A stretch of 64,000 nucleotides of DNA. Source: Heterotrichella gracilis (Eukaryota > Sar > Xanthophyceae > Tribonematales > Xanthonemataceae). Positions 1-64,000 of the stretch are shown in pieces. A model generated the notes under the pieces. The model searched no databases and was not told the DNA's origin. It saw only the letters and a program-made list of their open reading frames with translations. The translations under genes were made by a program, and so were the position numbers. How positions within the stretch are numbered: the first letter of the stretch is position 1; each line of letters opens with the position of its first letter. The stretch is from NCBI GenBank assembly GCA_032358255.1, contig JAULBX010026940.1, forward strand, positions 496,001 through 560,000. The letters run 5' to 3'.

Positions 1-2
1 GT

Positions 3-2222
3 ACAAAAAGTATTCCTGAAAAGAATTTTTTCGCGGTTTCGGTAAGTGGTGGTTATAATACCATAACTACAGGTAAAGAACAGATCTATTATAAAGGTGG
101 AAAAAAAGACTGGTTAGGAATTGATGATGGAACAAGGGCAATGCCAAATCAAATTCCGGAGATCGAAAATTTTCCTTACATCAAAAACGACCAGGCAGCT
201 TTAGCAAAATCATTACCTGAAAATGATTGGGGTACTTATACCAAAAAATATTCGCCAAACACCTCTTTCCAACTTTCTACCGGGTATAATATAAAATTAA
301 AAGAAAAAGATTTTTTAGGGATCATTGCGTCGGTAAGTTACAACAAAACAAATTCTTTTTTAAAGGCTGTACGTAATTCTTTTTCAAATAATATTGATCC
401 TGCTGTGCCATCTCAGCTGGATGCGGTGTTTGTGGATGATAATTATTCAACACAAATACTGGCGGGTGGGTTGTTGAATCTTAGCTGCAAATTAAACGAA
501 AACAATTCTATCAGTTCAAAAAATCTATTTAGCATTAATTCAGACGACAGAACAATTATAAGAACAGGTGATGGTAATTTAAATGATGCAAATCCTACCA
601 TGTCTAAGACCAATGCGTACTGGTTCACTTCTAATCAAATTAAATCTACACAGTTAATTGGCGAACATTTAATTCCGAAAATAAAATTAAAAATAAACTG
701 GGTTGGATCTTACAGTGGTGTAAAACGTGATATTCCGAATTTAAGAAGAAACACGTATGGCCGATTAAAATATATTTCCGATCCAACGGATCCAAATCCG
801 TATGATACAACTTACCAGGCAATTATTTCGCCAAGCAGTGTTGGTAACGATTATGGTGGATACATGTTCTGGTCGCGATTAACAGAAAATATTAAAAGTG
901 CTAAATTAGACATCTCGCGTAATTTTAAAGTATCGCCTGATTTTAGTTTTGAAATTAAAACTGGTGGGCAAGTACAACAACGTTCGCGTGTTTTTACAGC
1001 ACGTCAGTTTGGTTTTACTATGTATGGTTCAGGGTTTCCAATTGCATTTACCGATAGTTTATTATTTTTAGAGCAAAGCCAGATCTTTACAAGTCAGAAT
1101 ATGGGATTGATAGCGCCAAATAAGGGAGGATTTAAAATTACAGAAGGAACGCATCCGCAGGATTCTTACAAAGCTTCTTCTAATTTAACAGCAGGTTTTT
1201 TAATGACCGATCTGAAATACAAAACATGGTTCAGAGCTGTTTTAGGAGCAAGAGTAGAAGCGTATAACCAAAAACTAATTTATCCTGATGTATTATACGT
1301 GATCAATAAAAAAGAAATTACAAAAGATACAACTGTTCTTGACCTGTTGCCTTCTGCAAATTTAATTTTCTCGCCAAACGATAAACAGAATATACGTTTA
1401 AGTTATTCGCAAACATTAAATCGCCCTGAGTTCAGAGAAATTGCACCCTTTGGTTTTTATGATTTTACAACTTTATTCTTTACCAGTGGAAATGATACCT
1501 TGCAACGTGCAAAGATCACCAATTACGATCTTCGCTACGAGATCTATCCGGGTAGAGGACAATTATTTTCGGCTTCATTATTTTATAAAGACTTCTTAAA
1601 TCCTATTGAACAATTTGCAAGAACAAACGCTAACGAAATTTCTTACGTTAATTCAGACAAAGCAAGTTGCAAAGGTTTTGAATTAGAGTACCGTATTATT
1701 TTAGGAACTTTTGTAAAGAACGATACAAACATACTTGGCAAAATATTAAATAACCTAACGCTTTTCAGCAATTTTGCTTATATAAAATCTACAGTAGATG
1801 TTTCAAAACAAACATCAAAACCTGCCGAAGCACCAAATAGCAGAACATTACAAGGACAATCGCCTTACCTTTTAAATGCAGGGATCTCTTATGTTGATAC
1901 AAAATATGGTTTTAGTGTAAGCGGTATTGTTAACAGGATCGGTCAGCGTATTGTTGTTGTTGGTAACTATGGTTCGCAATTGGATATCTGGGAAAGCGGA
2001 AGAACTGTGGTTGACTTACAAGCCTCTAAAAGTTTTTTAAAGAACAAATTAGAGATACGTTTTACGGCACGCGATATTTTAGCGAAAACGCAGATACAGT
2101 ATTTTTATAACAAAAAAGATTATAACGATAAAGATACCCGTTTGAACAAAACAAAAGATGATATTATCAGAACTATTCAAAACGGATCTACTTATGCTTT
2201 CTCTATAAGTTATAAATTTTAG
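3..2222 (+). CDS. TonB-dependent outer-membrane receptor, C-terminal part (5' end outside window)
   Basis: The frame is open from the window edge, so the gene starts upstream; the in-frame ATG at 141 is internal. About 739 residues are visible. Alternating polar/aromatic strands separated by turn and loop sequences run to the end, and the last residues are YAFSISYKF, with the terminal Phe typical of outer-membrane beta-barrels. Family knowledge: such receptors import a bound substrate through a 22-strand barrel using TonB/ExbBD energy. The plug domain and TonB box are not in the window, so the substrate cannot be inferred. The next gene encodes a secreted T9SS protein 144 bp downstream on the same strand and may be its partner. 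An outer-membrane barrel is near certain; the TonB class is likely from length and strand pattern. Confidence 0.82.
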   Translation, partial: TKSIPEKNFFAVSVSGGYNTITTGKEQIYYKGGKKDWLGIDDGTRAMPNQIPEIENFPYIKNDQAALAKSLPENDWGTYTKKYSPNTSFQLSTGYNIKLKEKDFLGIIASVSYNKTNSFLKAVRNSFSNNIDPAVPSQLDAVFVDDNYSTQILAGGLLNLSCKLNENNSISSKNLFSINSDDRTIIRTGDGNLNDANPTMSKTNAYWFTSNQIKSTQLIGEHLIPKIKLKINWVGSYSGVKRDIPNLRRNTYGRLKYISDPTDPNPYDTTYQAIISPSSVGNDYGGYMFWSRLTENIKSAKLDISRNFKVSPDFSFEIKTGGQVQQRSRVFTARQFGFTMYGSGFPIAFTDSLLFLEQSQIFTSQNMGLIAPNKGGFKITEGTHPQDSYKASSNLTAGFLMTDLKYKTWFRAVLGARVEAYNQKLIYPDVLYVINKKEITKDTTVLDLLPSANLIFSPNDKQNIRLSYSQTLNRPEFREIAPFGFYDFTTLFFTSGNDTLQRAKITNYDLRYEIYPGRGQLFSASLFYKDFLNPIEQFARTNANEISYVNSDKASCKGFELEYRIILGTFVKNDTNILGKILNNLTLFSNFAYIKSTVDVSKQTSKPAEAPNSRTLQGQSPYLLNAGISYVDTKYGFSVSGIVNRIGQRIVVVGNYGSQLDIWESGRTVVDLQASKSFLKNKLEIRFTARDILAKTQIQYFYNKKDYNDKDTRLNKTKDDIIRTIQNGSTYAFSISYKF

Positions 2223-2366
2223 AAATAATTCACGCCTTCCTCATTTTCTTTGAAATTGTTAAATTAACTTTTAGGTAACATACACTTCATTGTTATTTAA
2301 TTTTTAAGTAACGATTAATACAAGCTAATAGCTGAGATTTGTACCATAAAATTTAAAACAAATACA

Positions 2367-4055
2367 ATGAAAAAAAATTTACTTACAGTATTGGCAGCAG
2401 TAGCGTTAACGAGCGCAGTTGCACAAACAGCGTTCTTACAAAAGACCTGTTACCGCGGTGCTTTTGCTCCGGCTCCTACAGCAATGTGGACAAATGGTTG
2501 GACAGAGTGGGATCCTCAAAATAAAGTTTACCCTGCAAATACAATGACTGTTAGCGCAAACATTACAGCTAACACAACTTGGTCAACTGGTCAAACAGTT
2601 TTATTACAAGGACCAATTTACGTAACTAGTGGTGCTATCTTAACAATACAACCAGGTGTTGTTGTTAAAGGTTCAAGTCAGGTTGCAGGTTCTGGTTTAT
2701 TTATTACAACTGGTTCAAAATTAATGGCTGTTGGTACAGTTAGTAATCCTATCGTATTTACTTCTGATGCAGCAGCGGGCTCAAGAGCTCCTGGTGATTG
2801 GGGTGGTGTAATTTTAATGGGATTAGCAAACAACAATAACCCAGGTGGCATTAATAACATCGAAGGTATTACTCCAAGTTCGTTAACACAATACGGTGGT
2901 GGAACAACTCCAAATGATAACGATAACTCAGGTGACCTTGAGTATGTGCGTATCGAATTTGGTGGTTATGTTTACGCTGCAAATAAAGAGATCAACGGTT
3001 TAACTTTTGGTGCTGTTGGAAGAGGTACTGTTATTGATAACATTCAATGTTCATTTGTAAATGATGACGCTTTTGAGTGGTTTGGTGGTACTGTAAACTG
3101 TAAACACTTAGTTGCTTACCGTTGTGTTGATGATGATTTTGATACTGATAATGGTTTCAGCGGAAGCGTTCAATTTGCTTTAGGTGTACGTGACCCGAAC
3201 TTAGCTGATCCAACTTATGCTGCGCCATCTGGTGCTTCTACTTCAGAAGCTTTTGAATCAGATAACGATGCAACTTCTACAACTAACGCGCCGCTTACAT
3301 CTGCTATCTTCTCAAATATTACTGATATCGGTCCACTACGCGGTGTTCTTACTGCAACTACTCACCCTGGTTTCCGTCGTGGTGCTCGTATCCGTCGTAA
3401 CTCTAATTTAAAGATCGTTAACTCTATTTTAATGGACCACAAAACACGCGCTGTATTTATTGATGGAGCACAATGCGAAGCAAACGCACAAGCAGGAACA
3501 TTAATATTCCAAAATAACATTCTTGCAGGTTACGGCCAAAGAGCTACAGAATCTGGTACTTTTAATGTAATTAACACAAATACATTTGTTGCTGCAAACT
3601 ATAACGATACATTATTATCAAGCGCAAACATCTTAACTAACCCATACGGTACTAACTTCCTTAATGCTGATTACCGTCCAAGTGCTACTTCAATTGCATT
3701 AACAGGAGCCAGCTTTACAACAGCTGCTATTGCTGCTGCAACAGCTGCATCTTCTGTAAACTGTATCACTTCAATACATGAGGCGAAGAACGTTATTGGT
3801 AATGTAAGTTTATACCCAAATCCAACTTCAGATGCTGCAGTTTTAAAAATAGAAACTCAAAATGCTATGGTATTAACTGTTATTGTTTCTGATATAACTG
3901 GTAAAATAGTTGCTGTTCCGGTTCAAAGCCAAAACCTTAACGGTGGCGAGAACACAGTAACAATTGATACAAAAGAATTAAATAACGGAATTTACTTTGT
4001 AACACTAAACACTATCAACGGTAAAGAAACCGTTAAATTAGTGGTTAGTAAATAG
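2367..4055 (+). CDS. Secreted beta-helix-like protein with T9SS type A sorting domain
   Basis: 562 aa. Residues 1-19 form a signal peptide ending SAVAQ. The middle (about 60-440) alternates short beta segments with Gly/Asn/Asp turns (for example ILTIQPGVVVKG, GLFITTGSKLMAVG, GDWGGVILMG), suggesting a right-handed parallel beta-helix. The last ~80 residues start at VSLYPNPTSD and end GKETVKLVVSK, a type A T9SS sorting domain, so the protein should be exported and anchored or released at the cell surface. It follows a TonB-dependent receptor gene and is followed by a clear terminator, so the two may be one unit. No catalytic motif was recognised; a binding or surface role is inference. Confidence 0.85.
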   Translation: MKKNLLTVLAAVALTSAVAQTAFLQKTCYRGAFAPAPTAMWTNGWTEWDPQNKVYPANTMTVSANITANTTWSTGQTVLLQGPIYVTSGAILTIQPGVVVKGSSQVAGSGLFITTGSKLMAVGTVSNPIVFTSDAAAGSRAPGDWGGVILMGLANNNNPGGINNIEGITPSSLTQYGGGTTPNDNDNSGDLEYVRIEFGGYVYAANKEINGLTFGAVGRGTVIDNIQCSFVNDDAFEWFGGTVNCKHLVAYRCVDDDFDTDNGFSGSVQFALGVRDPNLADPTYAAPSGASTSEAFESDNDATSTTNAPLTSAIFSNITDIGPLRGVLTATTHPGFRRGARIRRNSNLKIVNSILMDHKTRAVFIDGAQCEANAQAGTLIFQNNILAGYGQRATESGTFNVINTNTFVAANYNDTLLSSANILTNPYGTNFLNADYRPSATSIALTGASFTTAAIAAATAASSVNCITSIHEAKNVIGNVSLYPNPTSDAAVLKIETQNAMVLTVIVSDITGKIVAVPVQSQNLNGGENTVTIDTKELNNGIYFVTLNTINGKETVKLVVSK

Positions 4056-4075
4056 TATTTAGTCTATTCATGAAA

Positions 4076-4107
4076 AACGCCTGCTATCTTTAGCGGGCGT
4101 TTTTTAT
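4076..4107 (+). terminator. Intrinsic terminator
   Basis: An 11-bp stem (AACGCCTGCTA with TAGCGGGCGTT, one G-T pair) with a TCTT loop is followed by a T run. It lies 21 bp after the stop of the T9SS beta-helix gene and overlaps the leader of the next small gene. Confidence 0.88.
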
Positions 4108-4113
4108 TTATAT

Positions 4114-4509
4114 ATGACACAGAAAAAAGTAACAACTGAACTGAAAAAAATTGAAACAGCTTCTAAAAAAGGATTTGTACTTGAAGCCTTGCTTGCCAAT
4201 TACCATTTGAATGTTGACCTTTTAAAGCTCATTTATACGCGGTCTGGTCTTTCTGAATCTGCTGATGACAAAAAAATAAAAGCGGTTATTAACGAGTTGA
4301 GCGCGGAAATAGACAAGAACACCAAACTAAAGACCGTTATTTCTAAAAAGAACTTAAAGGTCGTAAAAGTGTGGGCTTCTAAAATGGACGCTTTCTTTAA
4401 AACATTAAAACACAAACATCCCGAAAACACCAAAAGCCTCTTTACCGAAAGCCAAAAGATCTTTGCAGTGCTAAACATTTCAGCACACAAGATATTTGTT
4501 CAGAAATAA
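4114..4509 (+). CDS. Hypothetical small helical protein
   Basis: 131 aa, rich in Lys and predicted helical throughout, with no signal peptide or membrane segment. I do not recognise the family. The pattern of Leu/Ile every three to four residues (LLANYHLNVDLLKLIYTRSG, VINELSAEIDKN) suggests a small all-helical cytoplasmic domain. It starts directly after the terminator of the preceding gene, so it must have its own promoter or depend on read-through, and it ends 98 bp before a SpoIIE-type phosphatase on the same strand. The ORF is likely real, given length, normal codon use and position; function unknown. Confidence 0.6.
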   Translation: MTQKKVTTELKKIETASKKGFVLEALLANYHLNVDLLKLIYTRSGLSESADDKKIKAVINELSAEIDKNTKLKTVISKKNLKVVKVWASKMDAFFKTLKHKHPENTKSLFTESQKIFAVLNISAHKIFVQK

Positions 4510-4592
4510 ATTTTTCATCTACGCTTTAGCAGCCCTTGGCTAAATTAACCTACAGTTAATTATAAATTTCCTTTAGCATTATTACTCTTCTG

Positions 4593-4600
4593 TTCCTTTG
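4593..4600 (+). promoter_or_regulatory. Candidate -7 promoter box (TTCCTTTG)
   Basis: TTCCTTTG matches the Bacteroidota -7 consensus TAnnTTTG with one mismatch and ends 7 nt before the ATG at 4608. If used, the transcript would be nearly leaderless. Only a weak -33 candidate (TTTA at 4572) is present. Confidence 0.4.
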
Positions 4601-4607
4601 TAGTTGT

Positions 4608-5453
4608 ATGACAACAGAACTATTTATACATGAGAATCCGTCTCACGAAATTTCAAAAGCGTACCAGGTACTCGAAAAAAAGAACAAAGATCTTATTGAT
4701 GGACTTTATTATGCCTCATCTGTACAACAGGGGATGATGCCTCAGGAAAGACATTTTAAAAAGAACGGCCATCCCTATTTTGTTTTTTATAACCCTTTGC
4801 AAATAATAGGCGGCGATTTTTTTTGGCTAGGTAAAAAAGATGGCTGGAGTTATTATGCAGTTGGCGATTGCACCGGCCATGGCGTTAGCGGGGCCATGTT
4901 ATCTACGCTTGCCATTGGTTTTTTAAATTATATTGTTTACTCAAAAAAATATTCAAACCTGGGAGAGATCTTAACAGAGATAGATAAAAAATGGATAGAA
5001 ACGTTTAAGCGACATGAAGACGACGAAACGTTGAATAACGATTGGATGGAAATTTCGCTCATTGCTTTTAATCCCGAAACAAGGGATTTTCAATTTGCCG
5101 GAGCCAATTCAAATATCTTAATTACTGGAAAAGATCAGGAAGCCATTAACCTTTGTGGAGATAGTTTTCCGATTGGTGGTTGGCAAATTGAAAGCAACCG
5201 GCAATTTACCACCCAATACCGTAAACTTGAAGGGCCTATAAAAGTGTATTTGTACAGCGACGGTTTTCAGGATCAGTTTGGCGGAACGCAGTCTAAAAAA
5301 CTGGGAAGCCGGAATTTCAAAAATTATTTAAATTCTATCAGCAATTTGCCAATGAGCAATCAATTTTCAGAGATAGAAAGTCATTTTCGGCTCTGGAAAG
5401 GGATAAATGAACAAACAGATGATATCTGCTTGTTGAGCATCGAATTTATTTAA
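4608..5453 (+). CDS. SpoIIE/PP2C-family serine phosphatase
   Basis: 281 aa. After a ~40-residue helical linker (AYQVLEKKNKDLIDGLYYASSVQQGMMP) comes a single PP2C domain of the RsbU/SpoIIE type. Metal-binding acidic motifs are in place: GGDFFW near residue 69, GDCTGHG near 87, YSDGFQDQFGG near 222 and TDDICLL near the C-terminus. Family role: Mg/Mn-dependent dephosphorylation of Ser/Thr residues, often on anti-sigma-factor antagonists. There is no attached sensor domain, so input must come from a partner through the N-terminal helix. A winged-helix regulator follows on the same strand (63 bp gap), suggesting a signalling pair. No anti-sigma kinase or STAS antagonist is visible in the window. 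Confidence 0.9.
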   Translation: MTTELFIHENPSHEISKAYQVLEKKNKDLIDGLYYASSVQQGMMPQERHFKKNGHPYFVFYNPLQIIGGDFFWLGKKDGWSYYAVGDCTGHGVSGAMLSTLAIGFLNYIVYSKKYSNLGEILTEIDKKWIETFKRHEDDETLNNDWMEISLIAFNPETRDFQFAGANSNILITGKDQEAINLCGDSFPIGGWQIESNRQFTTQYRKLEGPIKVYLYSDGFQDQFGGTQSKKLGSRNFKNYLNSISNLPMSNQFSEIESHFRLWKGINEQTDDICLLSIEFI

Positions 5454-5516
5454 TATTAAATTAACTTTTGCTTGGCTTAGAGTTAAACTTAATAACCAAA
5501 CTTTACGTTGTTGGTT

Positions 5517-6200
5517 ATGAACCCTAATAATTATTCGATAGTATTTTTTGATAATTCTATCTCTAAGATCTTTAAAACAATAGATCTTATTAAGAATACT
5601 TATGCCAACGTTTTTATCTGTAACCAGGAGAGCGAATTTTTTGAGACACTTGAAAAGAACGAATGCGACATTGTTTTTTTGAATTTAGATCTTGCGCCTA
5701 ATGATGCTGTAATTATTACTAAAGAAATTAAATTACGTCAATTCAATTCAAAACCCTTTGTTATAATTTATTCTGAAAAGCAGGATGATTTTGCACAGGA
5801 GATCGCTTTTAATTCCGGCGCGGATTCGTTCATTAATTTTCATGCGAAGCCTGGTGTGATGATCTTGTTCTTAAAGAATTTATTAAAACGCAGAATAAAA
5901 ATTAAATCGGGTGGAGGCAAAGAGGTTGTTCTTGATGACGAGAAATTTTTAATTTTTAATAAAGGCGTTCCTATTCAATTACCGCGCAAAGAATTTAAAG
6001 TGTTTGAATTATTATACAACACACCCGATAAATTTTTTAGTAAGACCGAAATTGCCGGCTTAATTTGGTTAGATGAAGAAGTTGCAAAAAAACGCACCAT
6101 CGATGTGCACATCTATAACATCCGCCAGTTCTTTGGCAAGCGCATCATACAATCGCAAAAAGGCAAAGGTTATCGCATCAATAAAAAGGTAATAGGCTAG
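5517..6200 (+). CDS. OmpR-type winged-helix regulator with degenerate receiver domain
   Basis: 227 aa from the ATG at 5517; a TTG at 5508 would only add three residues. Residues ~5-120 have a receiver-like fold and ~135-225 a winged-helix DNA-binding domain ending with the usual basic wing (KRTIDVHIYNIRQ ... GKGYRI). The receiver lacks hallmarks: the strand that normally ends in the phospho-accepting Asp reads DIVFLNLDLAP, placing Asn at that position (Asp two residues later), the usual acidic pair is a single Asp (VFFDNS), and the Lys of the GADDYxxKP motif is shifted (GADSFINFHAKP). It probably acts without classical phosphorylation, perhaps coupled to the adjacent phosphatase; that link is inference. 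No histidine kinase lies nearby. Confidence 0.83.
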   Translation: MNPNNYSIVFFDNSISKIFKTIDLIKNTYANVFICNQESEFFETLEKNECDIVFLNLDLAPNDAVIITKEIKLRQFNSKPFVIIYSEKQDDFAQEIAFNSGADSFINFHAKPGVMILFLKNLLKRRIKIKSGGGKEVVLDDEKFLIFNKGVPIQLPRKEFKVFELLYNTPDKFFSKTEIAGLIWLDEEVAKKRTIDVHIYNIRQFFGKRIIQSQKGKGYRINKKVIG

Positions 6201-6205
6201 GGCTG

Positions 6206-6673
6206 TTATAATTTCTTTTCCATATACACCGTTCCTCTTATTGGATTATAACGGTAAGAAGGAATCTCGTAAAAGCCATTTGCTTTGTAAAGCTCCTGCG
6301 CGGCTAACATATCCGGCAACGTATCTAATCTAATTTTTACGTACTGTAATTTTTTCGCATGTTCTACGATCATTTGTAACAACGTTTTTCCGATGCCCTG
6401 TTTACGGTATTCGGGTAACACAAACATGCGTTTTAATTCGGCGGTATCTTTATCCGATTCGCGTACAGCTGCACAACCTATGGCATTAGCGCCATGGTAA
6501 GCCAATAACAAAGCACCACTGGGCTTGTTGTATTGCATGTCTATCATCTTTAATTCTTTTGTAAAATCCTGAAAAGCAAGATCTACCTTTAACGAATTAG
6601 CGTAGTGCTGAAATAATTTTCTTCCGTCTTCAAACTCAGTATTTAAACTTGCAATAACGTAATCTATTTTCAT
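6206..6673 (-). CDS. GNAT-family N-acetyltransferase
   Basis: 155 aa with a single GNAT domain. The acetyl-CoA pyrophosphate loop is RKQGIGKT at about residues 90-97, preceded by the beta4 strand LKRMFVLPEYR, and the C-terminal part LYKANGFYEIPSY is the usual alpha4-beta6 region. It transfers acetyl from acetyl-CoA to an unknown amine. Its ATG overlaps the stop of the upstream methyltransferase gene by 4 bp (ATGA), so the two are translationally coupled. It is convergent with the regulator gene, with only 5 bp between stops. Confidence 0.87.
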   Translation of the reverse strand: MKIDYVIASLNTEFEDGRKLFQHYANSLKVDLAFQDFTKELKMIDMQYNKPSGALLLAYHGANAIGCAAVRESDKDTAELKRMFVLPEYRKQGIGKTLLQMIVEHAKKLQYVKIRLDTLPDMLAAQELYKANGFYEIPSYRYNPIRGTVYMEKKL

Positions 6674-7296
6674 TTTTCGGCTATTAAAATAAGATCAGTT
6701 GTTTTAGTTCCGTCTTTTTCAGGATAGTCTTGTCGCTTTAGGTCAATGACCATGAATTTATTTTCTTTTAGTGCCTGCGTTAAATAATCGGCCTGGTGAT
6801 AATGCATAAAGATCTCTTCACCTGTATTACCTTTTTTAAAACCCGACTTTGCATAATCATCTTCCATTGTGCTAATGTAAATTACTCCACCGGCTTTTAA
6901 TAATTGCGAAGCATCCGCAATTAATTTCAACGCTTCTTCTTTAGAGAGATAAGGCAAACAAAAACCACACATCACGGCATCGTACTTTTTTTCAAGCTTC
7001 GCAATTTCTCTACAATCCATTATTTTAAATTCAGCGCTTGGATTGTTTATTTTAGCTAAGGCCACCATGTTAGGTGCAAGATCGGTTCCGAGTATTTTAA
7101 AATCAGGACGTTTGTTCAACAAATACTTTGTTATGTTACCGGGACCGCAAGCGAGTTCTAAAATTTCTGCATCTTTTTTTAATGTGTCACAAAATAGATC
7201 AAAGGATGGGCCGTACGAATTTACGTCCATAAATTTGTCCTGATAAAAATTTGCATTTTTATTAAAGATGTCTACTGCTATTTGGTTTTTGTCCAT
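6670..7296 (-). CDS. Class I SAM-dependent methyltransferase
   Basis: 208 aa. Motif I is ILELACGPGNITKYLL near residue 45, followed by the acidic strand end ILGTDLAP and motif IV-like DAVMCGFCLPYLS, a standard Rossmann methyltransferase fold. The substrate is not inferable; small size and the cysteine-containing post-motif region resemble generic UbiE/Methyltransf_25 enzymes. It is coupled by a 4-bp overlap to a GNAT gene, suggesting a two-step modification or detoxification pair, which is inference only. Confidence 0.88.
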   Translation of the reverse strand: MDKNQIAVDIFNKNANFYQDKFMDVNSYGPSFDLFCDTLKKDAEILELACGPGNITKYLLNKRPDFKILGTDLAPNMVALAKINNPSAEFKIMDCREIAKLEKKYDAVMCGFCLPYLSKEEALKLIADASQLLKAGGVIYISTMEDDYAKSGFKKGNTGEEIFMHYHQADYLTQALKENKFMVIDLKRQDYPEKDGTKTTDLILIAEK

Positions 7297-7335
7297 AAGG
7301 CTTATTAAAGATAATAATTTTTGTCTTTGGAGACC

Positions 7336-7707
7336 TTATTCTGTAACAGCAACAATAAAATCAATGTGCTTGTTCTTATCTTTCCTTATGATCTTGCAGG
7401 GCGTGCCGCCTTTAACCGGCATAGCAATACTGCTATCGTAGCCAACACCATAAAAATAATAATCGCCTCGCTGCAAATTCTCAAAATGTACATGCCCTTC
7501 TTTATCTGTTACTTTTGAATCGTCGTATTTTGAAAGATCATCGCCGGGGAATTCTTTAGCATTATATTTTACGTATACGATTGCAAAGGGAATTGATTTT
7601 GAATGATGCTTTACGAGTGTAGCTATTGTTGTACTACCACTTGTGCCTTCTTTTTTACAGCCAATAACAATCAATAAAAAACCAAATATAAAAAGTATGC
7701 TTCTCAT
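7336..7707 (-). CDS. Small lipoprotein with beta-sandwich domain
   Basis: 123 aa. The N-terminus MRSILFIFGFLLIVIGC is a signal peptide with lipobox VIGC, followed by KK. The rest has short beta strands and the phrase KVTDKEGHVHFENLQRGDYYFYGVGYD, which resembles carboxypeptidase-regulatory/CNA-B-like beta-sandwich domains found on Bacteroidota surface proteins. It sits 20 bp downstream of an outer-membrane beta-barrel gene on the same strand, so a shared transcript is likely. No enzymatic motif is visible. Confidence 0.75.
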   Translation of the reverse strand: MRSILFIFGFLLIVIGCKKEGTSGSTTIATLVKHHSKSIPFAIVYVKYNAKEFPGDDLSKYDDSKVTDKEGHVHFENLQRGDYYFYGVGYDSSIAMPVKGGTPCKIIRKDKNKHIDFIVAVTE

Positions 7708-7727
7708 TTTACTTATTGTAATTAAGA

Positions 7728-8390
7728 TCAGAAAAGGTCGATGCCAACAAATAAAGTATTTTGCATGCTCATATCGTTTCTGCCATTCATTTTATAATCT
7801 AAATGATCTGAAGTAAAATAACCGAATGATAGATTGTAACCAATATTGATACGATCGTTTACATAATATTTTACACCGGCTCCGGCATTTAAAGAATAAT
7901 ATTTGCCTGGCTGAACGCATTGCATTTTCATGATGTCTGTTACACTATTTGCTGCCGCTCCAAAATATACGTATGGTTTTAATTTAGCAGTTTCAGAAAG
8001 TAAATAACCATTAGCTAATTTGTATTTTAATAACATACCGCCGGTAGTTAAACGCGAATTTAAATTACCAATACCAACACGCCCAAAACAACCTGGACAT
8101 CTGTCGTCAACCTCAACAACAGTTTTTGCAACACTTTCGGGTTGGCAATAACCATAATCTCCTACTGCCGCAAAAAGCCCAATATCAAAAGAATTACAGA
8201 TATAATAAGTTGCATTAGCGGTTACGGTACCATACCAGGCTTCGTTCTTAAATTTAAAACCATTTCCAAGATCGCCATTATATTTTTGTGAGCCACCGCC
8301 AATTGTAAAACCTAATTTGTTTTTTGCAGTTTGGGCACTGATGTTTATTACGCATAAAGTAATAGCCAGGATAAATAGATTTTTTTTCAT
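7728..8390 (-). CDS. Outer-membrane beta-barrel protein
   Basis: 220 aa with a signal peptide ending ISAQT. Alternating strands such as LGFTIGGGSQKYNGDLG, YGTVTANATYYI, FDIGLFAAVGDYGY, LKPYVYFGAAANSV and INIGYNLSFGYFT end with a terminal aromatic strand MQNTLFVGIDLF, typical of 8-10-strand outer-membrane porin-like barrels. A Cys-rich loop (VEVDDRCPGCFGRVG, plus CQPE and MQCVQPG) is unusual and may hold disulfides. The upstream ~1.5 kb is repeat DNA, so its promoter lies close to or inside the repeat edge. Confidence 0.8.
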   Translation of the reverse strand: MKKNLFILAITLCVINISAQTAKNKLGFTIGGGSQKYNGDLGNGFKFKNEAWYGTVTANATYYICNSFDIGLFAAVGDYGYCQPESVAKTVVEVDDRCPGCFGRVGIGNLNSRLTTGGMLLKYKLANGYLLSETAKLKPYVYFGAAANSVTDIMKMQCVQPGKYYSLNAGAGVKYYVNDRINIGYNLSFGYFTSDHLDYKMNGRNDMSMQNTLFVGIDLF

Positions 8391-8456
8391 AGATAATTTT
8401 TAATGATATATAAATATATGAAATTGTTTTGTTGAAACAAAAAGTTTTTGACCTCA

Positions 8457-9307
8457 ATTTTGCTTGATGACGGCAACGCGAAGCATTGAGCGAGGTGGTG
8501 TGGGGGCAACCAAAAAATCAAATCCTGAATATTTTTGAACTTTATTTTTGGAGTCATTTTTTCCTTGATGACGGCAATGCGAGGCATTGAGCGAAGCGGT
8601 GCGGGAGCAACCAAAAAAGTCATTCTTTAATTAATTCTTGCCGTCACTTTTTGCTTGATCAAAAAGTAACCAAAAAATCAAGGCTTGCAAAGAAATTGCT
8701 CGATTTGTAGTTTTAATTTTAAATTGTCGCCCGCAAACTCGCCCCATCAGGAAATTCAGTTGTGAGGGGCTCAAACAGCGCGGGCTCATAGGATTTTAAA
8801 TGCAGCAGTACTACTCAAATACATAAAACCATTTAGCATTTAAAATCTGTCACGAAAATTAAAACACAAATCTATCGCAATTTCTTTGAGGCCACCTCAC
8901 TAGGTGTGCTCACGCGAACGGATTTTGCGAACGATAATTCTGCGGTTAGATGTTTGAGTTTTCGGCGCGTGGGCCGGGCAAAACGCTTGGCGTGGGAAGG
9001 GTGAATTGATTTTTTTGTAGAAAAGCAATAAAGGCGCTTGTCGTTTAAAATTCTGTTCTTTCCAAATAAAAAAGCGGAACAGAATTTTTTACTTTATTAG
9101 CTTTTCAAAAAAAATCAATAGCGGGTGGAAAGATCGTTTTGCCTTGTCTTTTGTTTACTTTTCGACTAAGGAAAAGTAAATGAAAAGAATTGTGCCGCCG
9201 CACAAAGCTGGCTCAAATGTGTTTGTGAACCTCATTTTGCTAAATCGCAAAATCCTACGCAAAAGCGACAAAAAAACATAAAGAAATTTCTGAACTTTTA
9301 TTTCTGT
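8457..9307. repeat. Structured intergenic repeat, copy 1
   Basis: No gene is supported between 8391 and 9942; the stretch is two head-to-tail copies of a folded repeat. Copy 1 contains two ~60-bp hairpin modules around AATGC-nnn-GCATT (8461-8520 and 8552-8618), a terminal hairpin that begins GTCACTTTTT and ends AAAAAGTAACC (8643-8671), the three-armed core (8688-8888), a GC-rich stem module (8908-8974) and a long palindrome (9006-9118). It closes with hairpins around ATTTTGC/GCAAAAT (9234-9253) and TTGTGC/GCACAA-type pairs. 8596-8921 is identical by eye to 9352-9677 in copy 2. Short ORFs here read through the repeat in the same way at other loci and are not genes. Confidence 0.85.
8688..8888. 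other. Three-armed folded core of repeat copy 1
   Basis: The outer arms (CAAAGAAATTGC at 8688 and GCAATTTCTTTG ending 8888) continue inward as ATTTGT/ACAAAT and GTTTTAATTTT/AAAATTAAAAC, about 29 paired positions. They enclose two hairpins. The first has outer stem GCCCGC/GCGGGC (8729-8734, 8780-8785), an internal loop AAACTC / TCAAACAGC, and apical stem GCCCC/GGGGC (8741-8745, 8766-8770). The second is a 12-bp stem starting GATTTTAAATGC. Equivalent cores are at 9444-9644, 28648-28849 and, with the left arm replaced, 13100-13262. Confidence 0.8.
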
Positions 9308-9880
9308 CGTCACTTTTTCCTTGATGACGGCAATGCGAAGCATTGAGCGAGGCGGTGCGGGAGCAACCAAAAAAGTCATTCTTTAATTAATTCTTGCCGT
9401 CACTTTTTGCTTGATCAAAAAGTAACCAAAAAATCAAGGCTTGCAAAGAAATTGCTCGATTTGTAGTTTTAATTTTAAATTGTCGCCCGCAAACTCGCCC
9501 CATCAGGAAATTCAGTTGTGAGGGGCTCAAACAGCGCGGGCTCATAGGATTTTAAATGCAGCAGTACTACTCAAATACATAAAACCATTTAGCATTTAAA
9601 ATCTGTCACGAAAATTAAAACACAAATCTATCGCAATTTCTTTGAGGCCACCTCACTAGGTGTGCTCACGCGAACGGCATTGCGGCTGTGGCTTTGCGGT
9701 TAGGTGTTTGAGTTTTCGATCTTGATCTTTTGCAGAGATAGCCAGCGAGCTAAGCTTAGGCGGTTAGTTGAGGGCAATGCAAAGCATTGAGCCAGCATGT
9801 GTGTGGGCTTCACACTACCCTGCTCAAATATGCACTGCATATTTATCCTGCGCCAAAAGTGACAAAAAAAATGAAAAAAA
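9308..9880. repeat. Structured intergenic repeat, copy 2
   Basis: Starts with the AATGC hairpin module, then the terminal hairpin 9399-9427 and core 9444-9644. After 9677 it leaves copy 1 and follows the variant end seen in copy 4: 9482-9768 is identical by eye to 13100-13386 (287 bp). It then has an AATGC-aaa-GCATT hairpin, a GTGTG/CACAC hairpin at 9801-9815, the hairpin AAATATGC/GCATATTT (9826-9844) and a right end GCGCCAAAAGTGAC followed by an A run. Confidence 0.85.
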
Positions 9881-9942
9881 TATCTTGAAAAATTCACGGT
9901 TTTTTTTCATTAAAAAATAAAATAAACGCAAGAACAGATTAT

Positions 9943-10395
9943 TTATCGTTCTGCTATTTCTTTTAACTTCTTAAGCGCAATTGGCCACATCTCATTCATC
10001 ATGGCATCCCATGCCTCGTTGCTATCGAGCTCGGCGATAAAGCGGGTGCTGTTGTCGCTGATCTTTTCTAAAGTATAATTTTCGTACATGGGCGCCCAGG
10101 CTTTTACCTCATCGCTACTAGTGTCTTCAATGCCTTTTACAATTTGGCCGTAATGTTTAATGGAGAGGTAAGAAGGCTGCTCACTTTTTTCGATCTGCGA
10201 AAGCATGCCTCCGGTTTTTCCCTCATCGTCTATTCCTAAAAAACGAATATTATCACCTTCGTTCCAACTGCCTTCAAAATAGGAAGTGGGGTTAAAAGCA
10301 GCAGTCCATTCGCTGTAAGTTTTAGTTCCTATAACGGCTTGCCAAACTTTTTCGCGGCTGGCATTAATGGTAATTTCGTAACGTAATTTTTTCAT
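9943..10395 (-). CDS. SRPBCC-fold protein (AHSA1/START-like)
   Basis: 150 aa. It opens with the family signature of AHSA1/polyketide-cyclase-like proteins, KKLRYEITINASREKVWQAVIGTKTYSEW, continues with strands ending in GSWNEGDNIRFLG and GMLSQIEKSEQPSYLSIKHYG, and ends with the long C-terminal helix (DAMMNEMWPIALKKLKEIAE) that closes the hydrophobic cavity. Proteins of this type bind small hydrophobic ligands or act as co-chaperone-like domains. No catalytic residue is assignable. It is downstream of a lipoprotein gene on the same strand (40 bp gap). Confidence 0.85.
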   Translation of the reverse strand: MKKLRYEITINASREKVWQAVIGTKTYSEWTAAFNPTSYFEGSWNEGDNIRFLGIDDEGKTGGMLSQIEKSEQPSYLSIKHYGQIVKGIEDTSSDEVKAWAPMYENYTLEKISDNSTRFIAELDSNEAWDAMMNEMWPIALKKLKEIAER

Positions 10396-10435
10396 GATAT
10401 TTAATTATTTAGTATTTAAAATAATTTTTTTAAAG

Positions 10436-11119
10436 TTAACAGCTTAACGGCATTTCAACAATTATTATTTTGTTTATTAGTTGTCCTGTGCTTTTTTGTT
10501 TGCCGGTTACGGTTAAAATGTAACGGTAAATAATTGCACTAAAAGGCGCTTCGTTAGCTGAGCTTAAAGCCGAAATTTTATTGTAATAATTCTCACCGCA
10601 ATGGTTTTTTACTTTATTTTTTAGTTCTTCCATATCTATTTCAGGAAGGGTAAAGCTTTCGTATTTGTCGGCAACAAAATGACCAGCAGCATTTTTTTCT
10701 AATTTTCTGTTAGGTGAATAAAAAATTTGCAAGGTATCGAGTGTACAAGGTGCTTCTTCGCCAATATCAATTTGCAACGTTCTTTCGCAGCGTTGTTCTA
10801 CAGTAATATCAGTAAGTTGTTCTGACGTAACTACCAATTCTTCACCCTCCATAGAAACACCAAGTTGTGGATGTATAAAGGCTGTATCTTTTGTATCAGC
10901 ATTAAAGGACAGTAAATTATACACGTCGGCTTTTACCCAATCACCAATAGACAAGGTGAACTCATTAAATTTAATGGCAAGAGCTTCTTGTTCTTTATTT
11001 GTTGAGCTGCTATCTGTTTTAGGAGGCGCTTGTTTGTTTTCGCTGATGTCAGACCCGGTGTTGCAAGACCAAAGACCAGTACATAAAAGAAGAACGTTTA
11101 TTTTATTTATGATACTCAA
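10436..11119 (-). CDS. Hypothetical lipoprotein
   Basis: 227 aa. Signal peptide with lipobox LWSC at about residues 16-19, then a Ser/Thr/Asn/Lys linker (residues ~25-45) and a mixed alpha/beta domain. Four cysteines in the mature part (EQRCERT, APCTLD, NHCGEN, MPLSC-stop) could form two disulfides, consistent with a periplasm- or surface-exposed lipoprotein. No family was recognised. It follows the small Cys-rich lipoprotein gene by 9 bp and precedes the SRPBCC gene, so the three are probably co-transcribed. Confidence 0.7.
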   Translation of the reverse strand: MSIINKINVLLLCTGLWSCNTGSDISENKQAPPKTDSSSTNKEQEALAIKFNEFTLSIGDWVKADVYNLLSFNADTKDTAFIHPQLGVSMEGEELVVTSEQLTDITVEQRCERTLQIDIGEEAPCTLDTLQIFYSPNRKLEKNAAGHFVADKYESFTLPEIDMEELKNKVKNHCGENYYNKISALSSANEAPFSAIIYRYILTVTGKQKSTGQLINKIIIVEMPLSC

Positions 11120-11128
11120 CCTATTAAA

Positions 11129-11350
11129 TTATTTTATAAGGCATTGCGTATAATTTCCATCAACATCTACAGGTGTAGAGCGATCGTTGCATTTTTTCTG
11201 GCGTTTGGCGGCTGTACCTTTAACGATAAAAGTACCTTTACCACCACTTTCGGGACGATTTGTATTGTAAGCTGTGCACTCGCAGGTGTATTTTTTACAA
11301 GCTGTTGTAAAAAATACAAGTATCACTGAAAGTGTAAAAAATAGTTTCAT
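11129..11350 (-). CDS. Small cysteine-rich lipoprotein (CKKxxCxC family)
   Basis: 73 aa. Signal peptide and lipobox TTAC are followed by KKYTCECTAYN, then a Lys-rich segment with a single Cys (KRQKKCNDRS), and the protein ends QCLIK. The same layout (lipid-attachment Cys plus K/R-K, a CxC pair, one mid Cys, a Cys four residues from the end) is shared with four tandem genes at 55.8-56.9 kb, so this is a dispersed paralog. Four mature cysteines would allow two disulfides. Function unknown; membrane-anchored in periplasm or at the surface. Confidence 0.75.
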   Translation of the reverse strand: MKLFFTLSVILVFFTTACKKYTCECTAYNTNRPESGGKGTFIVKGTAAKRQKKCNDRSTPVDVDGNYTQCLIK

Positions 11351-11593
11351 GATTTTTTTTAATCTATTACTAAATTACAAAAACAAAGACACTTTAGGAA
11401 ATTCTTTAACTTGTCATTATGCTTTTTTTATCAATTGGAGCAGAGGAAATAGGCCGTGCAAATTTGAGCCAGCTTTGTCAGACCGCAATTCTGTGTTTGC
11501 TCAGGCGTAAAACCCAAATACCTTTACCTAAAGCAGTAGCTGTTATATCAAACAAGCCAAATTTCAATTAACTATTTTCATACAACTCTTTAG

Positions 11594-11601
11594 TATATTT
11601 G
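11594..11601 (+). promoter_or_regulatory. -7 promoter box TATATTTG
   Basis: An exact TAnnTTTG match, ending 5 nt before the ATG at 11607. Transcription would begin at or next to the start codon. The -33 element is unclear. The 256-bp gap 11351-11606 otherwise holds a fragment resembling the repeat-edge phrase GAGCCAGCTTTGT near 11466. Confidence 0.5.
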
Positions 11602-11606
11602 TAATA

Positions 11607-12440
11607 ATGAAACTCATTAAAGATCTTCAAATTGCAGGAAGCAAAGACAAACCCATTTTGCTGGATTGTTTTTATAAAGACGATGCAACAGCAAAACCAA
11701 TAATTATTTTTTCGCATGGCTTTAAAGGCTTTAAAGATTGGGGACATTTTAATTACATGGCGCAACAATTTGCAGAAGCGGGTTTTATCTTCATTAAATT
11801 TAATTTCTCACACAACGGCACTACGGTTAGCGACCCACAAAATTTTGGCGACCTCGAAGCTTTTGGCAATAACAATTATATTATTGAGCTAGACGATCTT
11901 AAAAAAGTAATGGATTGGAGCTTAAGTTCTGCCGATCTTAAAAACGAAAGCGACACTAATAAATTGTATTTACTCGGGCATAGTCGTGGGGGTGGCATCA
12001 CCATTTTAAAAGCAGGAGAAGACAGTCGCGTAAAAAAAATAGTTACCTGGGCCTCGGTAAGCCAGATGGACCGAAACAAACCATTAACGGTTGAAACCTG
12101 GAAACGTGATGGCGTGGTGTACGCCAAAAATGCGCGCACGAAACAAAATATGCCCTTGTATTACCAGTTTTACGAAAGCATCTTAGCAAATAAAGAGCGC
12201 CTTAATATTAACCATGCTGTAAAACGCTTAAGCATTCCTTTTTTAATTGTGCACGGCACTTCTGATACGGCGGTGAAGTATCACGATGCCGAAGAACTCT
12301 TACACAGCGCGAAACGTGGCGAGCTTTTAAAAATAGAAAATGGTGATCACACCTTTGGTGTGAAACATCCTTTTGTATTACCGCTTCCTGAAATGGCAAA
12401 AGAGGTGATCGAAAAAACGATTGGTTTTTTTCAGCAGTAA
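11607..12440 (+). CDS. Alpha/beta hydrolase (dienelactone-hydrolase/S9-like)
   Basis: 277 aa. The oxyanion region is IIIFSHGFKGFKDWG near residue 33, the nucleophile elbow GHSRGG near residue 128, the acid is probably Asp in HGTSDTAV near 219 and the catalytic His is in NGDHTFGV near 247. The order and spacing fit a serine alpha/beta hydrolase without a large lid. The substrate is unknown (ester or short peptide). No signal peptide, so cytoplasmic. It is monocistronic: a promoter box sits directly at the start, and repeat DNA follows its stop. Confidence 0.88.
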   Translation: MKLIKDLQIAGSKDKPILLDCFYKDDATAKPIIIFSHGFKGFKDWGHFNYMAQQFAEAGFIFIKFNFSHNGTTVSDPQNFGDLEAFGNNNYIIELDDLKKVMDWSLSSADLKNESDTNKLYLLGHSRGGGITILKAGEDSRVKKIVTWASVSQMDRNKPLTVETWKRDGVVYAKNARTKQNMPLYYQFYESILANKERLNINHAVKRLSIPFLIVHGTSDTAVKYHDAEELLHSAKRGELLKIENGDHTFGVKHPFVLPLPEMAKEVIEKTIGFFQQ

Positions 12441-12454
12441 AAAACTATTATTTA

Positions 12455-12862
12455 ATTTTTTTTCTTTACTTTTCTTTTGTCGAAATACGTTTAATTTTAT
12501 GAGGCCACCTTACTAAGTGTGCATACGCGAACAGATTTTGCGGATGGTAATTCTGCGGTTAGATGTTTGGGATATCCGCGCGAGCGCACACAGTTTTCCG
12601 GCCTCATAAAATTAAACGTGAAAATCTTTGTGGCTTTAAAAGCGGGTACAAAAAAGTCTTCTACAAATATGCATCAAGAAGTTTCGTGACGACTTTTTTG
12701 GGCAGGATGTGCGGGGAAGCCATGCTGTTTGAGGGCACACAGATTTATCTCTGGCCCGAGTTCATGGCTTCGGCTTAAAGCCATAAAGATTTTAGTTTAA
12801 TTTTATGCAGCCTTGACTTTTGCCAACTTTTTGTCAAGAAAAAGTTGGTTAAAAAAATATTT
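12455..12862. repeat. Structured intergenic repeat, copy 3 (GGCCTCAT type)
   Basis: No gene is supported between 12441 and 13570. Copy 3 has a perfect 20-bp inverted repeat (12487-12506 with 12600-12619) enclosing a stem GTGTGC/GCACAC (12517-12522, 12586-12591). The right arm can instead pair with GTTTAATTTTATG at 12795-12807, enclosing AAAAAAGTC/GACTTTTTT and the hairpin GAAGCCATG/CATGGCTTC (12716-12724, 12763-12771). Inside that hairpin the minus strand shows AACTC and TCAAACAG internal-loop strands and apical stem GGGC/GCCC. The right end is hairpin CCAACTTTTT/AAAAAGTTGG. Copy 6 has the same build. Confidence 0.82.
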
Positions 12863-12878
12863 CGTAAATAATTTTTGG

Positions 12879-13530
12879 AGTCACTTTTTCCTTGATGACG
12901 GCAATGCGAGGCATTGAGCGAGGTGGTGCGGGGTAACCAAAATCCCGATAGCTATCGGGACAAGGCTTACAAAGGGCAAATAAGCTGTGCTTATTTGAGC
13001 CGGCTGGTGCGTAGTTTGATTTGTAGTTTTGTTTGCACACAGGCTGGCTCGTCGCTAAAAATGTTTGCCAAACATTTTCTTAACGCTCCGCCCTAAATAG
13101 TCGCCCGCAAACTCGCCCCATCAGGAAATTCAGTTGTGAGGGGCTCAAACAGCGCGGGCTCATAGGATTTTAAATGCAGCAGTACTACTCAAATACATAA
13201 AACCATTTAGCATTTAAAATCTGTCACGAAAATTAAAACACAAATCTATCGCAATTTCTTTGAGGCCACCTCACTAGGTGTGCTCACGCGAACGGCATTG
13301 CGGCTGTGGCTTTGCGGTTAGGTGTTTGAGTTTTCGATCTTGATCTTTTGCAGAGATAGCCAGCGAGCTAAGCTTAGGCGGTTAGTAGATTAGGCACAAT
13401 GAAAGTGAAGCTTAGCGAGGCGGCGGTTTTTCTTTCGCTGCCTCTACGTCGCGAAAGAAAAAATCTCCTTCAAAAGATCAAATGCGTTTTGGTTACTTTT
13501 GAGCGCCAAAAGTGACAAAAAAAACGTAAA
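12879..13530. repeat. Structured intergenic repeat, copy 4 (chimeric)
   Basis: Starts with the AATGC hairpin module. The usual left arm of the core is replaced by hairpins CAAATAAGC/GCTTATTTG (12977-12997) and AAAATGTTT/AAACATTTT (13058-13078). From 13100 to 13386 it is identical by eye to copy 2. It ends with palindrome TTTTTCTTTCGC/GCGAAAGAAAAA (13427-13438, 13451-13462) and a terminal hairpin from GGTTACTTTT to AAAAGTGAC (13491-13516). It lies just downstream of the defence operon and its GNAT gene. Confidence 0.83.
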
Positions 13531-13570
13531 CAGTTTTCTGTGAATTTATTTTTTATGAATTTTAAAAAAG

Positions 13571-14110
13571 CTATTTTTTTAACAACCCATAATAAACCAA
13601 ATCTACCAACTCACCACTGGTAGTCTTATAATCCTTACGGAGCAACCCTTCTTTTTCAAAACCGAGTTTTTCTGCGAGGGCGCAGGCCTCTGTGTTGGAG
13701 GGTTGTGTGCGTAAAAATAATTTTGTAAAGCCCAGCTCATTAAATAAATGGTTGATGACAATTTGCATGGCTTGTTTAGAAATGCCTTTGCTTAAATAGT
13801 CTTTTGCTAAAAAACAACCAAACTCTGCTTTTGGAATGTTCCAATCTATATTTTTTACATCAATGTAACCAACCGCATTTTGGTTGGTAGTATCTATTAT
13901 TATAAAAGGAAAATACTCTTTTGCCTCGCGGCGTTTCATATTGTTAGCAATAAATTCTTCGGTGGCTTCTAAAGTTTTTGTTTTGCTAACGGTACCTGCA
14001 AAACCGCTCTCCAGGCGAGGGCGATTGGCCTCAACCATTTTAAAAAATGCCGCCGCATCGTTTTGCTGCATGGGACGGATGAGGTAATTATGGAAGGGGG
14101 TAGGGTGCAT
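13571..14110 (-). CDS. RimJ/RimL-type GNAT acetyltransferase
   Basis: 179 aa from the ATG at 14110 (MHPTPFHNYLIRPM); the longer frame to 14215 would overlap the upstream nuclease gene by 68 bp and adds a non-conserved basic stretch, so the shorter start is preferred. The domain has the RimJ/RimL layout: YLIRPMQQNDAAAFF, AVGYIDVKNIDWNIPKAEFGCFLAKDYLSKGISKQA (acetyl-CoA loop with K-G-I-S-K), FLRTQPSNTEACALAEKLGFEKEG. Such enzymes acetylate protein N-termini or small molecules. It is 37 bp after the defence-operon nuclease and may ride on that transcript without being part of the system. Confidence 0.85.
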   Translation of the reverse strand: MHPTPFHNYLIRPMQQNDAAAFFKMVEANRPRLESGFAGTVSKTKTLEATEEFIANNMKRREAKEYFPFIIIDTTNQNAVGYIDVKNIDWNIPKAEFGCFLAKDYLSKGISKQAMQIVINHLFNELGFTKLFLRTQPSNTEACALAEKLGFEKEGLLRKDYKTTSGELVDLVYYGLLKK

Positions 14111-14147
14111 GGATAATAGCTTATTAATAAGAGCAAATCGAATTAAG

Positions 14148-15173
14148 TTATTTTTTATGCGATTTGAAGTTTTCTTCAAATATTTTCTTTTCTCTTGCCA
14201 AAAAAAGTTGCTCAAAAGATAAAAAAGTTTTACTAAGCCAGCCAGATCCGCTTTGCAAATTTTTCTTTTTAATAGATGGACTGAAAGCGTGAATCGGTTC
14301 AGCTAGAAAAAACAGAATCCTTTTATTATTATTCCAATTCCATGTTTTTTTTAATTCTTCTAAAACGTCCTTGTTTTTATTTACCCAATGCTTGGAACGG
14401 TTATTCAAACAGATTTCTTGAAAATGTTTCCAGTCTTCTACAATTTCTCTTTTCTGTATGCGCGCAATGTAACTGATGCCAGGGACGATTCCAGTATGAA
14501 TTTTTGCTAAATTGTCGCCAAAATGAGGTGCAAAGTATATTGCATTATACAATTCACTCGTTTCTTTTATAAAGTCACAACAGTATATGTTGCAATTCAA
14601 AAACATTTTTAGAGTAAGAAGGTCGTTTAATTCTCTAGCATAAATTTCGGTTGGAGTTTTGATTTTTATCATTTTGTGTTCTTCTAAATATTTAATTAAA
14701 TTATTGCAGAGCAGATTAAATTTACTTTGTTTACTAATTTTTTGCAGAACATTATAAACTTCATTCCATTTGATATATTTTAAACCGTTTGCTTTTTGAT
14801 TTGGATGAGGAGTGAAATTAGTTAACAGTATTTTTTTCTTACCAATGTACTTTCTTGATTGAATTATTGGATTCGAAGAATCTATTTTAGCTTCAATTAT
14901 CCAAAGGCCCTTTTTTGTTTCAATTTGAATATCAGCTCTATCAAAATTATGATAAGACTCAATTGTAACTGCTAGAATATTGCCTTCAATACCAAATAAA
15001 TTTGTGAACGCGAGAGGTTTTTCGGAAATTATAAAACCTAACATGGCAGTAATTCTAGTTTCTTTCGGTTGATTTCCAAACGATCCTAAAAGACTTGTTA
15101 CAGTTTTACCGGCACGATAAAGGGGGATTCTTTCTATTTCGGAATTGTATGCTTTTTTATTTAAAGAATTCAT
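14148..15173 (-). CDS. PD-(D/E)XK nuclease-like protein, last gene of defence operon
   Basis: 341 aa. Residues ~35-100 show the PD-(D/E)XK pattern: Glu in KETRITAMLGFI, Asp in DRADIQIETKKG and EAK in LWIIEAKID. The remainder is helical with aromatic-rich segments (HWVNKNKDVLEELKKTWNWN) and ends with a basic tail. I do not recognise a named family. It follows the AAA ATPase gene by 46 bp on the same strand, suggesting an accessory nuclease of the helicase-methylase-ATPase system; that assignment is inference from position. It could instead be a stand-alone nuclease or a regulator using a dead nuclease fold. Confidence 0.75.
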   Translation of the reverse strand: MNSLNKKAYNSEIERIPLYRAGKTVTSLLGSFGNQPKETRITAMLGFIISEKPLAFTNLFGIEGNILAVTIESYHNFDRADIQIETKKGLWIIEAKIDSSNPIIQSRKYIGKKKILLTNFTPHPNQKANGLKYIKWNEVYNVLQKISKQSKFNLLCNNLIKYLEEHKMIKIKTPTEIYARELNDLLTLKMFLNCNIYCCDFIKETSELYNAIYFAPHFGDNLAKIHTGIVPGISYIARIQKREIVEDWKHFQEICLNNRSKHWVNKNKDVLEELKKTWNWNNNKRILFFLAEPIHAFSPSIKKKNLQSGSGWLSKTFLSFEQLFLAREKKIFEENFKSHKK

Positions 15174-15219
15174 CTAACCTCGACTTTTTGCAGTCTTTTT
15201 CGAATTTAAAATATGTTTT

Positions 15220-17103
15220 TCATATTGCGTTAAAAATATTTTTAACCTTTGTCCAAAAAGTTATTCTTTGAATTGAGTTGTGCGCATCAGTATTACCAAT
15301 TTTATCCATAAGTTCTTTTAAAGACCAAGTCTCTTCTGCTTTTGAACATTCTAAGATCAGTTGATTTGAAATGTTTGCCAAAGGCAGCATTTCTAAGTTC
15401 GAAACTATCCTGTCCAGCTTGTCTTCCCTTTCAAGGGCTTTTCCAATGTTTTCTGCTGATAAGACGGATGAAGACCTAAAATCCCAGAATTCTTGTCCTT
15501 CGAAGCTCCAGTTAATAACTTTGCATTTTGGAAAGACATTTGTCTTTGTATTATTATAAAAATCTAACCTCCAATCACCAATTGTCTTTAAAACAAAGTG
15601 ATAATCCTGTGTCGGATGCTGAAATTTTATGGATGTCCCTTTAGTTAATAGGACAATTTTTGCGATTATTGGACATTGTTTTATCTTTTCTATTACCTCA
15701 AATGCTTTTCCAAGTTCATATTCATATATTGGAAAATGCAGACTATCGTGCGATTGAGGGTTTAATAAGGTCAAACGCGTTGTATTAAAAGCATCTTTTA
15801 TATCATTACTGATGTGAACTCCTACGTTTGCATACCTCTCAAGGCAAAGTTCCCATAGAAACAACAAGCCATGTGGTTTTCCTTCGAAATAACGTGTATT
15901 CTCTTCTGGGAGCCTTTCTTTGATTAACCTTTCAAATTCCTTTCGCAAGTAGTTTAAGCAAGCTGGATAGTCTTTTGCTTCAAAATATTTTTTTGCCTTT
16001 AAGAAATAATCATCCGAATTTGAAATGACAATTGGATGTTCAAAATTTTGCCCATCAATTCTTCCGGCAAACATTTCAATAGCCGTCCAATTGTTTTTTA
16101 AATAATGTTTAGCAATCTCAAACCAATGTTTGTCATAGGTGGTTAAAAATATTTGCCACTCACTAAATTCTTTATTCAGTATTTCGAGGAGGGGCAATCT
16201 ATTATTCATATCCAGCCCTATAAAAATATCGTCAAGCAATAAAATCCTCAGGTTGTTTTGCGTTGGATTTGATTTTATAGAGGCAATGAAAATAGAAAGT
16301 GCAAGCGAGGATAATCTGGCTTCATTCAAGAAATCATGATGATTACTTATTTCCTTATTAAAGTAATTTACTTCTAGGCCAATTTTCGCCTTTTCAAATT
16401 CATCATGTTTAATAGGCTCTAAAGCAAGTAAGGCCTCAGTATTGTTATCAAAATAATGCAGGATATTCCCTAATTCAGAATTAATTTCTTTAATTAAAAC
16501 ACTTAGTTCATCGTAAAACTTCTCAAACTTATTTTTAAACTCATCAGTTAAAATCTCAATTTGTTCTTTAAGTTCGTCAGGTTCAAGTTCTCCTTTTTTA
16601 TTTGCTCTTTCAAGAATGAATTTTGCATCCGCAAAAGTTTTTGAGGTTATTTCTTTCCAAGCGGTTTGTAAATTACCAAGAGTATTTAGATTATGATCCT
16701 TTAGGACGCCATTAATTAAAAGAGAAAACAAGTTCAGTTCGTTATCTTCATTTTCAAAGAGATACGTTTTTAATAGTTCTTTATACGATAAGAAGCTATT
16801 TAGTTTAGCTGCATTTAAAATTTCGACATTGGTTGGCTTAGTGCCGGAACCTGTTAATCTTTCAATTGTACCGTCCGACAATTCAACTTCAATAAAACCC
16901 TCGTCTATTCTTGGAGTCTGGTTGTGCGAAACGAAATCGTTCCCTTGAATAAAATCGTTTAACCCCTTAAATAAAGAGGTCTTTCCACTTCCGTTCTGCC
17001 CGTAAATTAATAAGTTCTTTTCACCGGTACTAATCGAATACTGGTTATCAACTCCATTAAAGAAAGCCCTATAATCAAAGAATTTAATAGTCTTGATTTT
17101 CAT
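15220..17103 (-). CDS. AAA/SMC-like ATPase of Hma-type defence operon
   Basis: 627 aa. Walker A is GQNGSGKT near residue 35, in the RecF/SMC-like context MKIKTIKFFDYRAFF...NLLIYGQNGSGKTSLFKGL. A central Glu/Lys-rich segment (~160-230) looks like a short coiled coil. Walker B is ILLLDDIFIGLD near 285, followed by a His-containing switch (FLTTYDKHWFEIA). The C-terminal ~280 residues form a helical domain I do not recognise (includes YFEAKDYPACLNYLRKEFERLIKERLP). The start is 4 bp after the methylase stop. In helicase-methylase-ATPase systems the ATPase is thought to sense or gate; its action here is not shown by sequence. Confidence 0.85.
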   Translation of the reverse strand: MKIKTIKFFDYRAFFNGVDNQYSISTGEKNLLIYGQNGSGKTSLFKGLNDFIQGNDFVSHNQTPRIDEGFIEVELSDGTIERLTGSGTKPTNVEILNAAKLNSFLSYKELLKTYLFENEDNELNLFSLLINGVLKDHNLNTLGNLQTAWKEITSKTFADAKFILERANKKGELEPDELKEQIEILTDEFKNKFEKFYDELSVLIKEINSELGNILHYFDNNTEALLALEPIKHDEFEKAKIGLEVNYFNKEISNHHDFLNEARLSSLALSIFIASIKSNPTQNNLRILLLDDIFIGLDMNNRLPLLEILNKEFSEWQIFLTTYDKHWFEIAKHYLKNNWTAIEMFAGRIDGQNFEHPIVISNSDDYFLKAKKYFEAKDYPACLNYLRKEFERLIKERLPEENTRYFEGKPHGLLFLWELCLERYANVGVHISNDIKDAFNTTRLTLLNPQSHDSLHFPIYEYELGKAFEVIEKIKQCPIIAKIVLLTKGTSIKFQHPTQDYHFVLKTIGDWRLDFYNNTKTNVFPKCKVINWSFEGQEFWDFRSSSVLSAENIGKALEREDKLDRIVSNLEMLPLANISNQLILECSKAEETWSLKELMDKIGNTDAHNSIQRITFWTKVKNIFNAI

Positions 17104-17107
17104 GCGC

Positions 17108-20100
17108 CTATTTTAAATCTGAAAATGTTTGGTTTATTTCTTTGATTTCTGGTATAGAGTCAATGAAAAATACGTTGTTTCTTATAGGATGATCTTTTTT
17201 ATAAATATCTTCGTAAATTTTCAATACCTCACTCATTATTGCATCTTCCTTCTTTTCTGATTTCATGAAAGGTATCCTGTCAATATATTTAATTACTTCT
17301 CTATCAGATTGCTTTACTAACTCATTAAAAAATAATTCATAAACCATTGCATTTATTACTGTCTCAAAATAGCTGGATGCAACGCGCGCTTCTTGTGAAT
17401 CGGGAAATTTTCGCAAGAATAAAATATAATCAACCATTTTTATAAATGGCTGCTGGGCTTCTTCGCTTATTTGTGGTACAGGAATTTGTTCTACATACTG
17501 TTTTGTATATCTTTTCCGCCCACCTGCAATTGTTGCAGTTATTTGAAAGAAATAATAATCAGCAACCTTAGAATTTAATATTGCTAAAATGTATTTTAAG
17601 TGTTTTCCTGAAATAAAATAAGCAGAGTTAGTCAAGAACATTCCAGCCTCGTCATAAGCATAATTTGCTTTGTCAGAAATTTCAATCCAAACTATTTTAG
17701 GGGTTTCAAATTCAGGGTAATAAGCTGTGTTATCTTGAATTTCATACCATTGATAGCTTCCGGGCTTTCTACCTACTTTTTCGGAAATATCTTTTTTGGG
17801 TGATAATTCATCATGAAATTGCATCAGATAATTCTTAACCTCAGGATACTTTGAAATATCTATTTTTTGTCGTGTAAAGATTAAATACCACCCCTCATAA
17901 TTATATTCCCATCGTTTAATATCTTTCCCCCTTAATAACGGCTTAATTATTTCTGCGTTTTTTTTGTTTTTTGAAATTAACTCATCTTTTATTGAGGTGG
18001 GAATATGAAACGCTTCGTTATATCCAGTTGTAACTCCCCTAAAAAAATTAAGGTTCTTCCAAAATTTAAGTTTTGTACCTTTTAATTCAATAAGTGAATT
18101 AATATTAAGCGCAAGTGAATTATTCACTTTCCAAATATTCTCATCGAGATTCGCCAATATAAATTTATTTTTACTGAAATAATCAAGTAGATTAAGATCA
18201 GGAAGCTTATCACCTTCAATCGTGCAAGCCATCAATAAATTTTCGTTTTGTGCTTTTTGAAAAATTAAAATATTTACAAAAACCGTTGCGCTTTCAAATA
18301 TTTTAATTTTTCCAAAATCTATAAGAACTAGCGGATTTGTTTGAGTTGCAAAATATTTGCGAGTACTCTTTCCATAATTGGCATTTATCCATTTATTTGA
18401 AGTTATAAAACAAAGAATTCCTTTATCTTTTAATAAATTATTTCCTTGTTCATAAAACAAAGAATATAAATCTCCAGAATTTTCAAAGGTTTTATAATTA
18501 GATGCTTTTAAAAGTTTTGAATCTATCTTTTGTATACTAACATAAGGCGGATTTCCAATGATAATATCAAAGCCCTCCTCTAAACCAAACATCCATTCGG
18601 CATCAAAAAATGGAGCGCTTGCATTTTGGTCGTAAGGGTTCCAATTCGCTAAAAGGTGGCTCGCATCCTTCGTTACGCCTGTTTCTTGAAATAACTCCAA
18701 TAAATCTTTTCGTAATGCAGCATCTTGCTCGCGGTATTTTCTTTTGTAATATGGTGTCGGGGCAGAAAAGTGATTCTCTCTAACTTGTTTTAGTTCTTTT
18801 TCTTTATTCTTTATATCGCTTTCAAACAGATTTCCATGCCCTTTATCAACAGATATTAATGAATTAGCCGCAACAAACTTAGTTTCAAGATTTGGTAAAG
18901 GTTTTATTCCTAAGTTATCTTCCCCTTCGTGCGGATTTTGATCAACAACTAATGAAATGAAAAATCTCAGCTTGGCAATTTGAACAGCTATTGGTTGAAT
19001 ATCCGAACCATAAATACAATTTTCGATCAGATATAGTTTACGTCCATAATCTAATTCATTATTGGCAAATGCCTTCTTTATGCCAATTTCTGTTTTCTCA
19101 TATTCATTTAAAATATTCTCCTTTATCAAGGTATCCTGGATCTGCATAGCAGCATCACGCGCTATTTTTACACGGTGCAATTGACGTTCTTTCCATCGCT
19201 CGTTCTTTTCATCAAGTTTATGAAGTAAATGCACCATCTTATGCAAGATGCCCATTGGATATGCCCCAGAACCACACGCGGGGTCAATTATTTTGCAATC
19301 ATCCAAAGCTTTGATCAATAAATCTATTTCTGCTTCATTAAATCCATGTTTAGTGTCTGAATATGAAAGCAACTCTTCAAGTAGGTTTTCATACCGCGTT
19401 TTTTCTAATTCATTTTTCTTAATAGGCTCTTCCATTTTTAGCTGGCCTTTTTTTCCTTCGCTTCCAAACATATTTGATTGCTGTTGTCCCAGCTCTACAA
19501 AGGCAGAATAATTCCCCAGCAACTTCTGTAATAAATATGCTTTAAGGCTTTCATCTACCATGTAGTCAACTATTTCACGAGGAGTGTAGAAAGAACCAGT
19601 CTGTTTGCGCGCAGTACTTTTTGTTTCAGGGTTATAACTTGCCAATAAGTTTTCAAATACTTTACCAAGTAATTCCGGATCGAGCGCAACTTCTATATCT
19701 AACGGAGTGTTCTCTTCAATAGTAAAGTTATATTTCTTTAAAATATTGACAAGGCCGTATACTTTGACTTTGTCCCTTTTCTTATCATCATATACATGGC
19801 TTAAATCAACCGTGTCGTTACCAAAAAATAAATAATCCGGCACAGCAACTCTGGTTTCGTTCTCTAATCGGTTAGAGAAACAATCAATTCTCTTTTCTTC
19901 TTTAGTTCCTACATTTTTGTCGAGATTTTCAAACAACCCGCCGTTTAAAAATGGAACATTTTTGGTTATATCAAGAAAGCGGTCGGCATCCTTAAAAAAG
20001 CGTTTATAACGATAATAACCTTGTACACCATATTGACGATCTACAAACTTCCGATTACTATCTCCCATTTCTGTATTAAGGGTTGCGAAAAATAGATTTT

Positions 20101-20878
20101 GTAATATGGCTTTATAATACGTGCTATCTTTTTTATCATTGTTTCTTATGATCTTCTCAACTTCATCTTTATCAAAAAGCTCGTCAGGAACTAATCCCTT
20201 TTGCTTTAGAAACCATACAAACATAATTCGGGTAATAAGCCTAATAGTATTTGTTGAATTACGAATATCCTTGTCTTTTTCCTCATCGCCAGGAAATTCA
20301 ACATGTTGTAATGCCCAGAAATACCAGTCGCTTAACTCTGTATAAAATTCTTTTGTTAAACTATCGACAGAGAAAGTTTCCTTAATTCCTTCAAGCAAAA
20401 TAGGTTTTTCACTTAATTTAGAGAATCGTTCAATTGCCGTTCGATTATTAATCCCTTCGCCGAATAAATATGTAAACCGTTTCGGTTCTGTTTGCGATTT
20501 GATGAGTTTGCCATTTTCATCTCGGGAACTTATTTCAGAAACATAAGAAAATCTCCAACGTTTCCCTTGATCAAAAACCACGAAAGCACCATCTACTTGC
20601 TTATAAACTGAACGCAGCAATTGTCTTAAACTAACACGATTTCGTTCCAGGTTTACATTTTTCTTGACTTTGATTTCGTAAATTCCAATTATCCGCTCAT
20701 CAATTGTTTCGAATGACCCAATTTCAAAAGCACTTTCAGCAATATCATTTTTAGCGATAGATATTTCAACTGGCTTTGCATTGAAACTGCCATTATTAAA
20801 AACATTACGGATAAGACTGATCCAATTATCTCGATTGTAATCCCTTTCTAACGCGTCTTTTATTTGCTCCTTTGTCAT
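17108..20878 (-). CDS. Large Eco57I-like adenine-N6 methylase (type IIG-like)
   Basis: 1256 aa. Motif I, IIDPACGSGAYPMGIL, is near residue 532 and motif IV, IIIGNPPYVSI, near 775, both diagnostic of gamma-class N6-adenine methylases. The C-terminal ~400 residues (GVTTGYNEAFHIP, LLRGKDIKRW, AYFISGKHLKYILAILNSKVADYYF) match a TaqI/Eco57I target-recognition domain. The first ~120 residues contain DERIIGIYEIKVKK, an acidic residue followed by E-x-K, which may be a nuclease remnant as in type IIG enzymes. The helicase gene precedes it by 5 bp and the ATPase follows by 4 bp. Likely role: modifying host DNA and marking self for the helicase/nuclease. Confidence 0.9.
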   Translation of the reverse strand: MTKEQIKDALERDYNRDNWISLIRNVFNNGSFNAKPVEISIAKNDIAESAFEIGSFETIDERIIGIYEIKVKKNVNLERNRVSLRQLLRSVYKQVDGAFVVFDQGKRWRFSYVSEISSRDENGKLIKSQTEPKRFTYLFGEGINNRTAIERFSKLSEKPILLEGIKETFSVDSLTKEFYTELSDWYFWALQHVEFPGDEEKDKDIRNSTNTIRLITRIMFVWFLKQKGLVPDELFDKDEVEKIIRNNDKKDSTYYKAILQNLFFATLNTEMGDSNRKFVDRQYGVQGYYRYKRFFKDADRFLDITKNVPFLNGGLFENLDKNVGTKEEKRIDCFSNRLENETRVAVPDYLFFGNDTVDLSHVYDDKKRDKVKVYGLVNILKKYNFTIEENTPLDIEVALDPELLGKVFENLLASYNPETKSTARKQTGSFYTPREIVDYMVDESLKAYLLQKLLGNYSAFVELGQQQSNMFGSEGKKGQLKMEEPIKKNELEKTRYENLLEELLSYSDTKHGFNEAEIDLLIKALDDCKIIDPACGSGAYPMGILHKMVHLLHKLDEKNERWKERQLHRVKIARDAAMQIQDTLIKENILNEYEKTEIGIKKAFANNELDYGRKLYLIENCIYGSDIQPIAVQIAKLRFFISLVVDQNPHEGEDNLGIKPLPNLETKFVAANSLISVDKGHGNLFESDIKNKEKELKQVRENHFSAPTPYYKRKYREQDAALRKDLLELFQETGVTKDASHLLANWNPYDQNASAPFFDAEWMFGLEEGFDIIIGNPPYVSIQKIDSKLLKASNYKTFENSGDLYSLFYEQGNNLLKDKGILCFITSNKWINANYGKSTRKYFATQTNPLVLIDFGKIKIFESATVFVNILIFQKAQNENLLMACTIEGDKLPDLNLLDYFSKNKFILANLDENIWKVNNSLALNINSLIELKGTKLKFWKNLNFFRGVTTGYNEAFHIPTSIKDELISKNKKNAEIIKPLLRGKDIKRWEYNYEGWYLIFTRQKIDISKYPEVKNYLMQFHDELSPKKDISEKVGRKPGSYQWYEIQDNTAYYPEFETPKIVWIEISDKANYAYDEAGMFLTNSAYFISGKHLKYILAILNSKVADYYFFQITATIAGGRKRYTKQYVEQIPVPQISEEAQQPFIKMVDYILFLRKFPDSQEARVASSYFETVINAMVYELFFNELVKQSDREVIKYIDRIPFMKSEKKEDAIMSEVLKIYEDIYKKDHPIRNNVFFIDSIPEIKEINQTFSDLK

Positions 20879-20883
20879 TATGA

Positions 20884-23800
20884 TTACTCAATAAATGTTT
20901 CAGAAATAATTATTTCAGGCTCTGCATTAATTACGAGCGCTGGATCTTCTTTTACTGTACTCTGATTTCTTGAACTATACTTTTCTTTCAGCTTTATTAT
21001 TTCCTTTTCTGCATCCTTAATACTTAGCGGTTTCTTTTTGTTTGTTACGCGTTTACGTATGCGATCTAATTCAGTAATTAAATTTGTAAATGTTCCAGTA
21101 TCAATTAAATCAATCAATACTTTGTAGCTAGCCTCAAAACTGTCGTTTAAAGCAAATCCGCGGATATCACGCAAAAACTTCTTTATATAATTAATACGTG
21201 CATCACCCGTATCGTGAGCAGTAACTTGTGCCTTATTATTTGTTAATTCAATTAAGTATTGTTCTGCTGCTTTATTTATGTGATCATAATGATATTCTGG
21301 TAATGCAATAGGTTTTTCATTTTCTTTTGCCTCAAATAATTTTACTGCTTCCTCAAAATTCAAAGATGTAACACTCTTATCAGAATTAATCCGGTATATT
21401 TCTTTTTTGATTTCTGATTTTAAAAGGCAAACTGATGTGGATGAAAAATTCTTATCGGAAGTACTCTTTCTGCCTGTACGAGCTTTGATTGGGAATTTCT
21501 TAATCCTTCTAAATTCTTCCGCGTTATTTTCTTTAAAATTTCTGATAAATTCAAGATACCTTAATCGAATGTCTTCATCGTCCGGAGTTCCGTCTTTGTA
21601 AAGTTTTACATATTCAATAATTTCCTCAAGCGTATATATTTGCGCATCTTCGCCAAAGGCGGTGTGAAATCCCTGAAGCTTAAGCAGCGACATTTTTTTT
21701 AATTGAATTTGTTCATTACCCTGCGCCGATGGATAAAAATTATAGCTGTAAATTTTTCCTGCTACTGATCCTATACGGTTAACTCTACCAATACGTTGCA
21801 TCAAACGGGTCGCGTTCCAAGGTGTATCGTAATTAACAATAACGTTAGCCCGGTGAAGATTTATACCTTCAGCAAGAACTTCTGTGCTAATAATAATATT
21901 AAAATCGTCCTTTTTTTCCTTTTCGAAATTAGCATCAAAGTTTTCTAGAATTATATCGAATTGATTTCTTCTATTAGTACTATCGATTGCTAAAACTTTT
22001 GCGAAACCTCTTTTGATTAATTCATCTGTAAGGTATTTTGTAGTATCTTTTGATTCTGAGAAAATAACCAATTTCTTTGTTGGATTACGCATGTCCTCAA
22101 ATAATTCACCTTTCATTAACTCAATGAATTTATCTAGTTTTGGATCGTAATTTATAGTGTCCCATTCTGTACACAGTTCATTCAGAAGTTCTCTATCATG
22201 TTTTAAGCCAGCTAAAAATTTATCATCAAAATCTATTGCTTCAAAAATGCGGTTTTCAGGCTTTTCCTCAGATATTTCAAGAATCTTAGCTTCAATTTCT
22301 TCATCTGTAAAACCTTGATCCATGAAGCGGTTAATGTCTAAATCCGGAGCAATAAAAATTCTTCCTTTTTCAAACATGTCTACCATGCGAGATGTAGATG
22401 TACGGAAATTATTCAATGATTTTTTGAAAGCGAAAAAACTACTTTCCAAGCGTTTAACAAGCATGGTTTTCATAATGCCGGCTAATGCCATTGAGATAGT
22501 TACGGGACTTTCATAAAACTCATCGCTTATATTTTTCTTTAAATGTCCAATTGCTTGATAGCGATAATATTTCATTTTATGCTCATCAGTCAAGAATAGG
22601 ATAGTTTTATAGAACAATTGATTCAAATGTTCGTCCAGTTTATATTCAATTGCATAAGGAGGTTCTATTGTAGGGAACTTTATACCTTGCTGAATTAAAT
22701 CTTCTTTATATTGATTGATCTTTTCTAAATCCCGGCGCGTTCGTCTAATTGTGATGGGATGCAATACCCGATCACGAATCTCGGCATACAATCTTCTTAA
22801 AGCATCCATATCAGGGTTATCCTGATTCTTAATAATTTTGTACTCGTCAATTATATTTCCGAAAAAAGATTGAAGATTCGTTACAGGAAGAGTTGATCTA
22901 CGTGCGTCTTGAAATAATTGCAATAAATAATAAATATCTTGTGGACGGTTGTTTAATGGAGTTGCCGAAATGAGAACGATTTTCTTATCTTCACTTTCGA
23001 TGTTACCATTATTTTGCCTGCTTGCTTTACAAATAATTTGCAAACTCTGAAATGCCTGGGAAGTATGGTTTCGGAATTTATGAGCTTCATCAACCAAAAT
23101 CAAATCATATTCTTCTTTCGGCCAGTAGTCATCGTGTCCATCTATAATTTTGTCTAAACTACCATTGGTAATAAATTTTGTATAACGATCTATATTGAAC
23201 AAGCGAAAGGTTCTTTTCCAGTTTTTTTCTACTTGTGGGGGGTATACAACAAGTATTTTTGTATGCTGGGTACCATTCGCAATAATAAATCTTTTGGCAA
23301 GCATTGCGGCAATTACTGTTTTCCCAGTACCCACAACATCTGCAAGAAAAAATCCATTATGTTCCATTAACATTTGGAACCCTTGATTAACTGCATCAAT
23401 TTGATAAGATAGTTTTTTAAAATTATTAGGAACATCCCCAACGGTTTCAGGATCGTATTCAATACTCCTTCCGAAATATTCTATTAGAAATTTGATATAA
23501 ATTTCAAATGGAGTAAATAACTTATCAATATGAGAGTGATCTTTTAAAGCCTGGAAATTTTCGGGAAGTATATCTATCGAATCTATCCAAAGCTTTTCAA
23601 ATTCATCCAAAGCAAATTTTACGTTTGGATAATCTTTAATTTCAACATTAAATTCATAATTATTTGCTTCCTTTTTTGCACCTAAACCGGCACTCGTTAG
23701 ATTAGACGAACCAGTAATTAAACGACCATCAGTATGGCTGTTAAATTTTTCGGGAAGGAAAATGTAAATTTTTGCGTGAAGCTGTTTTGATTTATGCGCT

Positions 23801-24174
23801 CTAATTTGAAGTCTATTATTTATAATATCATCAATAAATGCTAGTATTCCATTTTCTACATTCTTTGCATAACGCGCATCTTTAATGTCTTTTTCAATCC
23901 AACTAATAAACTCTTGCCTCGTTTTATCATCGTCGCCTGTAAATAATAAACCTTTACGTTGGGCTTCGCCAATTATATGATCAACATCTATTCCAACGAG
24001 AATTTTCACATCAGGCACTTTCATCAAATGTTCACGAATCGCAAAATATCCTGAAGCCCGAAAATAGCCTACAACAGCTCGAAAAGCATGTAAATTAAGC
24101 ATGTTGTCAAAGATGCCATTGAATTTGTTTAGCAAACTGTTTTCAGCTTCGTTCGTAAAAATGTTTACTGACAT
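20884..24174 (-). CDS. PLD-nuclease/SF2 helicase fusion, first gene of Hma-type defence operon
   Basis: 1096 aa. Residues ~1-200 are a phospholipase-D-like nuclease domain with one HxK motif (LHAKIYIF near 128, then GSSNLTSAGLG). A Swi2/Snf2-type helicase follows: Walker A GTGKTVIAAML near 281, DEAH-type motif LILVDEAHKFRNH near 360, motif III ISATPLNNRP, and C-terminal motifs IIISTEVLAEGINL and RLMQRIGRVNRIGS. The last ~250 residues are helical and basic. Same-strand neighbours 5 and 4 bp apart give a helicase-methylase-ATPase order, as I recall for the Hma DISARM-related system. The HmaA-type role (translocating nuclease on unmodified DNA) is inference from the family. Confidence 0.9.
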   Translation of the reverse strand: MSVNIFTNEAENSLLNKFNGIFDNMLNLHAFRAVVGYFRASGYFAIREHLMKVPDVKILVGIDVDHIIGEAQRKGLLFTGDDDKTRQEFISWIEKDIKDARYAKNVENGILAFIDDIINNRLQIRAHKSKQLHAKIYIFLPEKFNSHTDGRLITGSSNLTSAGLGAKKEANNYEFNVEIKDYPNVKFALDEFEKLWIDSIDILPENFQALKDHSHIDKLFTPFEIYIKFLIEYFGRSIEYDPETVGDVPNNFKKLSYQIDAVNQGFQMLMEHNGFFLADVVGTGKTVIAAMLAKRFIIANGTQHTKILVVYPPQVEKNWKRTFRLFNIDRYTKFITNGSLDKIIDGHDDYWPKEEYDLILVDEAHKFRNHTSQAFQSLQIICKASRQNNGNIESEDKKIVLISATPLNNRPQDIYYLLQLFQDARRSTLPVTNLQSFFGNIIDEYKIIKNQDNPDMDALRRLYAEIRDRVLHPITIRRTRRDLEKINQYKEDLIQQGIKFPTIEPPYAIEYKLDEHLNQLFYKTILFLTDEHKMKYYRYQAIGHLKKNISDEFYESPVTISMALAGIMKTMLVKRLESSFFAFKKSLNNFRTSTSRMVDMFEKGRIFIAPDLDINRFMDQGFTDEEIEAKILEISEEKPENRIFEAIDFDDKFLAGLKHDRELLNELCTEWDTINYDPKLDKFIELMKGELFEDMRNPTKKLVIFSESKDTTKYLTDELIKRGFAKVLAIDSTNRRNQFDIILENFDANFEKEKKDDFNIIISTEVLAEGINLHRANVIVNYDTPWNATRLMQRIGRVNRIGSVAGKIYSYNFYPSAQGNEQIQLKKMSLLKLQGFHTAFGEDAQIYTLEEIIEYVKLYKDGTPDDEDIRLRYLEFIRNFKENNAEEFRRIKKFPIKARTGRKSTSDKNFSSTSVCLLKSEIKKEIYRINSDKSVTSLNFEEAVKLFEAKENEKPIALPEYHYDHINKAAEQYLIELTNNKAQVTAHDTGDARINYIKKFLRDIRGFALNDSFEASYKVLIDLIDTGTFTNLITELDRIRKRVTNKKKPLSIKDAEKEIIKLKEKYSSRNQSTVKEDPALVINAEPEIIISETFIE

Positions 24175-24225
24175 AATTTAACATTCAAAATTTAAAATAA
24201 TAGATTTAAAAGTAAAAAAATCCTA

Positions 24226-24340
24226 TTATACGGAACTGATTAGTTATTAACTATGTTGTTGCGGAAAAATTTAGAAAATTCATGTTAATCTTCGCTTCAG
24301 GACTTGGCCCAAAAAAAACCACCCCTTCAATTAAGAAAAG
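24226..24340. repeat. Direct-repeat block at the defence-operon edge (copy a)
   Basis: TTATACGGAA (24226-24235) and an A-run followed by CCCTTCAATTAAGAAAAG (to 24340) both recur at 24875-24915, where they lie next to each other; here ~75 bp separates them. The block sits just upstream of the helicase start. No gene is supported in 24175-24442; a 62-codon minus-strand frame at 24251-24439 lacks family features. Confidence 0.55.
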
Positions 24341-24442
24341 ATGTGTTAGATTGAATAAAGAAATATAAATATTTGGCCTCTTTGTGGCGCTATTGGTCTG
24401 TTTACGGCGTCTTACTATTTTTTCGGAAGTTTTTATCAAGCC

Positions 24443-24784
24443 TCAATCCAAATGTGCATCTATCTTAATAATTAGTCCTGCGTCGTTAAGGGTTACATCT
24501 AATACACCTGTTTCGTGTCCAAAGTCACCGGTAAAATCAACCTGTGCTTTTGCACGGTTATCCTTTATAAATTCCAGCGAGTCGAGCTTTGTAAATGTAT
24601 GGTAGCCAACAAAAAACTTCTCAAGATACTTGCGTATACCGGCAGTCTTCTTAAATTTTTCGCCTACCGATACATCATCTATCACCGCATCTTTTGCAAA
24701 TAATGCGAGCGCTGCTTCAACATCAAATTTGTTAGTAGTAAATATAAATTGTTCAATTACTTTTTTAACGGCTGTTTTTTTCAT
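24443..24784 (-). CDS. NTF2-like (SnoaL-type) protein
   Basis: 113 aa. The NTF2/SnoaL cone fold is suggested by the opening helix VKKVIEQFIFTTNKFDVEAALALFAKDAVIDD, followed by the ring of strands (AQVDFTGDFGHETGVLDVTLNDAGLIIKIDAHLD). Such small proteins are isomerases, hydrolases or ligand binders; catalytic residues cannot be assigned. It lies between the defence operon and recA and is flanked by partial direct repeats (24226-24340, 24875-24915), suggesting a segmental insertion, though it may simply be a resident gene. Confidence 0.83.
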   Translation of the reverse strand: MKKTAVKKVIEQFIFTTNKFDVEAALALFAKDAVIDDVSVGEKFKKTAGIRKYLEKFFVGYHTFTKLDSLEFIKDNRAKAQVDFTGDFGHETGVLDVTLNDAGLIIKIDAHLD

Positions 24785-24874
24785 GTTCTGGTTTAATACT
24801 GTAAATATATGTTCTTGCGCGCACTAAATAGCACTAAGCGAGGATATCGGGGCAGGCTTTTTTTAAAGGGAGAA

Positions 24875-24915
24875 TTATACGGAATAAAAAAAGCCGCCCT
24901 TTCAATTAAGAAAAA
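24875..24915. repeat. Direct-repeat block downstream of recA (copy b)
   Basis: TTATACGGAA at 24875-24884 runs directly into an A-tract, GCCGCCC and TTTCAATTAAGAAAAAG. The same two words occur at 24226-24340. It lies 49 bp past the recA stop (minus strand). Confidence 0.55.
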
Positions 24916-24963
24916 GCGACCTCATTTAAACAATATCTCTCAACAACCCCTCCGGGCTTAATT

Positions 24964-26019
24964 TTACTCAGCAGGCGCAGCCTCTGCAACTAGTGCAGCT
25001 TTAATTTTATCTTCAATCTCTTGTGCAAGATCGGGGTTCTCGGCAAATAAGGCTTTTACGGCATCGCGGCCCTGGCCTAATTTGGTATCCTCGTAACTAA
25101 ACCACGAGCCGGCTTTTTTAATAATGTTCTTCTCAACGCCAATATCAATTATCTCGCCCACTTTGCTAATGCCTTCTCCAAAAATAATATCAAACTCAGC
25201 CATACGAAATGGTGGCGCTAATTTATTTTTAATAACCTTAACACGTGCACGGTTACCCATTACCACATCGCCTTCTTTTAACTGGCTTATACGGCGAATA
25301 TCTAAACGCACCGAAGCGTAGAATTTAAGGGCGTTACCACCTGTTGTTGTCTCCGGATTACCAAACATAATGCCGATCTTCTCGCGCAATTGATTGATAA
25401 AAATACAGCAGCAACCTGTTTTATTAATAGTGCCGGTTAATTTACGTAAGGCCTGGCTCATTAAACGTGCCTGTAAACCCATTCTGCTATCACCCATTTC
25501 ACCTTCTATTTCGGCTTTTGGCGTAAGTGCAGCAACGGAGTCTACCACCACCAGATCAACAGCACCCGAACGTATTAAATTATCGGCAATTTCTAAAGCC
25601 TGCTCGCCGTTATCGGGCTGAGAGATCAATAAACTTCCTGTATCTACTCCTAATTTCTCGGCATAAAAACGATCGAAAGCATGTTCTGCATCAATAAAGG
25701 CTGCAATGCCACCCGCTTTTTGCACGCTTGCAATAGCATGTATTGCTAAGGTTGTTTTACCTGACGATTCTGGTCCGTAAATTTCTACAACACGGCCTTT
25801 TGGTAAACCACCAATGCCCAGGGCAATATCCAAACCTAAAGAGCCGGTAGAGATGGCCTCTATGGCTTCGATCTTGGTGTCGCCCAGTTTCATAATGGTA
25901 CCCTTACCATATGTTTTTTCTAATTTGTCTAATGTTAATTGAAGCGCTTTTAATTTTTCAGAATTAACGGTCTTTTTTTCCGAAACTTCCAGTACTTCTT
26001 CTGCATTTTTTTTTGCCAT
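24964..26019 (-). CDS. recA: RecA recombinase
   Basis: 351 aa, the normal length. Walker A GPESSGKT lies near residue 80, the signature [14 protein letters not shown] near 225, Walker [23 protein letters not shown] near 140 and the L2-region [21 protein letters not shown]. The acidic tail ([16 protein letters not shown]) is typical. RecA forms filaments on single-stranded DNA, drives strand exchange and stimulates LexA-type self-cleavage. The promoter region (26114-26150) contains a palindrome overlapping a TAnnTTTG box, so damage-inducible regulation is plausible. Nothing unusual in the protein. Confidence 0.98.
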
Positions 26020-26051
26020 GATATATAGTTTATTTGATTACGCTTTAAATA

Positions 26052-26108
26052 AAGTTAGGGCTTGTTTTTTCTTTCTCCGCAACCGATCTCCACTTTTTAC
26101 CCTAACTT
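26052..26108 (-). promoter_or_regulatory. Inverted repeat in the recA leader
   Basis: AAGTTAGGG (26052-26060) is complementary to CCCTAACTT (26100-26108). If transcription starts just after the box at 26114-26121, this 9-bp stem would form at the 5' end of the recA mRNA with a ~39-nt loop. Confidence 0.4.
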
Positions 26109-26113
26109 ATACA

Positions 26114-26121
26114 CAAAGGTA
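26114..26121 (-). promoter_or_regulatory. -7 promoter box for recA (TACCTTTG on minus strand)
   Basis: Exact TAnnTTTG on the minus strand, about 95 bp upstream of the recA ATG. A palindrome covers the expected -33 region directly upstream. Confidence 0.5.
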
Positions 26122-26130
26122 TGCGCATTT

Positions 26131-26150
26131 TGTAGCAATGTCCTGCTACA
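26131..26150. promoter_or_regulatory. Candidate operator palindrome upstream of recA
   Basis: TGTAGCA and TGCTACA separated by 6 nt form a perfect dyad centred about 23 bp upstream of the recA -7 box, where a repressor would block RNA polymerase. It may be a LexA-like box of this lineage, though it does not match a consensus I can name. It also lies 72 bp upstream of the divergent T9SS gene. Confidence 0.42.
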
Positions 26151-26222
26151 GATTGTAGTATTTTAAAAAATTGTTATTTTAACAGTCAAAAGGCTTATCT
26201 TTACTATATAAAATAAAGAAAC

Positions 26223-28343
26223 ATGACTAAATTATTTACTACAATTTTGGCCCTTGGCGTACTTTCTTTTAACGCACAAGACCGCACAAAAGCAACCAGC
26301 GTTATTAATATGCAGCAACGCCTGGCTAATAAAAATAAAGGAGCCTTTGAAAAAGACCGACTTAATGTTAATAAAGCAGGTGGTGCTAACAACCCTCTGC
26401 CGGGACCTGTACAAATGAGCAGCTCAAGCGTTAACAGTTTTAACCCCTTTTCGGCTTCGGCCAATATTTATGGGGTAACTATAAATGCAGAACGACCTTT
26501 ACACTATAATGATAATGTAAATGTGGTTTCTTTTATACACCGTAAAAGTTCTACCTATGTTGGTAGCCCTGTAGATAATACAGGTGTTATAGTTGCTATG
26601 ATAAGCAGCAACTGGGGAACCAACTGGGATAGTACCTGTGTTTGGTCTGACGCCACTAACCCTGGCCGTTACCCGCAAGGTGCCGTTTACAGCGCGCCGG
26701 GAAATACCAATGTAGCCAACGCTTACATCGTATCGTCAGGTATATGCAACGTAGGTGGTAACTGGGGCGGAAGTTTTTTTGCCAGCAAACAATTAGCAGT
26801 GCAAGGTTCTACCGTATTTAATAATGTGGCCAGCCAAACACCCGGCGCACAACAATTTTTTAGTACAGCCGGCCCTTTTGGACCAAACGTTTATTCTAAC
26901 GATTGGCCGGTATACGGTTTTCAAACAACGGATGATGGTATTGTAAGATCTATGGGTCAGTTAATTCCTGATCCGGATGCTTCGCCGGTAGATGCAAGAG
27001 GTTGCGTGATACAAAAAGGTGTTTTTAATGCCGGGATCTTTAACTGGAGCACCGATTCGATAGTGCCACCGGTGGTTATAAAATCAGATCTGTTCTTACA
27101 AATGAACTCAAACGCTACTATGGCCTGGAACGAATCCGGCACAGTGGGATACGTTGTGTTCTTAGGAAGCAGAATAGGCGCCACTTTATCTAACAGAGGA
27201 TGGCAACCCATTGTTTACAAAACAACAAACAGCGGCGCAACATGGGCCTTATTACCAGGTATTGATTTTAATACGCCTGCTTACCAATTAATAAAAAACA
27301 GATTAGCACCAACCAATGCAAACCCTGGTTTAGTAATACCTTTCTTTAATCCATACGAAGGATTTGATATGACCGTTGACGCCAATAACAAATTACACAT
27401 GGCAACTGTTATTGCAAGTACTTCTAGTCCTGATGCTGATTCGTTAGCATACACACCTGGTTATACTGCCGAAGAATATACATGGCCACACGGTCCAAAC
27501 AAACACCCTTATTTATATGATTTTTATGGAGACGGAACTTCGGCATGGAGTTTTATGACCATTGATTCTTTAGGTAGCGAAGCACCAAGCTCAATTTCGG
27601 GTAACCCTGGTTTTGCTGATAACCCTTGGGATGATGACGCAGGTAAAGTAACGTCGGATTCACGTATACAAATTAGCAGAACACCAGACGGACAATTTAT
27701 TACTTATACATGGGCAGAGTCGGATTCTAACTTTACGCAAGCAGGTAAAAAATGGAATAACTTACCAAATGTAAAAGCAAGAATGTGGTCTAATGCTACA
27801 CTAAACGGTACTAACATTAGTCCAACCGAAATAAATGTTACAAAACCTGCAACAGGTTTTAACCCCAATGTTGCCAGCAAAGCAATGTTCCACTTTACTT
27901 CGCCGGAATCAAGCAGCGCTACTGTAACAACAGTTAATTCTAACTCAACTACAGTAACAGTTAAAATACCGGTTACGGTTACAAATAGTAATCCGTATAT
28001 ACAAGGTAGTTCAAACACACATTATTATTCTACCGAGAATTTAACTTTTAGTTATGTAACGTCTGTAGGATTAAATGAGAATAAAAAAGACGCAATGCAA
28101 TTTGCATTGTATCCAAACCCTGCCAGCGAAAAATGTACGGTTGCTTTAAATTTAGATGCTACATCTAATTTAGAGATCTCTGTTTTAAATTATACAGGAC
28201 AGGTTGTAAAACAAAATTCGTACAAGGCACAGTACGGTTCTAACCAAATTGAAGTAGATCTTGCTAATTTAAATGCTGGTATTTACTTCGTAAATGTTAA
28301 GAATGGTGGTTTGACTACAACTAAGAAATTGGTGATACAGTAA
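26223..28343 (+). CDS. Secreted T9SS type A protein with beta-propeller-like body
   Basis: 706 aa. Short signal peptide (MTKLFTTILALGVLSFNAQ). The body carries Asp-box-like turns (SSNWGTNWDSTC, TTNSGATWALLPGI), WGGS/WPVYG strand motifs and repeated GxxxxxxVWSDA-type segments consistent with a BNR/sialidase-like propeller, but no catalytic Tyr/Arg set could be assigned. The last ~75 residues (FALYPNPASEKCTV ... LTTTKKLVIQ) are a type A T9SS sorting domain. It is divergent from recA and ends in a terminator. A surface or secreted binding or glycan-active protein is the most that can be inferred. Confidence 0.83.
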   Translation: MTKLFTTILALGVLSFNAQDRTKATSVINMQQRLANKNKGAFEKDRLNVNKAGGANNPLPGPVQMSSSSVNSFNPFSASANIYGVTINAERPLHYNDNVNVVSFIHRKSSTYVGSPVDNTGVIVAMISSNWGTNWDSTCVWSDATNPGRYPQGAVYSAPGNTNVANAYIVSSGICNVGGNWGGSFFASKQLAVQGSTVFNNVASQTPGAQQFFSTAGPFGPNVYSNDWPVYGFQTTDDGIVRSMGQLIPDPDASPVDARGCVIQKGVFNAGIFNWSTDSIVPPVVIKSDLFLQMNSNATMAWNESGTVGYVVFLGSRIGATLSNRGWQPIVYKTTNSGATWALLPGIDFNTPAYQLIKNRLAPTNANPGLVIPFFNPYEGFDMTVDANNKLHMATVIASTSSPDADSLAYTPGYTAEEYTWPHGPNKHPYLYDFYGDGTSAWSFMTIDSLGSEAPSSISGNPGFADNPWDDDAGKVTSDSRIQISRTPDGQFITYTWAESDSNFTQAGKKWNNLPNVKARMWSNATLNGTNISPTEINVTKPATGFNPNVASKAMFHFTSPESSSATVTTVNSNSTTVTVKIPVTVTNSNPYIQGSSNTHYYSTENLTFSYVTSVGLNENKKDAMQFALYPNPASEKCTVALNLDATSNLEISVLNYTGQVVKQNSYKAQYGSNQIEVDLANLNAGIYFVNVKNGGLTTTKKLVIQ

Positions 28344-28400
28344 TTGCTTAACCACAAAGAGCACTGAGAAGGCACAAAGAACACCAAGTTTATTTTAAAA

Positions 28401-28432
28401 AGAAAGCCTGTTAGAAATAGCGGGCTTTTTTG
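28401..28432 (+). terminator. Intrinsic terminator
   Basis: AAAGCCTG pairs with CGGGCTTT across a short loop and is followed by a T run, 58 bp after the stop of the T9SS gene. Confidence 0.85.
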
Positions 28433-28489
28433 TTGTAGAAATATTTTTTTGCTTTACTTTTTTCTATCAAATACTGGAAATTCCTGAAC

Positions 28490-29250
28490 TTTATTTTTGG
28501 CGTCACTTTTTGCTTGATGACGGCAATGCCGAGCATTGAGCGGGATGGTGTGTTGGCAAGCAAAAAATCAAATCCTGAAAATTTCTGAACTTTATTCTTG
28601 TCGTCACTTTTTGCTTGATCAAAAAGTAACCAAAAAATCAAGGCTCACAAACAAATTGCTCGATTTGTAGTTTTAATTTTAATCGGTCGCCCGCAAACTC
28701 GCCACGTTCAAGAAATGCCGTGCGAGTGGCTCAAACAGCGCGGGCTCATAGGATTTTAAATGCAGCAATACTGCTCTAATACATAAAACTATTTATGCAT
28801 TTAAAATCTGTCACGAAAATTAAAACACAAATCTATCGCAATTTCTTTGAGGCCACCTCACTAGGTGTGCTTACGCGTACCGCATTTGTATATAATAATT
28901 GTGCGGTTAGATGTTTGGGTTTTCGGTGCGTAGGCCGGGCAAAACGCTTGGCGTGCGAAGGAGTGAATTGATTTTTTTGTAGAAAGGCAATAAAGGCGCT
29001 TGTCGTTTAAAATTCTGTTCTTTCCAAACAAAAAAGTGGAACAGAATTTTTTACTTTATTAGCCTTTCAAAAAAAATCAAGAGCGGGTGGAAAGATCGTT
29101 TTGCCTTGCGTTTTGGTTACTTTTGCGCTACAAAAGTGACAAAAAAAACATACTGAAAAGTTAAATAAATTTTATAAAGCAATCGCAAATGCTGGCTCAA
29201 ATGTGTCCCACACATTTGCCCTGCTACAAAAGTGACAAAAAAAAATAAAG
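28490..29250. repeat. Structured intergenic repeat, copy 5
   Basis: No gene is supported between 28344 and 29307 (convergent neighbours). Copy 5 has the AATGC hairpin module (28502-28566), terminal hairpin 28603-28631, core 28648-28849, GC stem (28869-28876 with 28928-28935), long palindrome (28982-29068) and right terminal hairpin 29115-29140, then hairpin CAAATGTG/CACATTTG (29198-29218). It is the most diverged relative of copy 1: the apical stem is GCCAC/GTGGC instead of GCCCC/GGGGC and the palindrome stem GAAAGGC/GCCTTTC instead of GAAAAGC/GCTTTTC, both still complementary. Confidence 0.85.
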
Positions 29251-29307
29251 GAATTTCGAATAAGAAAAAAGTTAGATAAAGAAAATCATAAAACATTTTA
29301 AAAAAGG

Positions 29308-29994
29308 TTATGCCTTTACCAAAAGGCTATATCCATTACCATGCAAATTATTAATTTCAATACTTGCATCGGCAGATAAATACTTGCGGAGCTTAACAAT
29401 ATAAACATCCATGCTGCGGGCGGTAAAATAATTATCTTCTGTCCATATTTGTTTGAGGGCTTTTTCGCGAAGCAGCACATCGTTCTTATGTTGACACAAT
29501 AAATTTAAAAGCGCTGCTTCTTTGGGGGAGAGTTTTATTTCCTGATCTTTTCTTTTTAGAGAACGAAGCTTAGCGTTAAAATTAAATTCGCCCAGCTGGT
29601 GTAAAAATTCGTTGTCGTTAGTGCTGTTGGATTGATTATTTAAAATGGCTTTTATTTTTAGCAAGAGTAATTCAGAATCAAAAGGTTTGGTAATGTAATC
29701 GGCAGCGCCCAATTTGTAACCTTTTATCATGTCCTCGCGCATGCCACGGGCGGTGAGAAAAAGCAGAGGAATAGTTTTGTTGAGAGCTTTTATTTCGGAG
29801 CTTAGGGTGAAGCCATCTTTTTTTGGCATCATTACATCGATGATACAAAGATCGAATTTAGAAGATTTGAAGGCTTGTAAACCTTGTTCACCATCTTCGC
29901 ACCAGTCAACAGCAAAATCGTTCATCTTTAAATAATCTTTAAGGATGGCCCCAAAATTCTTTTCGTCCTCAACCAATAATATTTTAGTTTGCAT
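29308..29994 (-). CDS. OmpR-family response regulator
   Basis: 228 aa. Receiver domain 1-120 with a complete active site (acidic pair in LLVEDEKN, phospho-Asp in LCIIDVMMPKKDG near residue 53, Thr in FLTARG near 82, Lys in GAADYITKPF near 104) and a C-terminal winged-helix domain (KLSPKEAALLNLL ... ARSMDVYIVKLRKYL ... NLHGNGYSLL). Partner of the adjacent histidine kinase; the genes overlap by 11 bp. Likely regulates nearby or dispersed genes by phosphorylation-dependent dimerisation. The divergent T9SS gene at 31698 is a plausible target. Confidence 0.96.
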   Translation of the reverse strand: MQTKILLVEDEKNFGAILKDYLKMNDFAVDWCEDGEQGLQAFKSSKFDLCIIDVMMPKKDGFTLSSEIKALNKTIPLLFLTARGMREDMIKGYKLGAADYITKPFDSELLLLKIKAILNNQSNSTNDNEFLHQLGEFNFNAKLRSLKRKDQEIKLSPKEAALLNLLCQHKNDVLLREKALKQIWTEDNYFTARSMDVYIVKLRKYLSADASIEINNLHGNGYSLLVKA

Positions 29995-31564
29995 AGTTGT
30001 TGAGTTTTAAAATAAATTCACTTCCTTTTCCTTTTTCACTTTGTAGAGTGATGGTGCCATTGTGTGCGGTGATGATGGAACGCACATAACTTAAACCAAG
30101 ACCAAAACCTTTTGTATCGTGCAGGTTGCCGCCCTGTACACGGTAAAATTTTTCGAATACTTTTCCGTGTAAAGAAGGATCGATGCCCATGCCATTATCT
30201 TTAATAAAAATAGCCGTGCCGGTAGAATTTTGTGCTGCAGAAATGCTGATCTCGCAATTTTTATTGGAATATTTTAAAGCATTATCAATTAAATTACAAA
30301 AGACGGTGAGCAAATGATATTTATCGCCATTAATGATAATTTCTTTTTGCGAGGGTGTAAAATTAATTTTTGCATTTTGTTCTTGCGCTTGTAATTTAAA
30401 GGTATCGATCGCATGTTGTATGATGGCAACTAGATCAACCGGTTGTTTATTTAATTGCAGTTCGCCTTTATCGAGCATGGCCATTTGCAGCACGCGCTCT
30501 ACATGAATATTTAATTTATGATTTTCTTCTTTTAAAATGCGTGTGTAATTTTTATATTTTTCATCATCGTTTTTTACCAGCGGATTATTTAATGCATCGG
30601 TTGCTAATGAAATAGTGGCAATGGGTGTTTTTAATTCATGCGTCATGTTATTAATAAAATCGTTTTTTAATTGATGCAGTTTTTCCTGGCTTAACATACG
30701 GCGAAAAATATGGATCATCACAAAAGCAATAAGCAGCGTGATGAATAAAGACAGAGCAAGCAGGCCGGCCATTTGTTTAATAACAAAATTGGTGGTGGAT
30801 TGGTTGTAACCAAGTTTAATGTAAAGATCGCCGCCAATTACGTCGCCAGGAAAAAGCTCTGCGTTAACCATGGCAGGCAATATTTTTTTATACCCTGGTG
30901 TATTAAAAACAATGTGATAGGGAATAGAGCCCGGCTTATTATTTTTTGGAAAAAAAGAAACACCATATTGCGGTACAAGATCAATACCCCTTTCTAAAAG
31001 CGCCGCCAGTAAAAGTTTTTTCAGGACAAGGGAGTCGACCCGTTCATCAATATTTTTTTGCACATCTTCGGCACTTATGGCCATTTTTAAAAATAATTCC
31101 TGCAGCTCTTTTGCTTTCTTTTTTGGATTGCCTTTAACATGGCTTTCTGAGCGAATGATTATTTTTTGTTGTTTACCCGGATCAATTTTCACAACCGTCG
31201 TAGTAGTGGAAGTATCGTTGACGATTCTTATTTCCCGGCTACCTTCTGTATCCATGTCTACCGAATCGATCTGTAATTTATTTTTTATGTTGGCAACAAC
31301 AACCTGCAATTCTTCTTTTACGAGCGGACTGACAGCATGTTTTGAAATTAAAGAATCGATATTACTTAAGATAAACCTTGAATCCTCATTCTTTTTTAAG
31401 CGCCCTGTAGCTTCTAAAACAGCTTCACGCGTATTGTCGGCCAATTCTTGTTTTTTGTATTCGTAAACAAAAAATAACCACTTTATCTGCAAAGCAATTA
31501 AGCTTAGCAAAGCCAGTGTAATTAAAATAGGGATATAACGTTTGGAAGTCTTCAACTGAACCAA
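29984..31564 (-). CDS. Sensor histidine kinase
   Basis: 526 aa. TM segments at about 10-32 and 255-280 flank a large periplasmic sensor region with no recognised domain. HisKA H-box NNMTHELKTPIATI (His near 307), N-box NLIDNALKYS, G1 DNGMGID and G2 GFGLGLS are all present. It autophosphorylates and passes phosphate to the overlapping response regulator. The periplasmic domain is Lys/Glu/Asp rich. It is divergent from a T9SS protein gene 133 bp away. Confidence 0.96.
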   Translation of the reverse strand: MVQLKTSKRYIPILITLALLSLIALQIKWLFFVYEYKKQELADNTREAVLEATGRLKKNEDSRFILSNIDSLISKHAVSPLVKEELQVVVANIKNKLQIDSVDMDTEGSREIRIVNDTSTTTTVVKIDPGKQQKIIIRSESHVKGNPKKKAKELQELFLKMAISAEDVQKNIDERVDSLVLKKLLLAALLERGIDLVPQYGVSFFPKNNKPGSIPYHIVFNTPGYKKILPAMVNAELFPGDVIGGDLYIKLGYNQSTTNFVIKQMAGLLALSLFITLLIAFVMIHIFRRMLSQEKLHQLKNDFINNMTHELKTPIATISLATDALNNPLVKNDDEKYKNYTRILKEENHKLNIHVERVLQMAMLDKGELQLNKQPVDLVAIIQHAIDTFKLQAQEQNAKINFTPSQKEIIINGDKYHLLTVFCNLIDNALKYSNKNCEISISAAQNSTGTAIFIKDNGMGIDPSLHGKVFEKFYRVQGGNLHDTKGFGLGLSYVRSIITAHNGTITLQSEKGKGSEFILKLNNYAN

Positions 31565-31656
31565 ATTTAGGAACTATTTAACTTAGGGGGCAAGACTTTA
31601 ACTTTTCCTTAACTAAGTTTAACCGCCCTTTAACCCCATGGCGCTTGTGCCAAAGG

Positions 31657-31664
31657 TAATTTTG
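31657..31664 (+). promoter_or_regulatory. -7 promoter box TAATTTTG
   Basis: Exact TAnnTTTG 33 bp upstream of the ATG at 31698, leaving a short leader. No convincing -33 element. Confidence 0.4.
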
Positions 31665-31697
31665 TATCATAAATATTAACCTCTAAAAAAATAAATT

Positions 31698-32483
31698 ATG
31701 AAAACAACTCTAATTACAGCCGCTTTATTACTAAGCACAGCTTTGGTAACGGCACAAGAAAAAAAACAGGCCACCGTGCACATTAAAAAAATTGAGAACA
31801 TTAATGGTGTTGAGAAAATAACAGACTCAACTTACACCACCGATGACACATCTATTATTACTGCCGATGGACAAAATATCCAGATAATTGAGACTGCTGA
31901 TGGCAAAAAAGCAGAAATGAAAAAAATAATTATTATTAATGGCGATGAAGTAACCGGAGATGATAAAAATGTAAAGATCATTCACAAAGGCGATGGTGCA
32001 GACATGGACGAGGAAATTACAAAAGCGTTAAAAGAAGCAGGTGTAGATCCAAATGCAAAGGGCGTTCAAAAAATGATCATTGTTAACGAAGATGGAAAAA
32101 ATGATGCAGATAAAAAGGGTGACAAAAAAGTAACTAAAGTAGTCATGATCAAAAATGTAAAGATCAGCGATGCGGATGCTGCTGAATTGAAAAAAATAAA
32201 TCAGGCTGGCGCAACCGATGGAAAACTGGCGGTAGATAAAATGAACTTTTATCCTAACCCAAGCAACGGTAAATTTAATTTGAGTTTTTCTTTACCCGAA
32301 AAAGGAGATGCAGAAATAACAATATTAAACATTGAAGGTAAAAAAGTATACAGCGAAAATTTACCAAATTTTGTTGGCGCTTATGATAAAGAAATTGACA
32401 TCAGCAAAAACCCAAAAGGTGTTTATTTTGTGCGCATTGAGCAAGGAAAGCATGCGCAGGTAAAAAAGGTGGTGTTAGATTAA
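31698..32483 (+). CDS. Secreted T9SS type A protein, Lys/Asp-rich
   Basis: 261 aa. Signal peptide ends ALVTAQ. The body (20-175) is strongly charged and repeats short phrases (DGKKAEMKKIIIINGDEV, KMIIVNEDGKNDADKKGDKKV, VVMIKNVKIS). It ends in a type A T9SS sorting domain (MNFYPNPSNGKFNLSFSLPEKG ... QVKKVVLD). It has no recognised catalytic domain. It is divergent from a two-component pair and is probably its target; a surface sensor or structural role is inference. Transcription ends at a hairpin terminator after a small palindromic repeat. Confidence 0.83.
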   Translation: MKTTLITAALLLSTALVTAQEKKQATVHIKKIENINGVEKITDSTYTTDDTSIITADGQNIQIIETADGKKAEMKKIIIINGDEVTGDDKNVKIIHKGDGADMDEEITKALKEAGVDPNAKGVQKMIIVNEDGKNDADKKGDKKVTKVVMIKNVKISDADAAELKKINQAGATDGKLAVDKMNFYPNPSNGKFNLSFSLPEKGDAEITILNIEGKKVYSENLPNFVGAYDKEIDISKNPKGVYFVRIEQGKHAQVKKVVLD

Positions 32484-32487
32484 CAAC

Positions 32488-32585
32488 CGTCATCGCGAGG
32501 ATTTTGCGCTTTAGCAAAAAGTGACGAAGCGATCTCGATCAACTGCCTATGAGATTGCTTCGGGCGAAAAGCCCTCGCAATGACG
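32488..32585. repeat. CGTCAT...ATGACG palindromic repeat
   Basis: CGTCATCGCGAGG at the left and CCTCGCAATGACG at the right pair with one mismatch and enclose ATTTTGC/GCAAAA-type and GAAGCGATCTC/GAGATTGCTTC hairpins. This matches a palindromic repeat type seen widely in bacterial genomes (from memory, unchecked). It lies directly after a stop codon. Confidence 0.72.
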
Positions 32586-32592
32586 AACACAA

Positions 32593-32633
32593 AAAAACCC
32601 GCAAATAATTGGTTTTAGGTGCGGGTTTTTCTT
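32593..32633 (+). terminator. Intrinsic terminator
   Basis: AAAAACCCGC pairs with GCGGGTTTTT across an 18-nt loop, ending in a T run. Followed at 32638-32664 by an imperfect palindrome TAATTGTTTG/CAAACAATTA. Confidence 0.8.
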
Positions 32634-32689
32634 TTGTTAATTGTTTGTGCAAGCAAACAATTACCCTTCTTTGGCGCAAGAGAACTCTA

Positions 32690-33290
32690 GAAATAACTCC
32701 TGAACTTAATCTTTGCCGTCACTTTTTGCTTGATCAAAAAGTAACCAAAAAATCAAGGCTTTCTTAAAATTTTGCTAAAAACCTTCATTCTTCAAGCCGA
32801 TGATTTAAGCGCTTCGCGAACAGCCAAAATCATCTTCGCGCTTGCCAACGCCTTTGAAGAATTAAGGTTTTTTTAACGCAAAATTTTAAAAGGCCAACTC
32901 GCATTGTGTGCTTACGCGGAAAGATTTGCGGATGTTGATTTTGCGGCCAGGAGTTTAAGTTATCCGCGTGAGCAAACACAGCATTCCGGCCTCATAAAAT
33001 TAAACGTGAAAATCTTTATGGCTTTAAATGCGGGCACAAAAAAGCCTTCGATAAATAGGCATTAAGAATTTTCGTGACGACTTTTTTGGGCAGGTTGTGT
33101 GGAGAAGCCATGCTGTTTGAGGGCACACAGAATATTTCTCTGGCCCGAGTTCATGGCTTCAGCTTAAAGGCATAAAGATTTTAGTTTAATTTTATGCAGC
33201 CTTGACTTTTTTGTTACTTTTTGTGTTAAGACAAAAAGTAAGGCAAAAAAATTGTGCCGCCGCACAAACCGGCTGATATTGTTTACTCAC
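32690..33290. repeat. Structured intergenic repeat, copy 6
   Basis: No gene is supported between 32484 and 33317 apart from the palindrome and terminator listed. Copy 6 begins with the terminal hairpin 32718-32746 and a three-armed core whose outer arms are AAAATTTTGC (32766-32775) and GCAAAATTTT (32878-32887), with GATGATTT/AAATCATC (32799-32806, 32827-32834) inside. It has stem GCTTACGCGGA/TCCGCGTGAGC (32910-32920, 32963-32973) and then the copy-3-type block with hairpin GAAGCCATG/CATGGCTTC (33104-33112, 33152-33160) and right arm 33184-33196. Confidence 0.85.
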
Positions 33291-33317
33291 GAGTAAGGCT
33301 TCTCGCAGACGAAGCCA

Positions 33318-33662
33318 TTATCCTCCAGCTTTTTTCGCTTTATAACCTTCTTTTAAAAGCAATAAAATAAGTTTATCACGATGATCACCCTGAATTAAAA
33401 TTTCGCGGTCTTTTACAGTGCCGCCAACGCCGCATTTTTGTTTTAATAATTTTCCGAGGGTTTCAATATCTCCTGTCTTGCCCGTAAAACCAGTAATGCG
33501 CGAAACCGATTTTCCGCCGCCTAATCTGTCTAAATAAACTTTTAAAGGGGGCTGTCCTGTCTTTAAATTAAGTTCGTCTTCTTCCTCTTCAAAATTATCG
33601 GGCGTAAAATTTGGGTTGGTAGAATACACCAAACCGCCTTTGTTTTTATCTTTTTTGCTCAT
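33318..33662 (-). CDS. SUI1/eIF1-like translation factor (YciH family)
   Basis: 114 aa. The SUI1 core is KVYLDRLGGGKSVSRITGF ... IETLGKLLKQKCGVGGTVKDREILIQGDHRDKLILLLLKEGYKAKKAGG, with the (K)CGxGGTVK loop typical of YciH/eIF1. An acidic linker (FEEEEDELN) lies near residue 25. Family role: binds the small ribosomal subunit, affecting start selection; its exact bacterial role is unsettled. It follows the TPR gene with a 4-bp overlap, implying coupled translation. Confidence 0.92.
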   Translation of the reverse strand: MSKKDKNKGGLVYSTNPNFTPDNFEEEEDELNLKTGQPPLKVYLDRLGGGKSVSRITGFTGKTGDIETLGKLLKQKCGVGGTVKDREILIQGDHRDKLILLLLKEGYKAKKAGG

Positions 33663-34747
33663 CGTTTGTGTTTAAAAATAAATAGGCCACATAGTAAAAA
33701 TACGATCATCAATAAATTAAAATACATTACCGAAAACCCGTTTGTACTTTTTACTTCTTGTAATTCTGTTGAGGTCTCGGTAAAATTATTCTCGTCAATT
33801 TGTTTATTGGCTTTTGTGAGACTGTCTTTTAAAACAGTGCACTGTTGCAATTGTTCAAAGGCTTTTTCGTAATTATGTTCCAGTTCATAATATTCGGAGT
33901 AAGCTTTCAGCGATTGAATTTTAGCGGCCAGGTAATTGAACTTTAAAATAATGCTATCGGCAATTTTTAAATTCTCTAATGCGGGCAGCGCTTCTTTTTT
34001 CTTAATGTAAGCTACGGCAATATTTAAATAGCTGTCGGCCATTTCCATTTCGTTATCCATTAAATTTTTTACTTTAATGGAGTTAAGACTGTTGGCAATA
34101 GCGGCGTCGTAATTTTGCCGCATGGTATTTATTACCGCTAAATTATTTAAGCAGGAAGCTTGCATCTCGTAATCAAATCTTTTTTCAGCATTTTTTAATG
34201 CACGGTTAAAATAATTTTCGGCTACGTTTATCACCTTCAATTCGGTGCTTAGTACGCCCAAATTTAAAAGACAATTATCAATTTGTTTTTCGATTTTTAA
34301 TTCGTTATTAATGTCGAGCGCACTTAAATAAGCTATTTCGGCTAATTTGTAGCGGCCCAGTTCTGAATAGATATTTCCAAGATTGGTTTGACTTTGTGCA
34401 ATACCTTTTTTGTCGTTAATAACCGTTCTTAATTTCAACGCGTTTTTATGATAGCTAAGTGCAGATATGAGATCGCCTTTACGGTAAAATAAAATGCCTA
34501 GTAAGTTACAGGCTTTTGCTGCGTATAATGGTAGACCGGCTTTTTGCCCAAATTTTTCGGCCAACTTGGCGCAGTCGTAACTATACTGTGCGTTGCTTGC
34601 GCGGTGAGAAAAACCTTCGCTGTAAAACAAATTTACCCGGCTTGTATCGTTAGGTAATTTAGCGGCAACCGTTTTAAGCGAGTCAAGATTTTGACTGCAA
34701 ACGTTTAATAAGTTGAGTATAAAAAAAATAAAAAATAGGTGCCTCAC
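33659..34747 (-). CDS. TPR-repeat protein with C-terminal membrane anchor
   Basis: 362 aa. Signal-like N-terminus (MRHLFFIFFILNLLNVCS), then TPR helices in sequence (for example ALKLRTVINDKKGIAQSQTNLGNIYSELGRYKLAEIAYLSAL, SCLNNLAVINTMRQNYDAAIANSL) through about residue 300, and a final hydrophobic stretch VMYFNLLMIVFLLCGLFIFKH ending in basic residues. This layout, a periplasmic TPR scaffold anchored at the C-terminus, is common in sensory two-gene systems; no kinase domain follows, so it is probably a scaffold or regulator. Confidence 0.86.
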   Translation of the reverse strand: MRHLFFIFFILNLLNVCSQNLDSLKTVAAKLPNDTSRVNLFYSEGFSHRASNAQYSYDCAKLAEKFGQKAGLPLYAAKACNLLGILFYRKGDLISALSYHKNALKLRTVINDKKGIAQSQTNLGNIYSELGRYKLAEIAYLSALDINNELKIEKQIDNCLLNLGVLSTELKVINVAENYFNRALKNAEKRFDYEMQASCLNNLAVINTMRQNYDAAIANSLNSIKVKNLMDNEMEMADSYLNIAVAYIKKKEALPALENLKIADSIILKFNYLAAKIQSLKAYSEYYELEHNYEKAFEQLQQCTVLKDSLTKANKQIDENNFTETSTELQEVKSTNGFSVMYFNLLMIVFLLCGLFIFKHKR

Positions 34748-34798
34748 AATAATTCAAATATATACATTTATAAATAGAAATTTAAAACCGCTCTTAAA

Positions 34799-36514
34799 AT
34801 GATAAAATATTTAATGTATCAAAAAAATCCGGCATCGCACTATGTCTATATAGATATGTTTGTGGATGCCATTGCACAAGATACAGTTCAGTTGCAGCTT
34901 CCTGTTTGGCGTCCGGGCCGTTACGAGTTGGGAAATTTTGCTAAGAATATTAAACGGGTAGATGTTTTTAATGATAAGAATGAGGTTTTGCCTTATCACA
35001 AACTCAATAAAGATCTTTGGGAAATAAATACAAAAGGCTGTTCCTCTATTAAAGTTACTTACAGTTATTATTCTGCCGAATTAAATGCCGGTGCCTGTTT
35101 TGCAGATACAACACAATTGTATATGAACCCCGTACATTGCTGTATGTATGTGGTGGGTAGAATGGAGGAGGAGCATCGTGTAGAGTTAAACGTTCCCGAA
35201 AATTATAAGATCGTATGCTCTCTAAAAAAAGAAAAGAATGTGTTGATCGCGAAAAATTTTGAAGAGCTGGTAGATTCGCCTTTTGTTGCTTCCGAAAAAA
35301 TTCAAAGCGACTTTTACGAAGTAAACAACATTAAATTTTATTTACATTTTATTGGCGAGTGCAAACCCGACTTTAAATTAATGAAAGATAATTTCTCTGC
35401 TTTCACAGAAAAACAAATTGAATTTTGGAATGATTTTACCACAGACGAATATCATTTTATTTTTCAGGTACTGCCATTTAAATTTTATCATGGTGTTGAG
35501 CATGTTAAGAATACCGTTATTGCAATTGGTCCGGGTTACGACATTAACTCAGGCGCATCGTACGAAGATGTATTGGGCGTAAGTTGTCACGAATTATTTC
35601 ACTCGTGGAATATTAAAACCATTCGTCCAAAAGAAATGTTGCCTTACGATTATACCAAAGAAAATTATGCCAAAACCGGTTATGTCTATGAAGGCTTTAC
35701 AACATACTACGGGGATAAATTATTATTGAGCTCTAATGTTTTTACTTTGCAACAATATTTTAAAACACTCGAAGAACGCTTAACAAAGCATTTTCACAAT
35801 TTTGGTCGTTACAATTTATCTGTCGCCGATAGCAGCTGGGAAACCTGGTTGGATGGTTATGTGCCCGGCGCGCCCTATCGTAAAACAAATATTTATGATG
35901 AGGGAAGTTTAATTGCTTTTATGTTGGACGTAAAAATTTTACAGGCTACCCAAAATAAAAAACGATTGCGCGATGTGTGCGTTCTATTATATGAACGTTT
36001 TGGAAAAAAAGGAATTGGTTACTCTGAGAACAGCATTATTGAATTGGTGAATGAGGTAAGCGGTTTAGATCTGACTGATTTTTTCAAGAGCTATGTGTAT
36101 TCGCCGCAGGATTTTGAAGCGGAACTAAAACCTTGTTTCGACTATTTGGAAATTGACTTTATAAAACAAGCCAATACACATGAATGCGAGCATAAATATG
36201 GTTTTAAAGTAATGGACCATGGCCAAAACTCTAAAATAACTTTAGTTGCGCCCTATTCTCCCGCCTGGAAAGCCGGTTTATTTAACAATGATGAAATTAT
36301 TGCTGTAAACGGCATTGCCCTAAAAGGTAATCTTAACAACTGGTTACAGTATTTTAAGGACGAAAAGGAGTTAGTTTTAACAATAAACTCTGCAGAACAC
36401 ATTAAAACGATGGTTTTGCAGGGCGATAAAAAGGGAAATACCTACTTTTTTAACCCTGTTTTAAAAGCAAAAAACGAATCAAATGTTAATTTTATGGCAT
36501 GGAAAGGCTTATAA
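34799..36514 (+). CDS. M61-family metallopeptidase with PDZ domain
   Basis: 571 aa. The zinc motif HELFH lies near residue 264 in LGVSCHELFHSWNIKTIRP, and the third ligand is Glu in YVYEGFTTYYGDKLLL near 303, both diagnostic of M61 glycyl aminopeptidases. N-terminal ~170 residues form the family beta domain; a PDZ-like segment (ITLVAPYSPAWKAGLFNNDEIIAVNG) occupies ~480-545. No signal peptide, so probably cytoplasmic. It removes N-terminal small residues from peptides. Divergent from the TPR gene by 51 bp. Confidence 0.93.
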   Translation: MIKYLMYQKNPASHYVYIDMFVDAIAQDTVQLQLPVWRPGRYELGNFAKNIKRVDVFNDKNEVLPYHKLNKDLWEINTKGCSSIKVTYSYYSAELNAGACFADTTQLYMNPVHCCMYVVGRMEEEHRVELNVPENYKIVCSLKKEKNVLIAKNFEELVDSPFVASEKIQSDFYEVNNIKFYLHFIGECKPDFKLMKDNFSAFTEKQIEFWNDFTTDEYHFIFQVLPFKFYHGVEHVKNTVIAIGPGYDINSGASYEDVLGVSCHELFHSWNIKTIRPKEMLPYDYTKENYAKTGYVYEGFTTYYGDKLLLSSNVFTLQQYFKTLEERLTKHFHNFGRYNLSVADSSWETWLDGYVPGAPYRKTNIYDEGSLIAFMLDVKILQATQNKKRLRDVCVLLYERFGKKGIGYSENSIIELVNEVSGLDLTDFFKSYVYSPQDFEAELKPCFDYLEIDFIKQANTHECEHKYGFKVMDHGQNSKITLVAPYSPAWKAGLFNNDEIIAVNGIALKGNLNNWLQYFKDEKELVLTINSAEHIKTMVLQGDKKGNTYFFNPVLKAKNESNVNFMAWKGL

Positions 36515-36622
36515 ATCAGACGAAATCAAAAAAATGTTAAAAACTTTTTTAAAATTGGCGCTTGCAGTTTAAAAGAAAAAATTAATTTCAATCAATTAAT
36601 ATTAACTAAAAAAAACTAAACG

Positions 36623-37093
36623 ATGGAACAACAAACACAAACAACACCAGGAACTGATGCCGCAAAAAGACCGGTATTTTTAACTGTATTATGTATTTTA
36701 TCATTTATTGCTGCAGGCTTAGCAATTTTAGGCTACATTACTTTAATTACTGTAATGGGTGCTGTAACAGCAGGAGCTTCTGCATTAGAAGGTATGTCAG
36801 GCGAAGCTGGATCAGCTGGAGCTGCTATGTCTGAAGCAATGTCACACGGACCAAGTGCTGGTATGACATGGGCTTACATTGCAGTAGGTTTTGTTACTGT
36901 ATTAGTATCTTTATTTGGCGTTATTAAAATGTGGAAACTACAAAAAATTGGCTTTTTCCTTTATGTAGGAGCTACTGTAGTATCTATCATTATGACAATT
37001 GTTTATAGCGGATTTGGTTCTGGTATGATGTCAATTGTTTTTGGTGCTTTATTCATTGTACTTTACGGTTTAAACCTAAAACACTTAAAATAA
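36623..37093 (+). CDS. Small four-helix membrane protein, tandem paralog A
   Basis: 156 aa with hydrophobic segments at about 17-42, 80-100, 105-125 and 128-150. Conserved phrases FLTVLCILSFIAAGL, VIKMWKLQKIGFFLYVGA and FGALFIVLYGLNLKHLK recur in the genes at 38029 and 38636, marking a local paralog family. A Met/Ser/Gly-rich periplasmic loop (AMSEAMSHGPS) is specific to this copy. Function unknown; family members are common in Bacteroidota. Followed by a terminator, so it is expressed apart from the downstream cluster. Confidence 0.78.
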   Translation: MEQQTQTTPGTDAAKRPVFLTVLCILSFIAAGLAILGYITLITVMGAVTAGASALEGMSGEAGSAGAAMSEAMSHGPSAGMTWAYIAVGFVTVLVSLFGVIKMWKLQKIGFFLYVGATVVSIIMTIVYSGFGSGMMSIVFGALFIVLYGLNLKHLK

Positions 37094-37108
37094 TCTTTTT
37101 TAATTTTT

Positions 37109-37144
37109 AAAAAGTCCCTTCTTTTATAAAGGAGGGACTTTTTA
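37109..37144 (+). terminator. Intrinsic terminator
   Basis: AAAAGTCCCT pairs with AGGGACTTTT with a small internal loop and is followed by a T run. Confidence 0.87.
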
Positions 37145-37229
37145 TTTGTTAAAAACTTTACAAGACCTTAACCTCATGTCTAATAAAAAGAGGCTACTTT
37201 CACTCAATTATTAATTTAAAAAACAAAAA

Positions 37230-37628
37230 ATGGAACAAAACACTACAACACCTGCAGGAAATAACGGAAAAGGTTTAGGCATTGCAGGTATGATCTTAGG
37301 AATTTTAGCAATTATCGTATCATTTGTTCCCTGCTTTGGCTGGTGGGCAATAGTTTTAGCGGTAGTTGGTGTAATTTTATCGGCAGTTAGCATGGCTCAG
37401 GCAAAAAAAGCAAATGCCCCAAAAGGTATGGCAATTGCTGGTTTGATCTGCTCTATACTTGCTATCATTATTGGTTCTATCTGGATCTTTGTTATTGCAA
37501 AAGCAGTTACAGAAGGTGGCGCTATGTTTAAAGATGCAATGGAAAAATCTGGTGCAATGGATTCTTTAACAAAAGCAATGGATCAACTAAAACAGTTAAC
37601 AGATACGTTAAACGTTCCACAACAATAA
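37230..37628 (+). CDS. DUF4190-like membrane protein
   Basis: 132 aa. Two hydrophobic hairpins (AGMILGILAIIVSFVPCFGWWAIVLAVVGVILSAVSMAQAKK and GMAIAGLICSILAIIIGSIWIFVIAKAV), each with the GIAGxxLGILAI pattern, fit the DUF4190 fold. An amphipathic C-terminal tail (MFKDAMEKSGAMDSLTKAMDQLKQL) follows. Function unknown. The next gene starts immediately after its stop (TAA then ATG), so translation is coupled. Confidence 0.83.
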   Translation: MEQNTTTPAGNNGKGLGIAGMILGILAIIVSFVPCFGWWAIVLAVVGVILSAVSMAQAKKANAPKGMAIAGLICSILAIIIGSIWIFVIAKAVTEGGAMFKDAMEKSGAMDSLTKAMDQLKQLTDTLNVPQQ

Positions 37629-38024
37629 ATGCGTAAAGCGCCCAGCTATGTAATAATAAGTTTGGTGTTTTTTATATTAATAGGAGTAGGCTTTGCTTAC
37701 TCCTATTTTTTTTATCCTAATGATCATCCGCTGGATTGTGCCATAAAAGCCGCCACCGGTAAAGATTGTCCGTCCTGCGGATTTTCGCGTGCTTTTAGCA
37801 ATTACACCCATTTTCATTTTAAAGAAGGAAGGGATTTTAACAGTTTATCCTGGCCTTTCTTTTTATTTTTTTCTTTTCAGTTGTTCTTAAGAGGGGCAAT
37901 TGTTTTAATTTATTTGTTAAAACCTAAACTAATTTCTCGCAGCTTCGTTAAAATAGAACTAGTTATTAGTGTTTTACTCTTCTTATCAGTGGCTCTTCCT
38001 TTAGTATTAACCTTTAAAATTTAA
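37629..38024 (+). CDS. DUF2752 membrane protein
   Basis: 131 aa with three hydrophobic segments. The diagnostic DUF2752 motif is present: HPLDCAIKAATGKDCPSCGFSRAFSNYTHFHF, with the CPxCGxxRA signature. Its function is not established; it usually sits beside other small membrane proteins, as here. It directly abuts the DUF4190-like gene and lies 4 bp before the next paralog, so the cluster 37230-38562 is probably one transcript. Confidence 0.9.
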   Translation: MRKAPSYVIISLVFFILIGVGFAYSYFFYPNDHPLDCAIKAATGKDCPSCGFSRAFSNYTHFHFKEGRDFNSLSWPFFLFFSFQLFLRGAIVLIYLLKPKLISRSFVKIELVISVLLFLSVALPLVLTFKI

Positions 38025-38028
38025 ACAA

Positions 38029-38562
38029 ATGGAAAACAGTATTGATTCAACAAACGAAATTAAACATGGTCGCCCAACATTATTATCGGTTACATGTGTG
38101 TTAACCTGGGCATGCTGCGCATTATTATTGATCTCGTCTTTATCGGGATTAATTACTCAATCGCCCGAGAAGCAATTGGAACAGATAGAACAATTGCGAA
38201 AGATCAGTCCCGAAGCTGCCGACAAAATGGAAGCGGCATTAGCCGATGAAGGCGGTGCAAAAAAGATCCTTACCACTCTGCTCAACATTCTTGCAATTGC
38301 ATTATGTGCATTTGGCGCCGTGCAAATGTGGAATTTAAAACAAACAGGATTTTATTTTTATTTGATAGGCGAAGTTGTTCCATACATCGGTCTTATATTT
38401 GGTGGTACAGATGCGCTTGCCGCGGCCAGTGCGATGGCAGGAAGTATGGGTTCTGCAGTAATAGGTATTGTAATAACACTGTTGATAGTTTTTGACGCTG
38501 TGTTTATAGTGTTATATGCTGTAAATTTAAAATACATGGTACCTCCCAGCCAATTCGATTAA
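38029..38562 (+). CDS. Small four-helix membrane protein, tandem paralog B
   Basis: 177 aa. Same layout as the gene at 36623: LLSVTCVLTWACCALLLISS, a soluble helical loop (LEQIEQLRKISPEAADKMEAALAD), VQMWNLKQTGFYFYLIGE and DAVFIVLYAVNLKYM. It is diverged in sequence from its paralogs but keeps the WKLxxxGFFxY and NLKxM signatures. Start is 4 bp after the DUF2752 stop. Confidence 0.78.
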   Translation: MENSIDSTNEIKHGRPTLLSVTCVLTWACCALLLISSLSGLITQSPEKQLEQIEQLRKISPEAADKMEAALADEGGAKKILTTLLNILAIALCAFGAVQMWNLKQTGFYFYLIGEVVPYIGLIFGGTDALAAASAMAGSMGSAVIGIVITLLIVFDAVFIVLYAVNLKYMVPPSQFD

Positions 38563-38635
38563 TTAATTTTTGATCTCATTAGTATTTCACTGTTTTTATT
38601 AGCATTTTTACTTTTATTATAAAACGTAAACGCTA

Positions 38636-39142
38636 ATGGAAAATACTATGAATGACGGGTTTCAAAATGATATTGCACCGCTGCCGGAGAAGCCTCAATT
38701 TTTAAAAATAATTTGTATTATTTCTTTTGTAGCCTGCGGCTTAATGATTTTGCTGTATGGCCTGGGCTCATTTTGTCTTGTAATAGGCGAAGATACTATT
38801 ACCAATGTTTGGGATAAAATAATTGCGCAACAACCGCAGTTAGAAGAAATGGATCCTATCGTATTTTTTAATGAAATAGGAAAACTGTGTCTGTATAATT
38901 TCTTTGCTAACATCCTGTCGTTAGTTGGCGTAATAATGATGTGGCGTTTAAACAAAATTGGTTTTTTTATTTACGTAGCGGCAGAACTAGTTACAAATTT
39001 TTTAGGATTAGATATTGGTGTTGCTGATGGAGCAAAATCTTACGGCTCGTTGATCGTTTCAATTTTAATTGACTCTGTTTTTATTATCATGTATGCTATT
39101 AATTTAAAGCACATGAAAGGAACTCAAAATTCTATCTCTTAA
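38636..39142 (+). CDS. Small four-helix membrane protein, tandem paralog C
   Basis: 168 aa, third member of the local family: FLKIICIISFVACGLMILLYG, loop IIAQQPQLEEMDPIVFFNEIGK, VIMMWRLNKIGFFIYVAAE and DSVFIIMYAINLKHMKG. The position-specific loops differ in all three, suggesting divergence of the exposed part with a conserved membrane core. The POT transporter follows 27 bp later on the same strand. Confidence 0.78.
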   Translation: MENTMNDGFQNDIAPLPEKPQFLKIICIISFVACGLMILLYGLGSFCLVIGEDTITNVWDKIIAQQPQLEEMDPIVFFNEIGKLCLYNFFANILSLVGVIMMWRLNKIGFFIYVAAELVTNFLGLDIGVADGAKSYGSLIVSILIDSVFIIMYAINLKHMKGTQNSIS

Positions 39143-39169
39143 ATCTAAACTCATAAATCTTAAATCTGT

Positions 39170-40840
39170 ATGGAATCAAAATATCCCAAAGGACTTTTCT
39201 TTTTAGTGTTTACCGAATTTTGGGAGCGCTTTGGTTATTACTTAATGATCGGCATCTTTTTTCTTTACATGACGGCTGATGCCAAAGAAGGAGGGATGGG
39301 TTGGGATAATGCTACCGGCGCAGATATATTTGGAACTTTTATTGCCTTAGCTTATTTAACGCCCTTTATGGGTGGGCTTTTAGCCGATCTTAAATTAGGT
39401 TATCGTTTTTCAATTACGCTGGGTGGTATCTTAATGGGTATTGGTTATTGCATGCTGGCTATTCCCGAAAAGTGGGCCTTTTTTACATCGCTTGCAGTAA
39501 TGGTAGTTGGTAACGGTTTCTTTAAACCAAACATTGCAACCCTTTTAGGAAATTTATATAACGACCCGCGCTACCGTGCCAATAAAGATACCGGCTATAA
39601 TATTTTTTATATGGGCATTAACGTTGGCGCCCTTGTTTGTAATTTTGTGGCTGCCATTATGCGAAATAAAATCGGCTGGCACGGCGCTTTTATTACTGCG
39701 GGTATAGGTATGTTCTTAGGTGTAATAACGTTTTGGTTAGGAATGAAGCATTACAAGCACGTAGATGTGCGTAAAGAACCCAAACCGGAAGATAAGCCAT
39801 TTATTATGCAGTTTGTAAAGGTGCTTTTAACCGGCTTAGCATTTGCAGTTGTAGGTTGGATCTTACCAAACGCTATTGGAGGAAAGGAGAATGAAGTATT
39901 TACCATCATGGGAAGCCAGAGCACGGATGCGTTTTTTATGTTCTGCATACCGGTAGTATATTTTTATGCTTCCATATTTAAAAAGGCAAATGCGGAAGAA
40001 CGCAAACCGTTAGGAACCATGTTCACTATTTTTATAATCGTGATATTGTTTTGGGCTATCTTTAAACAAAACGGTACGGCGCTAACAACCTACGCAGAAA
40101 GCTATACAAACAGAGAAATTCCTACATCCGTGCTGCCTGTTACCAAATTTTTTAGTTTTTCTGAAGAATTGGTTGCAAAAAATAAAGAAGTTAACCAGGT
40201 AGACGAACAGTTCAGAAAAATAAAAGGTCTGGATGGTAAGCCTGTGAAGTGTATGGATTACCCCTTGTACTTTAAAAACATTGATAGTTCTAAAATGCCT
40301 GCGCAGGGTCAATCGGTCAACCTTTTAAATACAGAGATCTTTCAATCGATTAATCCGTTTTTCGTTGTTGCCCTCACGCCTTTTATCATTGCTTTTTTTG
40401 CATTTATGCGCAAGCGAGGCAAAGAACCAACAACAGCAACCAAAATTGCTTACGGATTATTTATCAGCGCGCTTTCAACGTTGGTAATGGTTGCTGCTGT
40501 TCATTATACTGATAATGGTATGCATAAGGCTAGTGCCTGGTGGTTGGTAGCAAGTTATGGTGTTATAACGGTTGGCGAATTGTTGCTTAGCCCAATGGGT
40601 TTATCGATGGTATCTAAATTAGCGCCCTTGCGTTTAGCGGCGCTGATGATGGGTGGTTGGCAACTAGCAACTTCTATTGGTAATAAATTAAGTGGTGTGC
40701 TTGCAAAGAACTGGGATAAGTTTGATAACAAAGCAAATTATTTTTGGTTGAATTTTGCCTTGCTCATGTTTGCCTTTTTAATTATGATGCTTTTATTGAA
40801 ACGCCTGAATAAGGTTTTTCATGAAGGGAAAGAGAACTGA
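39170..40840 (+). CDS. Proton-dependent oligopeptide transporter (POT/PTR family)
   Basis: 556 aa. Characteristic motifs: ExxER proton-coupling region as EFWERFGYYLMIG, the FFKPNIATLLG signature, and FYMGINVGALVCNFVAA. Twelve or more transmembrane helices and a longer loop in the middle (YTNREIPTSVLPVTKFFS...) fit bacterial peptide symporters of the DtpA/YjdL type. It takes up di- and tripeptides with protons. It may share regulation with the adjacent small-membrane-protein cluster. Confidence 0.95.
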   Translation: MESKYPKGLFFLVFTEFWERFGYYLMIGIFFLYMTADAKEGGMGWDNATGADIFGTFIALAYLTPFMGGLLADLKLGYRFSITLGGILMGIGYCMLAIPEKWAFFTSLAVMVVGNGFFKPNIATLLGNLYNDPRYRANKDTGYNIFYMGINVGALVCNFVAAIMRNKIGWHGAFITAGIGMFLGVITFWLGMKHYKHVDVRKEPKPEDKPFIMQFVKVLLTGLAFAVVGWILPNAIGGKENEVFTIMGSQSTDAFFMFCIPVVYFYASIFKKANAEERKPLGTMFTIFIIVILFWAIFKQNGTALTTYAESYTNREIPTSVLPVTKFFSFSEELVAKNKEVNQVDEQFRKIKGLDGKPVKCMDYPLYFKNIDSSKMPAQGQSVNLLNTEIFQSINPFFVVALTPFIIAFFAFMRKRGKEPTTATKIAYGLFISALSTLVMVAAVHYTDNGMHKASAWWLVASYGVITVGELLLSPMGLSMVSKLAPLRLAALMMGGWQLATSIGNKLSGVLAKNWDKFDNKANYFWLNFALLMFAFLIMMLLLKRLNKVFHEGKEN

Positions 40841-40842
40841 TT

Positions 40843-41500
40843 TTTTTCTTTACTTTTTCTTAATCGAAAAGTAAAGAAAAGACCCCGCAAAAATTCTTTT
40901 TGTCACTTTTGGCGAAGGATTTTGCGCTTTAGCAAAATGAGGTTCACACAATTCATATTTAAGCCAGCTTTGTGCGGTCGCACAATTTTTCTTCTTTACT
41001 TTTCTTCTGTCGAAATACGTTTATGATTTTTTTGTCACTTTTGGCGCGCAAAAGTAACCAAAACGCATTTGATCTTTTGAAGGAGATTTTTGCTTTCGCG
41101 ACGTAGAGGCAGCGAAAGCAAAACCGCTGCCTCGCTAAGCTTCACTTTCTGCGTGCCTAATCAACCAACCGCCTAGCTTAGCTCGCTAGCTATCTCTGCA
41201 AAAGATCAAGATAGAAAACTCAAACACCTGTACGCAAATTCACTTCTGTAAAGCCGTTCGCGTAAGCAAACAATGTGAGTCGGCCTTTTAAATTTTTTCG
41301 TTTAAAATCATTATTCTTCAAAAGCGTCGGATTGTGTGAAAGATGATTTTGGCTGTTCGCGAAGCGCTTAAATCATCAGGCTTGAAGGATAATAGATTTT
41401 TAGAAAAAATTTAAATAAGCCTTGATTTTTTGGTTACTTTTTGATCAAGCAAAAAGTGACGGCAAGAATAAGTTCTGAAAATTATTTTTTTGGTTGTTGT
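40843..41500. repeat. Structured intergenic repeat, copy 7 (opposite orientation)
   Basis: No gene is supported between 40841 and 41518 (convergent neighbours). The left edge carries hairpins CTTTACTTTT/AAAAGTAAAG and ATTTTGC/GCAAAAT. The element proper runs between terminal hairpins at 41034-41059 and 41432-41460. Inside are palindrome TTTTGCTTTCGC/GCGAAAGCAAAA (41088-41099, 41112-41123), a relative of the copy 2/4 variant end, and a three-armed core with outer arms AAATTTTTTC (41290-41299) and GAAAAAATTT (41403-41412). Confidence 0.85.
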
Positions 41501-41518
41501 ACAAAATAAAAATAAAAA

Positions 41519-43447
41519 TTACGCCCATTCCCACGCCGTGCGATACGCCCCGTGCTTTTCGCAATACTCTAAAAAGGAATTATAAAATTTACTGGCTCCG
41601 ATGGTTGAGCTATCGCCAATAACAACTAATTTTTTCTTTGCACGGGTGATGGCAACATTCATTCTTCGCAGATCATTTAAAAAGCCAATTTCTTGTCGTT
41701 CGTTACTTCTTACTAAAGAAATATAAATTATATCACGTTCTTCTCCCTGGAAACCATCAATTGTTTTTATACTCAGAGAAAGTAATTTTGTTTTATCGAA
41801 TTCAAAATCGCTAATGTTATCTTTTAACCATTCGCGCTGCTCTTTGTAAGGAGAAATTATACCAACACTTATGGCAGGCAATTGTTCGTGGGTACCGTAT
41901 TCAATTAATAACTGCTGCAAATGTTTAAATAACACATCTCCTTCCTTTGGATTAAAATGACTAAGCGTTTCCGTATTCTGAATTTCATCAAAGCCACAAC
42001 CTGCAGTATCAATAAATTCTATCGATTTACTTAACATCGAATTCTCGTCGTTCACCAATACTTGTGCAGAAACAGATTCATCGGCAATTAATTCGTTCTC
42101 GTAAAAATAGTTATTACTAAAGCCCATAATGGCTGTGTTCATTCGGTACTGTCTTGTCAATAGAGAAACTGCTTCTTTATATTTTATACAGCGATCCAAC
42201 ATAGTTTCATCGAGTCCGCCTTTTTTTGCTTCTATACTTTTTACAACCGGTGGTAATTGAAAATGATCGCCACTTAAAATTAAGCGTTTACATTTTAATA
42301 AAGGAATCCATACCATAGGCTCTAATGCCTGCGATGCTTCGTCAAAAAATAAAGTGCCAAATCTTTTCTTTGCTAATCCCCTATGTGTACTTGTTACGGG
42401 TGTACAACAAATTACTTTAGTGGTCTTAAATAATTCGTCTACAATAAAATCTTCAAGCAGACGCGCTTCTTTAATACAATTTTTTGCTTCGGTATAATAA
42501 GCAGTGCGCTGCTGTGCTTCTTCTTTTCCAAAAACGCGTTTGTATTTTCCGGCCATGCGAAAATATTCTTCGGCATTGCGGCGTAAATTCTTAATGTCTT
42601 TATAATAGGGCGACGAAGAAATTTTTCCGTCAATGCTGCTGTTCTGTAATTCGTCTGAGATCCTTGCGGGATGTCCCATACGCAACACATCTACACCAAG
42701 TTCTAATAATTTTTCGGTAATAAGATCCACCGCCGAATTAGTTGGCGCGCAAACCAACACCTGGCTTTCTGTTTGCAAGGTTAAACGAATGGCTTGCACA
42801 ATACTGGTTGTTTTACCGGTGCCCGGCGGACCATGAATAACACCAATATCATTTACACTTAAAATATGTCGCACCGCTTTATTTTGCGAAAGATTTAATT
42901 GCGGAATTAAAACATCGTTATTAATTTTTTCGAAAGAGAGTGGAAGTGTACCTTCGATCATTTCGCGTAATTCTTCAATACGGTTATTTCTAGCATTGAT
43001 CACAACGTCTAATGCATTCTGCATTTCGTTATAACTGTTGTCGTCAAACTGAATGTTTATTCCCAGTTTTCCATCGTAACACCAATCGGGTAATTCATCA
43101 GAATGAATAATTAGTTTCAACGAATTTTTTGAAACGGATTTTATGGTTCCCGTAATCTCATATGTCTCTTCGTTTTGGTTAGAGAATAAACTTACATTTT
43201 TTCCGGAGCTGAATTGATGTGCTTTATCAATTTGCGTGGTGCGTTCTATCTCCAAATGCAAAAGATCACCAGAGCCTAACTCTTCAGAATTTATTTTTAT
43301 AGGATACCAGGTGACGCCGTTCTTTTTTCGTTGATCGAGTGTAACACGTAAGAATTGTTCTTTATACAAACGGTAATCTTCGTCGCGTTCAATCTTTAAT
43401 AATTGTTTTAAGCCCTTTAAACGTTCAATGGCTGAGGTAGTGGCCAT
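41519..43447 (-). CDS. SF1 helicase (IGHMBP2/Upf1-like)
   Basis: 642 aa. Walker A IHGPPGTGKTTSIVQAIR near residue 205, motif II FFDEASQALEPM near 367, motif III LSGDHFQLPPVV, motif V IKTIDGFQGEERDIIYIS and motif VI NVAITRAKKKLVVIGD are complete and typical of Upf1-like SF1B helicases. The ~190-residue N-terminus fits the beta-barrel 1B region of IGHMBP2 (GSGDLLHLEIER). Likely unwinds DNA or RNA 5' to 3'. Its start and the desaturase stop overlap by one base (TAATG). Confidence 0.93.
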   Translation of the reverse strand: MATTSAIERLKGLKQLLKIERDEDYRLYKEQFLRVTLDQRKKNGVTWYPIKINSEELGSGDLLHLEIERTTQIDKAHQFSSGKNVSLFSNQNEETYEITGTIKSVSKNSLKLIIHSDELPDWCYDGKLGINIQFDDNSYNEMQNALDVVINARNNRIEELREMIEGTLPLSFEKINNDVLIPQLNLSQNKAVRHILSVNDIGVIHGPPGTGKTTSIVQAIRLTLQTESQVLVCAPTNSAVDLITEKLLELGVDVLRMGHPARISDELQNSSIDGKISSSPYYKDIKNLRRNAEEYFRMAGKYKRVFGKEEAQQRTAYYTEAKNCIKEARLLEDFIVDELFKTTKVICCTPVTSTHRGLAKKRFGTLFFDEASQALEPMVWIPLLKCKRLILSGDHFQLPPVVKSIEAKKGGLDETMLDRCIKYKEAVSLLTRQYRMNTAIMGFSNNYFYENELIADESVSAQVLVNDENSMLSKSIEFIDTAGCGFDEIQNTETLSHFNPKEGDVLFKHLQQLLIEYGTHEQLPAISVGIISPYKEQREWLKDNISDFEFDKTKLLSLSIKTIDGFQGEERDIIYISLVRSNERQEIGFLNDLRRMNVAITRAKKKLVVIGDSSTIGASKFYNSFLEYCEKHGAYRTAWEWA

Positions 43448-44343
43448 TAGTGAGTGTTTTTATTTTTAAGTTCGGCGCGTAACTGGCTGCTTGTTTTTTT
43501 AGAACCATCGTGGCTCCAGCCCGGGGGGCCAAACACATACATGAGTTTAGCTTTAAAAGAAGATTCTTTTTGAAGATCTTTAAAAATATTTTTCCATTCG
43601 TGAAAGACCATTTTAATGGGATGATAAGTGCCTATGTTCTCGGTTAATCCAAATTTTACAGGATCGCTTTCTTCTTCTGCCTGAAAAGTGCCAAATAATT
43701 TATCCCAAAAAACAAGCAACATGCCCATGTTCTTATCAAGGTAACGCACGTTACTGCCGTGATGCACGCGGTGATGCGATGGTGTAATAATAATGTACTC
43801 CAAAAAGCCCAGTTTATTTATCGTTTGTGTGTGCGCTAAAATTCCAAAAATTTGTGTGGCGCTGTAAATAAACATAATGTCAATACCTCTAAATCCAACT
43901 AAGGCCAATGGAATAAAATAAACAAAACGGTAAAGCGGTTGAAAAACAGAAGAGCGGAAGCCAACTGTAAAATTAAATTCTTCGCTACTGTGATGTGTTA
44001 CATGCACCGCCCAGAAAAAGCGACAGAAATGATCAATACGATGTAACCAATAATACATAAAATCTTCAGCCACTACCAAAACAGACCAATACAAAATAAC
44101 GTTTGAGGTACTCCAATCAAAAAATGCAAATTGAAAAAAATAATTTAATATGAAAAGGCATAGCCCTCTCACTAAAATATCAAGACTCATATTTAAAGAG
44201 GTGAGATAAATATTTGAAAGCAAGCCTTTGGTAGTATACAGTCCTTTATTTTTGAAATAAGAATAGAAGAATTCGAAGCCAATAACAATGGCGTAAATTG
44301 GTACAGAAATTAATACTAGTAAGGATTCTCTAAACTCGTCCAT
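43447..44343 (-). CDS. Sterol-desaturase/fatty-acid-hydroxylase family protein
   Basis: 298 aa, integral membrane di-iron enzyme. Histidine boxes HRIDH (near 101), HVTHHSSEE (near 118) and HHRVHHG (near 190) are all present in the usual spacing, together with multiple hydrophobic segments. Probably hydroxylates or desaturates a lipid; the substrate is unknown. Starts 43 bp downstream of the YfiT-like gene stop and overlaps the helicase start by one base, so the block 44916-41519 may be one transcript. Confidence 0.92.
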   Translation of the reverse strand: MDEFRESLLVLISVPIYAIVIGFEFFYSYFKNKGLYTTKGLLSNIYLTSLNMSLDILVRGLCLFILNYFFQFAFFDWSTSNVILYWSVLVVAEDFMYYWLHRIDHFCRFFWAVHVTHHSSEEFNFTVGFRSSVFQPLYRFVYFIPLALVGFRGIDIMFIYSATQIFGILAHTQTINKLGFLEYIIITPSHHRVHHGSNVRYLDKNMGMLLVFWDKLFGTFQAEEESDPVKFGLTENIGTYHPIKMVFHEWKNIFKDLQKESSFKAKLMYVFGPPGWSHDGSKKTSSQLRAELKNKNTH

Positions 44344-44385
44344 CCGGCTGCAAATTTACTCAGAATCTTTGAAATAATTTATGAC

Positions 44386-44916
44386 TTATATCCAGCCTTT
44401 TCTTTTTTTAAGATTTGTTATATGTGCCAGGTGATGGTTGCAATGCCAGGCATACATGTCGGTACTTTCGTACAGTGACAATTCTCTTCCTTTTTCAGGA
44501 TGAATGAAGCCCCGTTTAAGATCAATGTCTGTCAAGCTTTTAAGTAAAACTGTCCAGCGTGTATGAACACCTTCAATTATTTGAAAAGAAGATCGGATAG
44601 GAAAATTTTTGCAGTCATCCATTTCCGCCCACAGTGCTTCGGTATACGGTTTAATTGTTGGTGTATCTTCCGATAAAGCAAGTTTAAGTCTTATAAAAGC
44701 ATTCATGTGGCTATCGGCACAATGATGAACAACCTGTCTCACGGTCCAGCCTTCGGGACGATAAGGCGTATCCAACTGTTCGTCAGATAAATCTTCGGTT
44801 TCCTGTTTTATTTTTTTCGGAAAATTTTCAATGACAGAAATTGCAACGTCTAAAATTTCTTTTGTGAAAGTTTCGGGTTTTTTATATTGACCTACCGGAT
44901 ATTTTAACTCTTCCAT
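44386..44916 (-). CDS. YfiT/DinB-superfamily metal-dependent protein
   Basis: 176 aa. The N-terminal LKYPVGQYKKPETF and the His motifs VVHHCADSHMNAFIRLKLAL and WHCNHHLAHITNLKKRKGWI match the YfiT family of four-helix metal-binding proteins (DinB-like; in Firmicutes linked to bacillithiol transfer). Metal would be held by the His of each helix. Thiol-transferase activity is inferred from family. The giant repeat-protein gene lies upstream by 2 bp, so polycistronic expression is possible. Confidence 0.9.
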   Translation of the reverse strand: MEELKYPVGQYKKPETFTKEILDVAISVIENFPKKIKQETEDLSDEQLDTPYRPEGWTVRQVVHHCADSHMNAFIRLKLALSEDTPTIKPYTEALWAEMDDCKNFPIRSSFQIIEGVHTRWTVLLKSLTDIDLKRGFIHPEKGRELSLYESTDMYAWHCNHHLAHITNLKKRKGWI

Positions 44917-44918
44917 AG

Positions 44919-47900
44919 TTAACGGATAATAGCAATGTGGCCGGTTTTAGTGAACACCTTGCCATTGTATAGCGTATAAGAAATTAAATAATTATAAACA
45001 CCTTCTTCAACTTCTTTACCACGATAGGTTCCATCCCAGATATCTGAAATATTTTTCCATTTAAAGATCTCAGTTCCCCAACGGTCAAATACAGACCCAA
45101 CAAATTTAGTAACACAGGTGCCTTCAAATATTCTGTAATCTTCATTCAATCCATCACCATTTGGTGTAAATGTGTTTGGCATGTAAAAATCGCCTTTGCC
45201 ACAACCTGCCTCTATTACATAGTAAGTTGTATCCATACAACCCATGCTGTTTTGCGCAACTAAAGCTACAAGGTATTTACCTGGGTATTCATACGAAGCT
45301 GTTGTAACGGAGTTGGTGGATGTTTGTCCGTTGCCAAAATCCCATGCAATATTTGTGGCACCAGTAGACGTGTTTGTGAATGTTAGCGTTCCCGGATAAT
45401 CTACATAATTACTTTCTGGATTAAATGAGGCAACCACATCGCTCACATTTAAAATTGCGCCGGAAGTGGCAGAACAGCCGCCGTTAGAACCAACTAAAGT
45501 AATGGTTGAGTTTTGTGTAGCGACAATATTTAAAGGATTACCAAAATGATAATTACCGTTAACATACCACTCGTAAACGTTTGCACCTGTTGCGCTAAAC
45601 GTTACAGGGGTATTAGGGCAAACAAGATCTGCCGATTGTGCGATAACTAAAACAGGTTTGGTATTTACAATTACCTGCGTGGTTGCTGTTGCTGGACAAA
45701 CGCCGTTTGCACTTGTTACAACATAATTGGTTGTAACGGTAGGGGTAACGGTTATGGCATTGCCGGTAACATTACCCGGGGCCCATGTATAACCATTTGT
45801 TGCACCCGAAGCAGTTAGTGTTGCAGATTGACCTAAACAGATAGAAGCGTTGTTTAACTGAATAGTTGGTGTTGGAATAACTGTAACATTTGAACTTGCG
45901 GTGTAACTGCAGTTCCCGGCAACCACTAATAAACTATAGCTTGTTGTTGTAGCCGGACTAACATTTATAGTTTGAGTTGTTGCGCCGTTACTCCATAAAT
46001 AAGACGTTCCGTTTAATGTTGTTCCTATGTTTGCTGTTTGTCCCTGGCAAATACTTGCATTACTTACCGGTGCAGTTAAACCATTTAGTACTGTAACCGT
46101 TACAGACGTTTGAGCATTACAGGCACCGTTATCGCCAATTACAGTGTAAGTGGTATTTACAGAAGGAGTAACAGTTATCGAATTACTTTGAGTTCCGGCC
46201 GGAAGCCATGTATATGTTGTAGCACCATTTGCAGTAAGGGTGGCTGTTGCGCCGTTACAAATACTAACATTAGCTGCAGTAATTGTTGGTGAAGGACTTA
46301 TGGTTAAATTATAAACCGCAGAAGCAGTACACGAGCCGGCACTTCCAATTGCGGTATAACTTGTATTAGCAGTTGGTGATACAACAATTGAAGTCATGTT
46401 GTTAGCACCGGTTGACCATGAAAACGATGGCGCACCATTTCCCATTAAGGCTACAGTACCGCCGGCACAAACCGGTGCCGCAGTGATATTAACATTAGGT
46501 GATGGATTTACAACAACGTTAGCAACGGCACTTCCCGTGCAGGCACCTTTACTTCCTATTACGGTATAGGTAGTATTTACAACAGGACTCACAAAAATCG
46601 TAGCTGTATTTCCTCCGTTACTCCAAACATAATTTGTTGCTGTACTTAAAGCAGATAAAGTAGCAGTTTGCCCCGAACAAATTGTTGGAGTATTAGTTGT
46701 GATCGAAAGATTATTGCCAATAACTATTGAGGCGGTTGTACTTGCAGTACATCCATTGGTTGCTCCTATCACCGTATAAACAGTCGTTGCAGCAGGTGCA
46801 TCTGTAAACGAAGGACTAACAACATTTAATCCGGTAGGATCCCACGTATAAGTTGTTGCACCATTAACAGTTAAAGTAGCACCCTGCCCGGCACACACGG
46901 TCGTGCTCGTTGCGGCTAATGTAGGCGGTGGCACAATAAAAACTGTCATGGATCCAAGAGCATAACAACCGTTTGGTAATATTCCGGTAAATGTATAGCC
47001 CGAAGTTACTGTTGGAGATAGCACTACCTGCGCCGTCAATCCACCAAAGGTCCAGGTAAAGGTTGGTGCACCAATTGCGGTTACTGTTGCTGATTGGCCC
47101 ACACAAATACTTGGGTTGTTTGCAGACACCGTTGGGCTTGTTAGTACAGTTACATTACTTGTGTTTGAAACAACACAACCTCCCGCTAACGTTGCAGTAA
47201 TTGTATAAACTGTATTTACACTAGGCGCGGTTAAGATACTTTGCGTGTTGGCGCCGGTACTCCAGGTGTAAGATGTTGCCGCGCCAGCATTGAGAATAGC
47301 TGGTTGACCGTTACAGATGGTTGGAGAGTTTACGCTTATTGTGCTTCCATTAACTGTAATGGTAGCAGTAGCAGATGAGGTGCAAGTGCCGTTAGCGCCC
47401 GTAACAGTGTAAACCGTTGTCACAGCAGGTGACGCTGTGATGGTTGGACTATTCGATCCTGTGTTCCAGGTATATGTTGTAGCGCCTGATGCAGAAATTG
47501 TTCCTGTTTGGCTTGGGCAAATTGTTGCATCAAATACCGTTAATGCCGGTGCCGAGTTTACTGTTACTATTGAAGTTCCCACAACATTACATCCGCCAGC
47601 AGTAACCGCGTTAACGGTATACACCGTTGTAACAATAGGATTAACGCTAACGCTTTGCGTATTGGCACCTGTGCTCCAGGTATATGTTACAGCAGCGCCA
47701 GCCGTTAAGGTGGCAGATTGTCCAACACAAATTGTAGCTGAATTAACAGCGATCGATCCTATTGCTCCTACGGAAATACTTGCTGTAGCCGAAGAGGTAC
47801 AAGTGCCGTTAGCTCCGGTAACCGCATAAGTGGTTGTTATAGGTGGAGCGGCAGAAATACTCGCTGTGTTCGCACCTGTGCTCCAGGTATAAGTTGTTGC

Positions 47901-50900
47901 ACCCGAAGCAGAAATAGTTCCGGTTTGTCCGACACAAACAGTTGTGTTAAAAATAGCTAATGTTGGAGTAGCATTTACGGTTACAGTTGAAGTATTTGAA
48001 GAAACGCAACCGCCAATAGTAGCATTGATCGTATAAATTGTTGTAGCAATAGGATTAACACTAACGCTTTGCGTATTGGCGCCTGTGCTCCAGGTATATG
48101 ATGTTGCAGCTCCTGCTGTTAGTGTTGCATTTTGACCACTGCAAATTGTTGCAGAGTTAACCACAAGTGGTGCAACAGGGTTTACAGTTATTGTTCCTGT
48201 AGCAGAAGAAGTACATGTTCCTGTTGTTCCATTTACTGTATAATTTGTTGTAGCTAGCGGGCTAGCTGTAATTGTTGCGCTGTTCGATCCTGTGTTCCAC
48301 GTATAGGTTGTTGCGCCGGAAGCTATAACAGTTCCGGTTTGACCCGCGCATACCGTAGCACTAATAACATTAATTATTGGATTAGGATTTACAGTAATTG
48401 TTCCGTTAGCCGAGGAGGTACAAGTACCGTTAGCTCCCGTAACGGTGTAAACCGTTGTCGCAGCAGGCGAAGCGTTAATCGTTGCACTGTTCGATCCGGT
48501 GTTCCATGTATAAGTTGTTGCACCTGATGCGGAAACAGTTCCGCTTTGTCCGGCACATACTGTTGAACTGATAGTATTTAAAGTTGGTGTTGCATTTACA
48601 GTAACTGTTGACGTATTAGATGCAACGCAGCCGCCGGCCAATGTAGCGTTGACTGTATAAATAGTTGTAGTTAAGGGATTGACACTAATGGTTGCAGTAT
48701 TTGGGCCAGTACTCCAAGTATATGATGTTGCTGCACCTGCTGTTAGTGTTGCGGATTGCCCGGTACAAATAGTTGGCGAGTTAACCGCTATTGAGCCAGC
48801 CGCATTAACTGTAATCGTTCCGGTTGCAGAAGAAGTACATGTTCCTGTTGTTCCATTTACAGTGTAGGTTGTAGTTACCGGTGGCGTAGCGGTGACTGTT
48901 GCACTGTTCGATCCGGTGTTCCAGGTATAGGTTGTAGCGCCAGAAGCTATAACAGTTCCTGTTTGGCCCGCACATACTGTTGCGCTTGTTACGTTAATAA
49001 TTGGATTTGCATTTATAGTAATTGTTCCTGTTGCAGAAGAAGTGCAGGTGCCGTTAGCGCCCGTAACAGTGTAAACCGTTGTCGCTGCAGGCGTAGCATT
49101 AATCGTCGCACTGTTTGATCCTGTGTTCCACGTATACGTTGCTGCCCCTGACGCAGAAACAGTACCGGTTTGTCCGGCACATACTGTAGAACTGATAGTG
49201 CTTAATGTTGGTGTTGCATTTACGGTAACCGTAGAAGTATTTGTAACCAAACAACCTCCTGCAGAAGTGGCGTTGATAGTATATACAGTTGTTGTTAGTG
49301 GATTGACATTGATCGTTGATGTATTAGGACCCGTACTCCATGTATAAGATGTTGCGGCACCTGCTGTTAAAGTAGCAGATTGTCCACTACAAATTGTTGG
49401 CGAGTTAACACTTATGGAAGCACTGGCGTTAACAGTAATGGTTGCTGTTGTTGCTGTGGTGCAAGTGCCAATAGATCCCGTAACGGTGTAAACCGTTGTG
49501 GCTAACGGCGTAGCGGTAATTGTTGCACTGTTCGATCCCGTGTTCCAGGTGTATGTTGTAGCGCCTGAAACAGAAACGGTTCCTGTTTGTCCTGCACAAA
49601 CTGTTGCAGAAACAGGTGTAAGTGTTGGCCCGTTGGTAACTGTAATAACAACCGGGTCGCGATAAATACCACTTGGACAAAAACCAGCCCAAACAGTGTA
49701 AGTGCCAGGTACTGTAAATACTGATGTAGTAAATGCACTACCTGTGCCAAGTAAAGTTGGTCCGGCAAAATTTGTAAACCAGCCAATTGTAGGGCCAACT
49801 ATTCCTGTTGTTGTTGCTGTTAAATTAGCTGAATTATTCACGCAAATGGTAACATCAGGACTAGCCGTAATTGTTGGCACAACCAATAAAGTTGATGTTA
49901 CTGTTCCCGATCCGCCGGATGTTGAACCGTTAGGCGGAAATAAATTATCGATTTGACAGTTTTCATTTCCGGACAGATACTGAACTATTCCATTGACGCC
50001 ACCATTTACAGAAGTGGTTATTGCAGCTGCGGTAGTACCAATGTAACCACCGCCACCGCCACCACCCGGACCATAAGCCATTGCGGTAGTGCCAAGAAAA
50101 CCCGATTTCATTTGTTGGTTGCCACCATTGCCGCCTTTTGCGGAAACTACAATTGTGTTTATTGCGCCAAGGGAATTAATTACAATGGCTCCGCCGCCGC
50201 CGCCGCCGCCAGCGCCATCGCGACCATTACAATTATTAATAGGAGCGGCGCCTGTTGTATTTGTATTAAAACCATTTTGGCCATTTGAAACTATTTGTCC
50301 TGCACCGCTTATTGTGCCATAACTGATTATATTTATTATACCACCGCCATTACCACCTGCACCGCCGTAACCATCATTTTGATCACCAGCACCTGCGCCA
50401 CCACCACAAAATAAACGACCCGTATTATAATTCAGAGGTCTGCCACCCATACCACCAACGGCACGCCTACCGTCAGCAGCCCATGCTGCAGCGCCGGGCG
50501 CATTTGTTAAAGGACTAACATTTGCATTTGAAAATGTATAACCACCTTTTCCTCCGCCGGAAGAACTTGATGCCGCAAAGCCCGGCGATTCAAGGTTCCA
50601 GGCTGTTACGTAACCAGCTAATGAAACATCAGGATTACCAAAACCGGTATAAAGACTTGTGTCACCAGCATTAGCGCCACCGCCACCGCCCGCATTATTA
50701 CTGTTTGCCCCACCGCCACCGTTGGCTACTGCACCTCTACAATATTGACCGTTAAAAAGAGCCAGGTATGTTGCAACATCGCCTGCAATACTCTCTCCCT
50801 TTCGTGCACCTTCCTGTGGATTATTATGACACCAGGCGCCAGCACCAAAAAAAGCACCAGTACTTAATGTACCCCCTCTAAAACCTAGGCCGCTGGCATC

Positions 50901-51455
50901 TATCATTCCCCCAGCATTGATGGTTGTATTTCCATCTACCTCAATGGCAATAACACCTCCGGTTGTACCATTCCATGCAGGACAGGTAATCGTTCCCGTA
51001 GCACCAATGGTAAGTGAAGAATAACGTGGAACTTTTATAACCTGCACTTTTCCTGCGGCAGTATAATTATTCTTTAAAGGACAATCAATTGTAATATTAT
51101 TGCCGGATACTGATGAAACCTGCGCGTACTCGTTGTTGCCAGCGTTATTATAAGAGACGATCTTTCCAAATACAGGAGATAAAGGCTCTGCACTATTTGG
51201 ATTTCCGAATGGATTTATAAAACAATTAACACTTGCGCCCTGCATTTGAATAATGTAAATAAGATCGCCTGTTGCAAGGCCTGCGCCACTAACAACGTTA
51301 ATAATACCATTACCAACAAAGGCGTCGGAGGTTAATGCGGTATACGCGTTTACCACAGTGCTGGCCACGATATTCCCGGCACCGTTTTTCCCTTTTTGTG
51401 AGAAAGCAGTTACAAAAGAAAAAATGCAAAAAAGTAAGAGGATATACTTTTTCAT
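44919..51455 (-). CDS. 2178-aa secreted repeat protein with PKD and CHU_C (T9SS type B) domains
   Basis: Signal peptide MKKYILLLFCIFSFVTAFS. Residues ~30-500 are Gly-rich (for example GGGGANAGD, GGAGGNGGG). From ~610 to ~2008 come about 20 tandem ~70-residue Ig-like repeats with pattern xxICxGQxATLTAxGATxYTWSTGxNTxxIxVxPxxTTxYTVxxxxGxCxxxxxxTVTVN. A PKD domain (WDFGNGQTSTN ... YEYPGKYLVALVA) lies near 2012-2085 and a gliding-motility-type C-terminal domain (FYMPNTFTPNGDGLNEDYRIF ... GKVFTKTGHIAIIR) ends it, routing it through T9SS. Each repeat holds two Cys, probably a disulfide. Likely a large surface adhesin or fibre; function inferred. Confidence 0.93.
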   Translation of the reverse strand: MKKYILLLFCIFSFVTAFSQKGKNGAGNIVASTVVNAYTALTSDAFVGNGIINVVSGAGLATGDLIYIIQMQGASVNCFINPFGNPNSAEPLSPVFGKIVSYNNAGNNEYAQVSSVSGNNITIDCPLKNNYTAAGKVQVIKVPRYSSLTIGATGTITCPAWNGTTGGVIAIEVDGNTTINAGGMIDASGLGFRGGTLSTGAFFGAGAWCHNNPQEGARKGESIAGDVATYLALFNGQYCRGAVANGGGGANSNNAGGGGGANAGDTSLYTGFGNPDVSLAGYVTAWNLESPGFAASSSSGGGKGGYTFSNANVSPLTNAPGAAAWAADGRRAVGGMGGRPLNYNTGRLFCGGGAGAGDQNDGYGGAGGNGGGIINIISYGTISGAGQIVSNGQNGFNTNTTGAAPINNCNGRDGAGGGGGGGAIVINSLGAINTIVVSAKGGNGGNQQMKSGFLGTTAMAYGPGGGGGGGYIGTTAAAITTSVNGGVNGIVQYLSGNENCQIDNLFPPNGSTSGGSGTVTSTLLVVPTITASPDVTICVNNSANLTATTTGIVGPTIGWFTNFAGPTLLGTGSAFTTSVFTVPGTYTVWAGFCPSGIYRDPVVITVTNGPTLTPVSATVCAGQTGTVSVSGATTYTWNTGSNSATITATPLATTVYTVTGSIGTCTTATTATITVNASASISVNSPTICSGQSATLTAGAATSYTWSTGPNTSTINVNPLTTTVYTINATSAGGCLVTNTSTVTVNATPTLSTISSTVCAGQTGTVSASGAATYTWNTGSNSATINATPAATTVYTVTGANGTCTSSATGTITINANPIINVTSATVCAGQTGTVIASGATTYTWNTGSNSATVTATPPVTTTYTVNGTTGTCTSSATGTITVNAAGSIAVNSPTICTGQSATLTAGAATSYTWSTGPNTATISVNPLTTTIYTVNATLAGGCVASNTSTVTVNATPTLNTISSTVCAGQSGTVSASGATTYTWNTGSNSATINASPAATTVYTVTGANGTCTSSANGTITVNPNPIINVISATVCAGQTGTVIASGATTYTWNTGSNSATITASPLATTNYTVNGTTGTCTSSATGTITVNPVAPLVVNSATICSGQNATLTAGAATSYTWSTGANTQSVSVNPIATTIYTINATIGGCVSSNTSTVTVNATPTLAIFNTTVCVGQTGTISASGATTYTWSTGANTASISAAPPITTTYAVTGANGTCTSSATASISVGAIGSIAVNSATICVGQSATLTAGAAVTYTWSTGANTQSVSVNPIVTTVYTVNAVTAGGCNVVGTSIVTVNSAPALTVFDATICPSQTGTISASGATTYTWNTGSNSPTITASPAVTTVYTVTGANGTCTSSATATITVNGSTISVNSPTICNGQPAILNAGAATSYTWSTGANTQSILTAPSVNTVYTITATLAGGCVVSNTSNVTVLTSPTVSANNPSICVGQSATVTAIGAPTFTWTFGGLTAQVVLSPTVTSGYTFTGILPNGCYALGSMTVFIVPPPTLAATSTTVCAGQGATLTVNGATTYTWDPTGLNVVSPSFTDAPAATTVYTVIGATNGCTASTTASIVIGNNLSITTNTPTICSGQTATLSALSTATNYVWSNGGNTATIFVSPVVNTTYTVIGSKGACTGSAVANVVVNPSPNVNITAAPVCAGGTVALMGNGAPSFSWSTGANNMTSIVVSPTANTSYTAIGSAGSCTASAVYNLTISPSPTITAANVSICNGATATLTANGATTYTWLPAGTQSNSITVTPSVNTTYTVIGDNGACNAQTSVTVTVLNGLTAPVSNASICQGQTANIGTTLNGTSYLWSNGATTQTINVSPATTTSYSLLVVAGNCSYTASSNVTVIPTPTIQLNNASICLGQSATLTASGATNGYTWAPGNVTGNAITVTPTVTTNYVVTSANGVCPATATTQVIVNTKPVLVIAQSADLVCPNTPVTFSATGANVYEWYVNGNYHFGNPLNIVATQNSTITLVGSNGGCSATSGAILNVSDVVASFNPESNYVDYPGTLTFTNTSTGATNIAWDFGNGQTSTNSVTTASYEYPGKYLVALVAQNSMGCMDTTYYVIEAGCGKGDFYMPNTFTPNGDGLNEDYRIFEGTCVTKFVGSVFDRWGTEIFKWKNISDIWDGTYRGKEVEEGVYNYLISYTLYNGKVFTKTGHIAIIR
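45431..49626 (-). repeat. Tandem Ig-like coding repeats inside the giant secreted protein
   Basis: About twenty ~210-bp units. Near the N-terminal side they show higher-order order: units of three (SIxVNSPTIC..., xPTLxTISSTVC..., xPIINVxSATVC...) repeat as a ~620-bp block, so units 3-5 and 6-8 are close copies, then later units alternate less regularly. This indicates recent block duplication followed by divergence toward the C-terminal side. Confidence 0.85.
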
Positions 51456-51600
51456 TTGTTGCTCATAATCGAAACTAATATATGGATTTAGATTTTAGTT
51501 TTGAAGCTTTTTACTTAGTAAAAACGCCGTTTAACTCAGTAATTTGCCAATTTTAGGATTTATTTAAAAAAGAGAACCCATTAAATTGACTTAATGCAGT

Positions 51601-51608
51601 TAAATTTG
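51601..51608 (+). promoter_or_regulatory. -7 promoter box TAAATTTG
   Basis: Exact TAnnTTTG ending 7 nt before the ATG at 51616, implying a nearly leaderless transcript. Divergent from the giant repeat-protein gene; the 160-bp gap must hold both promoters. Confidence 0.48.
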
Positions 51609-51615
51609 AGCAATT

Positions 51616-53160
51616 ATGCTTTTCGACCAAAAAGAATTTGAACATAAAATTGAAGAAAACAAGCTCGAAAAAGGGTTGAAATTATTCATTAACAACAAAT
51701 TAGAGTTAAAAGATAAAAACGAAAACACATTTACATTTATAATTCATGGTAAAAGCGCTGGTGAAATTTCTATTGGAATAAATGGCGGAAGGATCCTAAA
51801 TTATACATGTTACTGTTTGAGTAAGAATTATTGCGAGCATCTTGCGGCGGCTAATTTTTATTTGCAGCAAGAAATTTTAAAATTTGAAAAACCTACAAAA
51901 AGAAAAAAAGCAGAAATAACAAAAAGGTTTTCTAGTCATAAGACCCTCCAAAAGTATCAAAATAGCATTAAAATAATTACAGAAACTTTTGTAGCGCTTC
52001 CTAAATTAAAACAAACTCAGATAGCAGAGATAAATAAAAAAATAAATTTTGAATTCAGCGGTGCTTCTGCGCTTAGGCAACAATTTTATTTTCATTTGGC
52101 AATTATCTTAGAACTTTCGAAAATCTCAAATTTTAATTATTCAGAAAAGGAAAACGTATTGAGTGCTTTTATTAAGAAGTCATTAAAAGAAATAGAGATT
52201 TCGTTTGCAAAAGGGCTGGATAATCAGGAACGATCGGCGTTTATAGAGGCGGCAAATAATTCGGTGCGATCACAATCTAATTTTAGGACCGGTTTTTTTT
52301 CTTTTTTAATTTCACGTGTTTGCGTTTTTGCAAAAGATAAGAATGCGCTTGAATATTTAAGATCGCAACTAAAAAAGCGCAAACAAAACCGTAACCGACT
52401 TGATCCGATCGACAGAAAAACAATTGCCGAATTGCAACTTTCTATTGTGTTAGCTAAACTAAATGGTAAAACACATTCTACTAAAAATTATGAATCTACC
52501 CTTGAGTTACCAATTGCCCTGGCTGAGTTGGAGTTTTGTAAGAATAAAAACGAGAAAGCATTTACTGTTTTAAAACAATACGGTGAAAAAGTAAAATCAC
52601 AAAATGTAAATAAATATCACGATCTTATAGATGAGATCTTAACCTTTGCACGAGAAAAGAACGATCAAAAAATTGAAGCTGAGTATTTAAAGGAAAAATT
52701 TATTTACGGATTTGTTATTGATGAAAAGGAGTTGGAGCGTTATTTAGAAATAGAAAATAGCCAAGCGGAGTTGTTAATTAAAGACATAAAAGCTCATTCT
52801 GTTTTTTATACATTCGAGAAAATAGCCGTTGTTTTGTTTCATCAAAATAGGCTGAATGAATTGATAGAAGAAATTAAAAAAGAGAAAAATAAATTCAGGT
52901 TACTTCATAAAATTGCCATTCAAATATTTCCCGATTACGACGCCAAATTTATTGCTATTTATATTAATCATTTAGTGCAGGCAATAACCGACGCCAAATT
53001 TCCTTATTTTCAAGAGCAAATTTTTAATATAGCAAAGTTATATTTGGATAAATTTCCCTCGGATGAAAAGAAAGAAATACTTGACGTGCTTAAAGGAAAA
53101 TTAATGTATGAAAGACATATGCTGAGTTATATTTCAGCGATCTATCCTGATAAATTATAA
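51616..53160 (+). CDS. SWIM zinc-finger protein
   Basis: 514 aa, no signal peptide, predicted mostly helical and strongly basic. Near residues 65-75 the sequence YTCYCLSKNYCEHLAAA fits a SWIM zinc finger (CxCx5CxH). Family knowledge: SWIM domains bind DNA or proteins and often sit beside SWI/SNF-type proteins; none is adjacent here. The rest shows leucine-rich helices and no recognised catalytic motif. Convergent with the TPR gene through a perfect hairpin. Confidence 0.8.
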   Translation: MLFDQKEFEHKIEENKLEKGLKLFINNKLELKDKNENTFTFIIHGKSAGEISIGINGGRILNYTCYCLSKNYCEHLAAANFYLQQEILKFEKPTKRKKAEITKRFSSHKTLQKYQNSIKIITETFVALPKLKQTQIAEINKKINFEFSGASALRQQFYFHLAIILELSKISNFNYSEKENVLSAFIKKSLKEIEISFAKGLDNQERSAFIEAANNSVRSQSNFRTGFFSFLISRVCVFAKDKNALEYLRSQLKKRKQNRNRLDPIDRKTIAELQLSIVLAKLNGKTHSTKNYESTLELPIALAELEFCKNKNEKAFTVLKQYGEKVKSQNVNKYHDLIDEILTFAREKNDQKIEAEYLKEKFIYGFVIDEKELERYLEIENSQAELLIKDIKAHSVFYTFEKIAVVLFHQNRLNELIEEIKKEKNKFRLLHKIAIQIFPDYDAKFIAIYINHLVQAITDAKFPYFQEQIFNIAKLYLDKFPSDEKKEILDVLKGKLMYERHMLSYISAIYPDKL

Positions 53161-53173
53161 AATCTTGAACCTC

Positions 53174-53203
53174 ATTCCTAAAGTGTCTTAACACTTTAGG
53201 AAT
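53174..53203. terminator. Hairpin shared by convergent genes
   Basis: A perfect 13-bp stem (ATTCCTAAAGTGT / ACACTTTAGGAAT) with a CTTA loop. Its right arm covers the last codons and stop of the minus-strand TPR gene. There is no long T tract, so it may act as a bidirectional terminator or an mRNA 3'-end stabiliser. Confidence 0.6.
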
Positions 53204-53519
53204 CTTCGAGCATAAAGATCGCCTCGCCAAATTCGTTAATGGCTTTATTGTTTTTTGCTTCTTTGGCTTTTTCTAAACCTAATTTAAAAAAATGCAAAGC
53301 GTCTGTATTTTTTAATTGCGATTCAAACAATTTTCCCAGTTGGTAATAGGCTGCAATATAACTTGGTTCCATTTGCAGCACCTTTTTAAATTGAAATTCT
53401 GCCTGCTCAACATCTAGTTCGCCAACATATTCGGTACCTAAGGCATAGTTTAAAAAAATATCGTCAGGCTCTTTTTCAAGCATGGCCAATAACATGTCTA
53501 TGCGATTTAGACGATCCAT
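53196..53519 (-). CDS. Small TPR protein
   Basis: 107 aa with three TPR-like helix pairs: DIFLNYALGTEYVGELDVEQAEFQFKKVLQ, IAAYYQLGKLFESQLKNTDALHFFKLGLEKA and the C-terminal AINEFGEAIFMLEDS. A short scaffold protein of unknown partner. It is 13 bp downstream of pheS on the same strand, so it is probably co-transcribed with it. The 3' end overlaps a perfect hairpin. Confidence 0.85.
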   Translation of the reverse strand: MDRLNRIDMLLAMLEKEPDDIFLNYALGTEYVGELDVEQAEFQFKKVLQMEPSYIAAYYQLGKLFESQLKNTDALHFFKLGLEKAKEAKNNKAINEFGEAIFMLEDS

Positions 53520-53532
53520 AAATGCTTAAACA

Positions 53533-54558
53533 TTAAGCGGAGGTAAATTGTTTTAAGAAACGCACATCGTTCTCAAAAAATAAACGCAGGTCTTTTACCT
53601 GGTATTTCAACATAGTTATTCTTTCAATACCCATTCCAAAAGCAAAGCCTGTGTATTTATTTGCATCAATGCCGCAATTTGTAAGCACCTGAGGGTCCAC
53701 CATACCGCAACCTAAGATCTCAACCCAGCCGGTATATTTACAAACGTTACAGCCTTTGCCTTTGCAAATGGTGCAATTAATATCCATTTCGGCACTTGGC
53801 TCAGTAAATGGAAAATAACTTGGGCGTAATCTTATTTTTGTTTCGGCACCAAACATCTCTTTCGAAAAATATAATAGCGTTTGTTTAAGATCGGCAAACG
53901 AAACATTTTCATCAATATACAAACCTTCAACCTGATGAAACTGACAATGCGCGCGGGCGCTGATGGCTTCATTACGGTAAACTCTTCCCGGAGAAATGGT
54001 GCGGATAGGTGGCTTTTGATATTCCATTATATGTACCTGCACAGAGGAGGTTTGTGTTCGTAAAACCATTTCCGGATTAATGTTCACATAAAAAGTATCC
54101 TGCATATCGCGTGCGGGGTGGTTCTCGGGCGTATTTAGTGCCGAGAAATTATGCCAATCGTCTTCAATTTCTTTTCCATCACTTACCGTAAAACCAATAC
54201 GAGCAAAAATATCAATGATCTGATTTTTTACAAGAGAAAGCGGGTGACGGCTACCTGCCTGCAAAGTAGGGAGGGCGGGTAAAGTAAGGTCGATACTTTT
54301 TTTATCGCTGGAATCAGATTCTGATTCAAATTTTTCTTTTAGCGTATTTATTTTTTCCTGTGCTTTGTTTCTTAGTTCATTTAGTTTTTGCCCTAATTCT
54401 TTTTTCAGCTCATTCGGCACTTCTCTAAAATCATCAAATAACGTTGTGATCTCTCCTTTTTTGCTAAGCCACTTAATGCGGTACTCTTCAACCTGGTCCT
54501 TGCTTTGCGCGCCAAAAGATTCCACTTCTTCCAACAACTTATGTATTTTTTCGAGCAT
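53533..54558 (-). CDS. pheS: Phenylalanyl-tRNA synthetase alpha subunit
   Basis: 341 aa, family length. N-terminal coiled coil (~15-90), then the class II core: motif 2 ISPGRVYRNEAISARAHCQFHQVEGLYI and motif 3 GFAFGMGIERITMLKYQV, with a Cys-rich insertion CTICKGKGCNVCKYTGWVEILGCG that is usual for this enzyme. With the beta subunit (not in window) it charges tRNA-Phe. A promoter box lies 28 bp upstream. Confidence 0.97.
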   Translation of the reverse strand: MLEKIHKLLEEVESFGAQSKDQVEEYRIKWLSKKGEITTLFDDFREVPNELKKELGQKLNELRNKAQEKINTLKEKFESESDSSDKKSIDLTLPALPTLQAGSRHPLSLVKNQIIDIFARIGFTVSDGKEIEDDWHNFSALNTPENHPARDMQDTFYVNINPEMVLRTQTSSVQVHIMEYQKPPIRTISPGRVYRNEAISARAHCQFHQVEGLYIDENVSFADLKQTLLYFSKEMFGAETKIRLRPSYFPFTEPSAEMDINCTICKGKGCNVCKYTGWVEILGCGMVDPQVLTNCGIDANKYTGFAFGMGIERITMLKYQVKDLRLFFENDVRFLKQFTSA

Positions 54559-54585
54559 ATTTACTTAATTACTTGATAATCTGTA

Positions 54586-54593
54586 CAAAAATA
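54586..54593 (-). promoter_or_regulatory. -7 promoter box for pheS (TATTTTTG on minus strand)
   Basis: TAnnTTTG on the minus strand, 27 nt upstream of the pheS ATG, leaving a short leader. Confidence 0.42.
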
Positions 54594-54614
54594 AACAATT
54601 TTAAAGATTATAAG

Positions 54615-55754
54615 ATGAGGTTTCTTTTACTGATAGCATTTTTGCTGATCAATGCGTCCCTAACAAAGGCACAATTGGTTTCTTATTCTATACACGATGG
54701 CGACACCATTAACGCGATTGATAAAGACAGTCTTAAACAAGGCGTTTGGCGTAGCTATTGGCCCACCGGTAAATTAAAGAATGAGGTTACATACAGGAAT
54801 AATAAAAAACATGGCTTAGAGATAAGCTGGTACCACAGTACGTGCGTAAAACAGGAAACCTATTATAATAATGGACAATTAGACGGGCCGGTAACTTTTT
54901 ATTCTAAAAATTGCGCGAAAGAATTTATAGAGAATTATAAAAATGGTGTAAAAGAAGGTCTTGAGCTGACCTACCATACAAACGGACGCTTAAAAGCGGA
55001 GGGCTATTACAAAAAAGGAAATTTAGACGGGGTGTATAAAGTGTACACCAAGACAGGGAAATTTGATTTTGAGAGTCGTACTACAACCGGACCGATAGAA
55101 TTTGAGGCAGACATTGAAGATACAGTAAATAATAGTGTTTACAAGATCCTTAACCGAAACCCAAAATGGAAAAAAAATATTATTGTAACAGATCTTACTT
55201 CAAGCATGTATCCCTATGCTAAACAAATTAACACCTGGCTGAAATTATTTTTTGTGAAAGATACAGCGCAACAATACTTTGTGTTTTTTAATGATGGTGA
55301 TAACAAACGCGATGCAGATAAAAAATTAGGTGTTACCGGTGGCATTTATGTGTGCCGCGCAAAAACCTGCGAAGACCTTGTGAATACTATGAAACTGACC
55401 ATAAAAAAAGGATCTGGAGGCGATTCGCCGGAGAATGTGATAGAAGCTATTTTAACAGGATTAAAAAAAGTGCGCAAGCCCGATAACGTTATTTTAATTG
55501 CAGATAACTGGGCAAAAGTACGCGACATTTTGTTGCTTTCGCGAATAAAAGTACCGGTAAGGGTTATTTTGTGCGGTGTTTATGAGGGTATGGAAATAAA
55601 CACCGATTATCTGAATATTGCTTATAAAACAAAAGGATCCATACACACCATTGAACAGGATATAACCGAATTAATAAATCAAACCTCGGGTAAAAAATTT
55701 AATATAAACGGTTTTGATTATATTATTAAAAATGGAAGTATAAGAGCAAACTAA
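54615..55754 (+). CDS. MORN-repeat protein with vWA-like domain, secreted
   Basis: 379 aa from the ATG at 54615; a longer frame to 54573 would put residues before a clean signal peptide (MRFLLLIAFLLINASLTKAQ), so the internal start is preferred. Residues ~30-170 carry MORN-type repeats (GVWRSYWPTGKLKNEV, HGLEISWYHS, GLELTYHTNGRLKAEGYYKKGNLDGVYKVY). The second half is a von Willebrand A-like domain with metal-site DLTSSM near 209, then SPENVIEAILTGL and VRVILCGVYEGME. Combination suggests a surface or periplasmic binding protein; function unknown. Confidence 0.87.
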   Translation: MRFLLLIAFLLINASLTKAQLVSYSIHDGDTINAIDKDSLKQGVWRSYWPTGKLKNEVTYRNNKKHGLEISWYHSTCVKQETYYNNGQLDGPVTFYSKNCAKEFIENYKNGVKEGLELTYHTNGRLKAEGYYKKGNLDGVYKVYTKTGKFDFESRTTTGPIEFEADIEDTVNNSVYKILNRNPKWKKNIIVTDLTSSMYPYAKQINTWLKLFFVKDTAQQYFVFFNDGDNKRDADKKLGVTGGIYVCRAKTCEDLVNTMKLTIKKGSGGDSPENVIEAILTGLKKVRKPDNVILIADNWAKVRDILLLSRIKVPVRVILCGVYEGMEINTDYLNIAYKTKGSIHTIEQDITELINQTSGKKFNINGFDYIIKNGSIRAN

Positions 55755-55758
55755 ATCT

Positions 55759-56046
55759 CTATTTTAAAGTGCACTTTTTAGTTTCTTTTGTAACCGTATT
55801 ACCACCAATTATATCTGTAGTGTATGTTAGGCTTGAGTTGTAGCAGGACTCTGCTTTTTTAAACTCTTCTTTTTTTTGTTTATTCTTGGTCGTAATGGTA
55901 TACGTTGTTGTTGTTTCAGTATTAGTGGTTGTTCCAACAACTGTAGTTTTTTCAGTTGTTAAATTGCAATTGCAGGTACGCGTTTTTCTGCAGGAGATGC
56001 AAAGGATAATGGAAAAGAAAGGTAGTATTAAAAATTTATTTCTCAT
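55759..56046 (-). CDS. Small cysteine-rich lipoprotein, family member 1
   Basis: 95 aa. Signal peptide with lipobox CISC, then RKTRTCNCNLTT, a Thr-rich stretch, AESCYNSS and a C-terminal CTLK. Shares the layout described for the 73-aa protein at 11129. Its start overlaps the stop of the next upstream gene by one base (TAATG), so the two are coupled. Confidence 0.77.
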   Translation of the reverse strand: MRNKFLILPFFSIILCISCRKTRTCNCNLTTEKTTVVGTTTNTETTTTYTITTKNKQKKEEFKKAESCYNSSLTYTTDIIGGNTVTKETKKCTLK

Positions 56047-56300
56047 TATTTAAGTTTACAATCGTTAGTTACCGTTGTAACGCTGCCTTGCGCATTAGCA
56101 GTTATTACAGTTGATCTTTGGCAAATTGATTTTGCCTCACTCAGTTTCATCTTAGTATAGATTTCGGTTTTAGTTGGGGCAGTAGTAGTGTTGCCTGAAG
56201 GACTTAAGGTAGTTGCTGTACACTCACATGTCCTGTCTTTTTTGCAGGAAAGCATAAGAACAAGAGCAGCGATACTTAAAGCTAACTTAAATTTTTTCAT
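56046..56300 (-). CDS. Small cysteine-rich lipoprotein, family member 2
   Basis: 84 aa: lipobox MLSC, CKKDRTCECTATT, KSICQRST, ending CKLK. The CxC spacing and the C-terminal Cys-x-(L/I/F)-K are identical to the other members. It lies just past the terminator that follows member 3, so members 1 and 2 form a separate unit from members 3 and 4. Confidence 0.77.
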   Translation of the reverse strand: MKKFKLALSIAALVLMLSCKKDRTCECTATTLSPSGNTTTAPTKTEIYTKMKLSEAKSICQRSTVITANAQGSVTTVTNDCKLK

Positions 56301-56344
56301 TTATTATTTTAAAATGGAAAGATAATGAATTTAAAAGGCATAAA

Positions 56345-56371
56345 AAAAGCCGTTCCTATGGAACGGCTTTT
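56345..56371. terminator. Perfect bidirectional terminator hairpin
   Basis: AAAAGCCGTTCC pairs with GGAACGGCTTTT around a TAT loop; A and T runs flank both sides, so it can work for either strand. It separates two pairs of small lipoprotein genes. Confidence 0.9.
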
Positions 56372-56393
56372 CTATATATTTAGTATGTAACTA

Positions 56394-56684
56394 CTATTTG
56401 AAAGTACATTTCTCTTCAGTTACAGTAGTGCTGGTGTAACCAGTACCTGTTGAAGTAGAAGTTGTAGTTTTCTCATGGCAATCCCAAGCGTTTCTTGCGA
56501 AACCTTTTTTCTGTTTAGAGGCAGTCCAAACGTCAGTATCTGTGCTAGTTGTAACGATAGCTGAACCAGAAGTTGGAGTAACTGTATTTGTAGTTGTATT
56601 GTTGCAAGTACAAGTGTGATCTTTTCTGCATGAAGCGCTAGTAACTGCTACAGCTACTACTGCTAATAAAATTAGTTTTTTCAT
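56394..56684 (-). CDS. Small cysteine-rich lipoprotein, family member 3
   Basis: 96 aa: signal peptide MKKLILLAVVAVAVTSASC, CRKDHTCTCNNTT, a Thr/Ser-rich middle, NAWDCHEKT and C-terminal CTFK. Eleven bp downstream of member 4 on the same strand, followed by the bidirectional terminator. Same four mature Cys as its paralogs. Confidence 0.78.
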   Translation of the reverse strand: MKKLILLAVVAVAVTSASCRKDHTCTCNNTTTNTVTPTSGSAIVTTSTDTDVWTASKQKKGFARNAWDCHEKTTTSTSTGTGYTSTTVTEEKCTFK

Positions 56685-56695
56685 TTTCTTAATAA

Positions 56696-56941
56696 TTATT
56701 TTATTTTACAATCTGTAATGAATGAAGAGCTACCTGCAGTGTTTGTACTAACATGAGATGTTTTTGTACATACAGTTTTAGCATCTCCTTTAGAGATCTT
56801 TGCGTATTTTACAGTATACGTACCAGTTCCAGTTGTGCTTCCGCTTGTAGAAGTAGTAGTACACTCACATTCGCGTTCTTTTTTACAAGACGCTAAGCTA
56901 ATTGCAACAACTGCAATTGCTAGTAAAGTAATTTTTTTCAT
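56696..56941 (-). CDS. Small cysteine-rich lipoprotein, family member 4
   Basis: 81 aa: signal peptide ending ISLASC, CKKERECECTTTS, KTVCTKTS, ending DCKIK. First gene of the four; the ~140 bp upstream (56942-57084) shows no obvious TAnnTTTG box on the minus strand. Function unknown; likely membrane-anchored and disulfide-stabilised. Confidence 0.78.
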   Translation of the reverse strand: MKKITLLAIAVVAISLASCKKERECECTTTSTSGSTTGTGTYTVKYAKISKGDAKTVCTKTSHVSTNTAGSSSFITDCKIK

Positions 56942-57084
56942 TTTTGAGTTTTTTAAAGTTTAAGCGAAATAACATATAAATAACCACATGGCCAAACTTT
57001 TTAATAATAATGTGGGTACCCATAACTGGGTATTTCTACAAAAAGCTGAGTATTAATTGCAAAAAAGAGTTAAAATAGGGGTTT

Positions 57085-58494
57085 TTATGACTTCAACTCC
57101 AGCAAAACAACGTTTTCAACATGGGCAGTTTGAGGGAACATATCTACCGGCTGCACCTTAATAATGTTATAATGGCCCTCCATTAACGCGAGGTCTCTGG
57201 CTTGTGTGCTTGGATTACAGCTTACATACACCACTTTTTTTGGCAAAACCTTTAAGATCACATTAATTACTCCTTCAAACATGCCTGCTCTTGGCGGATC
57301 GGTAATAATAACATCGGGTTTACCATTTTTTAATATAAAATTATCGTTCAAAACGTCCTTCATATCGCCTGCAAAAAAGCTGGTATTCGTAATATTATTG
57401 GCTTTTGAGTTCTCAATAGCATCCTTAATAGCATCTTCAACATATTCAATACCAACAACTTGCTTGGCGTTTTTAGCTATAAAATTGGCAATGGTGCCAG
57501 TTCCTGTATAAAGGTCGTAAACTACCTCATTTCCGTTTAAACCAGCAAAATCGCGGGTAATTTTATACAAATTATAGGCTTGTGGCGAATTGGTTTGGTA
57601 AAAAGATTTAGCGCTGATCTTAAATTTAAGGCCTTCCATCTCTTCTAAGATGTAATCGCGACCATAATAGGTCTTAATATCCAAACCAAAAAAAGTATCA
57701 TTTCCTTTATTATTGTGTGTGTATTGTAACGATGTTATTTGTGGAAATGTTATTTTTAAAAAATCAAGCAGCGCAAACACTTCTTTTTCCTGCCATTCAA
57801 AAACAGAAACAACAACCATAATTTCGCCAATACTTGTTGTGCGGATCAATAAGGTTCTCAATAAACCCACTTTATCTCTTATTCCAAAAAAAGAAAGATC
57901 GTTCTTTAAAGCGTATTCTTTTACTGCGTTGCGTATTGAATTACTTGGCTCTGCTTGTAAATAACAATTACTAATGTCTAATATCTTATCAAACAAACCT
58001 GCAATATGATAACCCAAACCATTTTTATTTTCAACCTCTTCTTTAGACGCAATTTGCTCGTTGGTTAACCATTTTTTGTTAGAGAAACCGAACTCTAATT
58101 TGTTGCGGTAATAATATTCATCGCCATTACCAAGTATAGGTGTAATTTCGGGAAAAGTTAATTTGCCAATGCGTGTAAAAGCATCGTAAACATATTTTTG
58201 TTTAAACTCCAGCTGACTTTTGTAAGAAAGATTTTGCCACTTACATCCACCGCAGGTTCCAAAATGTTCGCATTTAGGTGTTACTCTTAGCTCTGAGAAT
58301 TTTATGATCTTATCTACTTTCCCCTCGGCAAGATTATTTTTTTTGCGATGCACCATTACATCCACCACATCGCCGGGTACCGCACCATCAATAAAAACCA
58401 CCATGCCATCGTGTTTTGCAATAGCTTTGCCTTCGGTACTGGTGTCAATTACTTCAAGGTTCTCTAATATAAAATTCTTTTTGATCTTGCTCAT
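57085..58494 (-). CDS. rlmD: 23S rRNA (uracil-C5)-methyltransferase RlmD-like
   Basis: 469 aa from the ATG at 58494 (MSKIKKNF); the longer frame to 58530 adds a non-conserved stretch. It has an N-terminal TRAM-like domain, an Fe-S cluster motif CEHFGTCGGCKWQ, SAM-binding DLYTGTGTIANFIAKNAKQVVGIEY, catalytic motif VSCNPSTQARDL with the nucleophilic Cys, and DPPRAGM near the active site. RlmD/RumA-type enzymes methylate U1939 of 23S rRNA; the exact uridine (RlmD versus RlmC/TrmA) cannot be fixed from sequence. Confidence 0.93.
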   Translation of the reverse strand: MSKIKKNFILENLEVIDTSTEGKAIAKHDGMVVFIDGAVPGDVVDVMVHRKKNNLAEGKVDKIIKFSELRVTPKCEHFGTCGGCKWQNLSYKSQLEFKQKYVYDAFTRIGKLTFPEITPILGNGDEYYYRNKLEFGFSNKKWLTNEQIASKEEVENKNGLGYHIAGLFDKILDISNCYLQAEPSNSIRNAVKEYALKNDLSFFGIRDKVGLLRTLLIRTTSIGEIMVVVSVFEWQEKEVFALLDFLKITFPQITSLQYTHNNKGNDTFFGLDIKTYYGRDYILEEMEGLKFKISAKSFYQTNSPQAYNLYKITRDFAGLNGNEVVYDLYTGTGTIANFIAKNAKQVVGIEYVEDAIKDAIENSKANNITNTSFFAGDMKDVLNDNFILKNGKPDVIITDPPRAGMFEGVINVILKVLPKKVVYVSCNPSTQARDLALMEGHYNIIKVQPVDMFPQTAHVENVVLLELKS

Positions 58495-58570
58495 AGCGGG
58501 CTGTAAAAGTAGTAATTTTCTGCTCATCACAACTTAAGTAAAGACTTTTAGTTAATTGTAAATTATAGCG

Positions 58571-58578
58571 TAATTTTG
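58571..58578 (+). promoter_or_regulatory. -7 promoter box TAATTTTG
   Basis: Exact TAnnTTTG ending 4 nt before the truA ATG at 58583. The first transcribed base would fall at or next to the start codon. Confidence 0.5.
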
Positions 58579-58582
58579 CAAA

Positions 58583-59347
58583 ATGGCCCGGTACTTTTTA
58601 ACGCTTTCTTATAATGGTACCAACTTTAACGGTTGGCAAATTCAGGACAATACCGCTAATACCGTACAACAGGTATTAGAAGAAAAAGTGTCGATGATCT
58701 TAAAAGAGAAAATTGAATTTTCGGGTTGCGGAAGAACCGACACGGGTGTGAATGCAAAAAATTACATTGCACATTTTGAAAGTAATTGTAAAGATCTGAT
58801 CGCAAATAAGGAACACTGGATCTATAAATTCAATACGGTATTGCCCATTGAAATTGCTGTACAGGATATACGCGCTGTTTTGCCTGAAGCGCATGCAAGG
58901 CACAGTGCCAGATCGCGTACCTACCATTATTTTATACATCAAAAGAAAAATCCGTTCATTGATAATTTTAGTTTGTATGTGTATGGCGATCTTGATCTTG
59001 AATTAATGAACAAAGCAGCAGAAATGCTTTTAGAGCATACAGACTTTACGAGCTTCAGCAAATTACACACGCAAAATAAAACCAATAACTGTGTTATAAC
59101 AAAAGCCATCTGGCAAAAAACCGGTGATGGCCAATGGCGTTTTACAATTAGCGCCGATCGCTTTTTGCGTGGTATGGTAAGAGCCATCGTGGGTACTTTA
59201 TTATTGGTGGGAAAAAATAAAATATCATTAAGCGATTTTAAAAAAATAATTGAAGCTAAAGATCGTAATGCTGCAGGTGCTAATGTGGCGCCCAATGCAC
59301 TGTTTTTAGTCGGCATACACTACCCAAAAGAAATTTTTATTGACTAA
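58583..59347 (+). CDS. truA: tRNA pseudouridine(38-40) synthase TruA
   Basis: 254 aa. Catalytic motif GCGRTDTGVNA (Asp near residue 52), then LPEAHARHSARSRTYHYFI, DFTSFSKL and FLRGMVRAIVGTLLLVGK, all in the usual TruA order. Modifies the anticodon-stem uridines of many tRNAs. Its last 8 bases overlap the next gene, so a shared transcript with the ABC exporter and trmB is likely. A promoter box directly at the start implies a leaderless transcript. Confidence 0.96.
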   Translation: MARYFLTLSYNGTNFNGWQIQDNTANTVQQVLEEKVSMILKEKIEFSGCGRTDTGVNAKNYIAHFESNCKDLIANKEHWIYKFNTVLPIEIAVQDIRAVLPEAHARHSARSRTYHYFIHQKKNPFIDNFSLYVYGDLDLELMNKAAEMLLEHTDFTSFSKLHTQNKTNNCVITKAIWQKTGDGQWRFTISADRFLRGMVRAIVGTLLLVGKNKISLSDFKKIIEAKDRNAAGANVAPNALFLVGIHYPKEIFID

Positions 59348-61097
59348 AGAAAAAAATAAAGGATTGAATATTGGGCTTCTTAAACGCATTTTAAGTTACA
59401 CAAAACCCTACAACAAACTTTTTTATGGGGCTGTCTGCTTTACTTTAATGCTTTCGGGTCTTGCTATTGTTCGTCCGCTTTTAATAAGCGAAGCGTTAAA
59501 CGAACACGTAACAAAAGGAAAAGATCTTGATGGCTTAAATTTTATTTGCTTGCTCATTCTTACTTTATTATTTGTTGAAGCGATTTTGCAAATAATAAAT
59601 TTACGCATCACAAATTTACTTGGACAAAACATAGTAAAAGATCTTCGTAACCAGGTTTACAAACACATTATTCATTTAAAGAACTCTTATTTTGATACCA
59701 CACCTGTTGGCACTTTGGTTACACGCGCCATTTCTGATATTGAAAGTTTGAGCGATGTTTTTGCCCAAGGCTTTATAGTTATTGCCGGCGATATAGTTAT
59801 GCTCATTATTTTTATTTGTGTAATGTTTGCCAAGAACTGGGTTTTGGCTTTACTTGCCCTGAGCACCATTCCATTATTATTTGTGGCAACCGCTTTATTT
59901 AAACGTGGTGTAAAAAAAACATTTACCATGGTGCGAAACGCGGTATCTGCATTAAACACTTTTACGCAGGAACACATTACCGGCATGCGCCTGGTGCAAT
60001 TATTTAATAGAGAAGAAGAGGAGTTTGATAAATTTAAAGAAATAAATAAACAGCATCGCGTTGCTAACATAAAATCTATTTTTTACTATTCTGTATTTTT
60101 TCCAATTGTCGAGATCCTATCATCTGTTGCCATTGCTTTAATTATTTGGTTTGTTGGCGTAAAAGGTAACGCTTATAATTTTGGTCTGGGCGACATTACC
60201 TTTTTTATCATGATGATAAATATGCTTTTCAGACCAATTAGAATGCTGGCTGATCGCTTGAATACTCTGCAAATGGGAGTTGTATCGGCAGAACGTGTTT
60301 TTAAAGTATTAGATACAGATGAAAAAATTGATAATAACGGCACTATAAAATTTGAAAGTGTAAAACAAAATATTGAATTTAAAAATGTTTGGTTTGCATA
60401 TAAGGATGAGCATTTTGTTTTAAAAGACATTTCCTTTTCTATAAAGGCGGGACAAACAGTTGCGCTTGTTGGCGCTACCGGCGCAGGAAAATCAACCATT
60501 ATTAATTTATTAAGCCGCTTTTATGAGTTGAATAAAGGTGAGATTTTGGTTGACGGAATTGATATTCGCAAAATAGATCTTTCTACCCTAAGAAAAAATA
60601 CGGGTGTTGTTTTGCAGGATGTTTACATGTTTAACGATACGTTATTGAACAACATTACTTTAAATAATCCCGACATAAAATTTGAAGATGTTGTAGCGGC
60701 CACAAAACAAATTGGTTTGTACGAATACGTAATGTCGCTGCCGGATGGTTTCGATTATAAAGTTACCGAACGTGGCCAAGGCTTATCAGCAGGGCAACGC
60801 CAGCTGGTAGCGTTTATCCGTGCTTTTGTTTATCAACCAAGTATTTTTATTTTAGATGAAGCAACGGCCACTATTGATACGCAAACAGAACAGCTGATAC
60901 AAAAAGCGGCAGAAAAAATTTCGGAAGGCAGGACATCAATTATTATTGCGCACCGTTTATCAACCATAAAACATGTAGATAAAATTTTTGTGTTCGATCA
61001 CGGAAAAATTATTGAGGAGGGAAGTGTGCAAGAATTGCTAAGCAGCGATTCGAAGTTTAAAAAATTATACGAATTAAATAATGCAGTAGAAATTTAA
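59340..61097 (+). CDS. ABC exporter half-transporter (MsbA-like)
   Basis: 585 aa from a TTG start overlapping truA; no in-frame ATG exists before the first transmembrane helix, so TTG is well supported. Residues 1-310 hold about six transmembrane helices, then an ATPase with Walker A GATGAGKST near 377, signature LSAGQRQL near 482, Walker B FILDEATAT near 506 and D/H-loops. Homodimeric exporters of this type move lipids, peptides or drugs; the substrate is unknown. It is followed by trmB with one base between. Confidence 0.94.
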   Translation: MTKEKNKGLNIGLLKRILSYTKPYNKLFYGAVCFTLMLSGLAIVRPLLISEALNEHVTKGKDLDGLNFICLLILTLLFVEAILQIINLRITNLLGQNIVKDLRNQVYKHIIHLKNSYFDTTPVGTLVTRAISDIESLSDVFAQGFIVIAGDIVMLIIFICVMFAKNWVLALLALSTIPLLFVATALFKRGVKKTFTMVRNAVSALNTFTQEHITGMRLVQLFNREEEEFDKFKEINKQHRVANIKSIFYYSVFFPIVEILSSVAIALIIWFVGVKGNAYNFGLGDITFFIMMINMLFRPIRMLADRLNTLQMGVVSAERVFKVLDTDEKIDNNGTIKFESVKQNIEFKNVWFAYKDEHFVLKDISFSIKAGQTVALVGATGAGKSTIINLLSRFYELNKGEILVDGIDIRKIDLSTLRKNTGVVLQDVYMFNDTLLNNITLNNPDIKFEDVVAATKQIGLYEYVMSLPDGFDYKVTERGQGLSAGQRQLVAFIRAFVYQPSIFILDEATATIDTQTEQLIQKAAEKISEGRTSIIIAHRLSTIKHVDKIFVFDHGKIIEEGSVQELLSSDSKFKKLYELNNAVEI

Positions 61098-61098
61098 T

Positions 61099-61767
61099 AT
61101 GCCTACCAAACTAGAAAAATTTGCAGAGTTCGAATCGTTTACTAATTGCGTTACTCTTTTTTGGGAGAACCTTAGCAAGGGTTTTGCCTTAAAAGGAAAA
61201 TGGCATAATGAACATTTTAAGAATCAAAAACCAATTGTGCTGGAGTTGGGCTGTGGCAAAGGCGAATACACCATTGGCCTTGCGCAAAAACATCCTGAAA
61301 AGAATTTTATTGGCGTGGATATAAAAGGCAATCGTATTTGGACGGGCGCTAAACAAGCCATAGAAAATAAGATGGAGAATGTGGCTTTTGTGAGGACGAA
61401 AATTGATTTTATTGATTATTGTTTTGATACGAACGAAGTAGATGAGATCTGGATAACCTTTCCCGATCCGCAGCCACAAAGCCCACGCGCAAAGCAACGT
61501 TTAACGCATAAATTATTTTTAGATCGCTATAGAAAATTCCTGAAAAAAGGCGGCATTGTGCATTTAAAAACAGACAGTACCAGTCTTTACGAATTTACGT
61601 TAGAAGTAATTGCCGAAAATAATTTGCCAATTATCTGGCATACGAAAGATCTTTACAAAAATTGTCCTGCAGACAGACAAGAGCTCATAAACATTAAGAC
61701 CCATTATGAAACCTTGTTCACCGAAAAAGGCGAAGACATTAAATACATTTGTTTTAAGCTGGATTAA
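61099..61767 (+). CDS. trmB: tRNA (guanine46-N7)-methyltransferase TrmB
   Basis: 222 aa. SAM motif IVLELGCGKGEYTIGLA, then VDIKGNRIWTGAKQA, the family hallmark FPDPQPQSPRAKQRLTHKLFLDRY and C-terminal HLKTDSTSLYEFTLEVI. Methylates G46 in many tRNAs. Third gene of the truA-exporter-trmB run. Confidence 0.97.
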   Translation: MPTKLEKFAEFESFTNCVTLFWENLSKGFALKGKWHNEHFKNQKPIVLELGCGKGEYTIGLAQKHPEKNFIGVDIKGNRIWTGAKQAIENKMENVAFVRTKIDFIDYCFDTNEVDEIWITFPDPQPQSPRAKQRLTHKLFLDRYRKFLKKGGIVHLKTDSTSLYEFTLEVIAENNLPIIWHTKDLYKNCPADRQELINIKTHYETLFTEKGEDIKYICFKLD

Positions 61768-61886
61768 GGTGTTTTGTATCTGTACATCAGTATCTTGGCT
61801 TTTATAGGGCGTATAAATAAGCTCATCTAATTTTACTTTTTAGTTCTAAAAATAAAGCGTAATTTAAATCCCTCGTAAAGCTATCT

Positions 61887-63722
61887 ATGGAAAAGCAGCC
61901 CTTGTTGGAAGTTAAGAACTTGGTTACTCAATTTAAGACCGACGACGAATTTATTAAAGCCGTTAACGATATTTCGTTCACGCTACATAAAGGCGAAACA
62001 ATTGGTATTGTTGGCGAGAGTGGATCTGGTAAATCTGTTACATCGCTTTCCATCATGCAGCTTATTCCAAACCCTCCCGGCAAGATCACGCATGGAGAAA
62101 TAATTTACCATACAAAAGATAACAAAATAGTTGATCTTGTTAAGACCAAGAACGATGAAATGCGTCATTATCGTGGTAACGAGATAGCGATGATCTTCCA
62201 GGAACCCATGACCTCTTTAAATCCCGTAATTACATGCGGTAACCAGGTAATGGAAGTTTTGTTATTGCATCAAAAAATAAGTAAGAGCGAAGCGCGCGAA
62301 AAAACCATAAAATTATTTGAAGAAGTACAACTGCCAAATCCTACATTGATGCTGGACAGATATCCGCATCAATTATCGGGTGGGCAAAAACAAAGGGTAA
62401 TGATAGCCATGGCAATGAGCTGTAACCCAAATATCTTAATTGCCGATGAGCCTACAACCGCTTTGGATGTAACTGTTCAAAAAACTATTCTGGAGTTAAT
62501 GAAAAAACTTCAGAAGGAACATAACATGGGTATTTTATTTATTACTCATGACCTTGGTGTTATTGCAGAATTGGCCGATAAAGTTGTAGTAATGTACAAA
62601 GGCAAAGTAGTAGAGCAGGGGCCGGTTCTTGAAATTTTTTCTAACCCAAAACACCCCTATACAAAAAGTTTATTAGCCTGCCGTCCACCATTAGACAAGC
62701 GTTTAAAACGTTTACCCGTTGTAAGCGATTTTATGATGCGCGGCGATGATGGTGAAATTATTGAGCTAAATAAAAAGGTAACCGATGCTATTAATTCAGT
62801 TACAATTAGTCCTGAAGAACGCAAAAAAAATCATATAGAATTATATCAACGCGATAAGATCCTCGAATTAAAGAACGTTAAAACATGGTTTCCGTCACAG
62901 AAAACGTTGTTTGGAAAAGTGTTGACATATACAAAAGCAGTTGATGACGTTAGCTTTGATGTTTACGAGGGAGAAACACTGGGGCTTGTTGGAGAAAGTG
63001 GTTGCGGTAAAACAACATTAGGCCGTACTATTTTAAAATTGACAGAGGCCATGGATGGCCAGATCTTTTATAAGCGTCAGGAATTGTTGCGCATGAAAGA
63101 ATCAGATTTCAGGCATCACCGAAAGGATATGCAAATTATTTTTCAGGATCCTTATTCATCTTTAAATCCACGGATCACCGTTGGTGATGCGATCATGGAA
63201 CCGATGAAATTCCATAATATTTTACCTACCAGTAAACAACGTCGCGAAAGAGTTTATGAGTTGTTGAGAAAAGTTGGTTTGGATGAGAAATACTATTACC
63301 GTTATCCGCACGAGTTTAGTGGCGGGCAACGCCAGCGTATTTGTATTGCACGAGCCTTAGGATTAAATCCGAAGTTTATTATTTGTGATGAAAGCGTAAG
63401 TGCGCTAGACGTTAGTGTGCAGGCACAGGTTTTAAATTTATTGAACGAATTAAAAGAAGAATTTAAATTCACCTATATTTTTATTAGCCACGATCTTAGC
63501 GTGGTTAAATTTATGAGTGATCGTATGGTTGTGATGCAGCAGGGTAGAGTAGAAGAGATGGGCGATCCAGATGAGATCTATGTTAACCCTAAAAGCGAAT
63601 ACACACGTAAACTAATAGACTCAATTCCAAAAGGAAATATAGAGAACATTAAAGCAGCTATCGCCAGTAAAGAGAATCAACCTTTTTCTGACTGGATGAG
63701 TAATGTCTCAACCAAAGAATAA
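61887..63722 (+). CDS. Dipeptide/oligopeptide ABC transporter ATPase, two fused NBDs
   Basis: 611 aa with two complete nucleotide-binding domains. NBD1: Walker A GESGSGKS near 45, LSGGQKQRVMIAMAMS near 165, then ADEPTTALDVTVQ. NBD2: GESGCGKT near 370, FSGGQRQRICIARALG near 478, ICDESVSALDVSVQ. The linker (QGPVLEIFSNPKHPYTKSLLACRPPL) is the usual peptide-ATPase end of NBD1, so DppD and DppF are fused in one chain, as in YejF/GsiA-type proteins. It powers peptide import; no permease gene is in the window. Confidence 0.94.
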   Translation: MEKQPLLEVKNLVTQFKTDDEFIKAVNDISFTLHKGETIGIVGESGSGKSVTSLSIMQLIPNPPGKITHGEIIYHTKDNKIVDLVKTKNDEMRHYRGNEIAMIFQEPMTSLNPVITCGNQVMEVLLLHQKISKSEAREKTIKLFEEVQLPNPTLMLDRYPHQLSGGQKQRVMIAMAMSCNPNILIADEPTTALDVTVQKTILELMKKLQKEHNMGILFITHDLGVIAELADKVVVMYKGKVVEQGPVLEIFSNPKHPYTKSLLACRPPLDKRLKRLPVVSDFMMRGDDGEIIELNKKVTDAINSVTISPEERKKNHIELYQRDKILELKNVKTWFPSQKTLFGKVLTYTKAVDDVSFDVYEGETLGLVGESGCGKTTLGRTILKLTEAMDGQIFYKRQELLRMKESDFRHHRKDMQIIFQDPYSSLNPRITVGDAIMEPMKFHNILPTSKQRRERVYELLRKVGLDEKYYYRYPHEFSGGQRQRICIARALGLNPKFIICDESVSALDVSVQAQVLNLLNELKEEFKFTYIFISHDLSVVKFMSDRMVVMQQGRVEEMGDPDEIYVNPKSEYTRKLIDSIPKGNIENIKAAIASKENQPFSDWMSNVSTKE

Positions 63723-63724
63723 CC

Positions 63725-64000
63725 ATGTGGGATTTCTTAAAACAGTTAACTAACCCAAACAGCATTATAGAGTATGGGGGTTTATGGTTATTGCTTTTTG
63801 TGATCTTTGCCGAAACCGGCTTATTAGTTGGCTTTTTTTTACCAGGTGATAATTTAATTTTTTTAGCAGGCATTTTGTGTAAAACACATCCTGACCTTAT
63901 TCACGCAAATTATCTAACGTTGGCTTTATTAATGACGGTAGCCGCTGTTTTAGGTAATGTTTTTGGTTATTGGTTTGGAAGAACGGCTGGCGAAAAATTA
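63725..64000 (+). CDS. DedA-family membrane protein (3' end outside window)
   Basis: 92 residues are visible and the frame runs off the edge. IFAETGLLVGFFLPGDNLIFLAGILCK and LLMTVAAVLGNVFGYWFGRTAGEKL match the conserved DedA core, where membrane-embedded Pro/Asp residues are needed for lipid handling and proton-linked transport. It starts 2 bp after the peptide-ATPase stop. Whether it is the full DedA length cannot be seen. Confidence 0.9.
   Translation, partial: MWDFLKQLTNPNSIIEYGGLWLLLFVIFAETGLLVGFFLPGDNLIFLAGILCKTHPDLIHANYLTLALLMTVAAVLGNVFGYWFGRTAGEKL

Follow-up and report, generated by a model that had tools for sequence, protein, structure and literature searches.

The intergenic repeats of the window, that is, the whole 64,000-nucleotide stretch of DNA analyzed here, belong to a family of DNA elements, non-coding and probably mobile, that occurs in several bacterial groups and keeps an elaborate fold while its letters change. 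With moderate confidence, we explain them as non-coding mobile elements that have a folded single strand as their working form and are moved in trans by a putative enzyme recognizing the fold. Mobility of the elements in this form, selection on the folded strand and the existence of an enzyme working in trans are all inferred; no movement was observed.

Seven elements (E1 to E7) lie between 8.4 and 41.5 kb in five intergenic gaps, which the open reading frame (ORF) table places at 8391-9942, 12441-13570, 28344-29307, 32484-33317 and 40841-41518, and convergent ORFs border four of these five gaps. A repeat search of the window recovered direct-repeat families common to these places, which bears out a sequence-only reading that had described seven dispersed, related repeats, and other contigs of the same assembly hold more copies. 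The copies are mosaics rather than simple repeats, with every complete one consisting of a head unit (U1 or U2), a core of ~80-100 bp and an inverted tail unit (U3, U4 or U5), labels that were coined in this analysis (Table 1). Two mutually inverted units thus flank the core in the window's clade. Each unit (164-308 nt, median 191) starts with a terminal a-b-a'-b' motif, in which a ~10-bp helix and a ~6-bp helix cross and an A-rich linker (AACCAAAA) is found, and continues into a long hairpin arm that has a GGC/GCC closure and GGCC at its end. We refer to this motif as pseudoknot-like, meaning that its crossing helices may form either a pseudoknot or two alternating hairpins. No ORF of at least 80 aa lies inside any of the five gaps, so that the earlier claim of no ORF common to the copies holds at this length.

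Table 1. Positions of the E1-E7 features in the window
Feature	Position	Strand	Basis or remark
E1 left terminal motif a-b-a'-b' (GTCACTTTTTG/CTTGAT/CAAAAAGTAAC/ATCAAG), pseudoknot-like	8644..8685	+	sequence; crossing-helix covariation in relatives
E1 head unit U2, hairpin arm, tip AAACTCGCC..GGCTCAAACAG	8673..8893	+	arm alignment
E1 core, GGCC..GTGTGCTCACGCG..GCGGTTAGATGTTTGAGTT..GGCC	8886..8985	+	sequence
E1 tail unit U4, inverted	8969..9173	-	
E2 head unit U2	9429..9649	+	
E2 core	9642..9719	+	
E2 tail unit U5, partial, inverted	9712..9869	-	
E3 core	12500..12587	+	no head unit found ahead of core (12.46-12.86 copy)
E3 tail unit U3, inverted; minus-strand tip AACTCGGGC..GCCCTCAAACAG	12600..12824	-	
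E4 head unit U2	13093..13267	+	extra nested hairpin modules at left end, 12.88-13.09 kb
E4 core	13260..13337	+	
E4 tail unit U5, inverted	13331..13522	-	
E5 left terminal motif a-b-a'-b'	28603..28644	+	sequence; covariation in relatives
E5 head unit U2	28633..28854	+	
E5 core	28847..28946	+	
E5 tail unit U4, inverted	28931..29131	-	
E6 left terminal motif a-b-a'-b'	32718..32759	+	sequence; covariation in relatives
E6 head unit U1, tip AAGCGCTTCGCGAACAG	32748..32895	+	arm alignment
E6 core	32891..32971	+	
E6 tail unit U3, inverted	32988..33210	-	
E7 tail unit U5	41028..41218	+	E7 in minus orientation
E7 core	41214..41286	-	
E7 head unit U1	41282..41430	-	
E7 terminal motif a-b-a'-b'	41419..41460	-	sequence; covariation in relatives

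Pairing within the units persists across unrelated sequences. Of 51 distinct sequences, 49 have a Watson-Crick free b/b' pair, where 10,000 permutations gave a mean of 24.9 and a maximum of 36, and the a/a' score reaches 8.81, with a permuted mean of 5.75 and a maximum of 6.36 (2,000 permutations). These 51 strings were drawn from 92 of 102 units, the ten omitted ones having a closing-stem score below 12, and a rerun minus two doubtful units (L291 and L297) yielded 47 Watson-Crick pairs out of 49 versus 24.5 upon permutation (maximum 36). The search pattern demands CTTGA..TCAAG, and opposite-sense loops therefore cannot enter the covariation set, as exemplified by L233, one of 14 tip-motif loci, whose loop does not pair with b'. 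Hand reading of the listed places further showed that in each of 11 genomes the free pair occurs in two or three distinct Watson-Crick states, which indicates that it has switched often. The closing stems behaved likewise: in 43 arms of unrelated sequence, which share less than 15% of their 12-mers and were selected irrespective of score, the arms' own score was 22.3 versus 10.7 with mixed partners, with values of at least 20 in 31 of the 43 arms versus 2.5% of mixed partners. Conserved tip sequences were also seen within arms that are unrelated in sequence. Divergence is lower in stems than at unpaired sites, and double changes that preserve pairing exceed independence ~tenfold; pair-breaking single-sided changes are also common, and G-T is not favored over A-C.

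On the other hand, tree-aware tests on copies from the genus returned few significant stem pairs. For U1, testing all pairs revealed two significant column pairs, of which one falls outside the structure and the other is among its 36 stem pairs, and the stem-only test yielded 4 of 36, whereas U2 and U4 both scored 0 of 50 in the all-pairs test and 2 and 1 of 50, respectively, in the stem-only test. Genus-level copies by themselves are thus weak covariation evidence, and the strong evidence is the phylum-wide set; the stem covariation first noticed by eye among the window's own copies is nonetheless real.

Comparison of the same sites in related genomes revealed that many of the window's intergenic sites are also occupied there, with units swapped or orientation flipped. 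At the E5 site, where both flanks were matched, relatives G001 and G003 carry tail U3 instead of U4. At the E6 site, the element of relative G002 is turned around and has U2 as its head, while no unit was detected at this site in G001 and G004, and in G001 the element is absent and another repeat is present. Reversed elements at E34 (in G003) and at E12 (in G001 and in G002) each rest on one matched flank, and the genomes compared, between which the opposite orientations were seen, are those of different species. No clean empty site was found among the compared relatives. Since arms are exchanged as blocks between related copies, part of the within-genus covariation need not mean site-by-site selection; that part probably stems from exchange of whole arms and not from compensatory point mutation. 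The proposal of selection on a folded strand, which had left block exchange out of account, is partly supported, in that pairing is kept far above chance level in the crossing helices and in the unrelated arms. Block exchange of units and the occurrence of either orientation at fixed sites would also fit a fold without function, made of imperfect palindromes perfected by replication strand switching and spread by recombination between copies, as would a folding stability that is independent of the strand and double changes that are present already between copies 90-99% alike (42 and 2). We nonetheless deem this improbable: strand switching perfects nested palindromes, but it leaves unexplained two covarying crossing helices, conserved tips between changing stems and the lower divergence of the stems.

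Folding was also compared between strands. For each of six unit sets, consensus folding preferred the strand that reads from GGCC toward the terminal motif, and raw folding energy pointed the same way for 24 out of 34 arms (p=0.001). However, these 34 arms, picked by a closing-stem score of at least 16, fold with mean z of -5.45 and -5.03 on the two strands when composition is controlled for (Wilcoxon p=0.26), and we thus claim no strand. The scan of G-T versus A-C mismatches is uninformative because RNase P (30 sequences) was not separable from shuffles. These data bear on a reading of the unit as a structured non-coding RNA that would be transcribed from the terminal motif toward GGCC, perhaps have a cellular role of its own and have spread only as a secondary trait, which we consider possible but doubtful. 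Two covarying crossing helices fit mainly a folded single strand, and conserved tips in arms of unrelated sequence point the same way. Moreover, set against the geometry of known H-type pseudoknots, the motif in unit direction would match with an A-rich third loop, whereas on the other strand this loop would be nearly zero. An RNA would nevertheless be expected to show the strand preference that composition control removed and G-U type intermediates, which are not favored on the unit strand; it also sits uneasily with an unfixed orientation to neighboring genes, with 1 to 13 pattern matches per carrier, unlike a housekeeping RNA, and with the Rfam result. At the curated gathering score, Rfam gave no match over the whole window, and a permissive E-value added only four sub-threshold matches (8380-41560), outside the element bodies. 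Literature searches turned up neither a description of such a family nor a family name, and the initial statement that no described family was recognized agrees with both searches.

The unit pattern matched 34 of 395 sampled Bacteroidota genomes, with 109 matches versus 12 for a reversed control pattern, and its distribution is patchy and often multi-copy. Among the carriers are records of Parabacteroides distasonis, a gut species available in culture. A similar form, comprising a first helix, a loop-pairing second helix and an arm alongside, was read by hand in Gammaproteobacteria (Aeromonas, Pseudoalteromonas, Pasteurella). A phage collection rendered no matches, and on plasmids a window element used as query matched only through its terminal motif, in Bacteroidota records. 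In viral contigs, a loose pattern (AAGTAACCAAAA..AAGGC) retrieved 84 stretches, with a/a' pairing in 4 of the 80 listed, one of them doubtful; the tip motif gave three stretches (read by eye), and of two Proteobacterial patterns one hit three loci, all already in the set, and the other none. The units have sharp ends in four genomes (G223, G207, G301 and G310), where shared sequence runs from ~(T)GTTC to ~AGGCC(G) with little beyond, while in G351, G263, G175 and G242 the sequence common to copies extends past the unit.

Among 63 units placed relative to genes, 21 lie in convergent, 8 in divergent and 34 in co-directional gaps with no orientation rule, and a cis-regulatory 5' or 3' leader was rejected on this ground. 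The excess of convergent over divergent gaps, together with the convergent setting of four of the five window sites, would suit transcription terminators or mRNA-end stabilizers kept between convergent genes. We regard such a role as highly improbable, given the units between co-directional genes and in divergent gaps, and since short hairpin plus T-run terminators of the left gene already precede E5 and E6 (~28404-28432 and ~32596-32632; by eye).

Several features of the ends recall HUH-type single-stranded DNA transposition of the IS200/IS605 or RAYT kind, in which a Y1 transposase acting on the lagging strand would process the hairpins as single-stranded DNA ends. The hairpins are conserved and the ends sharp in the four genomes above, the left flank is T-rich and TTAT-like, and target-site duplications of at least 4 nt were found in none of 36 units (1.7 expected by chance). 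In addition, Bacteroidetes RAYT subclass 2.6 is reported to be flanked by 'atypical secondary structures' (PMC6006769). Such transposition is, however, unlikely. None of the 32 Y1_Tnp loci examined, a subset of the 72 matches that G000 and 16 carriers gave, has a unit within ~1.5 kb, so that a REP/RAYT link is not supported as far as these loci go, and Y1_Tnp matches are lacking from three of the 16 carriers, one of them the close relative G002, although assemblies may be incomplete. Likewise, 30 of 53 units agree with the GC skew (p=0.41), computed from up to 20 kb of surrounding sequence as a rough proxy of replication direction; by this measure there is no replication-strand bias, which speaks against lagging-strand insertion. 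No mobility or transposase family occurs beside units among the 25 listed of 133 Pfam families (83 of 201 neighboring ORFs), nor was an autonomous copy found among the neighboring ORFs examined. The sequence-only reading had offered either an RNA or single-stranded DNA recognized by a mobile-element enzyme; neither the Y1 linkage (in the 32 loci) and strand bias anticipated for the latter nor, with composition controlled for, the strand preference and G-U intermediates anticipated for the former were seen.

We return to the non-coding element with a folded working form and a putative enzyme acting in trans. More tentatively, the units might represent a trans-phylum orphan mobile class whose unit of replication is the folded nucleic acid itself, made of a pseudoknot head and an exchangeable arm and served by a putative enzyme that is not so far known to work on ends of this kind, perhaps with an RNA intermediate. 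If the Gammaproteobacterial forms do follow this plan, the class would be old or widely transferred. Small dispersed repeats of bacteria are usually short hairpins with a known transposase or leftovers of insertion sequences (IS); two crossing helices plus long arms that pair despite sequence turnover, with no enzyme found, suggest that folded nucleic acid is moved or used in a manner not yet described. Their presence in P. distasonis makes the units directly open to testing.

Several known systems share part of these traits. IS200/IS605-derived elements lack target duplications and have a T-rich left flank and hairpin ends, as the units do, yet the units differ in that the loci examined revealed no Y1 transposase linked to them and in that they show no replication-strand bias. 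Invertons, the invertible DNA of Bacteroidota, resemble the window elements in their inverted ends and in opposite orientations at the same site, here between species only. Integron attC sites are folded recombination sites with variable stems in which a few bases are conserved; the units are similarly folded with variable stems, and several cores hold GTTAGAT/GTTAGGT. The GTTRRRY core site is, however, not in every copy, being absent by eye from that position in the E6 and E7 cores, and no cassette array was seen around the window sites. REP/BIME sequences with their RAYT (TnpA-REP) are likewise intergenic, palindromic, multi-copy and ORF-free, with stems varying between families. CGTC-tagged REPs are, like the units, reported without a dedicated transposase (PMC3733652). 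REPs are short single hairpins with a GTAG or CGTC tag on the 5' side; several window copies have CGTC ahead of the stem, but this is not the rule in 36 units compared. REPs are nevertheless given as 20-40 bp (PMC3733652) or 21-65 nt (PMC6006769), far from the length of the units, which further stand apart by their crossing helices, their interchangeable arms and the lack of a unit-flanked Y1 gene in the 32 loci. Finally, the MITEs of Bacteroidota, such as BrickBuilt of Porphyromonas gingivalis (PMC4596501; intergenic, one strain having 19 copies) and MITECca01 of Cardinium (PMC9769881), are non-autonomous and carry no transposase gene, in common with the units. For both, the terminal inverted repeats are reported to trace back to an IS (PMC4596501, PMC9769881), whereas no terminal inverted repeats or target-site duplications were seen in single units, and it is in the two-unit elements that the terminal motifs are inverted to each other.

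The sequence-only reading had described seven intergenic repeats in the window, and seven element copies (E1-E7) were indeed recovered, distributed over five intergenic gaps. These copies, together with others on different contigs, yielded a common plan. The terminal motif follows the order a-b-a'-b' (GTCACTTTTTG, CTTGAT, CAAAAAGTAAC, ATCAAG) and is continued by a long hairpin arm with a GGC..GCC closure, both making up a unit; an element consists of a core of ~80-100 bp, starting and often also ending with GGCC, between two mutually inverted units. Of the unit types, labeled here, U1 and U2 head the core and U3, U4, and U5 form its tail, this head-core-inverted tail order being evident in all 16 complete elements tabulated across sites. 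Variant terminal motifs, often in tandem with a normal one, carry a nested hairpin module (e.g., GATGACGGCAATGCGAAGCATTGAGCGAGGTGGTGCGGG) in place of a'. Alignment of the U1 arms further uncovered a hypervariable stretch of ~10 nt and nearly constant length past the tip stem (TTCGCACATG, TTCCCACTTG, and TAGTCGCACG, among others), the rest of the arm being conserved.

Coordinates of elements, units, and other repeats in the window and in compared genomes (G001-G004, relatives of the window; L, fetched loci)
Feature	Position	Content in place	Relatives matched on both flanks
Site E12 (E1, E2)	window 8391-9942
Site E34 (E3, E4)	window 12441-13570	headless core-U3 and U2-core-U5	G002 (U2-core-U4, opposite orientation)
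Site E5	window 28344-29307	tail U4	G002 (tail U4); G001, G003 (tail U3)
Site E6	window 32484-33317	U1-core-U3	G002 (U2-core-U3, opposite orientation); G001, G004 (see text)
Site E7	window 40841-41518	composition and orientation unchanged in three genomes	G001, G003
Variant terminal motifs	window 8470-8510, 12888-12973, 28515-28560	nested hairpin for a'
Short dispersed repeat	window 28352-28388	ACCACAAAGAGCACTGAGAAGGCACAAAG
Palindromic repeat	window 32510-32600	CGTCATCGCGAGG..GAGATTGCTTCG..CTCGCAATGACG
Spacer at site E6	G001 L246:9080-9172	91 bp, different short dispersed repeat GCCACAGATTTCACAGATGACGCAGATT
New junction	G003 L261, 8639-9424	element between gene left of E34 and gene right of E12
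Unit cluster	G242 contig C2, 303-381 kb (L232, L236-L245)	eight units across ~80 kb
Unit cluster	G275 contig C1, 597-628 kb	six units within 31 kb, uniform orientation

Pairing within the terminal motif was assessed with a search pattern that fixed the adjacent letters and left the two tested b/b' bases free. The base after CTTGA and that before TCAAG were Watson-Crick partners in 49 of 51 distinct motifs (T-A 33, C-G 10, A-T 5, and G-C 1), against a mean of 24.9 and a maximum of 36 in 10,000 permutations. The a/a' helix also covaries (8.81 vs. a permuted maximum of 6.36), which bears out the earlier claim that stems change on both arms with pairing kept. Crossing of the two helices implies a pseudoknot or, alternatively, two mutually exclusive hairpins. 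In 43 arms not selected by score and sharing <15% of their 12-mers, the closing stem scored 22.3 on average vs. 10.7 when its sides came from different units, with the same maximization over possible ends, and folding z was near -5 on both strands in the 34 arms with a closing-stem score of at least 16. Stem sites differed less than unpaired sites between copies 80-90% (0.13 vs. 0.21) and 90-95% alike (0.049 vs. 0.128). Double changes that kept Watson-Crick pairing numbered 768 and 42 in these classes. If the two sides changed independently, 246 and 9.8 double changes, pairing or not, would be expected, with roughly one in three of them complementary by chance; stems here are the predicted fold of one sequence per pair, the sequence pairs are non-independent, and block exchange inflates the figures. 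Single-sided changes in the 80-90% class gave fewer G-T (316) than A-C (509) combinations, so wobble intermediates are not evident for the unit strand. A tree-aware covariation test had little power within the genus. Collectively, we infer that the fold is under constraint.

T9SS genes mark the window DNA, 64 kb within a 608-kb contig of a 68.5-Mb assembly, as Bacteroidota. Through the element core, four MAGs were identified as its relatives among species genomes, namely UBA2475 (G001), MAG-331 (G002), C12_metabat.bin.29 (G003), and MGR_bin173 (G004), in which conservation of the genes flanking the repeats varies. Both flanks were matched in nine site-by-genome rows, although the left match of E6 in G004 spans 167 bp only, and seven of them contained a complete element. 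At E6, the G001 spacer occupies the place of the element, and no unit was detected in G004 (L273), where all that can be read is a short remnant resembling the end of a unit plus core; by eye, it adjoins a reverse reading frame resembling a GIY-YIG nuclease. These both-flank comparisons indicate that elements stay at their sites while parts swap or orientation differs; alternatively, the changed elements may be new insertions that replaced earlier ones in the same place. Four further rows matched on one flank (E5 in G004, E34 in G003, and E12 in G001 and G002). Among them, U2-core-U4 at E34 in G003 is the reverse of the G002 element, which is weaker evidence of reversal at a retained site because the other neighbor gene differs. 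Recombination of one element with another could explain the L261 junction of G003, which the window lacks.

Outside the genus, exact matches to the tip motif ACTCGCTTCGCTCARACAG numbered 14, in 4 of 296 Bacteroidota genomes, vs. zero for the reversed control. On inspection by eye, each of the 14 sits in a hairpin arm preceded by an a..a' hairpin. In 13 of them b and b' pair, with no more than one non-Watson-Crick pair; the exception, L233, has its loop in the opposite sense and no b/b' pairing. By row count, the terminal-motif pattern matched 109 times in 34 of 395 genomes vs. 12 for the reversed control, and seven or eight single-match genomes look, from their sequence, like chance matches. 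Units measured 164-308 nt (median 191; 83 units from both clades with closing-stem scores of at least 16). Copies in G223, G207, G301, and G310 are alike from ~(T)GTTC to ~AGGCC(G), with little in common outside, and the stretches shared in G351, G263, G175, and G242 are longer. G351 harbors two-unit elements with oppositely oriented terminal motifs ~290-430 bp apart, and Parabacteroides distasonis plasmid records also contain the unit. Around the 319.9-kb unit of G242 C2, ~1.7 kb recurs at 97% identity beside the 324.7-kb unit; other perfect matches in G242 reflect overlap of fetched loci.

Like mobile DNA, the units are patchily distributed, have sharp ends (in four genomes), and show no fixed orientation relative to genes. 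A Y1 transposase adjoined the unit in none of the 32 loci examined (of 72 Y1 matches), and 3 of 16 carriers wholly lacked a Y1 match. Neither target-site duplications in 36 units nor agreement of unit strand with GC skew (30 of 53) was found. The 83 neighboring ORFs revealed no recurring mobility gene, the commonest families occurring twice each among the 25 of 133 listed. The proposed alternative of RNA or single-stranded DNA as the folded strand stands; its simplest single-stranded DNA version was tested and found unsupported. On balance, we favor the view that the units are non-coding mobile elements with a structured fold, moved in trans; an enzyme supplied elsewhere would act on the folded strand, be it RNA or single-stranded DNA.

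Look-alikes in Proteobacteria emerged in two steps: a viral-contig query matched a plasmid record of Aeromonas caviae, which in turn retrieved records of Pseudoalteromonas, Pasteurella, and Burkholderia (13 matched, 6 of them read). By eye, the loop of a first helix (CTTTTCTTTG/CAAAGAAAAG, for example) pairs downstream, and a second helix was seen in seven of eight distinct sequences of this small, hand-read set without control: GTGGCC/GGCCAC in Aeromonas, TCGCC/GGCGA in Pasteurella, TGCC/GGCA and TGCCC/GGGCA in two Pseudoalteromonas, and GTCGCC/GGCGAC and twice TGGCC/GGCCA in viral contigs. It was not seen in Burkholderia, whose sequence is identical in both records read. A long arm directly follows the helices in the Aeromonas, Pasteurella, and Pseudoalteromonas records. 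Common descent with the Bacteroidota units would be a lead suggested by these sequences.

The Rfam check proposed in the sequence-only reading returned no match for the elements. In the literature covered, which included few subscription papers, the motif text retrieved one unrelated paper, and no description of these units appeared there or in the passages considered of PMC9769881, PMC6006769, PMC3733652, and PMC4596501; the related topics were REP, MITE, and ncRNA. The separate palindromic repeat near E6, also present at the orthologous G002 site, resembles CGTC-tagged REPs by eye.
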